Shown piece by piece: positions 1-64,000 of a stretch of DNA of 64,000 nucleotides (within the stretch, counting starts at the first letter, position 1; every line of letters begins with the position of its first letter). A program made the translations under genes and the position numbers. Under the pieces are notes generated by a model, which was not told the DNA's origin, ran no database searches, and saw only the letters and a list, made by a program, of their open reading frames with translations. Location: contig JAPYXD010000169.1 in assembly GCA_030998225.1 (NCBI GenBank), forward strand, positions 496,001 to 560,000, in the 5' to 3' direction. The DNA comes from Diplolepis rosae. Its lineage: Eukaryota; Arthropoda; Insecta; Hymenoptera; Diplolepididae.

Positions 1-1060
1 ATCATTTTCAGAAAAAGGTATCGATTTTTGAAGATCGATTCAAAAGTCGATCTTTTTAACCGATTAATCGATTCTTTTTTTTGAAGATCGCCCATCCCTA
101 TCTATAATACCTTAAGTTCAGTCAGTCAGCTTTGTTGATTTTTTTATTCAAAGCGTTTTAAATTTGGTATAGATTAAATTTTAATAAGTTAAAGGCGCTC
201 ATGATAAATAAACCACAAAACAATGCACTTTTTCAGAGCATTACGTGTAGCCTGTTTTGCAACCTACAGCAACAAATTTCCGCTTTTTCACATAAATTTT
301 TATATCACCGACTGTTAAAACTATTCCAATTTACCAAAAAGCACACAAAAGCACTGCAGACACCAATTTTTTACAAAAAAACGTTAAATTTCAATATTCT
401 ATAATGCTAATCTGTATAAGGTCGGCCTCATGAACAGCCAGCGCCACGGTGGCCAACGGTCAACATCTGTGACATTTTTAACTCCAGAGATTCCGGGGGC
501 TGACCCTATCAGTTTATTTTAGTTAATTTTCTAGTGAGATACGGTGTTCCAAATGTGCAATAGTTTTTTGGAAATGAAACCAAGGCCAGTTCCCGCGGAT
601 AAGCAACGATGTTGTGTCATTTTCGAAAATTGGAAATAATTAAGCTGTAGGGAATCTTTTTCTCGACAAAGGGATTTGTAATTTATTAAAATCGCATAAT
701 TTTTTAAAATTTGGCGAAAAGCGATAAGCAAAAAAATTGGGTAAAAAATAAAATTGATTAATAAAATTATTTTTCTGTATTTCCAATTTTTTTCATAGAA
801 ATTAATCTTTTGTCTTCCAAAATAGCCCTTCAATAATAACATTGCAATACAATTTTATGATTCAAGCTTAATAATTTCTCAACGTTTGAAACAATTCTTC
901 TATATCTTTGATTGCAGTCAATTCACTTAATATAGAGGATTTTTTTGAATCTCATCTAAAAATATGTAAAAAACTTTTCTATGTGCCCTACGAGGCATTA
1001 TTGTGTTTGATGTTCCCTTATTGCATCTGGGCCCTCATTTTCAGATAGTAATATATTATA
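1..1060. other. AT-rich DNA, no gene seen
   Basis: Low-complexity AT-rich sequence with a short GC-richer patch near 420-520. The short open frames here (for example 201-404 plus and 531-842 minus) have no recognisable domain and A/T-driven composition. I see no RNA gene or clear element boundary. Confidence 0.6.
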
Positions 1061-1112
1061 ATATAATATTTTAAAGAATTTGAAAATCTTTCTGTGGAAA
1101 AAATGATGCTTT

Positions 1113-1184
1113 CGACTGCGCTGGGATTCGAGCCCAGGTCTTTCGATTGCCGGTCGACTGCTCTAACCACTGAGCTACACAGGC
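1113..1184 (-). tRNA. tRNA-like sequence (Ala-GGC-like), probably repeat-borne
   Basis: Read on the minus strand this folds as a cloverleaf: acceptor stem with one mismatch in seven pairs, D arm with GCTC/GAGC, anticodon arm with a palindromic TCGA stem and GGC at positions 34-36, and a perfect CTGGG/CCCAG T stem. Position 33 is C, not the near-universal U, and the top anticodon-stem pair is mismatched. A T6 run follows the 3' end as a Pol III stop would. An almost identical sequence lies inverted at 1310-1381, with conserved 3' flank, so this is more likely a tRNA-derived repeat than a working gene. Confidence 0.45.
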
Positions 1185-1261
1185 GTCCGACATCTCTTTC
1201 TCCACAGGAAGATCTCCTTATATCGCCTAGTGGCTCAGCCTAGCGGCTGTAAATGATTTCA

Positions 1262-1572
1262 AATTAATTAGTTGAATTTGAAATTTTTGTCACTGCCTAC
1301 ATTTCGGACGCCTGTGTAGCTCAGTGGTTAGAGCAGTCGACCGGCAATCGAAAGACCTGGACTCGAATCCCAGCGCAGTCGAAAGCGTCATTTTTTCCAC
1401 AGAAAGATTTTCAAATTCTTTAAAATATTAAATTTATTTGCATTATTTGCGACATAAGAGTTTGAAATTGTCTACGAGGACACCTGTCGACAACGTATCC
1501 TATCTGACACGCGACTAGTGATCCTCCGATAATGTAGGCAGTGACAAAAATTTCAAACTCAACTAATTAATT
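1262..1572. repeat. 311-bp MITE-like element with about 41-bp TIRs
   Basis: The sequence at 1262-1302 reappears as a near-perfect reverse complement at 1532-1572, including GTCACTGCCTACAT. Between them is the plus-strand tRNA-like sequence. No target duplication is obvious. The sequence at about 1070-1190, to its left, is a reverse complement of 1307-1430, so a second partial copy lies head to head with this one. Confidence 0.6.
1310..1381 (+). tRNA. tRNA-like sequence inside a MITE
   Basis: Second copy of the tRNA-like sequence, now on the plus strand, differing from the minus copy by one base in the T loop region (ACTCG against GCTCG). A box and B box (GACTCGAATCC) are intact and a T6 stop lies at 1391-1396. 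It lies inside an inverted-repeat element (1262-1572). Same C33 oddity. I read it as a tRNA-derived passenger or promoter rather than a functional tRNA gene. Confidence 0.45.
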
Positions 1573-1839
1573 ATAATATAATATTTATTATATAAATAAA
1601 AAAAAATAAAGTTACTTAATATATTATTTCTTGGACTCAAGTTTATTCGTAAAAACCTTCTTTTATTAAGAGATAAAAAAAAGGATATTCAAATGCATAA
1701 ATAATTATTTCAATACTTATTTATGTATTTTAATATACTTTTCTTTCGATTTCATTATTTTATGTAAATTTTAATTCCATTATCTGAATATTATCTGCTG
1801 TTATCTGATTGGTCATCTATTATCTATAACTATCTTATC

Positions 1840-2344
1840 TTAGGGTTCCGAGTATACGCTAGATGGGGCGTATGTTCTGCCACTTCTAAAGCATTGACCG
1901 TCCACCCCCTGATGACAGCTGCGTTCTCTTCTCTCCGTGCATGAACTGGGCAACCTACGAAGATGCCCCCAGGACCTGGGTTGCGTTTTCTGCCGCGAGG
2001 ATCCTGGACGACTGCTCCACCTGGTGTGGAACTACGTAGACCGAGTCTCGACCCCCAGTTCTACTAGAGAGGTCCCTATAGCCCAGGGTGACATGCCACC
2101 CTTTTATCGGATCCCAGCAAGACTCCTCGAATAACGGATGAGCAAGAGAGTCCCCAAAATTTTGATTAATAATATGGATGTCAACGGAGGGGAAGGAGAC
2201 TGGAGCAACAACCTCTGACAACTCAAATCTGGAAATTTTACCAGGAGTGTGGTCGTTGGGGTACTGCAGGCTCCTCGTCAATACGCTCCTGCGATACTTA
2301 TGCACTAGATCCAGCCCTGTCCGACTAAAAACAAAATGGCTGTT
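1840..2344. other. GC-richer stretch, no gene recognised
   Basis: Base composition rises well above the surroundings, which opens frames on both strands (1937-2134 plus, 1955-2305 minus). Neither translation shows a domain or motif I know. The right edge (2308-2327) is repeated in inverted form at 6254-6271, so at least that part belongs to the arms of the P-like element. Confidence 0.4.
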
Positions 2345-3020
2345 CCTTAGTGATTATAGTTTCTATGTCCGAAGTTTTCTCACCAGAGCGGCGCTGCACG
2401 CGGCACGCTTTACAAAAGCATTGTACTAATAGACAAATATTTAAAAAAATTTAAATAATTAAGTTTCTGAACAATATGAAATGAAAAAATGTTCCTAAAA
2501 TCATTCTAGGACATAAAATACACATTTTCCATAAATCAATTAATACAAATTAAAAAAAATAACACATTAAACTTCGTAAAATATATACTGTGGATTCGCA
2601 TGAAGAATTCTTGAGACCCTGAACAAAATTTTTTTTATGTTATTCCCATATAATTGAAAATATATTTAAAAATAAATAAAAAGCGTAAGCTTCTAAATAG
2701 AAGTATTTTTATTTTCCAGCTTCAAACGAATGAAATGAAAAATAAATATATATTTTGTTAAGCCCTGTGCTCAACATAAAAAACCATGCGAAGGGAAATA
2801 TATACTCAATTAAAAATTTGTAAATGTAACAAAAAATATTCATTACTTTAAAACTTGCTAGTACATATTTTTAACATATTTTAAATTTTTAACATGTACA
2901 GATCGATGATGACTAGTTAAATGTCGCAAAGCTTGGCATGCTTTTTTTTCAAGACGCTAAATTTTTAAATTTCAGCCATTTCCTGTCTTACGAATTGTCT
3001 CATTCTTATTTAAAATAAAA

Positions 3021-3710
3021 TTAAATCACATATGCTAACATCTCTACAGCTTCATTGGCATGTTCTTTGCATTGAAAAATAAATTTTGTTTCATCAGATG
3101 AAATTAAATCGTCTAGAATTAGATCAAAAGGATTGCTAGACCGGCAATGTTTGTTAAATAGATATTCGACAACTCTGATAAGCTTGTATAACTTAACATT
3201 TGGATGTATGGAATCTTTATTTATTTTTGCAAATCTACTCAAACTTTCAGGTAACCGATCACAAGAAAAATTTATCGTATCTGCATGAATTTCAGAAGTA
3301 GTTAAAAATGCATTTAAGCATGTCGAACACTGAGTGTGCTGTTTAATGTAAGCAGTTATACGACCAGTTGTGTATAAAATCAAACAATCTCTAACAGCTG
3401 GTAAAGCATATTCGTGCGCTACTCATGCATCTACAAAATCACTAAAATCAGTGTCTTCACAATCGATTATTGCTTTTAACTTTTCTCGAATTTCTTGAAT
3501 TGCGCTTTTACTATTCGACTGATGTAATTCTTTCAATTTTGAAATTGTTATTAAGGGCTGTGGAGGGTTGCCATCGAAAGTACTGCAAGTTCCAAGCTTT
3601 GGAGGTTTCAAAATGCAAAAGGCAGCTAATATCTTGTATATTTGCAAGAAGGTTGGTGTACAAGGATGATCATTTGTTCCTCCAGCTAATCTGATAGTGC
3701 CAAAAAATCT
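3021..3710 (-). pseudogene. P-superfamily (THAP9-like) transposase, C-terminal exon, broken
   Basis: Minus-strand reading from 3710 gives RFFGTIRLAGGTNDHP, the signature of the C-terminal domain of P-element/THAP9 transposases, then a region with NPPQP, and finally a CSTCLNAF cysteine pair followed by about 80 residues. A pyrimidine-rich stretch ending in AG at 3711-3712 directly precedes the Arg codon and looks like a 3' splice acceptor, matching the multi-exon structure of this family. An in-frame TGA at 3423-3425 interrupts the frame just upstream of a segment reading ALPAVRDC. The N-terminal THAP finger and most of the catalytic core are absent. Reading frames upstream (3713-4390) are scrambled. 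Confident in family, not in detail. Confidence 0.8.
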
Positions 3711-4395
3711 CTAAACAAAAGGAAAGGAACAAAAAATTAGTGAAACTTTTATAAAGTATTGATAATATTCCATTCGAAATTTCATACTGAATAAAATATT
3801 TTTATCTTGTTCAGTTAAATTTTCTGAGATTAAGGAAGCTAAAGAAATACTAAATGGATTTTGAATGCAACATCAACGACACTATATTTCTTATACAAAT
3901 CCATTTTGTAAAAAAATATAAAAGTGCTTTCTTCGATATTTATATTTCACTGGGAGAATTCGGATGAAATGCAATGGATTGAAGGGATATAAAGATAAAT
4001 TTTGGAGTTAAATAAGTACCGTGATGATTAATATGAACGTATCTGGAAATAAAATATTAGACCAGATTTTATATAAAGATATTTTATCATACGCGTAAAA
4101 AATACTAAGTATAAAGTAATTAAAATAAATATTTTAATATTATTATTATAAACGGTAGATTATCTTTCCTGCAAAACACGTCATATTAAAATGAATACAT
4201 ATGTTCATATTTTTCCGCGAAGTTCAATACTTACAAAAATTGATTGAATATAATGAAAAAAGACGAAAAAAATCAGCTATATCTGATAAAGTATCTAATA
4301 TATCTAAATTCCCTGTACGAAATATGTCGAACATAACCAAACATACGTTAAAAATATGTGCTAGCAAATTTTATAGAAATAAATATTTTTAGTCA

Positions 4396-4461
4396 TGTGA
4401 TACAAAATTTATTTTTCAATGCAAAGAACATTCCAATGAAGCTATAGAGATGTTAGCATAT
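4396..4461 (+). pseudogene. Duplicate of the transposase C-terminal codons
   Basis: The translation DTKFIFQCKEHSNEAIEM parallels the end of the minus-strand transposase (ETKFIFQCKEHANEAVEM), on the opposite strand. It shows that the palindrome arm includes coding sequence. The nested element at 4462 interrupts it right before the stop. Confidence 0.75.
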
Positions 4462-5615
4462 CGATACCCACGTTCTAATATGTCGTATCCCACAAAATTT
4501 GAGAAATTGACTTTTTTTGATAAATGGATTAATAATAATGTTTTACAGCTTATATTAAAATCTTGGGAGTCAAATTGTTTATTTAATATTTTTAAATAAA
4601 TATTCTAATATGTCGTATCCCACATGCTGATTTTCACGAATTCTAATATGTCCTATCCCACATCCATTGGTTAAGTCAGCGCCAGCGATGTGACAGTCAA
4701 TTTTTATTTTGTAATTAGTCTTAAGTTTATTTTGAGAAATTATTTAGTAAAATGAATAAGAAGGTAATTACAAATAATATTTTTACAACTCCAATTAAAT
4801 CTAGACATCCGCTGAAATCTCTGTTTGTAGATCGATTAAAAAGAACCAAAAGTAAATGGCAACAATTACAGGCATTAAAAAAAGTGTTGCTGAGAGATAC
4901 ACACTGCTTCTATGATAATATAAAATATATTGATGATACTGACTCTGCTTCTGAATATCTCCATCAATAAAAAATTTCGAAGCCGAGAGTAAAAATATAG
5001 TTAAGGTAACTGAAAAGACTAAGAGTAAGAAACGAAAAGCTAATCAAGTTAATCTTGGTGTTAAAAGCAAAGTACTGCGTACTAATAATAGATTTAAAAA
5101 ACCTGAAGATAACGATATTAATTATAAAAAAAAATTGTGATAATACCAGACGAAAGAGGACAAGAAATTTTCAACAATCTCAGCAAGAAAATGTACCTGA
5201 TGAAAAAAAAAAATTAAGAGTACTTAAAATGAAAAAAAAATGTTTTAAGCAATATTAAAGATAGTAAAAATAAAATGTATCAATAATGTTATATTATAAT
5301 AATTATGAATTAAACAATACAAAATAAGAGAGAAAAATGTAACGTATGGGATGAAACAATATTTAATTATAAAACGATTAAATCAAGTTTCTTTCTAAAA
5401 TACATTTTTATTTTTCTTCTTGCGTAACCCACATAAATATCATAAAATTTATTTAAATAATTTTTTTTGCCTTAATTATTATTATTTATGCATTTTTATG
5501 AACGTATAAAACTAAAATTTGTTTACATTTATTTATTTGTGCTAGCAAGACGTTTTTATCGTTTCCTGAAAAATTTTCCAAATGTGGGATACGACATATT
5601 AGAACGTAGGTATCG
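4462..5615. mobile_element. 1154-bp DNA element, about 33-bp TIRs, ATAT target duplication
   Basis: Ends start CGATACCTACGTTCTAATAT (left end has one C for T) and are perfect inverse copies for about 33 bp. The uninterrupted arm of the host P-like element at about 3015-3070 shows the empty site, proving that ATAT (4458-4461 and 5616-5619) was duplicated. The end motif TTCTAATATGTCGTATCCCA recurs at about 4607 and, with one change, at about 4640, giving three direct subterminal copies on the left. Inside are a 72-codon ORF (4752-4970), starting MNKKVITNNIF, and lysine-rich broken frames to 5258; I cannot place them in a transposase family. Confidence 0.8.
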
Positions 5616-6224
5616 ATATGTGATTTAATTTTATTTTAAATAAGAATGAGACAATTCGTAAGACAGGAAATGGCTGAAATTTAAAAATTTAGCGTCTTGA
5701 AAAAAAAGCATGCCAAGCTTTGCGACACTTAACTAGTCATCATCGATCTGTCCATGTTAAAAATTTAAAATATGTTAAAAATATGTACTAGCAAATTTTA
5801 TAGTAATGAATATTTTTTGTTACATTTACAAATTTTTAATTGAGTATATATTTCCCTGCATGGTTTTTTATGTTGAACACAGGGCTTAACAAAATATTTA
5901 TTTTTCATTTCATTCGTTTGAAGCTGGAAAATAAAAATACTTCTATTTAGAAGCTTAAGCTTTTTATTTATTTTTAAATATATTTTCAATTATATGGGAA
6001 TAACATAAAAAAAATTTTGTTCAGGGTCTCAAGAATTCTTCATGCGTATCCACAGTATATATTTTACGAAGTTTAATGTGTTCTTTTTTTTAATTTGTAT
6101 TAATTGATTTATAGAAAATATGTATTTTATGTCCTAGAATCATTTTAGGAAATTTTTTCATTTCATATTGTTCAGAAACTTAATTATTAAAAATTTTTTA
6201 AATATTTGTCTATAATCACTAAGG

Positions 6225-6590
6225 GAATCAAGTTCTCGCCGTTGCAGGCAGGGAATCGGATAGGGCTGACTAGATCATAGCAGAAGCGAGCCGCCAGCCA
6301 ATCAGCGCGCCAGACCAGCGGTAGGGGAAGCGACAGGAAGGCACGAGCGACCGGCAAGCGACAGCATCGTCCTACCTACCACCACTTTTGCAACGAAGAC
6401 TTTGTGCACATGCATTAGTTCGCATGCATGCATGCATGCATGTGTTCACTGATGGTTTGAATGTGTGAAATAAAATTTTCAATTTAATATAAATTAAAGA
6501 ATTAATGCAAAATCTAGGCAATATAAAATAGAAAAAACGTAAAAATTGTTACAGATATTTTAAATATTTTCTGTATGATATTTCCAGGAC
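6225..6590. other. GC-rich flank and GCAT microsatellite
   Basis: 6225-6420 is GC-rich, probably the outer arm and the target of the P-like element. A (GCAT)n run occupies about 6421-6441. The rest is AT-rich with no coding signal. Confidence 0.5.
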
Positions 6591-6591
6591 C

Positions 6592-6957
6592 TCGTACACT
6601 GATGCTCAATTAACCATAACTTCTACAAAAGTTATACAAATTAATTTTTTTATGGAGGTCTTAGGAACGTTTTATATATAACGATATATATATATATCTC
6701 CACCAATTTCTCATTTTAGTGGAAAAAAGTCAAGTTTTTCTTTAAACATAATTTTGAATTGAAAATGAACGGCCGCACTTGGAGAAAAACGCAAAAATAT
6801 GTCTAGAATTAAAAAATGAAGTTCAAATGATTTGTTTTCATCTAAAACCATTGCCTTCAGCGTAAAGCTGACGAAAAAACGTTTCTAAAACCTCCATAAA
6901 AAAATTAATTTGGATAACTTTTGTAGAAGTTATGGTTAATTGAGTATTAGCGTGCGC
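6592..6957. repeat. Palindromic MITE, about 366 bp
   Basis: About 70 bp at each end are inverted copies, including CTCAATTAACCATAACTTCT on the left and its complement at 6925-6944. The interior has a TA microsatellite near 6680-6700 and no ORF. No target duplication is clear. Confidence 0.65.
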
Positions 6958-7136
6958 GGTAAAAGGTTTAAAATTCGAGCCCCTGTATACTGATAACCCA
7001 TCGTACTAGAGAGGTTCTCTGAAGGGAATTAAAAGCGGTTCATTACAACAATAATTTCGCGGACTTTCAAGGAAATCGGAGACAAAAAGTTTGTAGGCGG
7101 GTACAATTGACGAATTTTGCCCCATTTGCCAAAAAC

Positions 7137-7216
7137 ACCCCCCCCCCCTCTCTCTCGCGCGCGCTCGCTCGCTCGCTCCCTCCCCCCCCCTCTCAGACAC
7201 ACACACACACACACGC
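7137..7216. repeat. C/CT/CG/CA microsatellite cluster
   Basis: Runs of C, CT, CG-CTCG and CA follow one another. Overlapping minus-strand frames here are products of the simple repeats. Confidence 0.85.
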
Positions 7217-7239
7217 ACCAACCAGCCTATGCATTCATT

Positions 7240-8522
7240 TATATATGAATTGTGTCGACAAATGTGTATAGTGACTTTTAAATCAATTAAATAGATTCAA
7301 TTTGTATTATTTTTATAATCATTGTGTCTTTCATTGACTTATGCTCATTCCTAAGCGAGGGTCATTCGATCCTAACTTAAAACGAGGAATCTTCGATCAA
7401 AGTAAGTATTTGCGTACTTGTGACAACATACTTCCTTTTTTCTGGTGCATCGGCCCGGAAAACACAAGTCAATTGAAAATTAACACATTAATTATTACTA
7501 GTGAATAAATAAATGATTATGAAATATTATTTCAACTTGTAACTTGAAATTTCAATAAAATAGATTTGTTAGATCACGAAGGGGTTTGACCTTGAGACTA
7601 ACCATAATGATTTAATAATCAAATCATTCTTTGAAATTTTATAATTTATTTAAATTGTACAGAATAAAATAAGTTTGAAAAATCACGCAGGGATCTGATC
7701 TTGAGGCTAACCTAAGTGATTAAGTAACTTATCTTATTTAAAAAATTATTCTAATTTGTTAACTAAGTTTTGATTTAAGTTAAAATAAACAAAAAAAAAC
7801 AGCACACGAGAGTATAAGTCCCTTTTGGGTACGTTGAACGGTCACCATTGATTACGATCATTCGGTAGGGCAAAGTTCGAAGTGCTTGTGATTGTATTGT
7901 TTATAACTTTAATTTTAACTCTGTTAAGGAACAGAATATTTTTATTTGCAAAGATTGTCCAAGGATCTGAGCTTGAGCCTAACTTGTCCAATCTAGAGAA
8001 AAATAAATTGTGCATAACTCGAATCTTATCTGATCCTTGTTATAAACAATTTTATTTATTTAAAAAACAATTTATAATTCAATAAATTAATAAAATAGAT
8101 CATTATAATTTACAAAAGGGCACACGTAGTTGGTACAAAATACATATATATATTGTTATAATTTTAAGAAATGTATTATTTAACATTATAATTTTACAAA
8201 AAAATTGAGCGATTATTTATTTATTTGAATATTTTATGGAATGATATTCTCATTTTGTTATTTTATTTCCTAATAAAAGAGTACAAATTTTATTTTTTTT
8301 TGTTATAAACAAATAACAATAATTAAATTATATTTTATGATTATTATTAACATTATTTTTGTGAATAGTTTTAAATTAAAATTATACTTTTACTAATTTC
8401 ACTTTATTTACAAACAAAATTTTACATGTAGTTTTTTAAATTGTTATAAACAATGGATAATTAACAATAAATAATCTAAGATAACGCTCAGTAATAAGAA
8501 ACTGTAAATTTATAATGACTCA
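7240..8522 (+). other. AT-rich leader of the large retroelement; LTR not resolved
   Basis: This stretch precedes gag and should contain the 5' LTR and primer site. A motif around GATCTGATCTTGAGGCTAAC occurs three times in varied form (about 7566, 7683 and 7948), an imperfect tandem array. I could not find a matching 3' LTR downstream nor a convincing primer-binding site, so no LTR boundary is called. No ORF here is credible. Confidence 0.4.
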
Positions 8523-10408
8523 ATGTCAAATTCAAATACCCCTGTAGAATCCGCCCAAAAGGTTATTACGCGTATTAATTCCAAACAAGACAATCAACTC
8601 GCAAAAATTGTGGATCAGAATCAAATAGATTCCTTGAAACTAAAAAGATGAGGTAAAATCAAAGAAGATTTAGTCGATTATAAATAGAAGGATATTTCAA
8701 ACACTTTTTCTGCTGAACAAGAACTGGATAACACTCTTCAGCTAGACGATTCACTTTTCGACAAGACTAATTAATGATCGAAGCATATCAAGTGAAAATT
8801 GTAGTAAAACTAGCGGATTTCATTCAAGTTTCTGCCCAGATTTAAGCATTGTGACAGGATCTAGTAATCAAGATCAAACTTTAACGAACGAATTATCTTA
8901 TTTTGACTGATCTAATTTGCTAAGCTCAGCAGTAATAACAATAGAAAATAGAACTTTGAAAGAAAAATTGAAAACCTCATTGGCACGCGACTCTCTAATA
9001 AGTAACAACGATAGCGACGACGACAAAAGCGATACAGAAGTCATAAATCAGGATAATCCCGTAATAGTAAACAACGAAGAGATGCCCGTAGTCATACCTA
9101 ACAGCCATCAGGTATCCTTACGCGACACGCTAGAGGTGGTCCCTTTGTGCGACGGAAGTAACCTCCCATTGTCACATTTTATTGAGGGTTGCATGGAAGC
9201 AAAGGCAATGCTGCCGACATCTGCTGCCCAAGAAAATCTTGCACGTCTATTGAGAGGTAAATTGTCTGGTGAGTCACGAAAATGTATTTTTGGGTCAACG
9301 TATGCAACAATAGAGGAATTAATAGAAAAATTGAAAAAAGTATATGCCCCTGCGAAAAGCGTATATCAGTTGCAGGGAGAATTAGGTAATACATTTATGT
9401 GGGAAAGAGAAAATGTCCTTTCCTATGTTGCTAGAATTAAAGAAATTGCTGATAGAAGATGCTCACAGACTTAATAATGGCGGTCAGGTAGATAATGCTT
9501 TTAAACAAAATTTAGAAAGAGATGTAATTCAATGTTTCATACGCGGTTTGCGTCCTGAGTTAGAAATTCGTGTAGAAGAAAAGGACACATTTAAGGAAGT
9601 AATTAATGATACAATAGACATAGAACGAAGATTGGCTGCAAGTTCTGCACTGCGAAGAAATAAAAATACTGATTATTTAAAAACCAAAGTATCAACTAAT
9701 AATAATAATAATCATAAAACCATCCGATTCAACGTAGCACTTCAAAATAAAACTATTTGTTTAATTTGTAAAAAACCAGGTCACACAACTGAAAAATGTT
9801 TTCATTTAAGTAAAGCTCAAGATGCAGTTCTTAATAATAAACAAAAAAAATTTTTGCATCCTAACCAACAAGGATATAGTAATTTCAATGGTCAAAGAAG
9901 TAATAATAATAATAATTTTGCAAAAAACAATTACAATAATTTTCCAAATAACAATTACAATAATTTTCCAAATAACAATTTTTTAAGAAATAAAAATTAT
10001 AATTTTAATAATAACAACAATCATTTTTTACAAAATAGAAATAACAATTATAGAAACAATAATAATAATTTTTTACAACAAAGATACAACAATAATAATA
10101 ATTTTCCTAGAAATTTTTACAATAATAACAATAATGTGAATAATAATAATAGATAATTGAATCCAGGACGGTATAGAAACTTTAACTCAGGACAGTTTCA
10201 AAATCGAAATAAACCATATGAAAATAGATTTTTACAAAATAATAACACTCAACAAAATTTAAATTATACTGAAATAATTTGCAATTACTGTAAAAAACCC
10301 GGTCATTTAGTACGAGACTGCAAGATACGAACGAATAACCAATCACAAACAGCTCATCAGGAAAACTCCAAAGCTCTCCCCAGCACGGGTGCACTGAGGA
10401 AAGCATAA
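8523..10408 (+). pseudogene. gag: Gag of the large retroelement, broken
   Basis: The likely start is the ATG at 8523 (MSNSNTPVESAQKV). In-frame stops follow within 200 bases and again near 8772. The long central frame opens about 8911 and holds a Gypsy-type capsid region; one frameshift near 9450 moves it to the frame ending at 10156, where an in-frame TAA interrupts a very asparagine-rich linker that then continues to 10408. Two CCHC zinc knuckles are clear: CLICKKPGHTTEKC (9758-9799) and CNYCKKPGHLVRDC (10280-10321). Gag binds and packages the genomic RNA. It lies directly upstream of pol in another frame. Confidence 0.85.
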
Positions 10409-10836
10409 ATCGAGAACCACTGGCATCCACTTCTAACGATCATACAACAACAACAATAAATATTTCAAAGTCCACTTCAATTCCATCAATTATAATATCA
10501 ACGGAAGGTTTAAAAAATCCAACACACATGATGATTGATACTGGTGCTGCTCGAAATTTAATTAAACAAAAGGTTCTCAACCCTGAAGTACCAATAAATA
10601 GCCAATATGTATTCAAACTTACAGGAATTAATGATTTACCACTTTACACATTAGGACCGGTAAAAATAAACATTTTTGGTTATCCAACGATATTTAACAT
10701 TTAATGAAGTCCCAGTAGAAGAAGATGGAGTATTAGGATCAGAATTTTTTCAAGATAATAGTGTAAATTTAAATTATACTTCAAAATGCTTAGAAATTGA
10801 GAACCACTGTTACCCTTTTAAATCTACCAATACATT
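10404..10836 (+). pseudogene. pol: Pol: retropepsin-like protease, broken
   Basis: In the frame following gag the translation reaches MMIDTGAARNLI, an aspartic protease active site (DTGA at 10537-10548). A frameshift occurs near 10680, after which the ORF at 10676-10882 carries GVLGSEFF, the ILG-type C-terminal motif of Gypsy proteases. The frame then runs into an inserted solo LTR at 10837. It would cleave the Gag-Pol polyprotein. It is in a different frame from the end of gag, consistent with programmed frameshifting or with decay. Confidence 0.8.
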
Positions 10837-12082
10837 TGTTACGAGCGTATCAAGGTGGCGGAATTTTTCCAAAAATTGGTAATAATAATTCAATTATTAG
10901 ATTTCTATGCCACTTGAAGCGCCCGTAACCCGAGCACCTTGACAAGACCGCTGATGCAGCTCATCATTGCTCGGGTCGAAGACTTTAAAAAATGGTTGGT
11001 TCAGGAAGGAAATTCCCAATCTTGCTACTTTAAGCCAAATAGTTATTAGCTTAAAATTATTATTATATAACTTCGTCGTTAAGATGCTATTGATTTAGAT
11101 GTACTTAAACATACAAACGGTAGATCAAAGTCAATACAATTGTATGTCATGAAAAATTGGTATACATTCATATTAAATTAAATAACTTTCCAATCAAAAT
11201 ATATCAAATTCAATGTTAGCATTATTAAAATATATATATTTTCATTCATACTGTTTCTAAATAAATGTAAACTGTAGGAAAATATTATAAATTGGCACAG
11301 GATTCAGATGACTGGAAAGTAAAAGCAAGAAGGAGTTATTTCCTTATAACCAGAAACAGGTTTATTGTGAGACAGGAGTGGCGAAGGACAGGCAATTTAA
11401 AAGTACTGCCTCCCTTCTAGTTCAAAGCTATCCATTTCTTCCTCACCTTAAAACTATAAGGTCCAAGTAAAGAAAAAGGGTGTGTGCGCGAGTGAGTCGC
11501 GTAAGGACAAGGGTGGTTCCTTTTTGGAACCACGACAATCTCAAATCGAATTTGGCCCGGATCTCTAGGACTTCAGCAGCAAGAACGTATTCTCCATTAT
11601 TGCTTTTGCTCCCAGGACATCCGGTAGGATTAAGGAACTAGAATAAACAAAAGGATGCGGTAATGTACAAAATCCAAACATTGTATCGTTCTCATTGATA
11701 TTTATTCCGTATTTCTAAAACTCTACTAGAAAAGTGTTCACATAGGTCTGTTATTTTGCTTTTCTTAAGAATAAATTGTCTTTTGTATTTATGTGAATTT
11801 TAGCCACTTGATTCGAAATTATTTGAAGCACCTTTTCCCATTTTCTTTCTTTCAAAATTAAAAGTGATAAGCGTAGGCGTGTAGAATACACTCTCAGTCC
11901 GAGAGTAGAAGACCAACGACCCCACATAATAATAAAAGAATTTAGCTAATATTTATATTAACTAAATTCGACAGTTTGGACGACCTCCGCGTACCCATTT
12001 TATTAATAAATAAAGTATATTGAGAGTAATTGTTTTTACTTTTTATGAATTTCATTTAAATTAATAATACCCGTACGTAACA
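10837..12082. mobile_element. Solo LTR, BEL/Pao-like, 1246 bp, inside pol
   Basis: Starts TGTTACGAGCG and ends CGTACGTAACA, giving TG...CA with a short inverted tip TGTTACG/CGTAACA. Flanking ACATT at 10832-10836 and 12083-12087 is a 5-bp target duplication. Removing the insert plus one ACATT leaves the pol frame continuous from protease into the linker before RT. No gag, pol or second LTR lies within, so it is a solo LTR left by recombination. BEL/Pao assignment rests on the 5-bp duplication and end sequence only. Confidence 0.8.
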
Positions 12083-14112
12083 ACATTTACTATTCCAGCT
12101 CGAACAGTTACAACATTTTATATTGATATAAAAAATACAGAAAAGAGTGAAGGGTATGTACCTCGATTACATATCTAAAATGGCGTTTACTTAGGAGACG
12201 CAGTTGTAAAAAATCACAAAGGAAAAGCTTATTTAAAATTTGCAAGCACAAATGAAATACCAATAACATTATCAGTCCCAATAGTTAATTTAGAAGATTT
12301 TGAAGAACAAGAATGTTATAAACAAATTGAAAATTTACATAATTTTAAACAAACAAATAACGAAGATTTATCAAATAAAATATTAAATAACTTTTCAAGA
12401 ACTGACATTACTCTGATTAAATCGTGCAAAATTTATAATGTAACAGACGAAGACAGAGTAGAATGTATTAAAAAACTTCTTCGATTAGACCATTTAAATC
12501 AAGATGAATATGAACATGTAGAAAAATTAATTAAATATAATGCAGACAGATTTCAAATCCCAGGAGAACCACTTGAAGCAACTAATGTACTACAACATTC
12601 AATTCCTACTGTAGATGAGGCTCCAATTTTTTCAAGACAATATAGATTTCCCCCAGTTCACAAGGAAGAAATTACAAGACAAGTCGATGAATTATTAAAA
12701 AATAAAATAATTAAGCCCTCGCAGTCACCATATAACACTCCAATGTGGATAGTTCCTAAAAAACCTGATTCTCAAGGAAAAATAAAATGGAGAATGGTTC
12801 TTGATTTTCGTAAATTAAATGAAAAAACAATTGGCGATTCGTATCCTCTACCTACCATAATATAAACGATATACTTGATTCTCTAGGATCAGCAAAGTAT
12901 TTTTCAGTATTTGATTTAGCCACTGGTTTTCACCATATAAAAATGAACCCAAAAGACTCACATAAAACCGCATTTTCAACACCTCACGGTCATTACAAAT
13001 TCGATAGAATGCCTTTCGGTTTGAAAACAGCACCCGCCACATTTCAAAGATTAATGGATTTAACATTACCTGGATTAATCGGAACGGAACTTTTTGTAAA
13101 TCTTGATGACATAGTTATATATGCAAATACTCTAGAAGAGCACGAAATTAAATTTAACAATTTAGCAGAAAGACTTAGAAAAGCAAATATTCACTTGCAA
13201 CCAGACAAATGCGAATTTTTACGACCCGAACTAGGATATTTAGGTCATATAATTGATAAAAATGGACTACGTCCAGATCCAAAAAATATAATAGCTGTAA
13301 AAAACTTTCCAGTCCCAAAAACACAGAAAAATGTTAAACAATTTTTAGGCTTAGCAGGATATTATAGACGATTTATTGATGGATTTTCAAAAATTTCAAG
13401 TCCTTTAAATCAACTTCTGAAAAAAGATATACCTTTTAATTGGACCGAAAAACAACAAGCAGCTTTCGATATTTTAAAAGCAAAATTATGTGAAGAACCA
13501 CTTTTACAACGACCTGATTTTTCTCAACCTTCTATACTCACAACAGATGCCTCAGGATTTGCAATAGGAGGTATTTTATCACAAGGTAAAATAGGTAAAG
13601 ATAAGCCAATAGCATATGCTTCACGTAGTCTAAGTGATACTCAGAAAAAATATGATACATATGAAAAAGAAGCTCTTGCTATAATATTTTGTGTAACTCA
13701 TTTTCGTCCTTATTTGTGTGGAAGAAAATTCACTTTGGTAACTGATCACAAACCTCTAGTTTGGTTCCAAAATTCTAAAGACCCTTGTTCACGAGTTTCA
13801 CGTTGGAGAATGAAACTCGCAGAATATGATTTTGATGTAATTTACAAAGCAGGAAAAATGAATGTAAATGCAGACGCTCCCTCAAGAAACCCTATTGATG
13901 ATAACAAAAAGAAATCAAAATATTTACAAGCTGATGACAAAGATACTTTAATGACTTCTCAAGAGAAAATGTTTTCCAAGAAAATTTTTACAAGGAATAA
14001 ACAAGAAAACTCTGAAAACGAGGTTAAACCTTCAAAACGAAGAAACTTGAATTCAGGATTCGTACCAGATGACGTAGTCATTTTGGCAAAATCTCAGATG
14101 CCCAAATATTAA
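12083..14112 (+). pseudogene. pol: Pol: reverse transcriptase and RNase H, broken
   Basis: Plus-strand frames give the RT fingers (SPYNTPMWIVPKK, about 12725), a VLDFRKLN motif (about 12799), DLATGFHHI (about 12914), MPFGLKTAPATFQ (about 13009) and the catalytic box NLDDIVIY (about 13100; Leu-Asp-Asp form). RNase H follows with TTDASGFAIGG (about 13540), YEKEALAI and TDHKPLVWF, ending near NADAPSRNP (about 13870). Interruptions: an in-frame stop near 12176, a frameshift near 12860 just before INDILDSLG, and a frameshift near 14095. RT motifs are otherwise close to Gypsy consensus. Confidence 0.88.
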
Positions 14113-15270
14113 ATATTGACTCAAAAATTCCAGAATTTGTACAAGAATTTCTTAGTGAAGAATCATTTAGTGAAATTGGTAAGAATATTTTAAAATACAC
14201 AAATTTATTCAAAAATATGGCTTCAAGACTTATTTTTATGACAATATTTTCATTAAGTCCAATGTTTTCCAAAAAATACGAAAATTTATCATGGAAAACT
14301 ATTTCTACAAGAGCTCAAAAGAGAATAAAGCAAGAAAAAGCAAAAAATTTTAACCGAAATGAAACTCAAGAAAAATTAGACGAAAATTTTTCTTCTAAAA
14401 CTCTTGTGAAAAAACCACGAGGTAGGCCAAGAAAAAATCTACTTACAAATTTAAAAAATATTACCTCTCAAACAAAAAGAAAGAGAGATAGACCAAGAAA
14501 ACAAATATTTGAAAACGAATTACCAGAAATAAATATGCAAATGGGAAGCCGAACAAAAGTAGAATCAGATTCCGACTCTGATCCTGATTATTCGGATTAT
14601 TTAAAACAAACTCAAGCAAGAAACAGAAAAAAGAAGAATGCCAAGAAGCAAAAAAATATTAATGGATTTGAAAGCGAAGAAAGTGAAAATTATTTTTCAA
14701 CCTCAGAAGATGAAGATGGAGAAAATTATGTAGAAAATTTGGAAGAGAATTTTGAAGATGATCTTGAAGATGATCTTGAAGACAATTTCGAAAAGAATTT
14801 CGAACAGAATTTTGAAGAAAATTTTGAAGAAAACCAAGAAGAAAACTTGGAAGAAAAATTTTGAAGAGCCTTATTTTAATGAAAATTTGAAACTAAACCG
14901 AAGATCTCAAATAAATTGTGGAAAAAACGATAATGATCATGATAATTATAATCGTCCACCCCCAGAACCTCCTCCTATAAATTCTCAAACAGAAAAAATT
15001 ATAACGAAGAAAAATATAGTCGAATGTCGCGATCAATTAACTATGCGAAAAGATAATTATGCATATTTTGTTACAACAAATGGAACTCCTCGCGACAACG
15101 GATCAAAAACATTAGAAAAACGTGAAACTTTACCAAAATTCAAAAATTTACAAAAAGGGATAGCAAAAGAAACTAAAAAAGGAAACTACTACCATTTTGC
15201 ACTTCCAATTGAAGACGAAACTAAGGAAAATTTATCCGAAAGTTTAAATAATATAAAATCATCAATCTAA
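14095..15270 (+). pseudogene. pol: Pol: AT-hook and acidic segment between RNase H and integrase
   Basis: A long segment is spliced into pol where most Gypsy elements have a short linker. The first part (to 14864) is basic, with two AT-hook-like motifs KKPRGRPRKN (about 14408) and KRKRDRPRKQ (about 14480), then a strongly acidic tract with repeats of the form EENFEDDLEDD (about 14735-14860). A frameshift near 14860 passes to a frame that is Lys/Glu/Asn-rich with PPPEPPP and ends at an in-frame TAA (15268-15270), after which the same frame continues into integrase. AT-hooks bind AT-rich DNA in the minor groove; a chromatin-targeting role is inference. Confidence 0.7.
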
Positions 15271-16491
15271 TCATTACATGAATTATCTCAAAGATTTAAA
15301 TTACGATCTATTAGTATATCAAAAACTTCCAGAATTAATCATATACCTTGGGAAGAAGTGAAATCAATTTTCGACTCAATTTTTTCAAATTCAACTACAA
15401 AAATTATAGTTTTTAATGGAATAACGCCATATCCAACAAAAGAACAACGAACTCATTTAATTGAAGAAGCTCATTCTTCAGCATTAGGAGGCCATAAAGT
15501 CGTCACAAAAACTTATAGTCGAAATCGCCAAAAATTTTTTTGGGAAAATATGAAAGTAGACATTCAAAAATATATTCAAGGCTGTTTACAATGTCAACTG
15601 AAAAAATTAATCAGAGTCAAAACAAAAAATCCTATGGTAATCACAGACACACCCACTACTGCTTTTAAAAAAATATCAATGGACATTGTTGGTCCACTAC
15701 CTGAAACAAAATCTGGTAACTTATATATTCTAACGATACAAGACAACTTTACCAAATATTCTTTATCAATACCTCTTCCCAATCACCAAGCTAGTACAAT
15801 AGCAGATGCTTTTGTGAAAAAATTTATTTGCATATTTGGATCACCAATAGGAGTACTTACTGACCAAGGCAGAGATTTTTTAAGTAATTCATTAACAAGA
15901 TTGGCAAAACGTTTTAGAATTGAACAATTTCGTACAACAGCTTTTCATCCTCAATCAAACGGGTCATTAGAACGTTCATATCATGTTTTGGGAGAATATC
16001 TCAAACAATTTGTTGTAAAAAATTCAGAATGGGATGATTGGCTTGAACTAGCAATGTTCTCGTATAATACTAGTGTACATGAAGGCACAAAATGCACACC
16101 CTATGAATTGGTTTTTGGTAAATTAGCTCGTGAACCTTCCAGCGAACCTTTATCACAACAAGAAAAATTACAAACGTATGATGATTATTTAATTAATTTC
16201 GTAACACAACTACACGAAATGCGAACACAAGCAAGAGAGAATCTTATTTCAACAAAAGAAAAATCGAAATTATATTATGATAAAAAAATAAATCCTTTAG
16301 AAGTAAAAATTGGATACAACATATTTTTATTAAAAGGAGGTAAAATAAAAAAACTAGAGAGCCATTATACAGGGCCTTATGAAATATTGAAAGTGTTAGG
16401 AAAAGGGAACGTCAAAATAAACTATAAAGGCAAACCTACTGTAGTTCACATTAATAGACTAAAACGCTTACACGTACAAGTACAAAAGTAG
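15271..16491 (+). pseudogene. pol: Pol: integrase
   Basis: The frame opens after the TAA at 15270. An HHCC zinc domain is visible (HLIEEAHSSALGGH to CLQC, about 15454-15597). The DDE core has MDIVGPLP (about 15679), LTDQGRDFL (about 15856) and SNGSLERSY (about 15955). The C-terminal domain ends at VHINRLKRL before the stop at 16491. No GPY/F-type chromodomain beyond a YTGPYEILK motif (about 16366). Apart from the upstream stop this is one of the best preserved parts of the element. It would insert the cDNA into host DNA. Confidence 0.9.
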
Positions 16492-16729
16492 ACGAATAAA
16501 AAAAAAATATGATAAAAAACAAAATATCTTTACTTTAATTATAAAAAATATGTATACATATACAATTTGAACAAAATATAGAAATTTTATTTTGTCGATA
16601 AATGGTAAAAATAAAAATAAATAACATATATAAATTTATATAAAAATATATATTTTATATAAAAAATATATACAACAAACAAACAAAAAAAATCATGAAA
16701 TTTAGACATAACACATTATTCCAGATATA
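16492..16729 (+). promoter_or_regulatory. AT-rich spacer ending in a 3' splice acceptor
   Basis: About 240 bases of A/T-rich, TA-repeat DNA after the integrase stop. It ends with ACACATTATTCCAG (AG at 16723-16724), six bases before the ATG of the CARD ORF. The position after pol and before a separate ORF is where spliced subgenomic messages of env-bearing elements join. Function is inferred. Confidence 0.45.
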
Positions 16730-17011
16730 ATGGATTAAATCCATCGCAAACGCATAGATGATCTCATTGAAATAGTTCCCTGTTTTATCGACATGGTAGC
16801 TCTCTGGCCATACTTAATTCAAACTGGAATTTTTAACCAAGACGACTGTAATATTCCCACATGGAGCAGAAACCTAAACAATCCAGATACAATAAAAGAC
16901 ATTTTTTCAACAATCAAAACAAGAGGACCGGACGCATACAAAAACTTGATTCTTAGTTTACGCCTATTAGATCATATTGTCATAGCTGACATGTTGGATA
17001 TTATAGACTAG
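16730..17011 (+). pseudogene. CARD-domain protein (Dronc-like) carried by the retroelement
   Basis: A one-domain ORF of about 90 residues. The frame reads Met-Asp, an in-frame TAA (16736-16738), then IHRKRIDDLIE and an uninterrupted frame to 17011. Features match caspase-recruitment domains of insect initiator caspases: HR at the start of helix 1, LIQTGIF after helix 2, and KTRGPDAYKNLILSLR (about 16914-16964) with the RGP-aromatic turn and the Leu-Arg helix, then ADMLDII. CARDs bind CARDs, as Dronc binds the Dark apoptosome. There is no caspase domain and no room for one, so a decoy or dominant-negative role is suggested. It lies between integrase and the glycoprotein, behind a splice acceptor. 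The TAA at codon 3 means this copy is dead or uses a later start (ATG 16793), which would lose helix 1. Confidence 0.75.
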
Positions 17012-17162
17012 GTACATGAAATAAAAACTTAATAAATATCATTAAAAAAAATATATATATATATATATATATATAACAATAACAAAAAATTTTTTATTAA
17101 GTAATTTTATTAATTCTTTTATTACAAAGCAAGCTGCTAATTGGAACCTCCTTTTTCCAGAG
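17012..17162 (+). promoter_or_regulatory. TA microsatellite and 3' splice acceptor before the glycoprotein
   Basis: A (TA)n run at about 17050-17074 is followed by CCTCCTTTTTCCAG (AG at 17159-17160), a strong pyrimidine tract and acceptor ending two bases before the glycoprotein ATG. Env messages of errantiviruses and retroviruses are spliced, so this fits, but the donor was not identified. Confidence 0.5.
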
Positions 17163-18870
17163 ATGGGATTACGAGGCTTCCTTTTGGCACTGCTCACTTG
17201 CAACTTCAACTATATAACAACAGTCTACGCCATAATAGGATTCGATTGCGGATCAAATCAATCAAATATCACGGCATTATCTTTACTAGAGGTAGGAGAA
17301 TGTGATCTACCTCGATCACAAGTACATGTTGAAAGAACTTATATACAGCTTTTACAATTAACTGGATTTTCAAATTCAAAAGTAATACAATGCAAAATAG
17401 AAATTCGACGCGCCATCTCTCATTGTGGAATGCATTCTCACAGTTCCATAGTTGCAAGTGGCCACAATGAATATATACATGATGTTACACGAGATCAATG
17501 TAATCAAATGCACACAATAGGAACATATTTAGTAACCCCTTCTCTTCAGATATCAAAGTTAAAAGTAAATGATACTTCAACAACAGACAATTCTGAAACC
17601 TTTTATTCCTTAACGACTGAAGACAACTTTCGTACTGGCTGAAAAAACAAGAAAGCCAGTTTGCAGTTACGTTTTAATACAAACAGAACATCCAAAATTA
17701 TTAATTTTTGAAACCAGACCTGGAAATTCATTTTTAGAAAATAAACGTTTGGAAGTTCAAAATATGGACATTTTTACATACGTTAAATCTAAATTCATGT
17801 ATGTGGAAAGACACATACGCACTGTAATAAATAGACTTTATCACGACGTTCTTACTCAACGATGTATACTTGGACAGCAAGTTTTTAGAAATACATTAAC
17901 CTTAGCAACCCAATCACCAGACGAATTTGCATATCATTTAATGAAAAGCCCAGGATATATGTCAGTAATTGCAGGAGAAGTAGTACATATCGTAAAATGT
18001 ATACCAGTTGAAGTAAAATGTCGCAAAACTGAAGAATGTTATCTACAACTACCAGTATTCAGAGGAAATCAATCCTTTTTTCTTTCTCCACGAACTCATA
18101 TATTAACAAAATCTGGTATCCAGACTAATTGTAATTCTTTCCTTCCACCAATGTACCTTTTTGGTGAAACCTGGTACAAATTACTTCCAAATCCTGTTGA
18201 ATCCATAGCACCAACTACAATCAAACCTCTAACAAAAGCAACCTGGAAATATACAAATCCTTCATCCTTAGCAACAAGTGGCATTTATTCTCCATCTGAC
18301 CTTGATAAGCTACAAGATCATATAATGTTTCCAGCAGAAAAACCAATGATTTTAAATTCTTTAGCTAGAGAAATAACAGGACATCCGACTATTAATCAAG
18401 GAATATGATTGACAAATTTAATTAACCAAGAAGTAATTGATAAAATTGCTGAATCAGCTTGGGGTAGATTTTGGACAGTTTTTACAAATTTCGGAACTAC
18501 TAGTGCAGGTCTAATTGGATTAATTATGATAATTAGAAGTATCAAATTAATAGCAGATACCATTATTCATGGTTATGCATTACATAGATTATTTGTATGG
18601 TCTCTCCATTTACTAGGCGCCTTCTGGGATTCGGTCACTAACCTTTTGTTACACTTAGGTACCAACCGACCTGCTGGACCTCCCGCTGAGAGCCATCAAC
18701 CACTGCTTACAGCTTCAGCACCACAAAACTCTATAGAGGAAACTAAAAGTTCATCTCATAACGAAAATACCAATTCAGGTAAAGATGATAATAGTACGAA
18801 AACTACTCTTTATCCTTACTCTGAAATAAAAGAAGAACTTAGTAGATCACATTATTCAATTCAAATCTAA
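17163..18870 (+). pseudogene. env: Jingchuvirales-like glycoprotein (envelope) in the retroelement, broken
   Basis: The ATG at 17163 starts a hydrophobic signal-peptide-like stretch ending near VYA, followed by GFDCGSNQSN and HCGMHSHSSIV. The frame ends at 17642; a shifted frame resumes about 17655 and contains SPDEFAYHLMKSPGYMSV (about 17911), EVVHIVKCIPVEVK and LATSGIYSPSDL. An in-frame TGA (18406-18408) is followed by a hydrophobic segment (SAGLIGLIMIIRSIKLIA, about 18511) and a hydrophilic tail rich in Ser/Asn/Lys to 18870. This pattern is that of glycoproteins of chuvirus-type viruses that arthropod LTR elements, mostly BEL/Pao, are known to have captured; here it follows a Gypsy pol. 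The join near 17645 seems short, so a piece of the middle may be lost. At least two disabling lesions. Confidence 0.82.
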
Positions 18871-19195
18871 CATCTTAAGAATGTCGCATGTTCCTATTAC
18901 AATCTTACTAAACAAAATTATTCAACAAAGAGGAGATCCACCCCTCATTTATGACATACTCATTGAACAAACCAATAATAATGAATGTTTATTTCACGTT
19001 AATTTACAATATAAAAATTATATAACAATGAATAGTGGCAAAGATAAAGAAAATGTAAAGCAAAAGGTAGCACAAAATTTATATAATGCCTTGATTAATG
19101 AATCAAAGGAAACAAATCAAAACGTCCAACCAAATTCTATTAGTAAAAATTGCAAAAAATTAAACGAAATTTGCACTCAAAATAAATTTGAGTAT

Positions 19196-21134
19196 AAGTC
19201 AAATTTCCTCAAGTGGGCCACCAAAAACGGACCTATCAATTTTGAAGATCTTTTTCACTTTTTCCAAAAGCTTAAAACATTATAAGTGCTGCTACAAAAT
19301 GTTTTGATGAAATTCGCTTTTTTCTAGTAGTTGTTTACAAACAAATTTTAGGCTAAGTTTTCGTAAAACGGCTATATTTCAGTTTACTAACAATGCGATT
19401 AGAGTGAAATATAAAACAAACATATAAAAATGTTTGACCAACTATTGACGAGTAAATTTATATTCATATTTTTTTTTGTTTACAAAAAATTCAAATTTTT
19501 ATAAACAAATGCAAATTTTTTGAACTTCTCATATAGGTAGGGAAAAAAATCAAAATGCCTTGGATGCGGCAAACATTCAGCTTTAATTAAAAAAAAAAAC
19601 ATTTTAGTACAATTCACAAACGAAAGAGTCGCCAATTTTTTTATGCAAGCCTGCACGCGCTCGGGTGCTACCGAGTCATCTCGTCGGCGCCAGTTATAAC
19701 CGTTTTTCGTTGGCTATTAAGTATCAGTATTTTCTTTTGTTCATTTGCATGATTATACAATATAATGCTCACAATGTCGTTGTTGAATGCGTCAAGAAGA
19801 ATTGAACAAATTTTTTGTTAATGTTTTATGTCAATCAAATAGTAAGAAGTGACGCATAAAAAAAACGCTTCCGTATTTATTCAAGTATTTGTTGTACAAC
19901 GTCGCTGTTAGCTGCAGAAAATACTTTGCATTAAATTGTTTTATTATCAATTGGTTTGTAACAATGATAGGCCCGTGTATTTTTTACGGTTTTTGCTGTT
20001 GCAAATCGTGATTCCAATTTTTTTGTTGTGATTTTCGAATTCTTCAACTGTGCAGAAATCAAAATAAATTTTATTGCAAAATTCAGTTGCCCACCTGTAC
20101 AATTCTGTAGTATTTGTTATTTTTTTCGAATTTCTGTTTTGTAAGCTAGCACGGTAAGCATTTCTTTTGACGCACCCTCCAATTCCATCACACGCCCCTT
20201 TTCCATGTGATGTTGCAAAGAAATGCCATTCGGCTTCTATACCAAAATCTTTTTTATGATTTAACAAATTCACAAAATTAAATCTGTTTTAATATTGAGA
20301 GCCTGCTCTATCAGAAAAATAGTAAAATTTTTAAATATTTTTTGATTCAAATTTATTTTTCAAGAAAGAAATCATTTTGCTGTTATAAAGGTGAACCCCT
20401 GTTGAATCGTGATTCACATACTCAGAAAAAACAACAAAATTCAAATGTTTCTGGACACCAATTTTCTTTAAAATAAACGACAAACGTGTAGGGTCGATTG
20501 AGTTGACCAATGCTGTGATTGAATTGCATCTTGAATATGACCACTTTCCTGTGTTATCTACTGTGCAACGTTTTTCTAGACAGTTATTCAAAAATTGTAC
20601 ATACTCATACTTAATAGCCAATGAAAAACGGTTATTGCTGGCGCCGACGAGATGACTCGGTAGCACCCGAGCGCCTGCGGGCTTGCATAAAAAAATTGAC
20701 GACTCTTTCGTTTGTGAATTGTACTAAAATGTTTTTTTTTTTATTAAAGCTGAATGTTTCCCGCATCTAAGGCATTTTGATTTTTTTCCCTACCTATATG
20801 AGAAGTTCAAAAAATTTGCATTTGTTTATAAAAATTTGAATTTTTTGTAAACAAAAAAAAATATGAATATAAATTTACTCGTCAATAGTTGGTCAAACAT
20901 TTTTATATGTTTGTTTTATATTTCACTCTAATCGCATTGTTAGTAAACTGAAATATAGCCGTTTTACGAAAACTTAGCCTAAAATTTGTTTATAAACAAC
21001 TACTAGAAAAAAGCGAATTTCATGAAAAGATTTTGTAGCAGCACTTATAATGTTTCAAGCTATTGGAAAAAGCGAAAAAGATCTTCAAAATCGGTAGGTC
21101 CGTTTTTGGTGGCCCACTTGAGAAAATTTGACTC
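19196..21134. mobile_element. Foldback DNA element, 1939 bp, about 500-bp inverted arms
   Basis: The arms 19196-about 19730 and about 20630-21134 are inverted copies, with tips AGTCAAATTT and GGGCCACCAAAAACGG. Flanking TAT at 19193-19195 and 21135-21137 looks like a 3-bp target duplication, since removing the insert and one TAT joins the two halves of the dsRBD frame. Each arm includes GC-rich GCGCTCGGGTGCTACCGAGT or a near copy (19658 and 20657 regions). The middle holds a minus-strand transposase pseudogene. Confidence 0.8.
19947..20666 (-). pseudogene. Transposase-like protein of the ATSHGKG-CDGIGG family, broken
   Basis: Minus-strand frames from 20666 to 20331 and from 20273 to 19947 are one reading frame interrupted by stops. 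They show SNNRFSLAIKYEY, KFYYFSDRAGSQY, NLLNHKKDFGIEAEWHFFA and SHGKGACDGIGGCVKRNAYR. These motifs recur in many uncharacterised, multi-copy animal proteins that behave like transposases; I cannot give the superfamily name with confidence. The pseudogene at 56748-57960 carries the N-terminal and middle part of the same family (YFTDGAAQHFKNKYNFINLL). The 5' part is missing here. Confidence 0.7.
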
Positions 21135-22683
21135 TATCCAGAATATATAGTATTGCGAATAAAAACCTCATCAAAAGACTCAACATACATAGCAATTTGT
21201 TTTATTAATGATATTAAACGAATAGGAATTGCAAACACAATAAAAACAGCAAAGGATTTCGCAGCTATAAACATGATAAATTCTCTTTTGCAAAAAGATA
21301 AAAAATGTGAAGTAAATTTAACAAACTCACTAGAACATTTGCATGTTACGATACAAGAATCACCTATAAATGATCCAAAACCTTCAGCAAGTGGTCAGAT
21401 AACAAAATCTAATACATCCAATAACAGTCGTTTTACCAATATAAATCCTTATAAAATAAAAAGAAATAATATTTCTACTACATCGCCGTTTTCTGGAAAA
21501 AGCTTTAAGAAATGTTTTAAATGCGGATGTAGACCCCCCAATCAGTACAATAAATTCTAATATAAATATTCCATAGTGATTCAGGAAATCATCTATAATA
21601 GAGCATTACTATGATGAGCCTACCCACGTGCGAAGTTACAAAAAAAAGATATGTAGAACAGACTCTCTGGGACTTTTAAACCACGTGGAAATTTTGAGAA
21701 ATTTTACGATAAAATATGGATTACCGTTACCACAATACATCGTTTATCCTGATCCAAATTCAAAAACCAAATCATTTTTTCTTGCTCAAGTCAATACAAA
21801 CGATCATTTTGCTGTACAAGCGGGTCCTACAAGCGAGTTAGCCGAAAATAGAGCTGCTTTAAAATTACTACAAATATTAATAAGATCTTATGATCTTTGC
21901 GACGAGGATTTTTATAATAATAAATGTAAAGAAACAAAAAAACGAAGAACCAAAGTGTTCAAACTGATCCAAGACCGAAATTAGTATCATGGAAAAATTC
22001 ATGTAGATATTGTAACACTCAAATGCATGCTACAAAAGAGTGCCGTAGACGGAATGTTTTTAAAGCTGATAAATCAACACAAGTTCCCCCTCCACTTCCA
22101 CCACGAAACTCCTCAACATTTAGTAGTTTATTTTCCCCTTTTTTCCAAAAAACTTCTAGACCTAAATCAGTGATTCCAGATCGTGGGAGCTGGCGGCCCA
22201 CACCACGCTCCCATGTGGGAGCACACACAATCAAGCGCGCCGTGTCGGTGTGTCCCCACTTCCTCGCTTCGATTTCACGCTTTCGTCTGTTGAGCCGAGA
22301 TCGAAAATTATGTTTCTGTCGACTTCGTGTCAAAGTGGCGCGAAGCAGACGACAAATTTAAAATCACCAAATATATCATTAAAGATATTACCTTTCTTTC
22401 TTTGATATTTTTAAAAACATTCACTTAAAATAAATATCTGAACATTTTATTTTGAATTTTAGGATGATTTAAAGACTCAAAACATGATTTTCTATTGAAA
22501 TTCAAACTTAATAAATTTTCAAACTTTCAAAACAAAATATCAATTTCAATATTTTTTAGCTATGCAAATCAAATATTTCAATTAGAAAATTATGTAGAGA
22601 ATATTATATATTAAGGAATGATAAAATATGATATTGGAGTTTAAAAAATAAAATATTAAAATACTTAAGTAATTATATATATA

Positions 22684-23220
22684 TAAGATGATTTTCATAA
22701 ATAATATAATCCTTTGTAATTTTATACTACATGTGTACTTGCATCTATATCTTCAGTATCATTTAGACACAAATATATACTGGTTTTTTAGTTTATTTAC
22801 ATTAGAGTTATTTTTTGCATTAAAAAATCTATGCATATAAGCCACTAAAACGTAAAATGAAGACTTGAAATTGAAAAAAATGTACTGAATTTTTATATAT
22901 ATAAAAAGAAAAGTTTTTTTAATATTATGAAGCTCAACTGAATTTTCAAAAAATGTATCTTAAAAACTACCAAACTGTAACAGAACTTCTATAAAATTAT
23001 CATAAAATTGCGTAACTGTAACTGAGTTTCAGTTGCATGTGGTTGAATTGCAGTAGAAAATTCTAATAGTGTAGAATTCGTATTAGCGATTGTAAGATGA
23101 TTTTCATAAATAATATAATCCTTTGTAATTTTATACTACATGTGTACTTGCATCTATATCTTCAGTATCATTTAGATACAAATATATACTGGTTTATTAG
23201 TTTATTTACATTAGAGTTAT
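22684..23220. repeat. 128-bp direct repeat inside the hAT-like element
   Basis: 22684-22811 and 23093-23220 match almost base for base, including TTCATAAATAATATAATCC, and differ at a few positions. The intervening 281 bp is AT-rich and the second copy continues into an ORF-like stretch with no recognisable product. Confidence 0.8.
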
Positions 23221-24401
23221 GTGCTAGAATTTTATTGATATTCCTAAGGAAGTTTTTAGATAATTTACCGATGTTTTCTGTACAATTTAATGTAAATTTT
23301 CTCACGATATATTATATTTTTTTACATTTTTTACATTACCAAAGTTTATTCCAAAATAGAGCTCATATGTGCAATATTTTATCCACTGTTTTAAAATTTT
23401 AGAAACAAAGATCACTGATGAGGACTCTGATTAGAGTCGAAATGTTTGAAAGTATGTGACTTCCTGAGTTATCATTTCCGGACCCTAAAGCCAATTATTA
23501 ACAATAACATCGTATAGAATTTTAATTTACTATCACCATGTAATTAGGAATGTAGATTTTTAACCTTAATTTCTTATTTTTTTCAAATAAAGTATTTTCC
23601 ACTTAATTTTTTACTTGATATAGTTGATTTACGTACTACATAATTTTTTAAAAACTTATTTATTCGAAATAAATATTTCATATTTGTATTTTATATAAGA
23701 GAAATCGTAAAGTGTAATTTCGTATGCAAATTTAGATGTAATTTTAGTTTTTTTGAATATTAAAACCTTTTATTCACAGTTTTATAATTAAATTTACATG
23801 TGAATAATATTACGTATTTCAAAAAGTTTTTAGAGTATTTTATTTGAATGAAATTTTTTTCAATGTTGCCGTATACCAGACAAGAAACTCTACTGTATAA
23901 TTTCGAGTGTATAATTAGATATAATTTATGTATTATTTAAGTATTTTAATATTTTATTTTTTAAACTCCAATATCATATTTTATCACTCCTTAATATATA
24001 ATATTCTCTACATAATTTTCTAATTGAAATATTTGATTTGCGTAGCTAAAAAATATTGAAATTGATATTTTGTTTTGAAAGTTTGAAAATTTATTAAGTT
24101 TGAATTTCAATAGAAAATCATGTTTTGAGTCTTTAAATCATCCTAAAATTCAAAATGAAATGTTTAGATATTCACTTTAAGTGAATGTTTTTAAAAATAT
24201 CAAAGAAAGAAAGGTAATATCTTTAATGATATATTTGATGATTTTAAATTTGGCGTCTGCTTCGCGCCACTTTGACACAAAGTCAACAGAAACATAATTT
24301 TCGATCTAGGCTCAACAGACGAAAGCGTGAAATCGAAGCGAGGAAGTGGGGACACACCGACACGGCGCGCTTGATTGTGTGTGCTCCCACATGGGAGCGT
24401 A

Positions 24402-24877
24402 CCTAGGAAAAAAAAACCGATAGAACGCGCCTCTCTTTGAATTGTGTATCTGTCATTTGCATATTCAGGAAATAAAAATTCAATCGGATGGTGAAACTTG
24501 GAATCTGCCATTTGTGCGCAATGTTTTAAATCTGCCATTCGACATTGGTTAAATCGTTAAGCGAATAGGGTTGAATAAGACTGATTAACCTCAAATAATT
24601 TCTAATGGCAATGTACGATTCATTGATGTTCGCATGAATCGGTTGAAATTCCAAATGAAATAGAAGTCTTAAAAGGCCACTCTGAATAAGAGAAATACAA
24701 TAAAAACAGAATACGAATTGTATTGTAAACGATTGTTCATTTTAAATATATTATTTTCTATCGGAAATATTGGTTTTCAATCTGTTAATGCTGAAATTCC
24801 AGTGACAGATACGCAATTCAGAACACCTCAAAGCCTATTCAAATTTAACGCAAGTGAATGGTTTTTTGTTTCCTGGG
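24402..24877. mobile_element. 476-bp MITE, TA target duplication, Tc1/mariner-like
   Basis: Ends CCTAGGAAA...TTTCCTGGG with about 20-bp imperfect TIRs, flanked by TA at 24400-24401 and 24878-24879. The opposite arm of the host hAT-like element shows the unoccupied site. A plus-strand frame (24718-24921) starts with a signal-peptide-like sequence, but it lies inside this MITE and is not taken as a gene. Confidence 0.75.
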
Positions 24878-24937
24878 TAGTGGGGGCCGCCAGCTCCCAC
24901 GATCTGGGATCACTGACCTAAATCCAACCATATGTAA

Positions 24938-24979
24938 ACATCCAATTTTATCCAATACTAATCCTTTTTTCTTTTTCAG
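24938..24979 (+). promoter_or_regulatory. 3' splice acceptor before the F-like envelope remnant
   Basis: After the dsRBD-CCHC stop, CTTTTTTCTTTTTCAG (AG at 24978-24979) forms a strong pyrimidine tract plus acceptor. The frame that carries the envelope-like domain opens here without a good ATG nearby. Confidence 0.45.
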
Positions 24980-26500
24980 CCATTCACAATTTTATTTTAT
25001 GACTTATCTGGTATTTATTTTGAACCAATTTCAAAAATACGTCTATTTTCCGAAAATTATAATTTTATCTCTTATTTTGACATTTTGCAACCAAAAAAAT
25101 TTAAAATACAAAATAGTAGATATTTCTCACAAACTTTATGAACATTGTATACTTACAAATATTGCAAATAACTGTAATATATATAATCACCACACTCAGC
25201 TTAGATTTATGAAAAAACGTATAAATTATTTTCTGGGAGAAATTTAATTTATATCCAGACAAGCTCATAACATCACTAAAATTCCCAAAAATAGTGATCC
25301 ATTTTTACACCAAATTCAAAAAGTTCTTCTACAATCAAAAATAAGATAAAAAACTTCTCTTTATTGGCCTAAAGAAAATTTATTCCTACTTCCAAAACCA
25401 TTTTCTGAACAACTTGAAAATCTTTCATCCAATCTCAACAACGTTACGATGTACAAAGACTGGCATAAATCACAAATTTACCCAAATTTGCATATTTATA
25501 GAATTCTTGCAGCAAATTGGCTAATGGATTTGCATGAAATATCCCGATCCTTTCTATCACTCCTAACACAACTTACGGAAGCTATAACCCATGCCGCTAC
25601 AAATTTATGGCACCCCATGCTGCTTCCAGATACCTTCCTAGACTTCAAATCTAACAAAGAAGACCCTCACCTTCCAACGTCTCTTTTTTCTATGGTCATT
25701 CCATTTTCTAAAATAAGATACTTTACTTTCAAAAACTACTTAATTTTTACTATGACCATACCAGTTCCATCTTCTGACGAATTTCAAGTACAGTAAAACC
25801 TATCGTAGCCGACACATATGGGAGACAAGTTCGGCTACGATGGGTACCAATGACTTGTGATAATTGCTAGGGACTTATTACTAGCTTGGTTCAGTGCTGT
25901 GGCAACAGGTGCCCCTGTGTTTAGTAACACACATGTACCGGCTTGTACATATGTTTTGTGTTTACTTTTGTGCAAAAAGGTGTGTAAAAGTTAGTTTGAA
26001 AAATAAACAGTTATTTTTGTTGATAATTTTAAAATTTCATGGATAAATTCAGTCGATAAAAAACTATAAGGAATACTTAGTGCTTTTAGTGGAAAATGTA
26101 TAGATGACAGTTGAGGTTACGTTGCACGACTGTACATACATATTTAAGATCTTAATAAGTTGAAATATAATTGGTTATAATAATTCTCCAATTTTTCGAA
26201 GTTAAATTGTAATTAAAATATGAGGACCTCCAAAGACGGTGTTTAAGACGGCCCTGACCATGCACATTTCTCGACCAATAATGTGAAGCGTCAGAGTGGG
26301 ATGTTCGTTAGGAGAGTGTCGGCTACGATAGGTTTTACTGTACTTTTCTTATAATAATTATTCTATTAATAATACTAAATAAAATTCAAAAAATTAAAAA
26401 AAAAACTAATAAAAATATAAATAAAATTAAACTAGTTCAGAAAACTCCTCTTAGCCTATCAACAAAACCTCTTCTAAGTGACCTATCATTCAAATTTTAA
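24980..26500 (+). pseudogene. env: Baculovirus-F/errantivirus-like envelope remnant, broken
   Basis: One frame runs from the splice acceptor at 24979 to 25790 with in-frame TAA codons at about 25246 and 25348. Its last part has LLTQLTEAITHAATNLW, HPMLLPDTF, a KIRYFTFKNYLIFTMTIPV block and a DEF residue set, the arrangement seen near the heptad and LHP...IP regions of F-type envelopes. A pogo-like MITE interrupts at 25790. Beyond it a shifted frame encodes a hydrophobic segment FLIIIILLIILNKI (26345-26386) and a Lys-rich tail to TAA 26498-26500. The ectodomain between these parts is much shorter than in complete F proteins, so sequence has been lost. It would be a second envelope in the element beside the glycoprotein at 17163, or belong to an older neighbour. 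Confidence 0.55.
25791..26340. mobile_element. pogo/Tigger-like MITE, 550 bp, TA target duplication
   Basis: Perfect inverted ends CAGTAAAACCTATCGTAGCC with at least 25 paired bases, flanked by TA at 25789-25790 and 26341-26342. No ORF inside. The CAGT tip plus TA duplication is typical of the pogo/Tigger branch. Confidence 0.9.
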
Positions 26501-26823
26501 CTACTTCTTTTCAAACGTATCTATAAACTGGAAAGGACCCATATTTTCCATCCTTTCAAATTTGCCTGGTACAGGTACAATCCATCCCTCTCTTTCTATA
26601 CCACAGCACGATCACTGGGAATTTACCTTTAGAAGAACAGTTTTTGTAAGGGTATTGTAATACAAGAATTGTTTTTCTAATGGAGAAATATAATACCTTT
26701 CAATAATGTAGAACTTCTGTTAGAATCAAATTTCGGTACTTTCGCACGAATTAAATAGATGAAAATTATATAATCAAGGGTATAGTTAAGTAAATTTAGA
26801 TCCCTTTCTTTTTAAATTTATAG
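26501..26823 (+). other. Spacer ending in a 3' splice acceptor
   Basis: AT-rich DNA with a 60-codon frame (26478-26660) lacking any motif. It ends with TCCCTTTCTTTTTAAATTTATAG (AG at 26822-26823), one base before the ATG of the next ORF. Confidence 0.4.
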
Positions 26824-26824
26824 A

Positions 26825-27232
26825 ATGATTCCGACTGCGGCAGAACCGATCGTGTTCCACTCAGGACCTGTGGACGGTGTATGTCCACAGGATTATCCAA
26901 TCACCTATGGACACTTAATAAATAGCTTTTGTTTCGACTTAGAAACGTCAACCTTATTCATTTATTAGACTCAGGAAACAACAAAGAAATTTTGCCAATT
27001 TTGTTTCGAAAAATTACCAATAACAGAACAAAATAAATACGAATTCTGTACCTCATGGCACTCAGTTTGTAAAATACAATGCGTTAATATGAATTGTAAC
27101 GGTTGTAGGGAAGCATTAATAACGCCACGCTGTAGGGTAATCGACTGTAAAGGTTGTACTGAGCAATTCTTAAAAAATAAAATGCAACTTCAATTAGGAA
27201 ACGAAGTTATAGTTGAAAATGTTTTTCCATAA
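26825..27232 (+). pseudogene. Cysteine-rich ORF 1, RING-like spacing, one in-frame stop
   Basis: ATG at 26825 directly follows a splice acceptor. The frame has 47 codons (MIPTAAEPIVFHSGPVDG at the start), an in-frame TAG at 26966-26968, and then continues to TAA at 27230-27232. The second part carries a dense zinc-binding pattern: CQFC, then C-x3-H-x2-C-x3-C-x4-C-x2-C and two more cysteine pairs. The order C..C/C.H..C/C..C resembles RING-like cross-braced fingers but the spacing is not exact. No family recognised. It belongs to the run of plus-strand accessory ORFs between the envelope remnant and the next dsRBD gene. Confidence 0.5.
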
Positions 27233-27309
27233 AATATTATAAATTGTAAAGTCATAAATAAAATTTTAAACAGGTAAAAAAAAATGCTTTTTATAAAAAA
27301 CACTGTTAG

Positions 27310-27720
27310 AATTTAATTAGTATTTTAAAGCTCAATAACGAATTTGTTCATAGAAAAATACTGCCGCAAGATTTCGAATCCATTCAAGCCGAAAATCCAG
27401 AAAACGGCGAACAGTACTGCCAACCGTATATCGATCAAATAATTATGAAACAATTTTGTTGTTACTCTCCAGAAAACGAAATATATCAGAATACTTTAGA
27501 TCAAAAATTCATATGTAAAGAATGTTACAGATTTAAAATTACCTTTTTTGAATCAGAAATATCTGTACCTTTCCTTAACCGCCATATTGTAACCACGGAT
27601 CTTAACGAATTAAAATGTTCTGTCTGCGAAGAGCAAATTTTTTTCATACGATTTAGAGCAGACCAATGTTTTCTTTGCACTGAATATCTCTTTGAGTTAG
27701 CAAACGCGGAAAACGAATAA
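27310..27720 (+). CDS. Cysteine-rich ORF 2
   Basis: The frame is open from 27310, behind an acceptor-like TTTAATTAG (27312-27320); the first ATG is at 27445, giving 91 residues, but the upstream part (PQDFESIQAENPENGEQYC) looks coding. CxxC pairs occur as CKEC, CSVC and CFLC, suggesting zinc ribbons. No domain recognised. It may be a diverged duplicate or second exon of the previous ORF. Stop at 27718-27720. Confidence 0.5.
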   Translation, partial: NLISILKLNNEFVHRKILPQDFESIQAENPENGEQYCQPYIDQIIMKQFCCYSPENEIYQNTLDQKFICKECYRFKITFFESEISVPFLNRHIVTTDLNELKCSVCEEQIFFIRFRADQCFLCTEYLFELANAENE

Positions 27721-27832
27721 TTTATAATCCATATAAAGAATTATTAATGATAATAATAACTAATTCCCATTTATATCAATTAAATCACAAACAACTCAAA
27801 TAGATAATTATTTTGCAGATAAGGACAAGGCA

Positions 27833-28309
27833 ATGCAACAAAGAGATTTGACAAAGGGTAACGCAGTACAAATACTTAATGAAATAAGTATTGAATACAA
27901 TTTTTCAATACCGAATTACACAGTAAAATCGCTTGGAATACATCAGGAACTGCCGCCATTCGGGGCGACTTGCGAAATTTTAAAAGATAACTTAACCTAT
28001 GCTTGTGTTGGGGAACCTGCATCCCAAAAGAAAGTAGCAAAACAAAACGCAGCAGCTAAAGTCTTGGAAACACTTTCCACGAAATATATATTTTTAGAAG
28101 AGAAATTAGAAAAATGCTTAATAACGGAATCTAAATTTTATAATATAAGTGATAAAAACAATAAAAAAGCTTTACAAAAATGGACTAATTCATGTGAAAG
28201 GTGTTTTCAAAGAGGACATTTAGCTCATAACTGCCGCAACCCTTTACGTAATAAAAAATATAAAAATAACCCTGTTATAGTGAAAACTAAACTTTCTATT
28301 TTTGGATAG
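27833..28309 (+). CDS. dsRBD plus CCHC zinc-knuckle protein; stop codon displaced by a Gypsy insertion
   Basis: Preceded by ATTATTTTGCAG (AG at 27817-27818). Residues 10-82 form a clear dsRBD: GNAVQILNEI, IPNYTVKSLG, PPFGATCEI and the helix KKVAKQNAAAKVLETL. Residues about 123-136 are a CCHC knuckle, CERCFQRGHLAHNC. 158 codons with no lesion. The final 11 residues come from the LTR of the Gypsy that inserted at 28273. Across that insertion the pre-insertion frame would have stopped at TAA 35308-35310, right after the duplicated ACCC, so the native protein ended in the KYKNNP segment. Likely an RNA-binding accessory protein of the retroelement; a paralogue is at 58566. Best preserved member in the window. 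Confidence 0.82.
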   Translation: MQQRDLTKGNAVQILNEISIEYNFSIPNYTVKSLGIHQELPPFGATCEILKDNLTYACVGEPASQKKVAKQNAAAKVLETLSTKYIFLEEKLEKCLITESKFYNISDKNNKKALQKWTNSCERCFQRGHLAHNCRNPLRNKKYKNNPVIVKTKLSIFG

Positions 28310-28494
28310 TAGTGACATCAAACTGATGTCACTTTGTATGCTTTATTCGTGAGAGATTTTAGAGAAGAACTGACGAGGCCTGCCTGAACCTCTACATATA
28401 TAGACAGCTAAACCTAGGAGGGGGAGGTCATCAACCTCTACATATATGGGTAACTAAACCTGGGGGAAGGAGGTCATCATCTGGCCTGGTAACA
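28273..28494 (-). repeat. 3' LTR of the minus-strand Gypsy
   Basis: TGTTATAGTG...CTGGTAACA, 222 bp, TG...CA ends. One base differs from the 5' LTR (A against G in the CATCARCCTC motif). It supplies the last codons and stop of the upstream dsRBD ORF. Confidence 0.95.
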
Positions 28495-28508
28495 CCCCCC
28501 TTTTTAGA
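28495..28508 (-). other. Polypurine tract
   Basis: On the minus strand CTAAAAAGGGGGG abuts the 3' LTR, the expected site of plus-strand DNA priming. Confidence 0.85.
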
Positions 28509-28576
28509 CATAAATTAACCCTTTAATTTCTAGATTTTAACCGTCTGTTTTAGACATGAATTAGTCTCTCAATTTA

Positions 28577-29558
28577 CTAAATTCTTACCCTCCTTTCTTT
28601 TGGTATTTCGATGGTTACCAAGGGTTGCAAGCTAGAATTGTACGTGACAACGTTCGTCGGCGTTGTTACCTTTGTTTTTACACAGAATATACAGAGTTTT
28701 TTGGGCATACACTTTTGTATGAATTCGAGTATTCCTAATCTGTACAGAACATAGGCTGATCCTAATCCTAACGCTGTGTAACCTAAATAGCTTAACCAAT
28801 CTATAGTTGTTTCTCTCCATGTTCTTAGTCTTCTGTTAGTGGCTATTGATTTTAACATATTTTCTGCATCGTCGAGGCTTAATTTGGCTTGTCGTAATTC
28901 ATTGTTATCTATAATTTTAGGAGACGTATTAATTTACTTTCTAAGGTTTTTAGATCGTCGTTAGAGTAACTAATGTTGTAGGTCACATTGAATTCGTTGT
29001 AAAATTGTCCCTTTAGATTTTTGCTAAGGTACAGTGCGTCCATTCCATTATAGATTTTACAATTTGAGCCCGTCAGTAGTGAGAATTGTTTAATCTTTAG
29101 GTGTTCTATTCCTGTTTCGCAGCTAATATCTAAATCTACCTCGTTCATTAGTACTATTATGTATCCGTTTAGTACGGGTATGAAGGTTTCTTTGTGTAAA
29201 GCAAAAGGTGAAGTTTTACATTTGTTCTCTGAATATCGCTTGAATATCGTAGCTTCGCATGTTTCACTGTCAGTCAACCTAAGGTTTGGTTGGTTTCTTT
29301 CGCAAATTTTATATTCGCTTATCGTTGTACATTTATTTATTGTTTCCTAGTCAGTAATTACATATGAGTCTCTAAATTTGATTAAATAGTCATGGTCGGG
29401 AATTACTGCGAAATATAGGTTTTGGATAGGATAAGGGATAGGTATAATATGTTTGATGGTACCCTCTTCCTGTACTATAATGGGAATTTTGACGGTTGTA
29501 AGGTGTAGTTGGCTTTACAGTTGGCCATTGCCGCTATTAGAAGTACTAGGGTCCTCAT
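28577..29558 (-). pseudogene. env: Errantivirus-type Env, broken
   Basis: The minus-strand ATG at 29556-29558 overlaps the pol stop and starts a signal-peptide-like MRTLVLLIAAMANC. A frameshift follows within 25 codons, an in-frame TAG is near 29350, the frame 29277-28909 carries several cysteines (CEATIFKRYSENKC), and another frameshift leads to the frame 28858-28577 with the membrane segment WLSYLGYTALGLGSAYVLY and a short cytoplasmic tail. Layout, size and position after integrase fit insect errantivirus envelopes. At least three lesions make it non-functional. Confidence 0.8.
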
Positions 29559-32500
29559 CTAAAAATTAAGATTTTAACTAGGTTCCCTGGCTTGTATAAA
29601 GGATGCGTTCTTGTTATTCCTTCATCCAATCTTTTCTTAGTTTTTTCTAATTCCACTTGGATTCTTTCTTTAGCTTTTCTGATGTTTTCCTCGTGTTTTT
29701 GCCTCCATTTTCTAATCAGATCTTGATGGGTTAAATTGGGTGAGTTTTCAATTTGAGATGGTATATTTGGTAATCTTCCAAACGTGAGTTCAAAGGGTGT
29801 GAATCCCGTGGTTTGATTTACTGTTGAATTTATTGCGAATGTTACATATTTTAGATTTTCGTCCCAGTTATTCTGATTTTCTGCCATGCTAGTTTTGATC
29901 AGATTATTCAGGGTTGAGTGCATTCTTTCAATGTTTCCGTTGGATTGTGGATGGAATGCTGTAGTTTTAATATGTTTGATTTTCAAAGCTTTCTCAAATT
30001 GTTCCATTAACTCAGATAGAAAGTTAGACCCTTGATCAGTGAGAATAATTTTAGGAGATCCATAAATGTAAATATATTGTTCTATCAGAGCTTCTACTAT
30101 TGCTGTTGAGGTTTCACTTTCTAACGGTATTAAAGTGGTGTATCTGGTCAATCTATCCTGAATACTAAGTATGTATTTGTTACCTCTAGGTGTAGTGGGT
30201 AACGGTCCAAAAATATCCAGTGCTATTTTATCATTTGGATTGAGTGGTATGTCGGGTATTATACTTTCTGATTGATTCTTAATTCGCGTGGTCTTTTGTA
30301 GTTGGCATATAGGGCATTTTTTGAGTTAGTCCTTGATGTCTTGGTCCATGTTGGTCCAAATTCCGATTCTCTTGGCTTTTTCGATAGTATTTTGTTCTCC
30401 AGTGTGATCCCTATGAGCTTCTTCAATAATTTGTTTTCGTTCTTCCTTAGTTAATTCTCGGGTTGTAGAGAAACAAATGTGGAAATTCTTATCTCGATAA
30501 TAGTTTGATAGGAATTCCATTATTTCTTGAATTACTTCTCGCTCCAGAAATGTAAATAGAGGATCTCCAAAGGATAATCTAACAATTGAGAGTTTTCTAT
30601 TAACGAATTCTTCGATAAACCAACTTAATTTATACAGCCAACCTTCTTCGTTGTACATAGGCATTTCATCCTTAGTTACTTCTTTCCAAAGTTTGCCGAT
30701 AGCGTTAGGCTTTGTTTTAATTTTGCCTTTGACTGGTTGTAGTTTCCAATTTATAAAATCCGTATATAAATTAGTATTGTCTCCTGGTGTTTCCGTGATT
30801 TCTTCTTCCGTTTCTGTGGTTTCATCTTCTGATGGTTCTCTCATTCGCCTCGCGGTTAATTTGATTTTTTCTTTTAAAATTTCGTCTTTTGTTATTCGCG
30901 GCGTGTCGAATGTTTCTATTTCCGGTGACTGGTCTTCCAAGCTTGGTTCTTCTTCTTCAGTACTAATTCCGGTTTTTTCCATTGCTTCTTGTAATGTGTC
31001 CTTAGTGATGGGAAAAAGTCTGGATAGACAATCCGCTACTATATTTTCTTTTCCTTTTACATATTCTATTTCGTATTCGTATTCTTCCATACGAAGTCTC
31101 CATCGTAAAAGTCTTAAGCTAGGGTCTTTCACATTGTGTAGCCAAACTAAAGCACGGTGGTCTGTTTGAATTTTGAATTTCTTTCCGAGAAGATATTGTC
31201 TGAGGGGTTTCATAGCCCATACAATTGCTAAAAGTTCTTTTTCAGAGGTGGTGTATTTTTCTTCGGCTTTGTTCAATGTTCTTGATATAAAAAGACAAGG
31301 GTGCCCGTCTTGGCTCAATACTGCTCCTAATCCACAGTTGGATGCGTCCGTAGTCAGTATAAATTGTTTGGAAAAATCAGGGAATTTTAAAACTGGTGCG
31401 ATTACCAATGCGTTCTTCAAATCGTAAAATGCTTTTTCGCAGTCTGGGGTCCAATCGAATATTGTCTCTTTCTGAGTTAGCTTTGTTAAGGGTCTCGCTA
31501 TAGTAGAGAAATTCTTGATGAATTTCCTATAGTAACCTGCAAGTCCTAAAAATGATTGCACATCTTTTAAAGTTTTCACTGGTCTGAATTCTTTTATGCA
31601 GTTTATTTTTTCAGGGTTGGGTTTGACTCCTTCTTTGGTTATTATGTGTCCAAGGTATTCTAGTTCTGGTTTAAGGTATTCACATTTTTTCGGTTCTAAT
31701 CTTAGTCCTAACTGGTAGATTCATTCCATGACTGCTACCAAGTTCTCATTATGTTCCTGAATTGAGCTTCCGAATATCACAATGTCATCTATGTACGCAA
31801 AGCATTTTGTTCCGATTAATCCTCTGAATGCATTATCCATCATTCTTTGGAAAGTGGCTGGTGCGTTCTTTAAACCGAAAGGCATGCGATTGTATTCGAA
31901 ATGTCCTTGGGTTGTAGAAAACGCAGTGTACTTTTTGTCTTCTTCCTTCATCGGGATTTGGTGGAATCCAGCTGAGAGGTCAAAGGCAGAAAAGAACTTA
32001 GCTTTTCCTAAGTGATCTAATATATCGTCGATCATTGGTAATGGGTAAACATCTTGATCCGTGTCTTCGTTGATCTTTCTGTAGTCAATTACCATTCTTA
32101 ATTTATTTCCTTTTTTCGGTACTATCCATAAAGGTGAGTTGTATGGTGATTGACTTTCACTTATAATTCCCTTTTTTAATAACCTTTCTGTTTCTTCTAG
32201 GGCAAACTGTCGGTGTTTTTCGGGTGATTTGTGGGATCTTAGATTAATTATTTTTCCATTTTTGAGTATTATTTGATGTTCAGTAAGGTTAGTACATGGA
32301 AGTGGGTCTGATTCCAATGTGAAAAATTCCGAGTATCTGGCTATTACTTTTTTAATGAATTCTCTCTGGTCTTTTTCCAAATGATCTAATCTTGAAGCTT
32401 TCAATAACTCATTCAGTCTAAAGGTTATTTGAGGTCCATTACTTTCATTTGTGATTATTTTTAATATAGGTTCGTAGCTAATCTGGAAATTTACTTCTTT

Positions 32501-33205
32501 AGGGTAATCCTCATTATTTTTCAATGGGATTTTTATTTGTCCGTTTCGTATAGTGTAGAGTCCGTCGGGGATTTCCTTATCATCTATAATGATAATATCT
32601 TGATCTTCTGCGTCAGTAGAAATGGTACATATCTTTTCGGATTTTCCTGGTATGAAATCATTGCTTAGGTGCAAAGGTAGCTTTACCTTATTTAGCACGA
32701 GGTGACTGTTCGTGATCGCGTATCTTGGATATTTTTCAAAGAATTTAATTCCAATTATACCTCCTTCTGGTAAGGGAAAATCGTTGGGTACTATGTAGAA
32801 AACGTGTTCTTGTCCAAAAAAGTTTAATTTTGTAGAATGTTTAGAGATATGGCGATCGTTACCCATTAGGAATGTTTTGTGGGTAGATTTCCTTTCGTCT
32901 TTATCATCCAATATTTTTTCTTTGATTATGTTTATAGCAGCTCCTGAGTCTACTAATAATCTGTATCTTCCAGTTTTTCTTCTGGCATCGATTGTTCGTA
33001 ATCTTCCGCATATGGAAGAAATTCGGCTGATTCCTCGAAGATCAGTTGCTCCGTTATTTCTTCCTCTGTCATGTTTTCCGCTTCTGTTTCTTCCTCTTGG
33101 ATTGCTCTTACCGGAGGTGGTCGCTTGAAACCATGGCCTGGGGGAAAACCCTGCTTCACTTGGCACTGTGAAGATATATGACCTATTTTGCCGCACTTGA
33201 AGCAA
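29555..33205 (-). pseudogene. pol: Gypsy Pol (protease, RT, RNase H, integrase), two in-frame stops
   Basis: One minus-strand frame from 33205 to 29555. Protease LLVDSGAAINII (about 32955), RT with DLSAGFHQIPM (about 31985), MPFGLKNAPATFQ and AYIDDIVIFG (about 31795), RNase H with TTDASNCGLGAVLSQ, TSEKELLAIVWA and TDHRALVWL, integrase with CPICQ, LDIFGPLP, LTDQGSNFLS (about 30035) and HPQSNGNIERM. In-frame TGA at about 31718-31720 lies between RT palm and thumb, and TAA near 30323-30325 inside the integrase zinc finger. Overlaps gag by about 250 bases in another frame, as expected for frameshift expression. Confidence 0.92.
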
Positions 33206-34239
33206 TTCATTTTAAATCTGTCACTCAGTGGTATGGTACTATTCTGTGCTCTAGGTGTAGTATTTGCACTGAGTCGAGGTGGTCCGGGTGATTTGGCCCA
33301 TATTTTTACTGGTGGTTTGATAATTTGTCTGGCAGGCTGGCTGTCTTTTAACCATGTTTCAGTTTCGATGGCTAATGCTTGAGCCTCGTTTACTGTGTTC
33401 GGTTTTAACAGACGTACCGGCATTCCAATTTCTCTTTTTAAATTTAATAAGTAACGGTTAACGGCTTCTTCTTCTTCCAATTCTATTTTAAGTCTTCGTT
33501 TAGTGGGCTTTACGTGCTGGGATTGGACTATGTAATTTATTTCATTTGTTATTTGTCGAAACCTTGTCGTGAAGTTCTGAACCGTTTCTGTTAAGCCTTG
33601 CTTGCAGCTTTCTAATTTAGATTTTAATGAAATTAATGAGCTGGTTTGTCTCAAATTTTGTCTGAGTGCCGCGTATAAATCTTCATAGGAGTTTATTTGC
33701 ATATACCTAATGGCTTTTTCTGCCGCGTGTGTAATTTTCTTTGCTAAAATTAAATCTAGAAGAATTTCTGGTTCTTCGCATCTTATTCTAGCTCTCTTTG
33801 CTGTTTTTATAAAATCTTCTACTCCCATGTCGTCCTGACCGTTAATTGGCTTTATCGTTTCAATTGCTAACTTGGCTCCCATTTTCCGTTCTTCGTGTGG
33901 TGCTGTTGAGACAGTTGTTGGGAAAAATTGTGATTGACCGTAAATATTTTCCTGCCTTGGTCTAAATGTTTCTTTTCTTTGGAATGTTTTTTCTTCGACC
34001 GAAGAATGGTCGTCTGTCGCTTCTGGTCGTTGCTGGAATTCACTATCTGTTTCTACTGTCCCTGCTCCTCCTAATTTCTTTGATAATCTTGAAATTTCAT
34101 CTATCCTATTTTCGTTTTCTTTTTTCAGGGCGTTGAATGAGATAGTAAGAGTTTCCATTTGGTTGAGAACCCTTACTAGTAATTCGTCAGTGGTGTAAGA
34201 GGGGGACTGGGCCCTGACGGGAGATTGTGCTCGAGACAT
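32953..34239 (-). CDS. gag: Gypsy Gag, intact
   Basis: 428 codons from the minus-strand ATG at 34237-34239 (MSRAQSPVRAQSPS). A coiled N-terminal region (LNQMETLTISFNALKKENE), the capsid-like middle, and one CCHC knuckle CFKCGKIGHISSQC near residue 345, then an acidic C terminus. No lesion. Forms the particle and packages RNA. It is the only intact gene of this element. Confidence 0.88.
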   Translation of the reverse strand: MSRAQSPVRAQSPSYTTDELLVRVLNQMETLTISFNALKKENENRIDEISRLSKKLGGAGTVETDSEFQQRPEATDDHSSVEEKTFQRKETFRPRQENIYGQSQFFPTTVSTAPHEERKMGAKLAIETIKPINGQDDMGVEDFIKTAKRARIRCEEPEILLDLILAKKITHAAEKAIRYMQINSYEDLYAALRQNLRQTSSLISLKSKLESCKQGLTETVQNFTTRFRQITNEINYIVQSQHVKPTKRRLKIELEEEEAVNRYLLNLKREIGMPVRLLKPNTVNEAQALAIETETWLKDSQPARQIIKPPVKIWAKSPGPPRLSANTTPRAQNSTIPLSDRFKMNCFKCGKIGHISSQCQVKQGFPPGHGFKRPPPVRAIQEEETEAENMTEEEITEQLIFEESAEFLPYAEDYEQSMPEEKLEDTDY

Positions 34240-35060
34240 GAGAGTGGTTGTGATTGGGAAATTTAAAGAGGATTAGTCCGTATCGTCGGATGAGTCGGTT
34301 TGATAGAGCGTGCTATCTCGGTGTTTATCAAACGCCAGTGTACCTACTTATCTATTGTTTGTGACTCGGGTGTAGAATGTCGCGATAAAATTTTAAATGT
34401 TTATTTTTTAATACAACAAAATGCAGTATAAGTTGCTACAAACTGCTACTGATTTTGAGGTAGTGATACTTAATTTGTTAAGGGTGGCCAGTGCTTGTGA
34501 ACACACAGAGTATAGCCAACCCGATCTTGCCTCAACTTTACCTCACCTGTACCGTAGTACAGTCGCCGTGCAACGTACGTAAAGAGGATTTATACTCTAA
34601 GGCCCAAGATCGATTGAGAAATGTTTACAATACTTTCACTTTCTAGAAGTAATGCTTACTGTGCTACTCGTGGCCTGATGTGGGATCCATAGACCGCCTG
34701 CCTTCCTTGACGTGTCGAAGAGATGAGTCAGCGTACTGTTGAGAACCGGTTGCCTGGCTGGGCGTTGGCTGCTTACTTACGCAGATGCGTCTTCCGCCTG
34801 ATTGCGGGCCTCGTTCAATTTTAATGGAATCTTTCACTGATAATTTACGTGGTATAGTGGCTACTAAATTCACCAACTAATTTTTATTATCAGCTACTTA
34901 TTCCTGTTTTCGGGCTTATCGTAGTGAAGTCCGGAGTTCTTCTTATTTTTAAAACTTCGTAAAGTTTCTTTAGCTTCTTGGGTCCGTGGATTCCAAGTTT
35001 CGCACAGGTCCGCGTTCTATGTGGATTTTCGTAGAAATTAAAAACCGAGAACTTAAGCGG
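34240..35060 (-). other. Gypsy 5' untranslated leader
   Basis: About 820 bases between primer site and gag on the minus strand. Contains a short frame (34664-34876) with no motif. No other feature recognised; packaging and splice-donor signals would be expected here. Confidence 0.6.
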
Positions 35061-35078
35061 ATCCTGGCAGGATCGCCA
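35061..35078 (-). other. Primer-binding site, tRNA-Arg type
   Basis: Minus-strand TGGCGATCCTGCCAGGAT starts three bases inside the 5' LTR. It is complementary to a tRNA 3' end of the form ...CCTGGCAGGATCGCCA, which I recall as insect tRNA-Arg(UCG); that identity should be checked. Confidence 0.75.
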
Positions 35079-35081
35079 AAA

Positions 35082-35303
35082 TGTTATAGTGAAAACTAAA
35101 CTTTCTATTTTTGGATAGTAGTGACATCAAACTGATGTCACTTTGTATGCTTTATTCGTGAGAGATTTTAGAGAAGAACTGACGAGGCCTGCCTGAACCT
35201 CTACATATATAGACAGCTAAACCTAGGAGGGGGAGGTCATCAGCCTCTACATATATGGGTAACTAAACCTGGGGGAAGGAGGTCATCATCTGGCCTGGTA
35301 ACA
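35082..35303 (-). repeat. 5' LTR of the minus-strand Gypsy
   Basis: Partner of 28273-28494; 222 bp, one observed difference. Confidence 0.95.
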
Positions 35304-35310
35304 ACCCTTA

Positions 35311-37000
35311 AAAATTTTTTCACTAATCTATGACATTATAAAATTACGTTTTATATATTACAGCATGTTATTTATAAATTACGAATATGAAATACCCAAT
35401 TCAGGTATAAAAAATAATATTGATGTATTTAGTTATATACATAAAAAAAAATTATGTGTAACTTTATATTAATGCTAAGTTCAAACTATTTAAAAAAACT
35501 ATGTAATAATTTATAAAAAAAACGTATAATATACCGTTCGCTCGCGCGCATTTATTCTTCACCGCGCAAGTGCTTCGTGCTATGTATAAAGGATTTCTTG
35601 GGTGAATAAATAATAGATTTTTGAAACGTATATAAGTAGTATACAATCTTGACATCAGTTTATTTAAATTTAGCACAGAATAGGTAGTATTTTCAAGGAT
35701 CATATACTCCTTAAACAGATCACTCAAATATGGTCAAAAATTACTTCTACTCGTTATGTTATTTTTTCGATAGGCATTGACAATGTGAACTAAAATCCAG
35801 ATTAATTTTGCAAAAAGATTTTCTTCTTATTTTTATTGTTGATTAATGTAATGCCAATTTGAATATGATCGAACGTTCGAAGCGCGCTTTGACACGGAGC
35901 GTTCGACGCCTTGAACACGTTAGTTGCTAGCGATCGTCATTTGTTTTTTCCCACATCATTATTATTTTTGCTTTTGCACATCAGTCTTTTCACAGTCGAA
36001 ACTGAGCACAGACTTCTATAAAAATTAACGCGTTATTTTTGTAGTGGTGTTCTAGAATTTCGAGTGTTTTTTTGTCAAAGTGGTTTATGCTATATCTGTC
36101 ATTATTATAATTATCATTATTATTATTCATTCGATACAGCCACAGAACCCAAGCACGTTTTGTGCAAAATAGTATCGAATTCAGATATTGGTACTCTGTG
36201 CAGGATCGAACGTTAATTATTATGTATCACTTGGAGGCTTAATAATATAATGAGTTAATTTGTTAGTTCTCGATCAGCCGAAGAGTCAACACATTATTTG
36301 TAAAATATTCCAAACACTTACATTAACCAGAATTATATGTAAAATCAATCATTTAATTCAGTATGTTGTACTACATATCATTCTTCTTCTAGTTATTCAT
36401 CATTAAATGTTCCAACTAAGTATTTTGTTACGTTTATTTATTCACCCGAGAAATCCTTTTTACATAGCACGAAGCATTTGCGCGGTAAAGAATAAATGCG
36501 TGCGAGCGAACGGCACAGTTTTGGCACCTCGTGCGACCACGTTTTCGACCGAATTGGATAGTTCCAAAATGCGGGTGATTTTTTTTCTCAACGGAATATG
36601 AAATATAATTGAATGAAGTACATGTGGTTTTTTTCCAGTCGAAATCCGATGAAGAAGATATTTGTTTATCAATTTGTTATCAAGAATTATTAAAATTTCA
36701 CATAAAATTTCAAGTTTTCAAATTCGAAAAAATGATATTCAATCTATGTTAAATGGCGATTCCATTGCCACAAAAAACATAAAAATCAGATAATTAGATC
36801 AGCCAGAATTAATTTTACAAAAAAAAGTGACAAAAATCTTTAATTGTTAATATTATAAACAAAAAAATTTTTTGAACGAAATCACTTTAGATTTATGTCA
36901 GGAATGGTAAACACTATCGTAAAAAATTATTTTGAAGTAGATTTGAATTTTCATCCAATTCGGGTGATCCGTTTCAGAAATTCTGACCCTCCTTCACATA
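35311..37000. repeat. AT-rich DNA with a widely spaced 80-bp inverted repeat
   Basis: 35535-35612 and 36434-36513 are inverted copies (GCTCGCGCGCATTTATTCTT and its near complement), 820 bp apart. Their small frames are mirror images. The interior has a GC patch near 35870-35930 with CGAACGTTCG. No coding sequence is recognised, and no LTR of the large retroelement was found. Confidence 0.6.
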
Positions 37001-37190
37001 GCGGAATCGCATGATCCTACAAAGTCTGGATGACCCAGGACGTGGATTCTTCCAAATTGTCAAACCTTTACCACTTTTCGAGTCGAACATCTCTAATGCT
37101 AGAGGAACCATCGAAAAAATCAAGACGCTTGTATCTGACTTGCTTGAATCGATGAAAGACTGATTGTATGGATTATGACCAGATGTTTCA

Positions 37191-37847
37191 TCACATCCAT
37201 ACTTCGAAGTTAGTCATTGGAAAATTCGGTCCGCCAACTAAATGTAAAGGTATGATTCCAGGTATTTCCGTCAAGCGAGATACTGTATGATCCAGCAAGG
37301 CTTGAGTGTTGATACTCACACTCTCTTCCGTTATAATGAAATCAGATTCTGGAGGGTAGCATCTTTTTTTGGCATCTGATAGACTCCTGTAGTGTGGGTA
37401 AATATCAGCATTTTTAGCTTTCGCTTGGATGTGGATAATTTCATACTGGTATACACTTAATTTTGCGTCTTCAATTAGTGCTAATGCCTCATCATCAGTG
37501 TAGCGTGTAATTCCTCCTATTTCTGAACCTGATAACGTGAGGTAATTCATTGTGTTCATCATCGTCTTTTGGCTAAAGTTTCATGATGTCATTAGCAATT
37601 TTAGTTTTACCAGAACATCGCAAAATATTCAGGAATGCACACTGTATTTCCGACTCAGGATAACATTCCCGAATTTGAAGCAGTTTACGTCTTTTGGTTG
37701 ATTGTGAGCTATTCTCGAAATCATCTGAAAGTCTCCTCCAGAGAGCAACTCCAGAGAATTATACAGAGAAATCTGAAAGTAGCCATTCCGCATTCCGGTC
37801 CCTGAATGTTGTTGCATTATAGAAAGCATTTTTCCACTTTTGTTCAA
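37191..37847 (-). pseudogene. Element-associated protein of unknown function, broken
   Basis: Minus-strand frames 37847-37629 and 37562-37191. The second contains DDEALALIEDAKLSVYQYE, AKNADIYPHYRSLSDAKKRC and INTQALLDHTVSRL, which recall a repeated uncharacterised protein of insects and cnidarians likely encoded by transposons. I cannot name the family. A frame break near 37600 and the loss of start and end mark it as a fragment. Confidence 0.5.
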
Positions 37848-38319
37848 ATGTGGACATGAAATAAGTTAACTTGTCTTCGACTGCTTTTAGATATTCGTCT
37901 CCGATGCCATAATGAGTTTTGATATGGCTTACGAGTGCTCCTCTATTTTTAACACCGTCTGTGATCAGAAAATCACAAAGAACTTACTTCGGAACTTTTA
38001 ATTCATTCATTGTTAGAACAATGAATCTTATCGAAGATAAGGATATAGATAGCAATTTATAAAAGGATAACTTGAAACTTACAACTAATAGGACTCTATA
38101 ATATGTATAACTTAAATCTGAAGAAGGATAATAGAATAAAAAGACAGGAATAACACGGAAGCAATTTATTCGCGAATCTGTACTTTGTGAGGAATAATCC
38201 TTACTTATTGGATTCGAGAATTGTGGAAAAAAAAAGTTGGGAAAACACAAGAATGAAATGGGTACGTGCCCAAACTTTTCAATGACCCTCTAAAGAAAGG
38301 AGCGTATCAATTGTACGTT

Positions 38320-38660
38320 GAGTGACGAAAAACATGTAAGAACCGGAACAAGTGGAAAACGAAACAAATTAAATCAAACAACCCAAGCACATAGAACGAA
38401 TATGAATAAGTTTATCCAATTTTTGTGCTTACGGAAAATGCAAGTTTATCTATTTTGTGATGTACCTTCAGGGACAAAAAACACGTGAGAACCCAAACAA
38501 CTGAAACTGCAATGATTGAACAAAAAACGAAAAACGTCCAGGCGAATCAATTGAATGAGTATACTCATTTCTCTCTGGTCGTGCAAGAAATGAAAGCGCA
38601 TCAATTCGGAGTTTGACTATCGGTGACTAAAAACATGTGAGATCCGGAACAAATGAAAAA
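38320..38660. repeat. Degenerate tandem repeat, about 150-bp period
   Basis: The motif GAC-AAAAACAYGTRAGA-CC occurs at about 38323, 38469 and 38622. Copies are diverged. No gene. Confidence 0.5.
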
Positions 38661-41580
38661 CGGCACAACTGAAAATTAAAACAACTGATAATCGAAACAC
38701 TCAAGGGTAACAAAACTGTATCTCAAATGAACATTTGAGCGGAGAATGAATTTTCCCAATCTGGAAACAGCTATTGGATGCATTTGTTGACTAGAATTGT
38801 TGATAACAATGGAAGATATTGTTTAATGTCAGTCCTTTCATTATACTTTTATGTTTGGTATATAATAGACGATTTCACGAAGAAAAATGAATTTTTTCTA
38901 CCAAAGAGTGACCGATTAATACATTTGTTTATCACTATTGTTAATAACAAATGTAAATATCCTTTATTGTGCTTTCCATTAATCGAAGCATCATTTTCGC
39001 AGAGGAAATTGATGATCAGGCAGAAAAAAGGGAATTTTATATATCCAGCGGCGACTGTTCATTGAATTTGTTCATGAAATTTGTTTATAACAATTGAACA
39101 GATTGCACGAACTTCACCTAAAATATCGGAAGTTTCTCTGTGATTGTAAATCTATCAATTCCATACATTTTTTATGTATTATCGACGAATATCATGGAGC
39201 AGGTAACACAAATATGGAAGATTTTTTTGCAATTTGCAACTTAAATAACAAAATAACCGCGTCTTTTCTGCAAAACCGGCCTTGACAGACTTCTTCAAAA
39301 TTTAATTAGCTTTAATTAAAAAAAAAAAGTTAAATCGTAGGAAAATTGTACGCTCTGAATTATTTTGAACCCCGATTTTCTCATTCTACACACTGTGCGG
39401 CACTTGATATCATTTATTAAAGTCGTCGAACTTAAATCCGAGTCCGGTTCCGTGATGATAGATTAAGGGTTAGGTTGTAAGTAACAATAGTTTTTGGCTG
39501 TTCAAACAATGCACGGGTCTAAAATTTTTAGTTCTCCTTATAAAATACACAAGCCGTAACAAGATGAGAAAGTTTAAAGAGTAGTTTCTGAACTTTTATT
39601 CCGAAAAATCAACTCTTCTGATGGACATCCTTTTCAAGCTTGTAGACCGCGCGCCATGTTGCTCAACAAGATGTAAAAATTTATTTTCATTCAATGTGTC
39701 GTCATTTGTCAAAAGTAACGTGGATTTATTTTTATAGCAAACATGTTTTGAAGGTGTGTGTATACAAAAAACATTATCAAAAGTATGTATCTGTTACCAG
39801 TAAATAAAAATTTCAAGAATTCGAAACTACTCGAATCGTCATAACACAAGAAACGCAGCCAAATTTGGACGAAAATAACCACACCTCAGTAAAACTATTA
39901 GAAAAAAAAGCCTGAAGGAACATTGCCTTCTTTTTTCATTCCTCCTTTTTTGTTTGTTTTCTCAGAGTTTTTTTCCAATAGTACTTTTGTTTGGACGTTG
40001 GGAGGAATCCGGGTTGGTGGTAATACGGGTTCGAGTTCAGGTTTTAAATTGTTACCTGTAAAATATTTCATTGAAAGGTTATTCCCATGTAAAAATATGC
40101 TTTAAAATAATAAAGTTTTTTGATTAACCTTTTCCTGCGGTAACACAACATTTATTTGCATTGAGTGAAGTTAGTTGCAAGAAGTAAAATAATTGATATT
40201 CCCATTATTTTTTATGAAGAAAATATTTTAAATAACCTTGAAATAATATTTTATTTCTATTACAATGATTTAGAATGTGAAAATCAATTCTAAACTTTTA
40301 TCTGGTGTGCAAATAAGTTTCCGCCGTTTGACAAAAGTTGGCGTCTCCAGTAAGTTTTGGTTGAAATTGGCTGATGTAAAACGTCACTGTCGTAAGGTTA
40401 GACATCTAATAACAACATAACCTTGAAATATTAGTGAATTTTTGTCACTATAATATATTAGTATTTTCACGTGATTGTTCGTAATTATTGTTACGTAATT
40501 GCGAGCAAGTCTGATGTCCAGATGGGAAAAAATCATTAACTGTTACGGTGCGAGACCAGAACGGGAATCGCAGTAACTATTACTGCAGTCGATCTGCAAA
40601 TGTCACCACAAGCGCAATTTTCTGTTTAAATATCTTTTTAATGTCGGTTTTCAGTATATAACAAACGCGGCATTAATTCATTTAGATGCTAAAAGAGAGA
40701 AAGACAGGAGTTATTCTAACTTGCTTCGAAAGTGAAAAAGATAATATTAAAATATAAGAATAAGATCACTACAGACGTAAAACTCAAATTATTATTGAGA
40801 GAAATAGTACGGAATCAGTTAGAACATAAAAGGACGGATAAAACTCATCGAATAAAAATAATGGTTGACGAAATAATTGCTATTGTGAAGTGACTCTTAT
40901 TGGTGTAGACTCTTGCAGTGGCAATGGTGGAGAGTGGGTGTTTGCGCAGTATGTTCTCTTGTGTGAGTTACTTTATGTACGTGATATATTGCTCACGTAC
41001 AACCTCTTGTCACTTCAGCTGTAATTAGGATATGCTAAGGAACTTATCTTTAAGCATTTGAATTAACTGTGGTATTTATGATATTGATAATACTTGTTCA
41101 TTTCCAGCTGATTCTAGCGACATTTTAAACTTTAAGATTTTCTACAAGTTGTCCTTCACCAAACTTTTAATTATAACCTACAGCGCTAACCTCAGCAATC
41201 CATATCAAACTTTACACTGGACTATCTATTGTGTGCCTGCAAATCATACTCCACTTGGTCTTCTGAGACGTTTTTAGAACATCTTTCAGCCTTTCCATAT
41301 AATTTTTCATGCACGCGTGATAAGGTGAAGCCTATTGTTGTAATTCTTTGACCTTCAAACACCGGCTTCGATATTTAAGGTAGGATACTGCTTAATTGAC
41401 CTCTGCTTGCTCCCTATACAATTTTGCCTTTCCTTTCTGGTATATATTTGATTTTCCTCCTAGCCTATCATTTCGTATTTGGAATGTCCGGTTTATCAGT
41501 ATAAGTTCGAGATTATGAAGGCTTGCTACTAGAACAACTGCGGATTCAGCAAGGCTGAGGATAATCTTCAGGAATGTGGT
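38661..41580. other. AT-rich DNA, no gene recognised
   Basis: Short frames only (38778-39065, 39094-39285, 39923-40105), without motifs. Near 40311 GGTGTGCAAATAAGTTTCCG resembles the tip of a mariner element, but no partner end or transposase was found. Confidence 0.5.
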
Positions 41581-42037
41581 ATTTTGAGAGCTGGACATCG
41601 AGTTAGGGCGGACTTTGATCGCCTCTCATTGGAGGAACCCCCTTCGATCCGTCTCTACCTTTGCTTCGGCACCGTCAGCAGCGGGGTCGTCTTTATAACT
41701 GTCACGTCCTTGTTGGATCTTGACCGTTCTGCAATGATGGGCTCAAGCATATCGGAAGAGGGTCAGGCCTACTCTTCGGGATCGAACAGTCTCCCTCCCC
41801 ATCACTCTAGCTCTGGTCCATGAAGGTCATTTTAGCGCTTTGGGCTCTTGCTCACCCCTAGCTATTAATTTTTTCTTCTTACTTCGTTATCGATTTTTGT
41901 CAATTGCTCGTACATGTCTTTTTTCCTTTATTATTAGTTTCTCTACTTCTCTGAATTAGTAATACTTTGAATGTCGCGGGCCCTGGGCTGTCGAGGCTGG
42001 ATATTGCGGCCATTCTAATCCTGCTTCCTTCGGCACT

Positions 42038-42670
42038 ATGTCTATTTTTTCAGTTTGTTACTCTCAAAACATTAGAATTGACTTTAATGCATGGTTTGAT
42101 CTTTTCAGACGGACACCTCATGGTGATGGATTCATGCTCTGTGGGGACTTTAATGCGTACTCGCCTCTCTGGGGCCACAAAAGTTCTGATCTCCAAGGCC
42201 GTGAGCTGTATTCTGCCGTTATAGATTGTGATATGGTGCCTTTCAATAACATTTTTCCTTGTTTTCTGTGCAGTCCGGTCTAGAGCGGCGGTTGGGGTAT
42301 CCACATTCTGTGTCGCTGATCAACTAGATAGAGATATAGTAGAGACACCCATTTGTTCTCACATAACCCCAGTAGTGATCTCGAAGATGTCTAATCTGAC
42401 CCCATGAACAGGTCCTTTACAACGGGGTGTTCATAGAGTCCTCGTTTCCTCATTCCTGAAGGGACATGCTGGTTTCTTTGTTCCGAAGCCCAGCTCTTCC
42501 AGTTTTCGCCCTATTTCTCTTATATCAACGCTCTGTAAGGCCTTCGAAAACCTCATCCAAATACACCTTGAATGTGTTGCAGAACACAACCGGTGAATAT
42601 CTGGCTATCAATCCTCCAGGGCTTCGATTGACAATGTCCTTGGATGGGAAAGGAGCATTTAATACCTAAT
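42038..42670 (+). pseudogene. LINE fragment (I/Jockey-like endonuclease and RT start)
   Basis: The frame 42038-42283 reads MLCGDFNAYSPLWG, the GDFNA-H/Y-PLWG motif of the apurinic-type endonuclease of non-LTR elements. After a break, the frame from 42483 gives FRPISLISTLCKAFENLI, the start of RT in I/Jockey-like LINEs, then a TGA and a degraded continuation to about 42660. The rest of RT is absent; a repeat begins at 42687. Upstream frames (41584-41823) may be part of the same element but show no motif. Confidence 0.75.
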
Positions 42671-42686
42671 TTAATTCCTATTAAAG

Positions 42687-43449
42687 TCAGAGTTGCAACT
42701 GCTTCCAAGGTTCCCAAATGGCCCCTCGCACCTACCTCTTGTAGGAGCTGAGACCGAAGTGACTTTTGGTAATTTTTCACCGCGCTCGCGACCTTGGTTT
42801 TTCTTTGATTCGCGGTTTTTAATTCCCCACTTTTCATAAATTTTCTAGAAGGGGACTCACATGACTGTCCTGACATGAGATCATCAAAAATGGGGAACCA
42901 ATGGGAGTGGCAGAATAAAAATTCGTAAAAATAATTATCTTTTTATGCATTAATGCTTCTTTTACCATTTTACCCGGTCGAAATGGTTCGCGCTTCCTCA
43001 TGCGTTACAACGAACCTTTTCCCATATTTTTATCATTTCTGCTTTGCCAGAAAAATGCCCTTTTGCATTTTCTTGCAATCAGAGATAAGAGGGAAAGAGA
43101 ACACACGAGTGTTAGAATGGGAAAAACAATTCACCTGTCGCCGTCACGTAATCGGCCTTGACCCGTAGTCTAATGGCCAGACACGAGTGTCAATATTTTC
43201 ATGGGTTTAAATCCCCTCACAGGTTACGCAATTTTCCTAACGGCACTTGATCAAGAAAACGTGCCAAAATTAAATAAAAGTTTCGGAAACAATCTATTTT
43301 ACTTTGCATATTGCATCTTCCGCCTTATTATGACGGCTTAATAAGGTCTATCTTTTTATTATTTTCAGAGATCAGGTGTCATTTAGTTCTAATTTATAAA
43401 TAATATGACATGCATGATTATAAATCGGTATACAGCTGAACCGTCTTAA
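42687..43449 (+). repeat. 763-bp dispersed repeat, copy 1, with Pol III box-like motifs
   Basis: Nearly identical to 51692-52453, 9 kb away in the same orientation. Contains TAGTCTAATGG (43166-43176) and GGTTTAAATCC (43204-43214), 27 bases apart, which fit A- and B-box consensus and a tRNA-like ancestry. A poly-C tract (43451-43467) follows. Matching short ORFs in both copies have no domain. Could be a SINE-containing unit or part of a larger element. Confidence 0.7.
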
Positions 43450-43467
43450 CGCCCCCCCCCCCCCCCC

Positions 43468-44659
43468 AAACGAAGTTATCCCTTATTCATAAGGATCAGT
43501 TCGTTTTTTCAAACTGTATTATAAAATGCATTGTAATATTTTTTTGTTCTGTTTTGTTATTATGGACTTGTGATTAAATTTCAAATTTTCGACTTAAAAT
43601 CAGGAATTTAAAATTATTATTTTCCCATATTCCAACCACCATTATACTATGAATAATATTTTTCTTGTGTTTTGTGGATATTTTAATTTTTATTTCAAGT
43701 TAAAATAATTAAATCAATTGTTGACGTATAGATTTTCCACTATTTATCCATACTGTCTCCATAACCAATAATGTTTACCTATATTTGGTATTATATATTC
43801 ATATGTTCTAGTATATATTCTAATGTATTCTTATTTTAAAATAGGCCAATTTATATTGCCAATACCCCCTAAAGCGGAGTAATTCTTTTCTTATAAAGAA
43901 TTACTACGTTTCTTTCTAAAAAAAAACAACTGATGATTATTTTTTTTTTAAAAAGAGAACAGAGTCAACCAACCAACCTCTCACTCTTTCAATCTCTGTC
44001 TTTTTATTTTTTTCTTAGTATTTGTTGTTGATTCAAAATAAACATCCCTCTACCATGCTCGAATTTCACGTTCAGCTTATTATTAAGTGCGGGTTTAGCT
44101 CATGAGTTCAGCACAATTGAGAAAATAGAATTTGTTTATGAATATTTCAAATTTATTTGCCCTGTTGGTATTTCAATTTCATGTTTCAGACTTTTACACT
44201 AATTTTAGTTTTAATTAATCAAGAAATTAGGCACTTTCAAATATTTATAAGATTCAAAATAATGTGACTTGATCCCTTTATTCAATTCTTAGCTTCTCAA
44301 TACATATCAAATATTATTTTTGACATTGTTCACTGCAGAAACAGAGAAAAAATGAAAAAAAATGTAGTTTAAACCCGACTAAAATATAATAACCTTAATA
44401 TATATATATATATATATTTTTTGTAATTTTCGTGATTTTTTGTTTGTTTTACACTGAGTTTCAAAATTGTTTTTCTCTATAGGCTGAGGCGCATGATTTG
44501 CAAAAGAAAACTCGAATTTTTGGCTTATATTTTAGTCCTAATTTTAACTACTCTAAGTTTTATTTAATTTCTAATTATCTAAGGCCTACATATGTTATTA
44601 TTTACAATGCTAGGCTATTTCTTAGTTGTATTTACAAAAAGTAAATGACAAAGTCATTA
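43468..44659. other. AT-rich DNA with TA microsatellite, no gene
   Basis: Nothing coding seen. TA repeat near 44397-44418. The 3' LTR of the minus-strand Gypsy next door should be about here but I could not identify it. Confidence 0.5.
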
Positions 44660-45725
44660 TCACCCGACATTTTTTATTTCGAATTCTACTTTTCTATCTA
44701 AGTCGTCTTCTCTCTTGTTATAAACTTTCAGATCTTGAGAGTGGAACATTCCCCTTTCCTCCTTTGATTCTGGGTTCCATGAGATATAGGTTCCAGGTTT
44801 AACCTGTTTTTCTATCTCATAAGGACCTTCATAAATTTGAAGGAACTTTTTGAGAATTTTTCTTTTTGGGTCCGATTCATTAATGGCTTTTACAAGTACA
44901 TAATCTCTTTCTTTTAAAGCCGTTAGACGGTGAGGTAATTTATTTTTGAGTTGCTTGGGGGGAAATTTAACCAATTTTCCCAAGCTCGCTCGGGTTTTTT
45001 ATTGAGATGTAGCTCCATCGGAGTAAACTCAGTAGTTTCGTGGTATGTCTCGTTTATGCAGCTCTCTATAATCTTAATCCAACTCCACCACGATCCATGA
45101 TTCTCTCCAATGAGAGATCTGAAAAACCTTGATAACTCCCTATGGATTCTCTCCACTATGTTGCTTTGTGGATGTCTTATAGAGGAGAAAACGGGCTGTA
45201 TTTCCTTTCCTTCTAAGAATTCTGACCAAATAGGTGACCTGAATTGTGTCCCATGGTCCATTATTATTTTTAAAGGTTTTCCATACTTTGGAAAATGGTC
45301 CTTGGACAATTTGCTGATAACGGCCTTAGTATTTGCTCGTCTCACTGGATATAAAACCACGTATTTTGAAAACGCATCAATTGTGGACAAAATATATTTG
45401 AAACCACCTTTCGATGCTGGCAATGGCCCATAGAAATCAATTGACAAGATTTCATTTGGCCTCTCAGGCTGATAATTTGACAAGAATCACAGTTGGCCAA
45501 ACGTCGTCTGACTATTTTGGCCGTTTTTGGATAATAAAAGAAGTCATTTAACATTTTCATGACTTTTAAAGGGCCGATGTGAGCATACATTTCATGACAT
45601 TTATCAATTAAGTCATGAATGATGCCTTTTGTTAAAAATAACCGTTTATTTCCTCCATTTATGAAATACAGTAAACCATCATGAATTTCATACTTTGTAT
45701 TTTTCTTCTCTTCAACTTCTGCCAC
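44660..45725 (-). pseudogene. pol: Gypsy integrase (third element), two frameshifts
   Basis: Three overlapping minus-strand frames: 45725-45342 with the zinc domain (HEMYAHIGPLKVM, CDSCQ); 45483-44923 with the core (SIDFYGPLP, IMDHGTQFRS, HPQSNIVERIHRE); 44983-44660 with the C-terminal domain (YEGPYEIEKQVKPGTY). Catalytic residues are present but the frames are shifted twice. Confidence 0.85.
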
Positions 45726-45790
45726 TTTTTGTCCCAGGATAGGATCTAATTTTTGCTCTTGGGCAAAATTTTGTAGCCGATTACGTAGGT

Positions 45791-46090
45791 TTAATGATAT
45801 ATAAAATATAAATATAAAATATAATGATGCATATAAAATGCATATAAAATGATTTTACCGTCCTTGTTGGCCATTTTGGCAGCATTTTCCTGTTCTGGCA
45901 GACGACTTAGTGTGTCTGCAACTAAATTATTTTTACCAGAGCAATGCTCTATGGAAATATCATAATCCTGAATGGCCATTGTCCACCTGGTTAACCGTCC
46001 ACTCAAAAGCTTACATGTTTTCAGGAATGTTAACGCTTTGTGGTCAGTTCTAATGATAACTTGAAAGAGTTCGAGATTGTCCTACACTAA
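45791..46090 (-). pseudogene. pol: Gypsy RNase H, C-terminal part
   Basis: Minus-strand reading through RLTRWTMAIQDYDISIEH and GKNNLVADTLSRL, the end of RNase H. Its N-terminal half is at 47146-47337; the satellite array between them has split the domain. Confidence 0.8.
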
Positions 46091-46149
46091 TTTTAATAAT
46101 GTTTGCGAACCCAAAGGTGTAGGAAAGAATCGTAGACGTGATTTATGGA

Positions 46150-46985
46150 TGAATTGCAACAAAGTCTTTTATTATAACACAATACCCTTACATCAATTTT
46201 AAATCATATTCGAATGCGGCGTTGCACAATGGCTGACACAGCGCTAAAATATATCAAAAGATATCGAAACAATTGCAGTCTACAAAGTGTAGATGGCGCG
46301 GCTATCGCGAAATTATATATTTAATTTTTATGCAATATTCGATTGTGGTATTGCTCAATGGCTAACACGACGCAGAAAAATATATAAAAATAACGAAATT
46401 ACAATATTTTATAAGATGTAGATAGCGCAACTAACGCAGAAGATATATCTAAATTTTATACCCTATTCAGTGATGTTGCTCTATGGCCAACACGACTCTT
46501 AGAAATATAGAAAAATGTCAAATAATTGTATATAGCAAGATGCAGATGGCGTGAGTATTGCAAAAGGATATATTTAATGTTTATTCAATCTTCGATGAAG
46601 GTGTTGCTCAGTGGCTAACACAATGTAAAGAAAATACAAGAAAATATCAAAATACTCGTATATTTCACTATATAGATGGCGCGACTATGGCGAAAGATAT
46701 ATTTAAACTTTATGCAATGTTCGACGATGGTGTTTCTCAATGGCTAACACAGCGTAGAGAGATATAAGAAAATATCGAAATGCTCGTCTTTTACAATGCA
46801 CAGTGGCGCTACTATCGCCAGAAGATATATCCGATTTTTATAAAATATTCAACGGTAATGCTGCTCTGTGACGAGCGCTATGCGAAGATATGTGGAGAAA
46901 TAACGCAATTTACAAAACATAGGTGGCGCTGCTGCAAGAAAAGATTAATTAAATTAACGACGGTGCACTTGGTTGAAAAATTTAC
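46150..46985. repeat. Satellite array, about 127-bp period, six to seven copies
   Basis: A unit with ATTCGA-G-TG-TGTTGCTCAATGGC followed by AGATGGCGC recurs at about 46211, 46337, 46464, 46591, 46718 and 46846, a steady 126-128 bp step. Copies differ by point changes. It interrupts the RNase H of the surrounding Gypsy. Frames at 46558-47043 are inside the array. Confidence 0.85.
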
Positions 46986-47125
46986 TCGCACTGGAGCCTG
47001 GTGCAGCGTACCCAGGGCGAGAGTTATGAGAAAAGATATTTAAAGGTCATCTATTGGAGCCTGGATGGCGTGCCCAAAGAAACGTTGCCACCTATCACTT
47101 CCTGGAGCCTGGTGCAGCGTACCCA
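46986..47125. repeat. Short repeat next to the satellite
   Basis: TGGAGCCTGGTGCAGCGTAC occurs near 46993 and 47103, with a partial copy near 47062. It joins the array to the RNase H sequence. Confidence 0.6.
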
Positions 47126-47145
47126 GAAAGAAATTTCTGTAGGGC

Positions 47146-49785
47146 CTAGACTATCGCCAACAGCTCCTTCTCTGTGGTATAATATGCCAATTCAGCACCC
47201 TTTAAGATTCGACTGGCATAAATAATTGGACATGGGTTTCCAACTTCGTGAACTTGAAAAAGAATGGCACCCAATGCCACATCACTTGCATCAGTCTGCA
47301 AATAAAAAGGTTTGTTGATTTCTGGATAATTCAACAAAACCGAGCTACTGAAAAGAAGCTTAATTTTGTTGAAAGCTTGTTCCAGATCGTCGTTCCAGGA
47401 CTATTTCACTCCCTTTTTCAATAGTTCCAAAAGTGAAACTATTTTTGCTGCATGATTTTTTGAAAACTTGGTGTAGAAATTAATTAGATCCAAAAATCCA
47501 CGCAATTCTTTTAAATTTCGTGGTCTTGAGAAATTTTGGATGGTTTCAATCTTTTCTGGATCTGGTTTTATTTCTGTGGAAGTTAAAACGTGTCCTAGAA
47601 ACTTTACTTCTGATCTGAAAAAATGAGACTTTTCCAGATTAATTGTTAGGTTATTTTCCATTAATCTATGGGAAAGCAGCTCCAGATGTAGTAGATGTTG
47701 GTGCACGTTTTCAGAAGCGCAGAAAATGTCATCAATAAAAGTTAAATAAAAATTCCCTAGATCGTTAAGGACAAAGGCTAGGACTCTGACAAATGCCGCT
47801 GTACTACTTTTTAGCCCGAAGGGAGTTACGCAAAATTCGTAACATTTACCTTCGTGTAGAAACGCAGTGTATATTTTTGATTCCTCGGCTAGTAGAATTG
47901 GCCAAAAATTACTGGTCAAATCCATTGTTGACATTATTTTACTGCCCTCACACCTCTGAAAAAGTACTTCAGTTGGTTCTGCACATTCGTAATCATTTAT
48001 CATTATATCATTTAATTTCCGGGCATCCAAACATATCCTAATGCTTTCATCCTTTTTTAAACTAGTCACCAGTGGATTTATGTAGGGACTATTCGATCTA
48101 CGAATGATTCCTAGTTCCAATAATTTGTTCAACTCGGCAGTAACCAATTCTCTCAATCTCATTGGGATTGGATAAGTTTTAATTACGAAGGGTTTATCAT
48201 CTTTAATTTTCAACTCATGTTCGTATATTGAAATCCGTCCGGGTTTCTTTGAAAATATGTCTCTATATTTTTTTAAAACTTCCCAAAACTTCTTCTTCTC
48301 TTCCCTGTTGAGCAGCTCGTATTCTTTCACGTTGCGAAATTCTTCATATTTCTCTGGATAATTAACTTCATCTGCGAAGTCCTGTGGATCAATATTTGTT
48401 AAATTTTCACTGGGCTCCATATTTATTTCATGGATTACCCGAATACATTTTCGTTCTTCATTTATAAATTCAATTTTCAAATCTTTATCTTCATTTCGAA
48501 GTATCACGTAATTTTCTTCTATATTAATCCTTCCTTTTAACTTCTTGAGTACATCAATTCCCAGAATACAATTTTTGTTCAATTTCGGAATTATTATAAA
48601 CACGCAAGAATACGTCTCATCATTTACATTTAAATCTGCATATATTTGATGCTTTAATTTTATAGGTTTAACACCTGTGGCACCTACGACGCTTGTGCCG
48701 ACGATTGGTAAAATTTTACAATTTTTGAGCTTATTTTTATTATCTTCAAAGGAATTGTCCGAAATACACGTGATTTCGCTTCCCGTAAGTTCCCGTAAGT
48801 CTGAACTAATTTGGAAGCACACATTTTCATTCCAATATTTTTTTATAAACTTCTCTCGAAAAGAGTTGATATTCTCATGCTCCAAAGAGACCAAATCCCA
48901 CCATTCTCCGGCTAGCCCATCTAAACACGCAAAAACTACATAATTAAAATCGTTAGTTCTTACATCTATTGCGTTAATATATCTCTCAAAATCTCTTAAG
49001 AAACGCATGGGCCTTTCACGCTTGTAACCTGAGAATTTAGGCATTGGATGCTGATTTAGCCACGACGAGGCTGCCGAAGAACTTCCCTGGTTTTTTTCTA
49101 GTTTGTTCTCCAAGACAAACTGGTGGTCTTCCAGATGTTTTAATTTTTTGTCATGCGCCATTTTTTTAGCAATGAGATCTCCAGTCAGGCAGTGAAGTTC
49201 TTCGGAAGTCTCGCTTAACACATTGACTTTTGCTTCTACCTGTCTGACATTCTTTTCTAATACTAAATTTTTATATTCACATTCTGCCTTGTACATTTGT
49301 TGGCAGCTATCCATCCTATCCACAATCAAATCAGTGAATTCGCTAAGTTTTCTCGATGTATTTTGCTTTAAATCCGATATTTTCTTAGAATTTCTCTTCA
49401 CCGTATTAATAACTTTCGCTTGATTATTTGTTACGCTTTTTATTTTGACGCCAATAGACTTAAGTTTTAACAGCATTTGATCAAGTTCCGCTATGTCTTC
49501 CTCGTCTGAATCTACTATTTCTTCAGCATGTAAAGACGAGCAAGATGATTCTTTATCCACGGATTCATACGACATATTATTTTCATTAAATGATAAATCT
49601 AGCGCCTCTCCCTGGCCATTTAAGCTATTATAATTTCCTGCTAATAACTGAGTCGTATTTCTTAACAACTCACCCATGTTGAAGCTATTTGCCATCATGG
49701 ATTGAGATTGTTTTAACGTTTTCTTCTGCGCTTCATTAGTACTAGCCATTTTTAGGATGTAACTAGTCTTAAGAAAATGAGACAA
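47146..49785 (-). pseudogene. pol: Gypsy Gag-Pol (third element): gag, protease, RT, RNase H start
   Basis: A 794-codon minus-strand frame (49785-47401) joins a gag with coiled N terminus and FSGYKRERPMRFLRDFERY directly to a protease-like stretch (ISDNSF, ILGIDVLKKL), then RT (SPYINPLVTSLKK, MSTMDLTSNFWPI, TPFGLKSSTAAFVRV). The catalytic box reads LTFIDDIF. Zinc knuckles are missing, so the gag-protease junction probably reflects an internal deletion that kept frame. An in-frame stop at 47398-47400 precedes the RNase H start (LQTDASDVALGAILF, EKELLAIV) ending in a TAG at about 47146. Confidence 0.85.
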
Positions 49786-49789
49786 TATT

Positions 49790-50566
49790 ATAAGTTTGAT
49801 TAAGCAAATGTCATTTACTTGACAGGTTGGCGCAGGGAAAACTTCATTTAGTGTTTATGAATTATTCTGTTTTGGAATAACTCATTAAACAAATTTTAAT
49901 TCAATTTCCGAGTGAGCAAAAATCAAAACTATTCTTTTGGTAGTCATAAAAATTTTTTTATTAAATATTTTCAGAGTATATTTATATATATTTTCTGAAT
50001 TAATTTAATAGCATAGATTAATTAGCATGGGTGGAGAAAAGCAACAGCCTTCTTTTGATAATTATCGAATTTTTTTATTTTTCAAATGTCTTATCCTGAA
50101 TTAATCAATTCACCAAAATTATTTCGGGAATTTATATTATCGTTTAATCTTTTAATTTTTATTTTCCATTAAATCAAATAATATATTGAAATTCGAATAT
50201 TAATTCAATAATTATTTGTCTCCCAGGGCATTCACCTTTATGCCTTGTTCCTGGCTACACGTGTTAGCACACAGCTGAACGTCAAAGTTAGCTGATTGTT
50301 GTTACGCTGACGCTCGATTGTTGTCACTTGCCTATTTCGCATGCAAATCGAAATTGTTCACCTTTAAGCAAATTAAAATATTCAAATAAAATTAATGTTA
50401 AGGGTGGCAAATAATTTCGGGCCAAGTGACACGCTATTTTTCCCGGGATTCAATAGATCACAAAGACCGATACGTAAGAATAATCGTACAAGGTATACCA
50501 AACGTACACACAAATTTTTATTTTTCCAAGTTTTTTCGCGAAATCTTCCAATTCAAAAACCTTCGT
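49790..50566 (-). other. Leader of the third Gypsy element
   Basis: AT-rich, between gag and the primer site. Two overlapping plus frames at 50395-50620 have no domain. Confidence 0.5.
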
Positions 50567-50584
50567 GCCCCACGTTGGGCGCCA
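50567..50584 (-). other. Primer-binding site of the third Gypsy element
   Basis: Minus-strand TGGCGCCCAACGTGGGGC, TGG start and tRNA-complement style, preceded by ...TTTCAAC where the 5' LTR should end. The LTR partner was not found on the other side, so the LTR extent is not called. Confidence 0.65.
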
Positions 50585-50587
50585 GTT

Positions 50588-51690
50588 GAAACATTTCGCT
50601 CTGTTGACGGAGTAAATTAAATAATAATGATTTTATTAATAAATTTTATTTTTTTTTGTTTCAAATTTTTCTCATGAAAAATAATCTTTTCTCTTCCAAA
50701 TTAGCCTTTAAATGATAATATCACTATTCTTGAAAGCAAAATTATCTATCGAAATATTTCGCACTTTGGCGATTTTTATCGTTCGTTTTCAAATTATTTT
50801 ATACTGTTTTTATTGCCTGATTTGGCTAATATTTACGGATTTTAATTTTATTTATTGGGTTCCACGAAGGGGGAAGGTTTCGCGCAATTAAGTTTCTTGT
50901 TTGAACGATTCAATATAAAAAAAACTTACATTTTGTGTTTTGAAGGAGCGTTTTTCGTACAAAAAAAATGCTTGTCTCGTTATAGTGGACTCTCAAGTTT
51001 TTTGGAATCTAAACAATAAATCAAATTTTTCATTATGGCCTCCAAATTCGCGCATTTGCGCAATAAAACAAAACACGCGGTCTAATTTTTGGGTAGTCCC
51101 TAAAGCCTGAAAATAAAATTTTTTTGAGCTTGTTGGTATTTTATCAAGCACATCATATACGACGACAGTAAAAAAAACCTCTGTATTACATTCTAACGTT
51201 ACATAATCCCGTGTTTTTCGAAATCTCTATGGATAATTGAAAAGGAGTTGGAGAGGAGCGAAAATCACATTACCAGCTCCATAAGGTAGATGGTTGTGAT
51301 TTCCTCTGGAATAACGAGAAAAAACGACTAGGACCACGGCGGGTAAGAAGTCGATTTTTTCACGTTCATCTTGGTGTAGCTATACAAAGTGACGAGTAGC
51401 TATCCCTTGCCCTTTTCAGGTAGAAAGGGAATCACTAACCGAGATTTCGACGAATACGTTAAAGAAAATGCCTTTCTTTTTTAGGCTTGACCTTAAAGAA
51501 GTTAATCAAATTGCCCTTTTTCGTTAATTTTACCATATCCAGCAAACTCCTGACTAATCACGGAGAACGGGTAACATAGACGGAGAAGCTCTCCAAGCAA
51601 TTGATTCGCTGATGCTAAAATGCAGCGAAACAATTACTGAGTCTTTCTCCTATGGCACCCAGCGGTTACTCCTGAGGAAACTCGGAGTAA
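50588..51690. other. Probable 5' LTR region of the third Gypsy, unresolved
   Basis: No ORF or RNA. By position this should hold the 5' LTR of the minus-strand element. The GC-richer part from about 51230 differs in composition and may be a separate insertion. Confidence 0.35.
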
Positions 51691-51691
51691 C

Positions 51692-52453
51692 TCAGAGTTG
51701 CAACTGCTTCCCGGGTTCCCAAATGGCCCCTCGAACCTACCTCTTGTAGGAGCTGAGACCGAAGTGACTTTTGGTAATTTTTCACCGCGCTCGCGACCTC
51801 GGTTTTTCTTTGATTCGCGGTTTTTAATTCCCCACTTTTCATAAATTTTCTAGAAGGGGACTCACATGACTGTCCTGACATGAGATCATCAAAAATGGAG
51901 AACCAATGGGAGTGGCAGAAAAAAAATTCGTAAAAATAATTATCTTTTTATGCATTAATGCTTCTTTTACCATTTTACCCGGTCGAAATGGTTCGCGCTT
52001 CCTCATGCGTTACAACGAACCTTTTCCCATATTTTTATCATTTCTGCTTTGCCAGAAAAATGCCCTTTTGCATTTTCTTGCAATCAAAGATAAGAGGTAA
52101 AGAGAACACACGAGTGTTAGAATGGGAAAAACAATTCACCTGTCGCCGTCTCGTAATCGGCCTTGACCCGTAGTCTAATGGCCAGACACGAGTGTCAATA
52201 TTTTCATGGGTTTAAATCCCCTCACAGGTTACGCAATTTTCCTAACGGCACTTGATCAAGGAAACGTGCCAAAATTAAATAAAAGTTTCGGAAACAATCT
52301 ATTTTACTTTGCATATTGCATCTTCCGCCTTATTATGATGGCTTAATAAGGTCTATCTTTTTATTATTTTTAGAGATCAGGTGTCATTTAGTTCTAATTT
52401 ATAAATAATATACATGCATGATTATAAATCGGTATACAGCTGAACCGTCTTAA
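51692..52453 (+). repeat. 762-bp dispersed repeat, copy 2
   Basis: Same orientation and almost the same sequence as 42687-43449, including the A-box-like (52171-52181) and B-box-like (52209-52219) motifs. Its right edge abuts a truncated Gypsy RT at 52454 without a spacer. Confidence 0.7.
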
Positions 52454-52750
52454 ACCTTTTCTACATCCCAAGGACATTTTGAATACAACATAATGCCCTG
52501 CGGATTAAAGAATGCTCCAGCTACATTCCAACCTATGATGGACAATGCATTGAGAAGATTAATAGCCACAAAATGCTTTGCCTATATAGGTGACATAGTA
52601 ATTTTTGGCGAAACTATTGAACAACGTAACGAAAATTTAGAAGCAGTTTTGGAAAGAATGAAAACACTAGGACTACGTCTAGAACCCAGAAAATGCGAAT
52701 ACCTTGAACCAGAATTGAAATATTTAGGACACAGTATAATGATTCGCTTC
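52454..52750 (+). pseudogene. pol: Gypsy RT fragment, catalytic box mutated
   Basis: Plus-strand frame starting inside RT (FSTSQGHFEYNIMP, GLKNAPATFQ) and ending after LEPRKCEYLEPELKYLGH. Very like the RT of the element at 28273-35303. The active site reads AYIGDIVIFG: the first catalytic Asp of YxDD is Gly. Truncated at both ends. Confidence 0.85.
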
Positions 52751-52784
52751 AAGTACGTATAACCGTCAAACTGGCATATCAAAA

Positions 52785-53532
52785 TCATAATCTGAAATTG
52801 TGTTCAGCCATCGCAGGGTTTGCAAGTTTTTTTTCCACTGAATTAATATCTCCAAGCGCTTGACAATTTGTGATTGCACTGAAATGTATACCGATGAGAA
52901 ACGGTCGCAGTCGCTCCATAGCCCACACAAAGGCCATCAACTCTACTTTTGTGGGATGATAATTCCTTCCACCCTCTGAAGTCTGTCGGCTTATCGTGTA
53001 AACTAATAACAACATTTTTCTGTACTCAACTTGTAACAATATTGCTCCCAGACCTGCGGCCCACACATCTGTGTGTCATTCAGAAAATTTTTCTTTTCGA
53101 TTTTAATACGATAAATTCGGATACGATCCGATCAGCTTTTTAACTTCGCGAAGCGCTTCATCTTGCGTTCATTCCATTCAAACGCAACTTTTGAACTGAA
53201 TTATTTCATCATCGGAGCAACCTTCATCACAAACCCTGGGACAAATCTGCGAAGGAAAGTGGCCAAGCCGTGAAAGCTGCGAGCCTCGTGACTGTCTTTA
53301 GGAGCCGGAAATTCCAAAACAGCTCGTGTTTTCTTTATTCCTGGTCTGACTCCTGAATTCCAGAATAAATATCCCAAATAGTCTACTCAATCTAATCCAA
53401 ATTTACATTTTTCCAAGTTAAGCGTCAGTCCGACCTCTCTCAGCAAGATCAAAATCTGATCGAATTTCCCCATTGATTCGTCCCAATCCAGTTCATAGAC
53501 CAATATATCTTCAGAATACGTCAGTGCTAATT
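52785..53532 (-). pseudogene. pol: Gypsy RT/RNase H (fourth lineage), degraded
   Basis: Minus-strand RNase H motifs NYHPTKVELMAFVWAMERLR and a degenerate ITNCQAL, preceded (53100-53530) by RT thumb sequence with several frame breaks, for example PAPKDSHEARSFHGLATFLR. The sequence continues beyond a mariner insertion at 53533 to 54165-55117. Confidence 0.75.
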
Positions 53533-54131
53533 CACGAAGGTCGTTTAGTAAGTCCTTAGAAAAAGATAGAAAAACAAATTATTTTGTATAGATTTTTTTT
53601 TATTTTTCAACATAATCTCCTTTTAACTCTATACACTTTTCCAAGCACTTCCACAATCCGGTGAATACGGTAGATGTTGTAAAAATTCAAATTTCAATTC
53701 CATAATTTTGGCCATCGACACTACGCAGGTGTGCACCCGTGCATTGTCTTGATGGAAGGTGACGTCCTGAACGATGATCATCTTTTGTGAATGTAAGACC
53801 ACGTTTAAACTGACTTATCCAATTGCAAACAGTTACAAACACAGGAGCAGGTGTCCCATAAACTTCATCCAACTCAGCTTTGATCTCTCCCGGTGCTAAG
53901 CCTTTTAAATATAAGTGTTTAATCACTGCTCGAAATCACTGTTTTCCATTTTTTCTATATGCATAACAGTCTTTTTCTTTAGACGACAATAAAAATGAAA
54001 CCATGTGATGGATATAACTGAGACTTTAACAGCTGTCTAGTGTGTAATTAAGCTTACTAAAACCAAACCATTTTCGATACTACGAGCGCCATCTCTCAAA
54101 TTTTCTAAGGGCTTCTTGAACGACCCTCATA
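53533..54131 (-). mobile_element. Deleted mariner element
   Basis: Ends are inverted copies of about 28 bp (GAGGGTCGTTCAAGAAGCCC on the minus strand; a diverged copy at 53533-53562). It interrupts the Gypsy pol on both sides. About 600 bp, half the usual 1.3 kb. Confidence 0.75.
53640..53970 (-). pseudogene. Mariner transposase, internally deleted
   Basis: The minus frame 53926-53687 gives the N-terminal helix-turn-helix region (IKHLYLKGLAPGEIKAEL, VCNWISQFKRG, DDHRSGRH) which then joins, through a deletion, to sequence of the catalytic domain (a degenerate QDNARVHT and PYSPD follow in other frames). Non-functional. Confidence 0.75.
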
Positions 54132-54164
54132 TTTCCATAAGGACCAAACCCAATTTTAATTAAT

Positions 54165-55117
54165 CTAGCAAATAGCTCGCTCAAAATATCCAGTTTCATC
54201 TTGCGTAATGAAACCTGTTTTTTCTATTGCTTCCTCTGTTAGGTACCCTTGTGCCAGATCGAGCACTGCAAATATGTTCGCTCCATGCAGGGCTTCTAAA
54301 CCATCGTCAATGCTGGGGAGTGGAAAGTGCATACGAACCGTAATTTTATTTAACACTAGAACTACCAAGGGGGGTCAAAATGACTTGTTTGACATGGTAG
54401 AAGTAAGTATACCTCAATCGTCGGTAGTTCCAGTGTTAAACGGCGATAATCGACAATGAGTCTTTTTGAATCATCTGGTTTTCCCAATAAAATACGCGGA
54501 CTCGCCTGAGGCGTGATAGTTTCAGTAACTAAATTGTTTGCCTTCCACTCAGCAACCCTGCCTTCAATTTCCTCCCTTTTTACCGCGTTAGTCGGATACG
54601 GTTTAGGATAAGGCAGGTCGGCACCTGGCTTGAGTTCAATGTCTATCTTTACAATGTTCGTACAAACTAATTCGGACAAATCTAATGCAACGTACATTCG
54701 AAATCTGTTTAACAACTCTAATAATCGCGTTCTCTGAACTTCATTTAACGGTGAATTCGATAATGATTTGTCTTCGGTCAAAACCTTTTTCAGCGGCTCT
54801 AGCACACGCATGTAATCTCTGATACATACCGTAGTGTCTAGTAGAGCATCCTTATCGAGATTGAGATACTCAGTGTCGCAATTATCGAAAGCCAGAAAGG
54901 TTTCTGCTTGATAAATTTTTACACACATAAAATTTATTGACGCTGGCGGTAAGCAAATAGATTTAGATACTACCGGTGTAAGCGCATACATTTTCACCAA
55001 CTCTACTCCCGTAAAAGTTTGAAATGAAAAATATTTCCGGTATACAAATTCAAATTTTATTATCATAACGACAATATGCAAGATCAGGTGCATCGATGAG
55101 GAATTTGCCAAAACCAC
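54165..55117 (-). pseudogene. pol: Gypsy pol, protease-RT linker and RT palm (fourth lineage)
   Basis: Minus-strand frame 55117-54362 ends in GADLPYPKPYPTNAVKREEI, TPQASPRILLGKPDDSKRL and IVDYRRL; after an 82-bp MITE it resumes in frame at 54353 with KITVRMHFPLPSIDDGLEAL and FAVLDLAQGYL. A short deletion after GYL loses residues near the QVPL motif. The first 60 codons of the longer frame are not recognisable as pol. Confidence 0.8.
54354..54435. mobile_element. 82-bp piggyBac-like MITE, TTAA target duplication
   Basis: Ends CACTAGAACTACC...GGTAGTTCCAGTG, flanked by TTAA at 54350-54353 and 54436-54439. It sits inside the RT motif of the Gypsy pol; taking it out with one TTAA leaves that frame open, which fixes the ends. 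Confidence 0.85.
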
Positions 55118-55177
55118 GACCCCAGTACCCCAAAAGACGAAAGGGCTCTAACGACCCCCCCCCCCCCCCCGGAAGGG

Positions 55178-55834
55178 ATGAAGAGTCCGAAGAGGCCCAA
55201 GCCGGTGCGCCTGCCAGCAAATACAGAGCTGCCAGGTGTCGGGCTTTCGGCTGCTCAGAGGATTAATCCTCTGACGGTGATAGTGGCAGACGCCGGTTAC
55301 CCGGAGTCGGTCCTGTCGCCGGAGCAGTTAGCACTCTTCAGGGAGGCCACGTTCCACGGCCTTGATAGAGAACCGGAAAGCAATTGTCCGAGATTTGAGA
55401 CCTCCTTTTGCAGGGGAGGAGTATTTATTTTTGTGGCGTCAAACCCAGAGGCCAAAGCACGGCTAACCAAAACGATGACCGAGCTCAGGCCCTGGAAAGG
55501 CGCTAACCTGAAAGTAAGTGGGGTGGAGATACTCTAAAGGATGTTAAAGGCGACGGCCTGGATCCCCGGGAAACCGGAGGAACCGGTTTTCCTCCTGCGG
55601 CGTCTAGAGGGGTTTAACGCCCCGGTAGAAACAGCACCCTGGCGTATTGTCAGGCATGAGAGACCTCAGGAGGCTAAAGCGACGAGGGGATTAAAACACC
55701 GCCTAGTCGTTCAGGTCCCTGAGTCTCAGGCGAGAGCTTTAGACGGCCTCAACGACAGGCCCTTCTACCATCTCGGCAGGATTACCTTTAAGGTAAGCGG
55801 TCAAGAGCAGGAGAAGCCTGCCATGGAAACGTAG
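55178..55834 (+). pseudogene. LINE ORF1 (DUF4780-like), one stop
   Basis: Frame 55178-55537 (TVIVADAGYPESVLSPEQL, FCRGGVFIFVASNPEAKARL, LRPWKGANLKVSGVEIL) ends in TAA and the next frame, 55541-55834, continues a few bases later with a related second half. The pattern is that of DUF4780-type proteins encoded by ORF1 of some arthropod LINEs. GC content is far above the neighbours. Poly-C (55155-55169) precedes it. Confidence 0.65.
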
Positions 55835-55852
55835 AGACCGGATCAGCCCTGA

Positions 55853-56520
55853 ATGGCTGCATCCGGGTTAACCATCATCCAGATTAACTTACATCACAGC
55901 AAAAGTGCTTTTGCGGTTCTGCAGAAAAGCATTGCTGTGATGCACACAGGCATATCACTTATCCAAGAACCTTGGATAAACAAGGATGCCATTAGGGGGT
56001 TAGAGACGGGGGGGGGGGGATTTGATGTTACAGGTACCCCGAGGCACCGAACCCGAGGACATGCATCCTGGCGAAGAACGTCAACATCGTCCCATTACTG
56101 GATCTTTGTTCCAGAGACCTCATGGTGGCTTCAGTCGACCTGAAAGGATGCGGTGCGATGTCAACTTCCACCATAAGCTGCGGGGTAGCAAGGACACCAA
56201 TAGAAGGGGTGAGGACCTAGTGGACTATCTAATCACTACTGACTTGGATATTCTAAATACAGGAACGATACCGACTTTTCGGAACTTTGTGCGAGAGGAG
56301 GTAATCGGCATCACCCTCTGCACCGGGAGTAAGTCAAGGAATGGAGGGTTTCAGATGAACCCTCCCTATCTGACCACATGCAGATACCGTACGAACTGGA
56401 ATCACACGAACTTTCTAGCCCCGCATGGGCTAGAAACACGAGGAAAACAAACTGGGAGTGATATTCCACAGACCTACAAGCTGCACTCCATGGGACAACC
56501 ATGAAAATCAGAAACGTAGA
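55853..56520 (+). pseudogene. LINE endonuclease (R1-like clade), truncated
   Basis: ORF2 starts at 55853 (MAASGLTIIQINLHHSKSA), with LIQEPWINKDAIRGL, the N-terminal endonuclease motifs. A frameshift at a poly-G run near 56010 passes to the frame 56022-56504 (GSKDTNRRGEDLVDYLITTD, PTFRNFVREEVIGITLC). It ends near 56520 before the RT. This endonuclease nicks target DNA to prime reverse transcription. 3' truncation is odd, since LINEs usually lose their 5' end. Confidence 0.8.
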
Positions 56521-56747
56521 TGCCCTTGAAAGAGCGGCTCAGTTATTATAATTGCCAATTATTTGGCTTTCCCATATATTATTTATTCTCATTTACTTTT
56601 CTCATTATTCAAAATAGACATAGTATTACTTGAATACTATATTTCGAACATTTACCCACCTTCCGTGCTTGGACTCGCATTGTTATTCAGTGCCTCAACT
56701 TAGCTTTTTCTTCTGCTTAATTTTCAATCAGACCAAGAAGAACCAGC

Positions 56748-57960
56748 TTGGGTTGTCGTTGTTACAATCCTCTTTCTGAGGAAAATCACAAGCGTGATCC
56801 GTGCAGTTTAAGAACAATTTCTGCAACTGTTCAAAAAAAGTATCCCAGTATACCCATCAATGCGAAACTATGTGTTAATTGGAGAATAGAAATTTCTCAA
56901 CTTGCATTGCTATCCTCTTTGTATTCTCATACTGATCCAACAATTGAAGATGCTTCAGTGATCAACGATAATTTATCTCCTATTCTCGAGAATGATATTT
57001 TAATGGAAGACGACGATATCTTTGCTGAACCTTCGACATCCAATTTTAAAAAATCTAAAACTGATTGTTCTGAAGAAAATCATTACGCCGGAATGGAGGT
57101 CTGCAAGTAATTCAGAAAAAGTGTTACTTTTAGCTCTTGCTCCGAAATCTTGGGGCCGCAGAAGACTGGCTAAAGAATTTGGTGCTTCTGAACGCCAAAC
57201 TAGAAAGGCTAAGAAATTAGTAGCTGAGAATGGTATTTAAACTTCTCCTAATTTAAAAAAAGGTAAAACTTTAGATTCCGAGATTGAAAATTTGGTCAAA
57301 AAATTTTACCTTGATGATGAGAATAGTCGTAAGATGCCTGGCATGAAAGATTTCGTTTCCGTAAAAAAATATTATGGCTCCCGTGAGCACGTTCAAAAAA
57401 AGTTAATTCTGTGCAATCTTTCTGAATTATATGCAAATTATAAGGCTCAGCATCCTACAGTTAAAATTTGCTTACCAAAATTCTCTGAGCTTAGACCCCG
57501 AAATTGCATACTCGCTAAAGCCAGTGGTACGCATACTGTTTGTATAATTGAATGAATGCACAGCGTGTCCTGGTACAAGCGTACTTGAGGACTTAATATC
57601 ATATATAACATCAGAAAGAATGAAAATTTCTTATCCTTTGTGATTTCGCTGAAAACTATGCCTTTGTAGTCCAGAATGCAGCTCAGTCATTTCATTGAAA
57701 CAATGATCAAGCTACAATTTTCACAGTGGTAATTTATTATAAAGAGGACAACATTCTAAAGCACCGCAGTCTTGCTATGTTATCAGAATGTTTGACTCAT
57801 GACACAATTGCTGTGTACGAATTTCAAAAAATTATTACACACTATTTGAAAAAAATGATTTATTTTACAGATGGAGCCGCCCAGCACTTCAAAAATAAAT
57901 ATAACTTCATCAATTTGCTCCACCATAAAATGAATTTTACCATGAATTTAACGGAATGAG
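56748..57960 (+). pseudogene. Transposase-like protein, N-terminal and middle part, broken
   Basis: Frames 56748-57110, 57022-57240, 57292-57555 and 57726-57959 line up as one decayed protein: INAKLCVNWRIEIS, APKSWGRRRLAKEFGASERQ, DDENSRKMPGMKDFVSVKKY, LPKFSELRPRNCILAKASGT and YFTDGAAQHFKNKYNF. Breaks are a frameshift near 57090, a TAA at 57238-57240, and others near 57555 and 57700. Same family as the minus-strand fragment at 19947-20666, whose motifs come further downstream. Neither copy is whole. Here too it lies next to a dsRBD-CCHC gene. Confidence 0.75.
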
Positions 57961-58560
57961 AGGAATTAGAATCTCAAAAATTTATGTATAAAACCAAAAA
58001 ATTAGGAATTCTCAACTATGTAAAAATGCTAAAGAATTGAACAATTAAATATGGTTTAGAAGAACCTGAAATTATTACATATAAAGATTTAGATTCTGAT
58101 CAAAAACTGATCAAACAACAAATAAAATAAAAGATTTTCTTTCTCTCTGAATAATACAAATATTTTCCACTTTCTTGGAGATTTATGAATATTTTTCATG
58201 CACATAATTTACTCGCATTAAGAAATTTTCTAGTGTACTATGATAATTATCGATAACGAAAATTTTTCTAAAAATTTTCTCAAGATAATATATTTCCTTC
58301 TGCTATGGGAGTAAATGAGTTTTATGTATAAAAAAATACTGATTTAGATCTGTATTAAATGTAAATATCAAGTTTTTGCGTTGAAATTAATCTTATCAAT
58401 GATATTCTAAAGCAGAAGGTAATCTAAAATAAAATATAAGGTATCTGTTTCGGAGTTTGAATATAAAAAACAAGGAGTGTCATTAACGACTTAAGCCAAA
58501 GTTTTGATGATATAAAAAGTAAGCTTGCGACACGATTTTAGGGGCTTAAGTGTTGAAATT
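57961..58560. other. AT-rich DNA, tail of the transposase element
   Basis: Scraps of the preceding frame to about 58130, then nothing coding. CTTAAGCC near 58491 and GGCTTAAG near 58543 are inverted and may mark an element edge. Confidence 0.4.
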
Positions 58561-58565
58561 ATTCA

Positions 58566-58862
58566 ATGTGTAAATTTCCTAGTAATATACCAATACTTAT
58601 AGCTATATGTACTATAAAAAGATCAAAAACATATAGAGAAGCTAAGCGTAGTTCAGTACAAAATATACTAGAATATTTGCAAAATGAATGTATATTTAGT
58701 GAGCTAAAACACGATGACAATACGCAAGAAGATTTGTGTAAAAATGAACCAGGAAAAACGATATTATTTAATTTGACCAATACCTGCGAGCGTTGTTATC
58801 AAAGAGGACATTTTTCAATAATTTGTCGTCGCCAAAAACGAAAGAAAAAATTTCAGCAATAA
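58566..58862 (+). pseudogene. dsRBD plus CCHC zinc-knuckle protein, 5' truncated
   Basis: 98 codons. The first part is the end of a dsRBD (LIAICTIKRS and the helix YREAKRSSVQNILEYL); the C terminus has CERCYQRGHFSIIC, almost the knuckle of the gene at 27833 (CERCFQRGHLAHNC), and a basic tail KRKKKF. The order of parts and the linker length match that gene, so they are paralogues. The N-terminal half of the dsRBD is lost. Within 140 bases downstream come a polypurine tract and an LTR, placing it as the last gene of an LTR retroelement. Confidence 0.75.
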
Positions 58863-58995
58863 TTTCTGTGAAACCAAAACATATGAATGTAAAAGATGAT
58901 AAACAAAAGATTCTGTGTAAAACTAAGACCGAATATTTTTATTTATTTATTTATTTTTTTTTTGAGCATGCTGATTTCATCCCCATGTTCAAACC

Positions 58996-59007
58996 AAAGG
59001 AAGAAGG
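58996..59007 (+). other. Polypurine tract
   Basis: AAAGGAAGAAGG directly before the TG of the following LTR, as expected for plus-strand priming. Confidence 0.7.
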
Positions 59008-60059
59008 TGTCACGTCCTGTGATAATTATAAATGTCCTAATACTAACTTTGAATTCTTTAAAATATGTATTTAATTCTTCCATATAATACTTGATGTAAA
59101 ACATTAAAAACATGTAATGGGTATTTATTAAATGTTCATGTATTAAATAAAATGTAAGATTTATTATAAATACGTGTCGGAATGTAATGTAAATAACAAA
59201 AAGTGTCAAAAATATCGATTGCAAGAGGATATTCAGATCCCAGGAGCATCTGAGAAATATTAATTTGATTAAAGGAAAGACGACTTCACCCCCTGTGATG
59301 TTAGGAGTCATTGAACTCTCCAAATGGAAAAGACTAATACGATGACTCATATGAAGAAATTTAATTAGTTGAGTAATAATTAAATTTTACACTGATATTA
59401 ACCGGATTTTTTGAGGGACGCCATCTTTTGTGACCTTAAATATGGATATAAATACTCCCCCAATTCACAAATTGAGGAGAGTTTCTTCGCGTTCATCAAA
59501 CCAACGAGTGACATTCAGTTCAGCAAGTCGACGGGTTCCATTAACTCCGTCAAGATTCAGCAGTTCTCCTCATTCTTTGATACAGTTAAAGAAAAATATT
59601 TCTTGATACCTCGACGAAGTGAACCAGTGTTCTCCGAAATTCCTAAGTGTATGGTGGAATTCGTTATCACTGAGGATTATCAATGGATCCAGCTGGAAGC
59701 AACAGGATCACGAACCTACAGGAATACGAAAATTGTGCAAGGAATCCTCGAACAGTCCCGTTTGGATTTAAGATTCAATTGAGGCATTAACTGGCACAAC
59801 ATTTCTGTATTACCTCCAATTACAAGGTATTCTTCAATTACAAGATCTTCTCAGATATCCATATTTCCTTGTAATCAATATCCCAAGTTTGTCCTATTGT
59901 GTTAAATTATTAAATTGCATTGTCAATCTTTATTGTGTTTCATTATTGTTGGCTATCCTCAACCCTGTTTCGGTTAGAAATCTTTATGGTTTATATACCG
60001 ATCAAAAGCGAGGAGAAAATAAATATAATAACAAATAGGTAAGTAACCAGGACGTTACA
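59008..60059 (+). repeat. LTR, about 1052 bp (3' LTR of the dsRBD-bearing element)
   Basis: Starts TGTCACGTCCTGTGATAA and ends AACCAGGACGTTACA. The start is repeated at 62779 and the last part (GCTATCCTCAACCCTGTTTC, about 59951) has a diverged match at about 63945. The downstream flank lacks a visible target-site match because the 5' end of the element is not in the window. A 123-codon frame lies inside (next entry). Confidence 0.7.
59411..59782 (+). CDS. Unrecognised 123-codon ORF within the LTR
   Basis: Starts MRDAIFCDLKYGYKYSPN and ends QGILEQSRLDLRFN. Composition is less A/T-biased than the surroundings and looks protein-like (EFVITEDYQWIQLEATGSRT), but I know no family for it. It may be a captured gene piece in the LTR, part of a host-derived exon, or chance. 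Confidence 0.35.
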   Translation: MRDAIFCDLKYGYKYSPNSQIEESFFAFIKPTSDIQFSKSTGSINSVKIQQFSSFFDTVKEKYFLIPRRSEPVFSEIPKCMVEFVITEDYQWIQLEATGSRTYRNTKIVQGILEQSRLDLRFN

Positions 60060-60311
60060 TATGCATCCAACGATGCTAACCCACTAATAAATTTTCTACG
60101 CGAGAAATTCCAATTATAAATAAAGGAAATCTCACAAATTATACAATTAGGTATAGTACAATGATTGAAACAGTTTTCTCAAGGTATCTCGATAAGCTAC
60201 AATCAAAGACTTACGAAAGATACACTTTATACAACAAAATTACTATTCAATATAAATATCATTAAATAATTTTTCAATACTTTAGTAAAAGAAACATCTT
60301 ACGTAAGCATA

Positions 60312-61661
60312 CTCAGATAACAATCTTGCGATGCACGTTACCCTCACAACATGCGAGGAACACGGTGCGTGCACAGTGCAGTACATATGCGTCGCATTTT
60401 GTGGCACGCACGTACGTGGGAGGCATATGTCTCGCATTTTGTAATGGGCATCTGTCCAGAAAGAACGGAGCGCAAAGCGCGACGATCAAATCGCGCGCCC
60501 TAGGCGCGCTCAAACTTGCGCGCGAAGCCAGCTGCACGGGAATCGCGCGATGAGAATGTGCCCGCTAAGCGGGCAGATTTTTTTTATAATAAAAATGTTA
60601 ATTTGTGTTAATAATTTAAATGAAATCGTATTTATTTTATTTGTTTATTTTATTTGTTTGATATTAATAATAATTAAATAATTAATGTTCATAATTCCCT
60701 GCAAAAAAGGAAATATGAAAAATTCCTGGAATGTAAATTTAAATTTTGTAAGAATATTTTTAGTTCATCAATATCGACAGATATTAAATATCGAATGTCA
60801 CAAGTTAGACATTTTATAATTAAAGTTTAAGCTACTTTTACTATTTTTAAAATGTTTTTCAAATTATTTCATCTCATTATAACATTCCTGCGTGATCACA
60901 TGGTTGGAATAAACTTCAACATGGCGTTTCTTTCTGTTCGTTAGGCAAGGTCGTTCGTAATCAGGTTTTTTCCACGTCATTTTCATGATCATAGTTTTTG
61001 TGCATTCAGTGGATTCAGTGTGCGTAAGGTAATTAATATTTATTCTTAAAGTTTTTTAGTTTGACACGTGGTTTTTCTTATTTTAAAAGTACAAGCCAAA
61101 ATGTAAAGTTGACCACGCGTTGCCCGGCATCACTAAATAACTCTAATATTATAAGAAAATGTACTATTTGTTCAGTACTGAAAATATTTTGCTGTTCATT
61201 GAGATTCAACTATAAGTTGAATACTTATTATATTTCAAATGTATAACTGAACTAATATAGGAAACTACTTATTTATTGGCACTAAAAAAATATTAGCGTT
61301 CGTCGTTATTTAAGTATATTGAACACTTTATACATTGTTTATTGAGATTTATTGAATATATAACAAACATTTTCCATTGCCCGTATGTATAATATCGGTT
61401 TTCAACTTTAAATATAATGTTTTCAAGTACATTATGTATATTTATTTCTTATTATGATTAATATTTTGGAAATAATTTCAAATTATACGAGACGCATAAA
61501 GCTCGCTTTTCACCGTCAAAAATGCGAACTTCACTACGTGCTGACGATATGCGTCGCATATAATGACGCATCTGCGTGGCGTGGTGAACGCACGCGTGAT
61601 GCATAATCCGCACCCGTGCGAGTGGTGACGCTCGCACTGTATGCGCACTTTGTTATCTGGG
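60312..61661. mobile_element. 1.35-kb DNA element remnant, TA target duplication
   Basis: Tips CTCAGATAACAA and TTGTTATCTGGG are inverted and flanked by TA (60310-60311, 61662-61663). Subterminal regions are rich in CpG and GCGCA motifs (60330-60560, 61540-61650), unlike the AT-rich middle. Palindromic ORFs at 60313-60553 are by-products. No transposase seen. Confidence 0.55.
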
Positions 61662-62139
61662 TACTTTTTCATACAAACGCGATATCAACAGCGCGTAAAG
61701 AAATTTCACATCAACCGTGTCCTAGGATACACACTAATTTTTATATCACTTAAGACTATGGGAATCACGTAATACAATTATGAATTCAAAAAAAATATTG
61801 AAAGATTCATAACAAACCTCTAAATATTTGGAAAGCTCCTTTGTAATCAAAATTTCTGATCCCAGTTACATTTGGTCTGAATATATAAGCTCCAGAGGAA
61901 CGATTCACAAATTCTTTGTTATTACCTTCTGCTCCTTCATAGTAATGAAAAGATTGCGTCAATTTAACATTTTCCTGAAGTTTAGATTGGATGACGACTT
62001 TCCCATTAGTTTCGACAGTAATTTCATAAGCCTGAAAAATATTTTATCTGAGAAGGTAGAATAAACGCTCTTTATCTGCACATGGAGCGGTATTAAAATA
62101 TTACTCTATTGTACCGCGGCAGGAGCAACTAGAGAGGGA

Positions 62140-62162
62140 GATAGAGAGGAGGGGGGGGGGGG
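62140..62162. repeat. Poly-G tract
   Basis: A G-rich run next to the following element. Confidence 0.8.
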
Positions 62163-62172
62163 GTATTTTTCG

Positions 62173-62755
62173 ATGACATTAATGCCGTTTTTAAGACGAA
62201 TTCAGGGACCTACAACACAAGGCAATCCAATTACAGAAATTGACGCGTTTTAGGAAATCATTGCCGTACAAATCCTGATATAATGGCATACGATACGGAT
62301 GGAACTTGCGTTGATGTAAGATTCTTAATGCAGATCGCTGACTAATTCCACTCTTTTTTTCCATTTGCCTGCTGCTCACGTAGGATTTAGTACAGCAGCA
62401 GCTAAGATAGCTTAGATAGTCGACGTTTGACTCGCGTTTGTTTCACTGTAGCGAAGCGACAGAAACGGTCAGCTAATCGCTTGATAGCCATGTGCGATTT
62501 TTGCTGCGAATCCGGATAACGAGCCGCATACAAATCTCACATTAGAAGGTAATGCGTGACTAACTGATATGTCAACAGAAAATGCTTACTTTCTGCCGAT
62601 GTCAACAATAACCTATCGATTTTTATTATCTTGGGTATCGTAAGAAATGAAAACAAATGAAAATGATTTTTCGACTATTTTCATACTTGGCGTGACTAGG
62701 AATGACCTTGCGCTGTAGGTCGCTGAATTCGTCTTAAAATCGGTAATAATGTCAT
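62173..62755 (-). mobile_element. 583-bp non-autonomous DNA element with about 42-bp TIRs
   Basis: 62173-62213 and 62713-62755 are inverted copies (TTTTAAGACGAATTCAG core). The minus-strand frame 62379-62191 encodes SGISQRSALRILHQRKFHPY and GNDFLKRVNFCNW, the helix-turn-helix region of a mariner-like transposase family common in insects. The rest of the transposase is deleted. No clear target duplication. Confidence 0.65.
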
Positions 62756-62778
62756 AAAAAAAAATACATGGTTCCATT

Positions 62779-64000
62779 TGTCACGTCCTGTGACAATCGC
62801 TAATTATTTATTCATAATACCAAAATATGTAAAATTAATAAAAGATTTTAACATAAAACACGCATAAGCAACAGCTATTAAAAAGTATTGATTAGACGAA
62901 AATTGAATGTACGAAAATGAAGTTGTAATAGAAAGAGAGATAGTAGTGAACTTATAAATAGAAAACATCGTAAACTCTCAACTACCTGTTAACAAGGGAA
63001 CCCGATCGGAATGTCCTAAGTACACAAGAATATCGACAGGCGCAGCAAAGGATAGAAATTAAGAAATGAATCATCTCAATAAGAAGGAACGTCGAGGAAA
63101 CCAGAATAAGAAAAACGAAGTCTCCCCTTTTTTCTTCAGTACATAAAAAATGGCAACCCAAAGGAAAAGAGGCCAGCTCAGACACGTGCTAAGGTCAGGC
63201 CAACATCAGAAGAATATTAGCAGGGCAAAATTAAACATAGCCAGTATCGACAAAAAATATAAAACCCATTAGTCAGCACCTAGAAGTTCCATTTCAGTAT
63301 CGATCGAAAAATAGCCAGTATCGACCCAAAATTAGTGCATAAATGTACCTGCGAATCTGCGAATCTTCAGTTGCCGTCGGGTCTATCTTCAGAAGCGGAA
63401 CTCCTCCCGAAAAGGACATAGTTGCCGCCGGAAAATCTTCAACGCCGGAACTCTGCTCAAAAAATTAGTAACAGAATTCCCCACAGACCACCTTAAACTT
63501 AAAAACTTTTCTTCGAAGTAACCCCGGTTAACTCAGTCCATCTTTTGTCAGTATCTTCCTCATCAATTTAAAATAACATTGCAATTCAATTTAATGGAAC
63601 ATTGTTTGTGAGTTAAAAAAGTGGAACCTGTGAACGGTTCATATATTCAAGAGTGTCTACGATTCGATTCCAGTGAGGCCCCCTCATTGTATATATTGAC
63701 AGGTGCATCTACAACTCACCCTTTGGGATTATCAGTAGTTCAGCCCGAAATAGATTTGTGGATTTGGTGCCTACCTGTCAGAGTTTCCCTATTTGGATTT
63801 TGGTCTACCTGTCAGAATTTCAACGCACCGTAAAGTGAATTAGAAGGTGTGTACCCCTTCCGGATTATCAGTGGTTATTTTGTAATCATTAAAAATAAAG
63901 GTTGATAGTTGTAAATTCAGTAAATTTCGAGTTTTATTTCAGTTAGCTACCCTCATCCCAGTTTCGGTTTAGAAATTCTCTGGATTTCTTTACCGATCTA
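62779..64000 (+). repeat. LTR related to 59008-60059, cut by the window end
   Basis: Starts TGTCACGTCCTGTGACAA after no polypurine tract, so it is a 5' or solo LTR. The last bases of the window (ACCGATCTA after CCCAGTTTCGGTTTAGAAAT) match LTR 1 about 60 bases before its end. The middle is diverged from LTR 1. No ORF of note. Confidence 0.6.

What the first reader, a model, noticed from the sequence alone, without database searches (positions are those of the whole stretch)
8523..35310. One large retroelement with an unusually large accessory gene set
From gag to the last dsRBD gene all recognisable genes that are not later insertions lie on the plus strand and in retroelement order: gag, pol, CARD, glycoprotein, tandem dsRBD, dsRBD-CCHC, F-like envelope, two Cys-rich ORFs, dsRBD-CCHC. 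Most start within a few bases of a 3' splice acceptor. Subtracting the later insertions leaves about 13-15 kb. I know of no insect LTR element described with both apoptosis-type and dsRNA-binding accessory genes. The observation of the domains and order is direct; that they belonged to one element is inference, because no LTR pair was found.
Basis: partly seen in the sequence, partly recalled or inferred. Interest (0 to 1): 0.93.

Follow-up and report, generated by a model that had tools for sequence, protein, structure and literature searches.

The report
Large insect retroelement with accessory genes
This looks like a broken copy of a virus-like insect mobile element that, beside the usual genes, carries a cell-death-type gene, several RNA-binding genes and one or two surface-protein genes, a mixture that could let it block its host's defences.

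Summary
On the plus strand, in order: gag/protease (weak profile support), RT-RNaseH, integrase (Ty3/gypsy type), a CARD-only protein, a chuvirus-type fusion glycoprotein, tandem dsRBDs, dsRBD-CCHC, a second envelope-like protein (recalled motif only), two Cys-rich proteins, dsRBD-CCHC. Five later insertions, each with a candidate flanking duplication, explain the gaps. Setting them aside leaves about 13.25 kb from gag start to the last gene. The stated end, 35310, is the edge of the last insertion; the element runs on to at least 35448.

The best new evidence is other copies: related proteins of CARD (57), dsRBD-CCHC (37) and Cys-2 (9). Junctions in them join integrase to CARD (2), CARD to glycoprotein (3), Cys-2 to dsRBD-CCHC (2) and dsRBD-CCHC to downstream DNA (1). 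So pol-CARD-glycoprotein is one repeated unit. That the middle belongs to it rests on this window alone. No LTR pair was found, and the own genome could not be searched. Likely function (inferred): CARD as apoptosome decoy, dsRBDs as RNAi blockers.

The parts
8523..10704 (+). gag (capsid-like region, Asn-rich stretch, CCHC knuckles) and protease; several frames, broken
   Evidence: ORFs; gag-asp_proteas E 0.028, below cut-off; weak matches to gag and protease of other elements in the window; CCHC knuckles read by eye
10837..12082 (.). probable later insertion between protease and RT; ends TG...CA with 5-bp duplication ACATT, solo-LTR-like
   Evidence: 8 of 10 terminal matches; third of ten candidate boundary pairs listed there, chosen for its TG...CA ends
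12179..14112 (+). reverse transcriptase and RNase H, Ty3/gypsy type
   Evidence: RVT_1 E 6.6e-27, RT_RNaseH E 7.7e-37
15271..16491 (+). integrase: H2C2 zinc finger, rve core, GPY/F-type C-terminus (motif read by eye)
   Evidence: Integrase_H2C2 E 4.5e-18, rve E 7e-13
16730..17011 (+). CARD-only protein (93 aa in 26 of 57 relatives); this copy has an in-frame stop just after its start
17163..18870 (+). chuvirus-type fusion glycoprotein (PF24664), in three ORF pieces with part of the profile unmatched
   Evidence: E 7.1e-40, 2.6e-110, 1.6e-32
18881..21560 (+). tandem dsRBD protein, interrupted in the second dsRBD by the insert at 19196-21134
   Evidence: dsrm E 0.0026 and 0.00015, both below cut-off
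19196..21134 (.). later insertion: DNA transposon with about 400-nt inverted repeats, candidate duplication TAT
   Evidence: other boundary candidates listed there
21580..22163 (+). third dsRBD with CCHC knuckle (frame broken)
   Evidence: dsrm E 0.0023, below cut-off; knuckle read by eye
22168..24915 (.). later insertion: hAT-type element, ends CAGTGAT, 8-bp duplication ACCTAAAT, with a nested MITE at 24402-24877
24980..26500 (+). second envelope-like membrane protein (F-like by recalled motif), with a C-terminal hydrophobic segment; broken
   Evidence: ORFs; no relevant Pfam match in four pieces, no PDB match for one piece
25791..26340 (.). later insertion: MITE with matching inverted ends, TA duplication, inside the second envelope gene
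26825..27232 (+). Cys-rich protein 1 (one in-frame stop)
   Evidence: ORFs; acceptor 1 nt before ATG
27358..27720 (+). Cys-rich protein 2 (120 aa in 4 of 9 relatives)
27833..28272 (+). dsRBD-CCHC protein (149 aa in 14 of 37 relatives), cut at its very end by the insert that follows
   Evidence: dsrm E 1.8e-7
28273..35303 (-). later insertion: separate minus-strand Ty3/gypsy element with its own LTR pair; duplication ACCC (second copy 35304-35307)
   Evidence: repeat pair of 226 nt, 99%, genes; LTR edges and ACCC read by eye; the automatic scan did not list them
35308..35533 (+). continuation of the element after its last recognised gene, with a further acceptor-ATG site (by eye)
   Evidence: P0035 matches 35305-35448 at 59%

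Best explanation
This is a decayed copy of one large, multicopy Ty3/gypsy (Metaviridae-type) envelope-bearing endogenous retrovirus of an insect, probably a hymenopteran. Beside gag and pol it carries a CARD-only protein, a chuvirus-type fusion glycoprotein, three dsRBD proteins (two with a CCHC knuckle), a second envelope-like protein and two Cys-rich proteins. Shown: most domains, their order, multicopy status of three of the genes, and pol-CARD-glycoprotein and Cys-2/dsRBD-CCHC linkage in other copies. Inferred: one LTR-driven transcript is spliced to an acceptor before most genes; the CARD binds Dark/Apaf-1 or Dronc CARDs as a decoy and delays apoptosis; the dsRBD proteins coat dsRNA or Dicer partners and blunt RNAi; the glycoproteins carry particles between cells; the Cys-rich proteins are zinc-binding regulators (weakest guess).
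For: Five proteins from other contigs cross integrase/CARD (P0092, P0098) or CARD/glycoprotein (P0071, P0096, P0099); two cross Cys-2/dsRBD-CCHC (P0019, P0027); P0035 continues into window 35305-35448. CARD has 57, dsRBD-CCHC 37 and Cys-2 9 related protein clusters. Each interruption has a candidate flanking duplication (ACCC by eye). Intergenic steps are small. All 14 rows of element parts measured are A-rich on the plus strand (AT skew +0.04 to +0.29), against -0.05, -0.03 and +0.01 in two inserts and the 5' flank. CARD fold. The Lys motif QKK..K/T is kept in 30 of 37 dsRBD-CCHC relatives and the CCHC pattern in 16 of 37, several being short pieces.
Against: No LTR pair. The own genome was never searched. 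The middle junctions are seen only here. A dsRBD/CCHC relic at 57975-58862 stands apart from any recognised part of the element. Selection evidence is modest: conservative replacements exceed the neutral 97.5% bound in 4 of 7 dsRBD-CCHC, 1 of 9 CARD and 0 of 3 Cys-2 comparisons, rows picked by me from 37, 57 and 9; database proteins are open frames by selection. The F-like label has no profile support. The A-rich skew is not specific: a 3' flank has +0.04, like the second envelope, and the minus-strand Ty3 element has +0.21 on its own strand.
Confidence: 0.72

Rival explanations
1. Two retroelements side by side or nested: gag-pol-CARD-glycoprotein-dsRBD is one, and second envelope-Cys-dsRBD-CCHC is the 3' part of another whose gag-pol is gone.
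For: No other copy yet spans the middle. Two different fusion glycoproteins in one element would be unusual. Among the element parts measured, the second-envelope region has the weakest A-rich skew (+0.04) and the lowest G content.
Against: No LTR or element end was seen between the halves. The 8-bp duplication of the hAT insert shows that dsRBD-3 and the second-envelope acceptor were about 64 bases apart before it landed. Both halves carry a dsRBD-CCHC gene.
Confidence: 0.17
2. The accessory genes are remains of another endogenised virus (for example a DNA virus) or host genes, and a Ty3/gypsy element merely landed beside them.
For: CARD-only genes are known in DNA viruses (ranavirus, PMC4457926 abstract). 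A dsRBD/CCHC relic lies at 57975-58862 without a recognised part of the element beside it.
Against: Integrase-CARD and CARD-glycoprotein junctions occur in five proteins of other contigs. CARD has 57 related clusters, which fits a mobile unit better than a host gene.
Confidence: 0.06
3. One element, but the dsRBD-CCHC proteins serve RNA packaging or export of unspliced RNA and the CARD is a structural or signalling adaptor, not defence blockers. (This competes with the functional half of the best explanation only.)
For: dsRBD with a CCHC knuckle resembles nucleic-acid chaperones; a long multi-gene RNA needs export and packaging (established for complex retroviruses, recalled). Dicer-like, Staufen and TARBP2 dsRBDs all match, at E 0.0003 to 0.03, so the match does not point to one pathway.
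Against: Gag has its own CCHC knuckles (read by eye). The viral CARD-only protein whose abstract I read inhibits apoptosis (PMC4457926).
Confidence: 0.3

Closest known systems
Errantiviruses and other envelope-bearing Ty3/gypsy elements of insects (Metaviridae)
   Same: Ty3/gypsy-type RT, RNase H and integrase, plus an envelope gene downstream; PMC13172572 (passages and Discussion read) mentions gypsy elements with type III fusion glycoproteins
   Different: Adds CARD, several dsRBD, dsRBD-CCHC and Cys-rich genes, and apparently a second envelope; about 13.25 kb without LTRs
Anakin, BEL-Pao elements with a chuvirus glycoprotein (PMC7642597, passages read)
   Same: A retroelement that captured a chuvirus-type glycoprotein
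   Different: Anakin is Pao-type; here pol is Ty3/gypsy-type. PMC10084718 (one part of five and passages read) reports no clear evidence of such capture by Gypsy elements, though Gypsy fragments often lie beside these glycoproteins in Hymenoptera
Ranavirus CARD-only protein (GIV-CARD, PMC4457926, abstract read)
   Same: About 91-93 aa, a lone CARD encoded by a viral or virus-like genome
   Different: GIV-CARD inhibits apoptosis in cells; here the function is untested, the carrier is a retroelement, and the nearest natural PDB sequence match is insect Dronc
dsRBD-type suppressors of RNAi in insect viruses (recalled, for example Drosophila C virus 1A)
   Same: A dsRBD with the Lys motif on a small viral protein
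   Different: Several copies in one element, two with CCHC knuckles; suppression not tested

Membership tests
Ty3/gypsy (Metaviridae) elements | pol order protease, RT, RNase H, integrase with a GPY/F-type C-terminus | tested here: met
   protease and Integrase_p58_C matches are below their cut-offs, and the GPY motif was read by eye
Ty3/gypsy (Metaviridae) elements | two long terminal repeats and target duplication | tested here: not met
   no upstream/downstream similarity above shuffles; one or both LTRs may be deleted in this copy, so this copy is filed as Ty3/gypsy-type by its pol only
Errantivirus-like endogenous retrovirus | envelope gene downstream of pol, with a splice acceptor | tested here: met
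   PF24664 glycoprotein with an acceptor-like site 2 nt before its ATG; splicing itself not shown
Errantivirus-like endogenous retrovirus | phylogenetic position of RT inside the errantivirus clade | not tested
   no reference RT set was held
Anakin (BEL-Pao with chuvirus glycoprotein) | Pao-type pol | tested here: not met
   Pfam matches of pol are RVT_1, RT_RNaseH, Integrase_H2C2 and rve; no Pao-type family is listed
CARD-only proteins | lone CARD fold, no other domain | tested here: met
   length 93 aa in 26 of 57 relatives
CARD-only proteins | blocks caspase recruitment | not testable with these tools
   needs binding and cell assays
dsRBD-type RNAi suppressors | dsRBD with dsRNA-contacting Lys motif | tested here: met
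   dsRBD-CCHC: dsrm E 1.8e-7, Lys motif in 30 of 37; that this motif contacts dsRNA is recalled
dsRBD-type RNAi suppressors | suppression of RNAi | not testable with these tools
   needs a reporter assay
F-type (baculovirus-like) envelope | profile match to known F proteins | tested here: inconclusive
   no relevant Pfam match in four pieces, no PDB match for one piece; the label rests on a recalled motif and a C-terminal hydrophobic stretch

The most novel reading that the evidence does not exclude
A 'complex' Ty3/gypsy retrovirus of Hymenoptera that evolved, independently of vertebrate complex retroviruses, a full set of accessory genes: an apoptosome decoy, several dsRNA-binding RNAi blockers, zinc-binding regulators and two unrelated fusion glycoproteins, all expressed from one spliced provirus and spread as a multicopy family.
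Probability: 0.5. Interest if true: 0.92.

Novelty: new variant of a known kind. Interest (0 to 1): 0.8.

Why it matters
Insect endogenous retroviruses are known with gag, pol and env. An element that also carries cell-death and dsRNA-binding genes would show that insect retroelements, like vertebrate retroviruses and large DNA viruses, can arm themselves against both apoptosis and RNAi. It makes testable whether retroelements, and not only RNA viruses, encode RNAi suppressors in insects. It also gives a Ty3/gypsy case of chuvirus-type glycoprotein capture, for which PMC10084718 found no clear evidence.

Full report
What was claimed.

What is in the sequence. Pfam finds RVT_1 (E 6.6e-27), RT_RNaseH (7.7e-37), Integrase_H2C2 (4.5e-18) and rve (7e-13) in ORFs between 12823 and 16491. 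A very strong PF24664 Monjiviricetes_fusion match falls in three ORF pieces between 17046 and 18870 (E 7.1e-40, 2.6e-110, 1.6e-32). The profile stretch 140-256 is not matched, so the glycoprotein of this copy is broken. Gag is recognised by no Pfam model and protease only weakly (E 0.028); both resemble frames of other Ty3 elements in the window (E 0.003 and 1e-4). dsRBDs score 18.7, 22.7, 18.9 and 32.1 bits against a cut-off of 23, so only the last passes alone. A CCHC knuckle follows the last one (24.5 against 27).

Insertions. The 22168-24915 element has hAT-type ends and an 8-bp duplication. A MITE at 25791-26340 has matching ends and TA. A transposon at 19196-21134 has TAT as the likeliest duplication. 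A TG...CA segment at 10837-12082 has ACATT, one of ten candidates listed for that gap, so its edges are the least certain. The minus-strand element 28273-35303 has its own LTR pair (226-nt repeats 99% alike) and its own gag, RT and integrase; its duplication ACCC was read by eye. It sits at the very end of the dsRBD-CCHC gene: 9 of the 17 relatives aligned end at that same point, the rest being short pieces except one that runs on. By arithmetic, without building any sequence, gag start to the end of that gene is 13,251 bases outside the inserts.

Other copies. The strongest test of 'one element' came from proteins of other contigs that happen to cross gene borders. P0092 and P0098 run from integrase into CARD. 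P0071, P0096 and P0099 run from CARD into glycoprotein sequence. P0019 and P0027 begin with the last residues of Cys-2 (E 1.7e-4 and 5.0e-7) and go on into dsRBD-CCHC. These eight of 103 proteins are the border crossings recognised; short junctions in others were not sought one by one. None crosses the middle: glycoprotein/tandem dsRBD, dsRBD-3/second envelope, or envelope/Cys-1. Whether those contigs are from the same species as the window is not known.

Within the window the middle is tight: coordinate steps of 11 from glycoprotein stop to dsRBD start, 20 to the dsRBD-3 frame, about 64 from the end I assign to dsRBD-3 to the envelope acceptor, and 325 from envelope to Cys-1. Gene starts are enriched for nearby acceptor-like sites: 4 of 6 against 27 of 322 ATGs. 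All 14 rows of element parts are A-rich on the plus strand, but one 3' flank equals the lowest of them. None of these alone proves one unit.

What speaks against. No LTRs. No answer from the genome search in ten tries. A separate dsRBD/CCHC relic at 57975-58862, 48% like dsRBD-3 over 44 residues and 31% like dsRBD-CCHC, lies beside what I take, by eye, to be a DNA transposon; it may be an older relative of the element or a free-standing gene. Neutral simulation gives modest signs of selection: 4 of 7, 1 of 9 and 0 of 3 chosen comparisons for dsRBD-CCHC, CARD and Cys-2 exceed the 97.5% bound. The second envelope is F-like only by a motif I recall.

How it likely works. Recalled for errantiviruses and retroviruses: one LTR-driven RNA, spliced for downstream genes. 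Inferred here: the acceptor-like sites before most genes serve that; a lone CARD related to Apaf-1/Dronc CARDs acts as a decoy in the apoptosome, as the ranavirus CARD-only protein inhibits apoptosis (PMC4457926, abstract); dsRBD proteins with an intact Lys motif (30 of 37) bind dsRNA and blunt RNAi; one or two glycoproteins carry particles between cells. RNA packaging or export is a fair rival for the dsRBD-CCHC proteins.

What is known. Chuvirus-type glycoproteins in BEL-Pao elements are known as Anakin (PMC7642597, passages). PMC10084718 (part 2 of 5 and passages) found Gypsy fragments beside these glycoproteins in Hymenoptera but no clear evidence of capture by Gypsy. PMC13172572 (passages and Discussion) mentions gypsy elements with type III fusion glycoproteins. 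So the pol-glycoprotein pair is a known kind or near it; the CARD, dsRBD and Cys genes are the new part. Ten paper searches listed no such element, in an open-licence library only.

Verdict. Real, multicopy, and probably one element: 0.72 for the whole, higher for pol-CARD-glycoprotein. Host: probably hymenopteran, from one named relative only.

Noticed in passing
57975-58862: Broken dsRBD/CCHC relic, 48% like dsRBD-3 over 44 residues and 31% like dsRBD-CCHC; other element genes give only chance-level matches near it.
   Followed up: partly
14112-15270: Long spacer between RNase H and integrase with an acidic 12-nt-repeat tract and two AT-hook-like motifs (motif recalled).
   Followed up: no
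42684-52453: 98% identical direct repeats of 766 nt about 9 kb apart flank minus-strand RT and integrase ORFs: probably another Ty3/gypsy element with its LTR pair.
   Followed up: no
35360-35480: Acceptor-ATG site and short frame after the last dsRBD-CCHC gene, with related residues in P0035; perhaps one more small gene, cut short by the inverted-repeat element at 35534-36513.
   Followed up: partly
2429-6213: Long inverted repeats (265 and 242 nt, 97-98%) of a foldback-type element upstream of gag.
   Followed up: no
7554-7757: Two tandem units of 109 nt upstream of gag, possibly leader or old LTR material; no primer-binding site recognised by eye.
   Followed up: no
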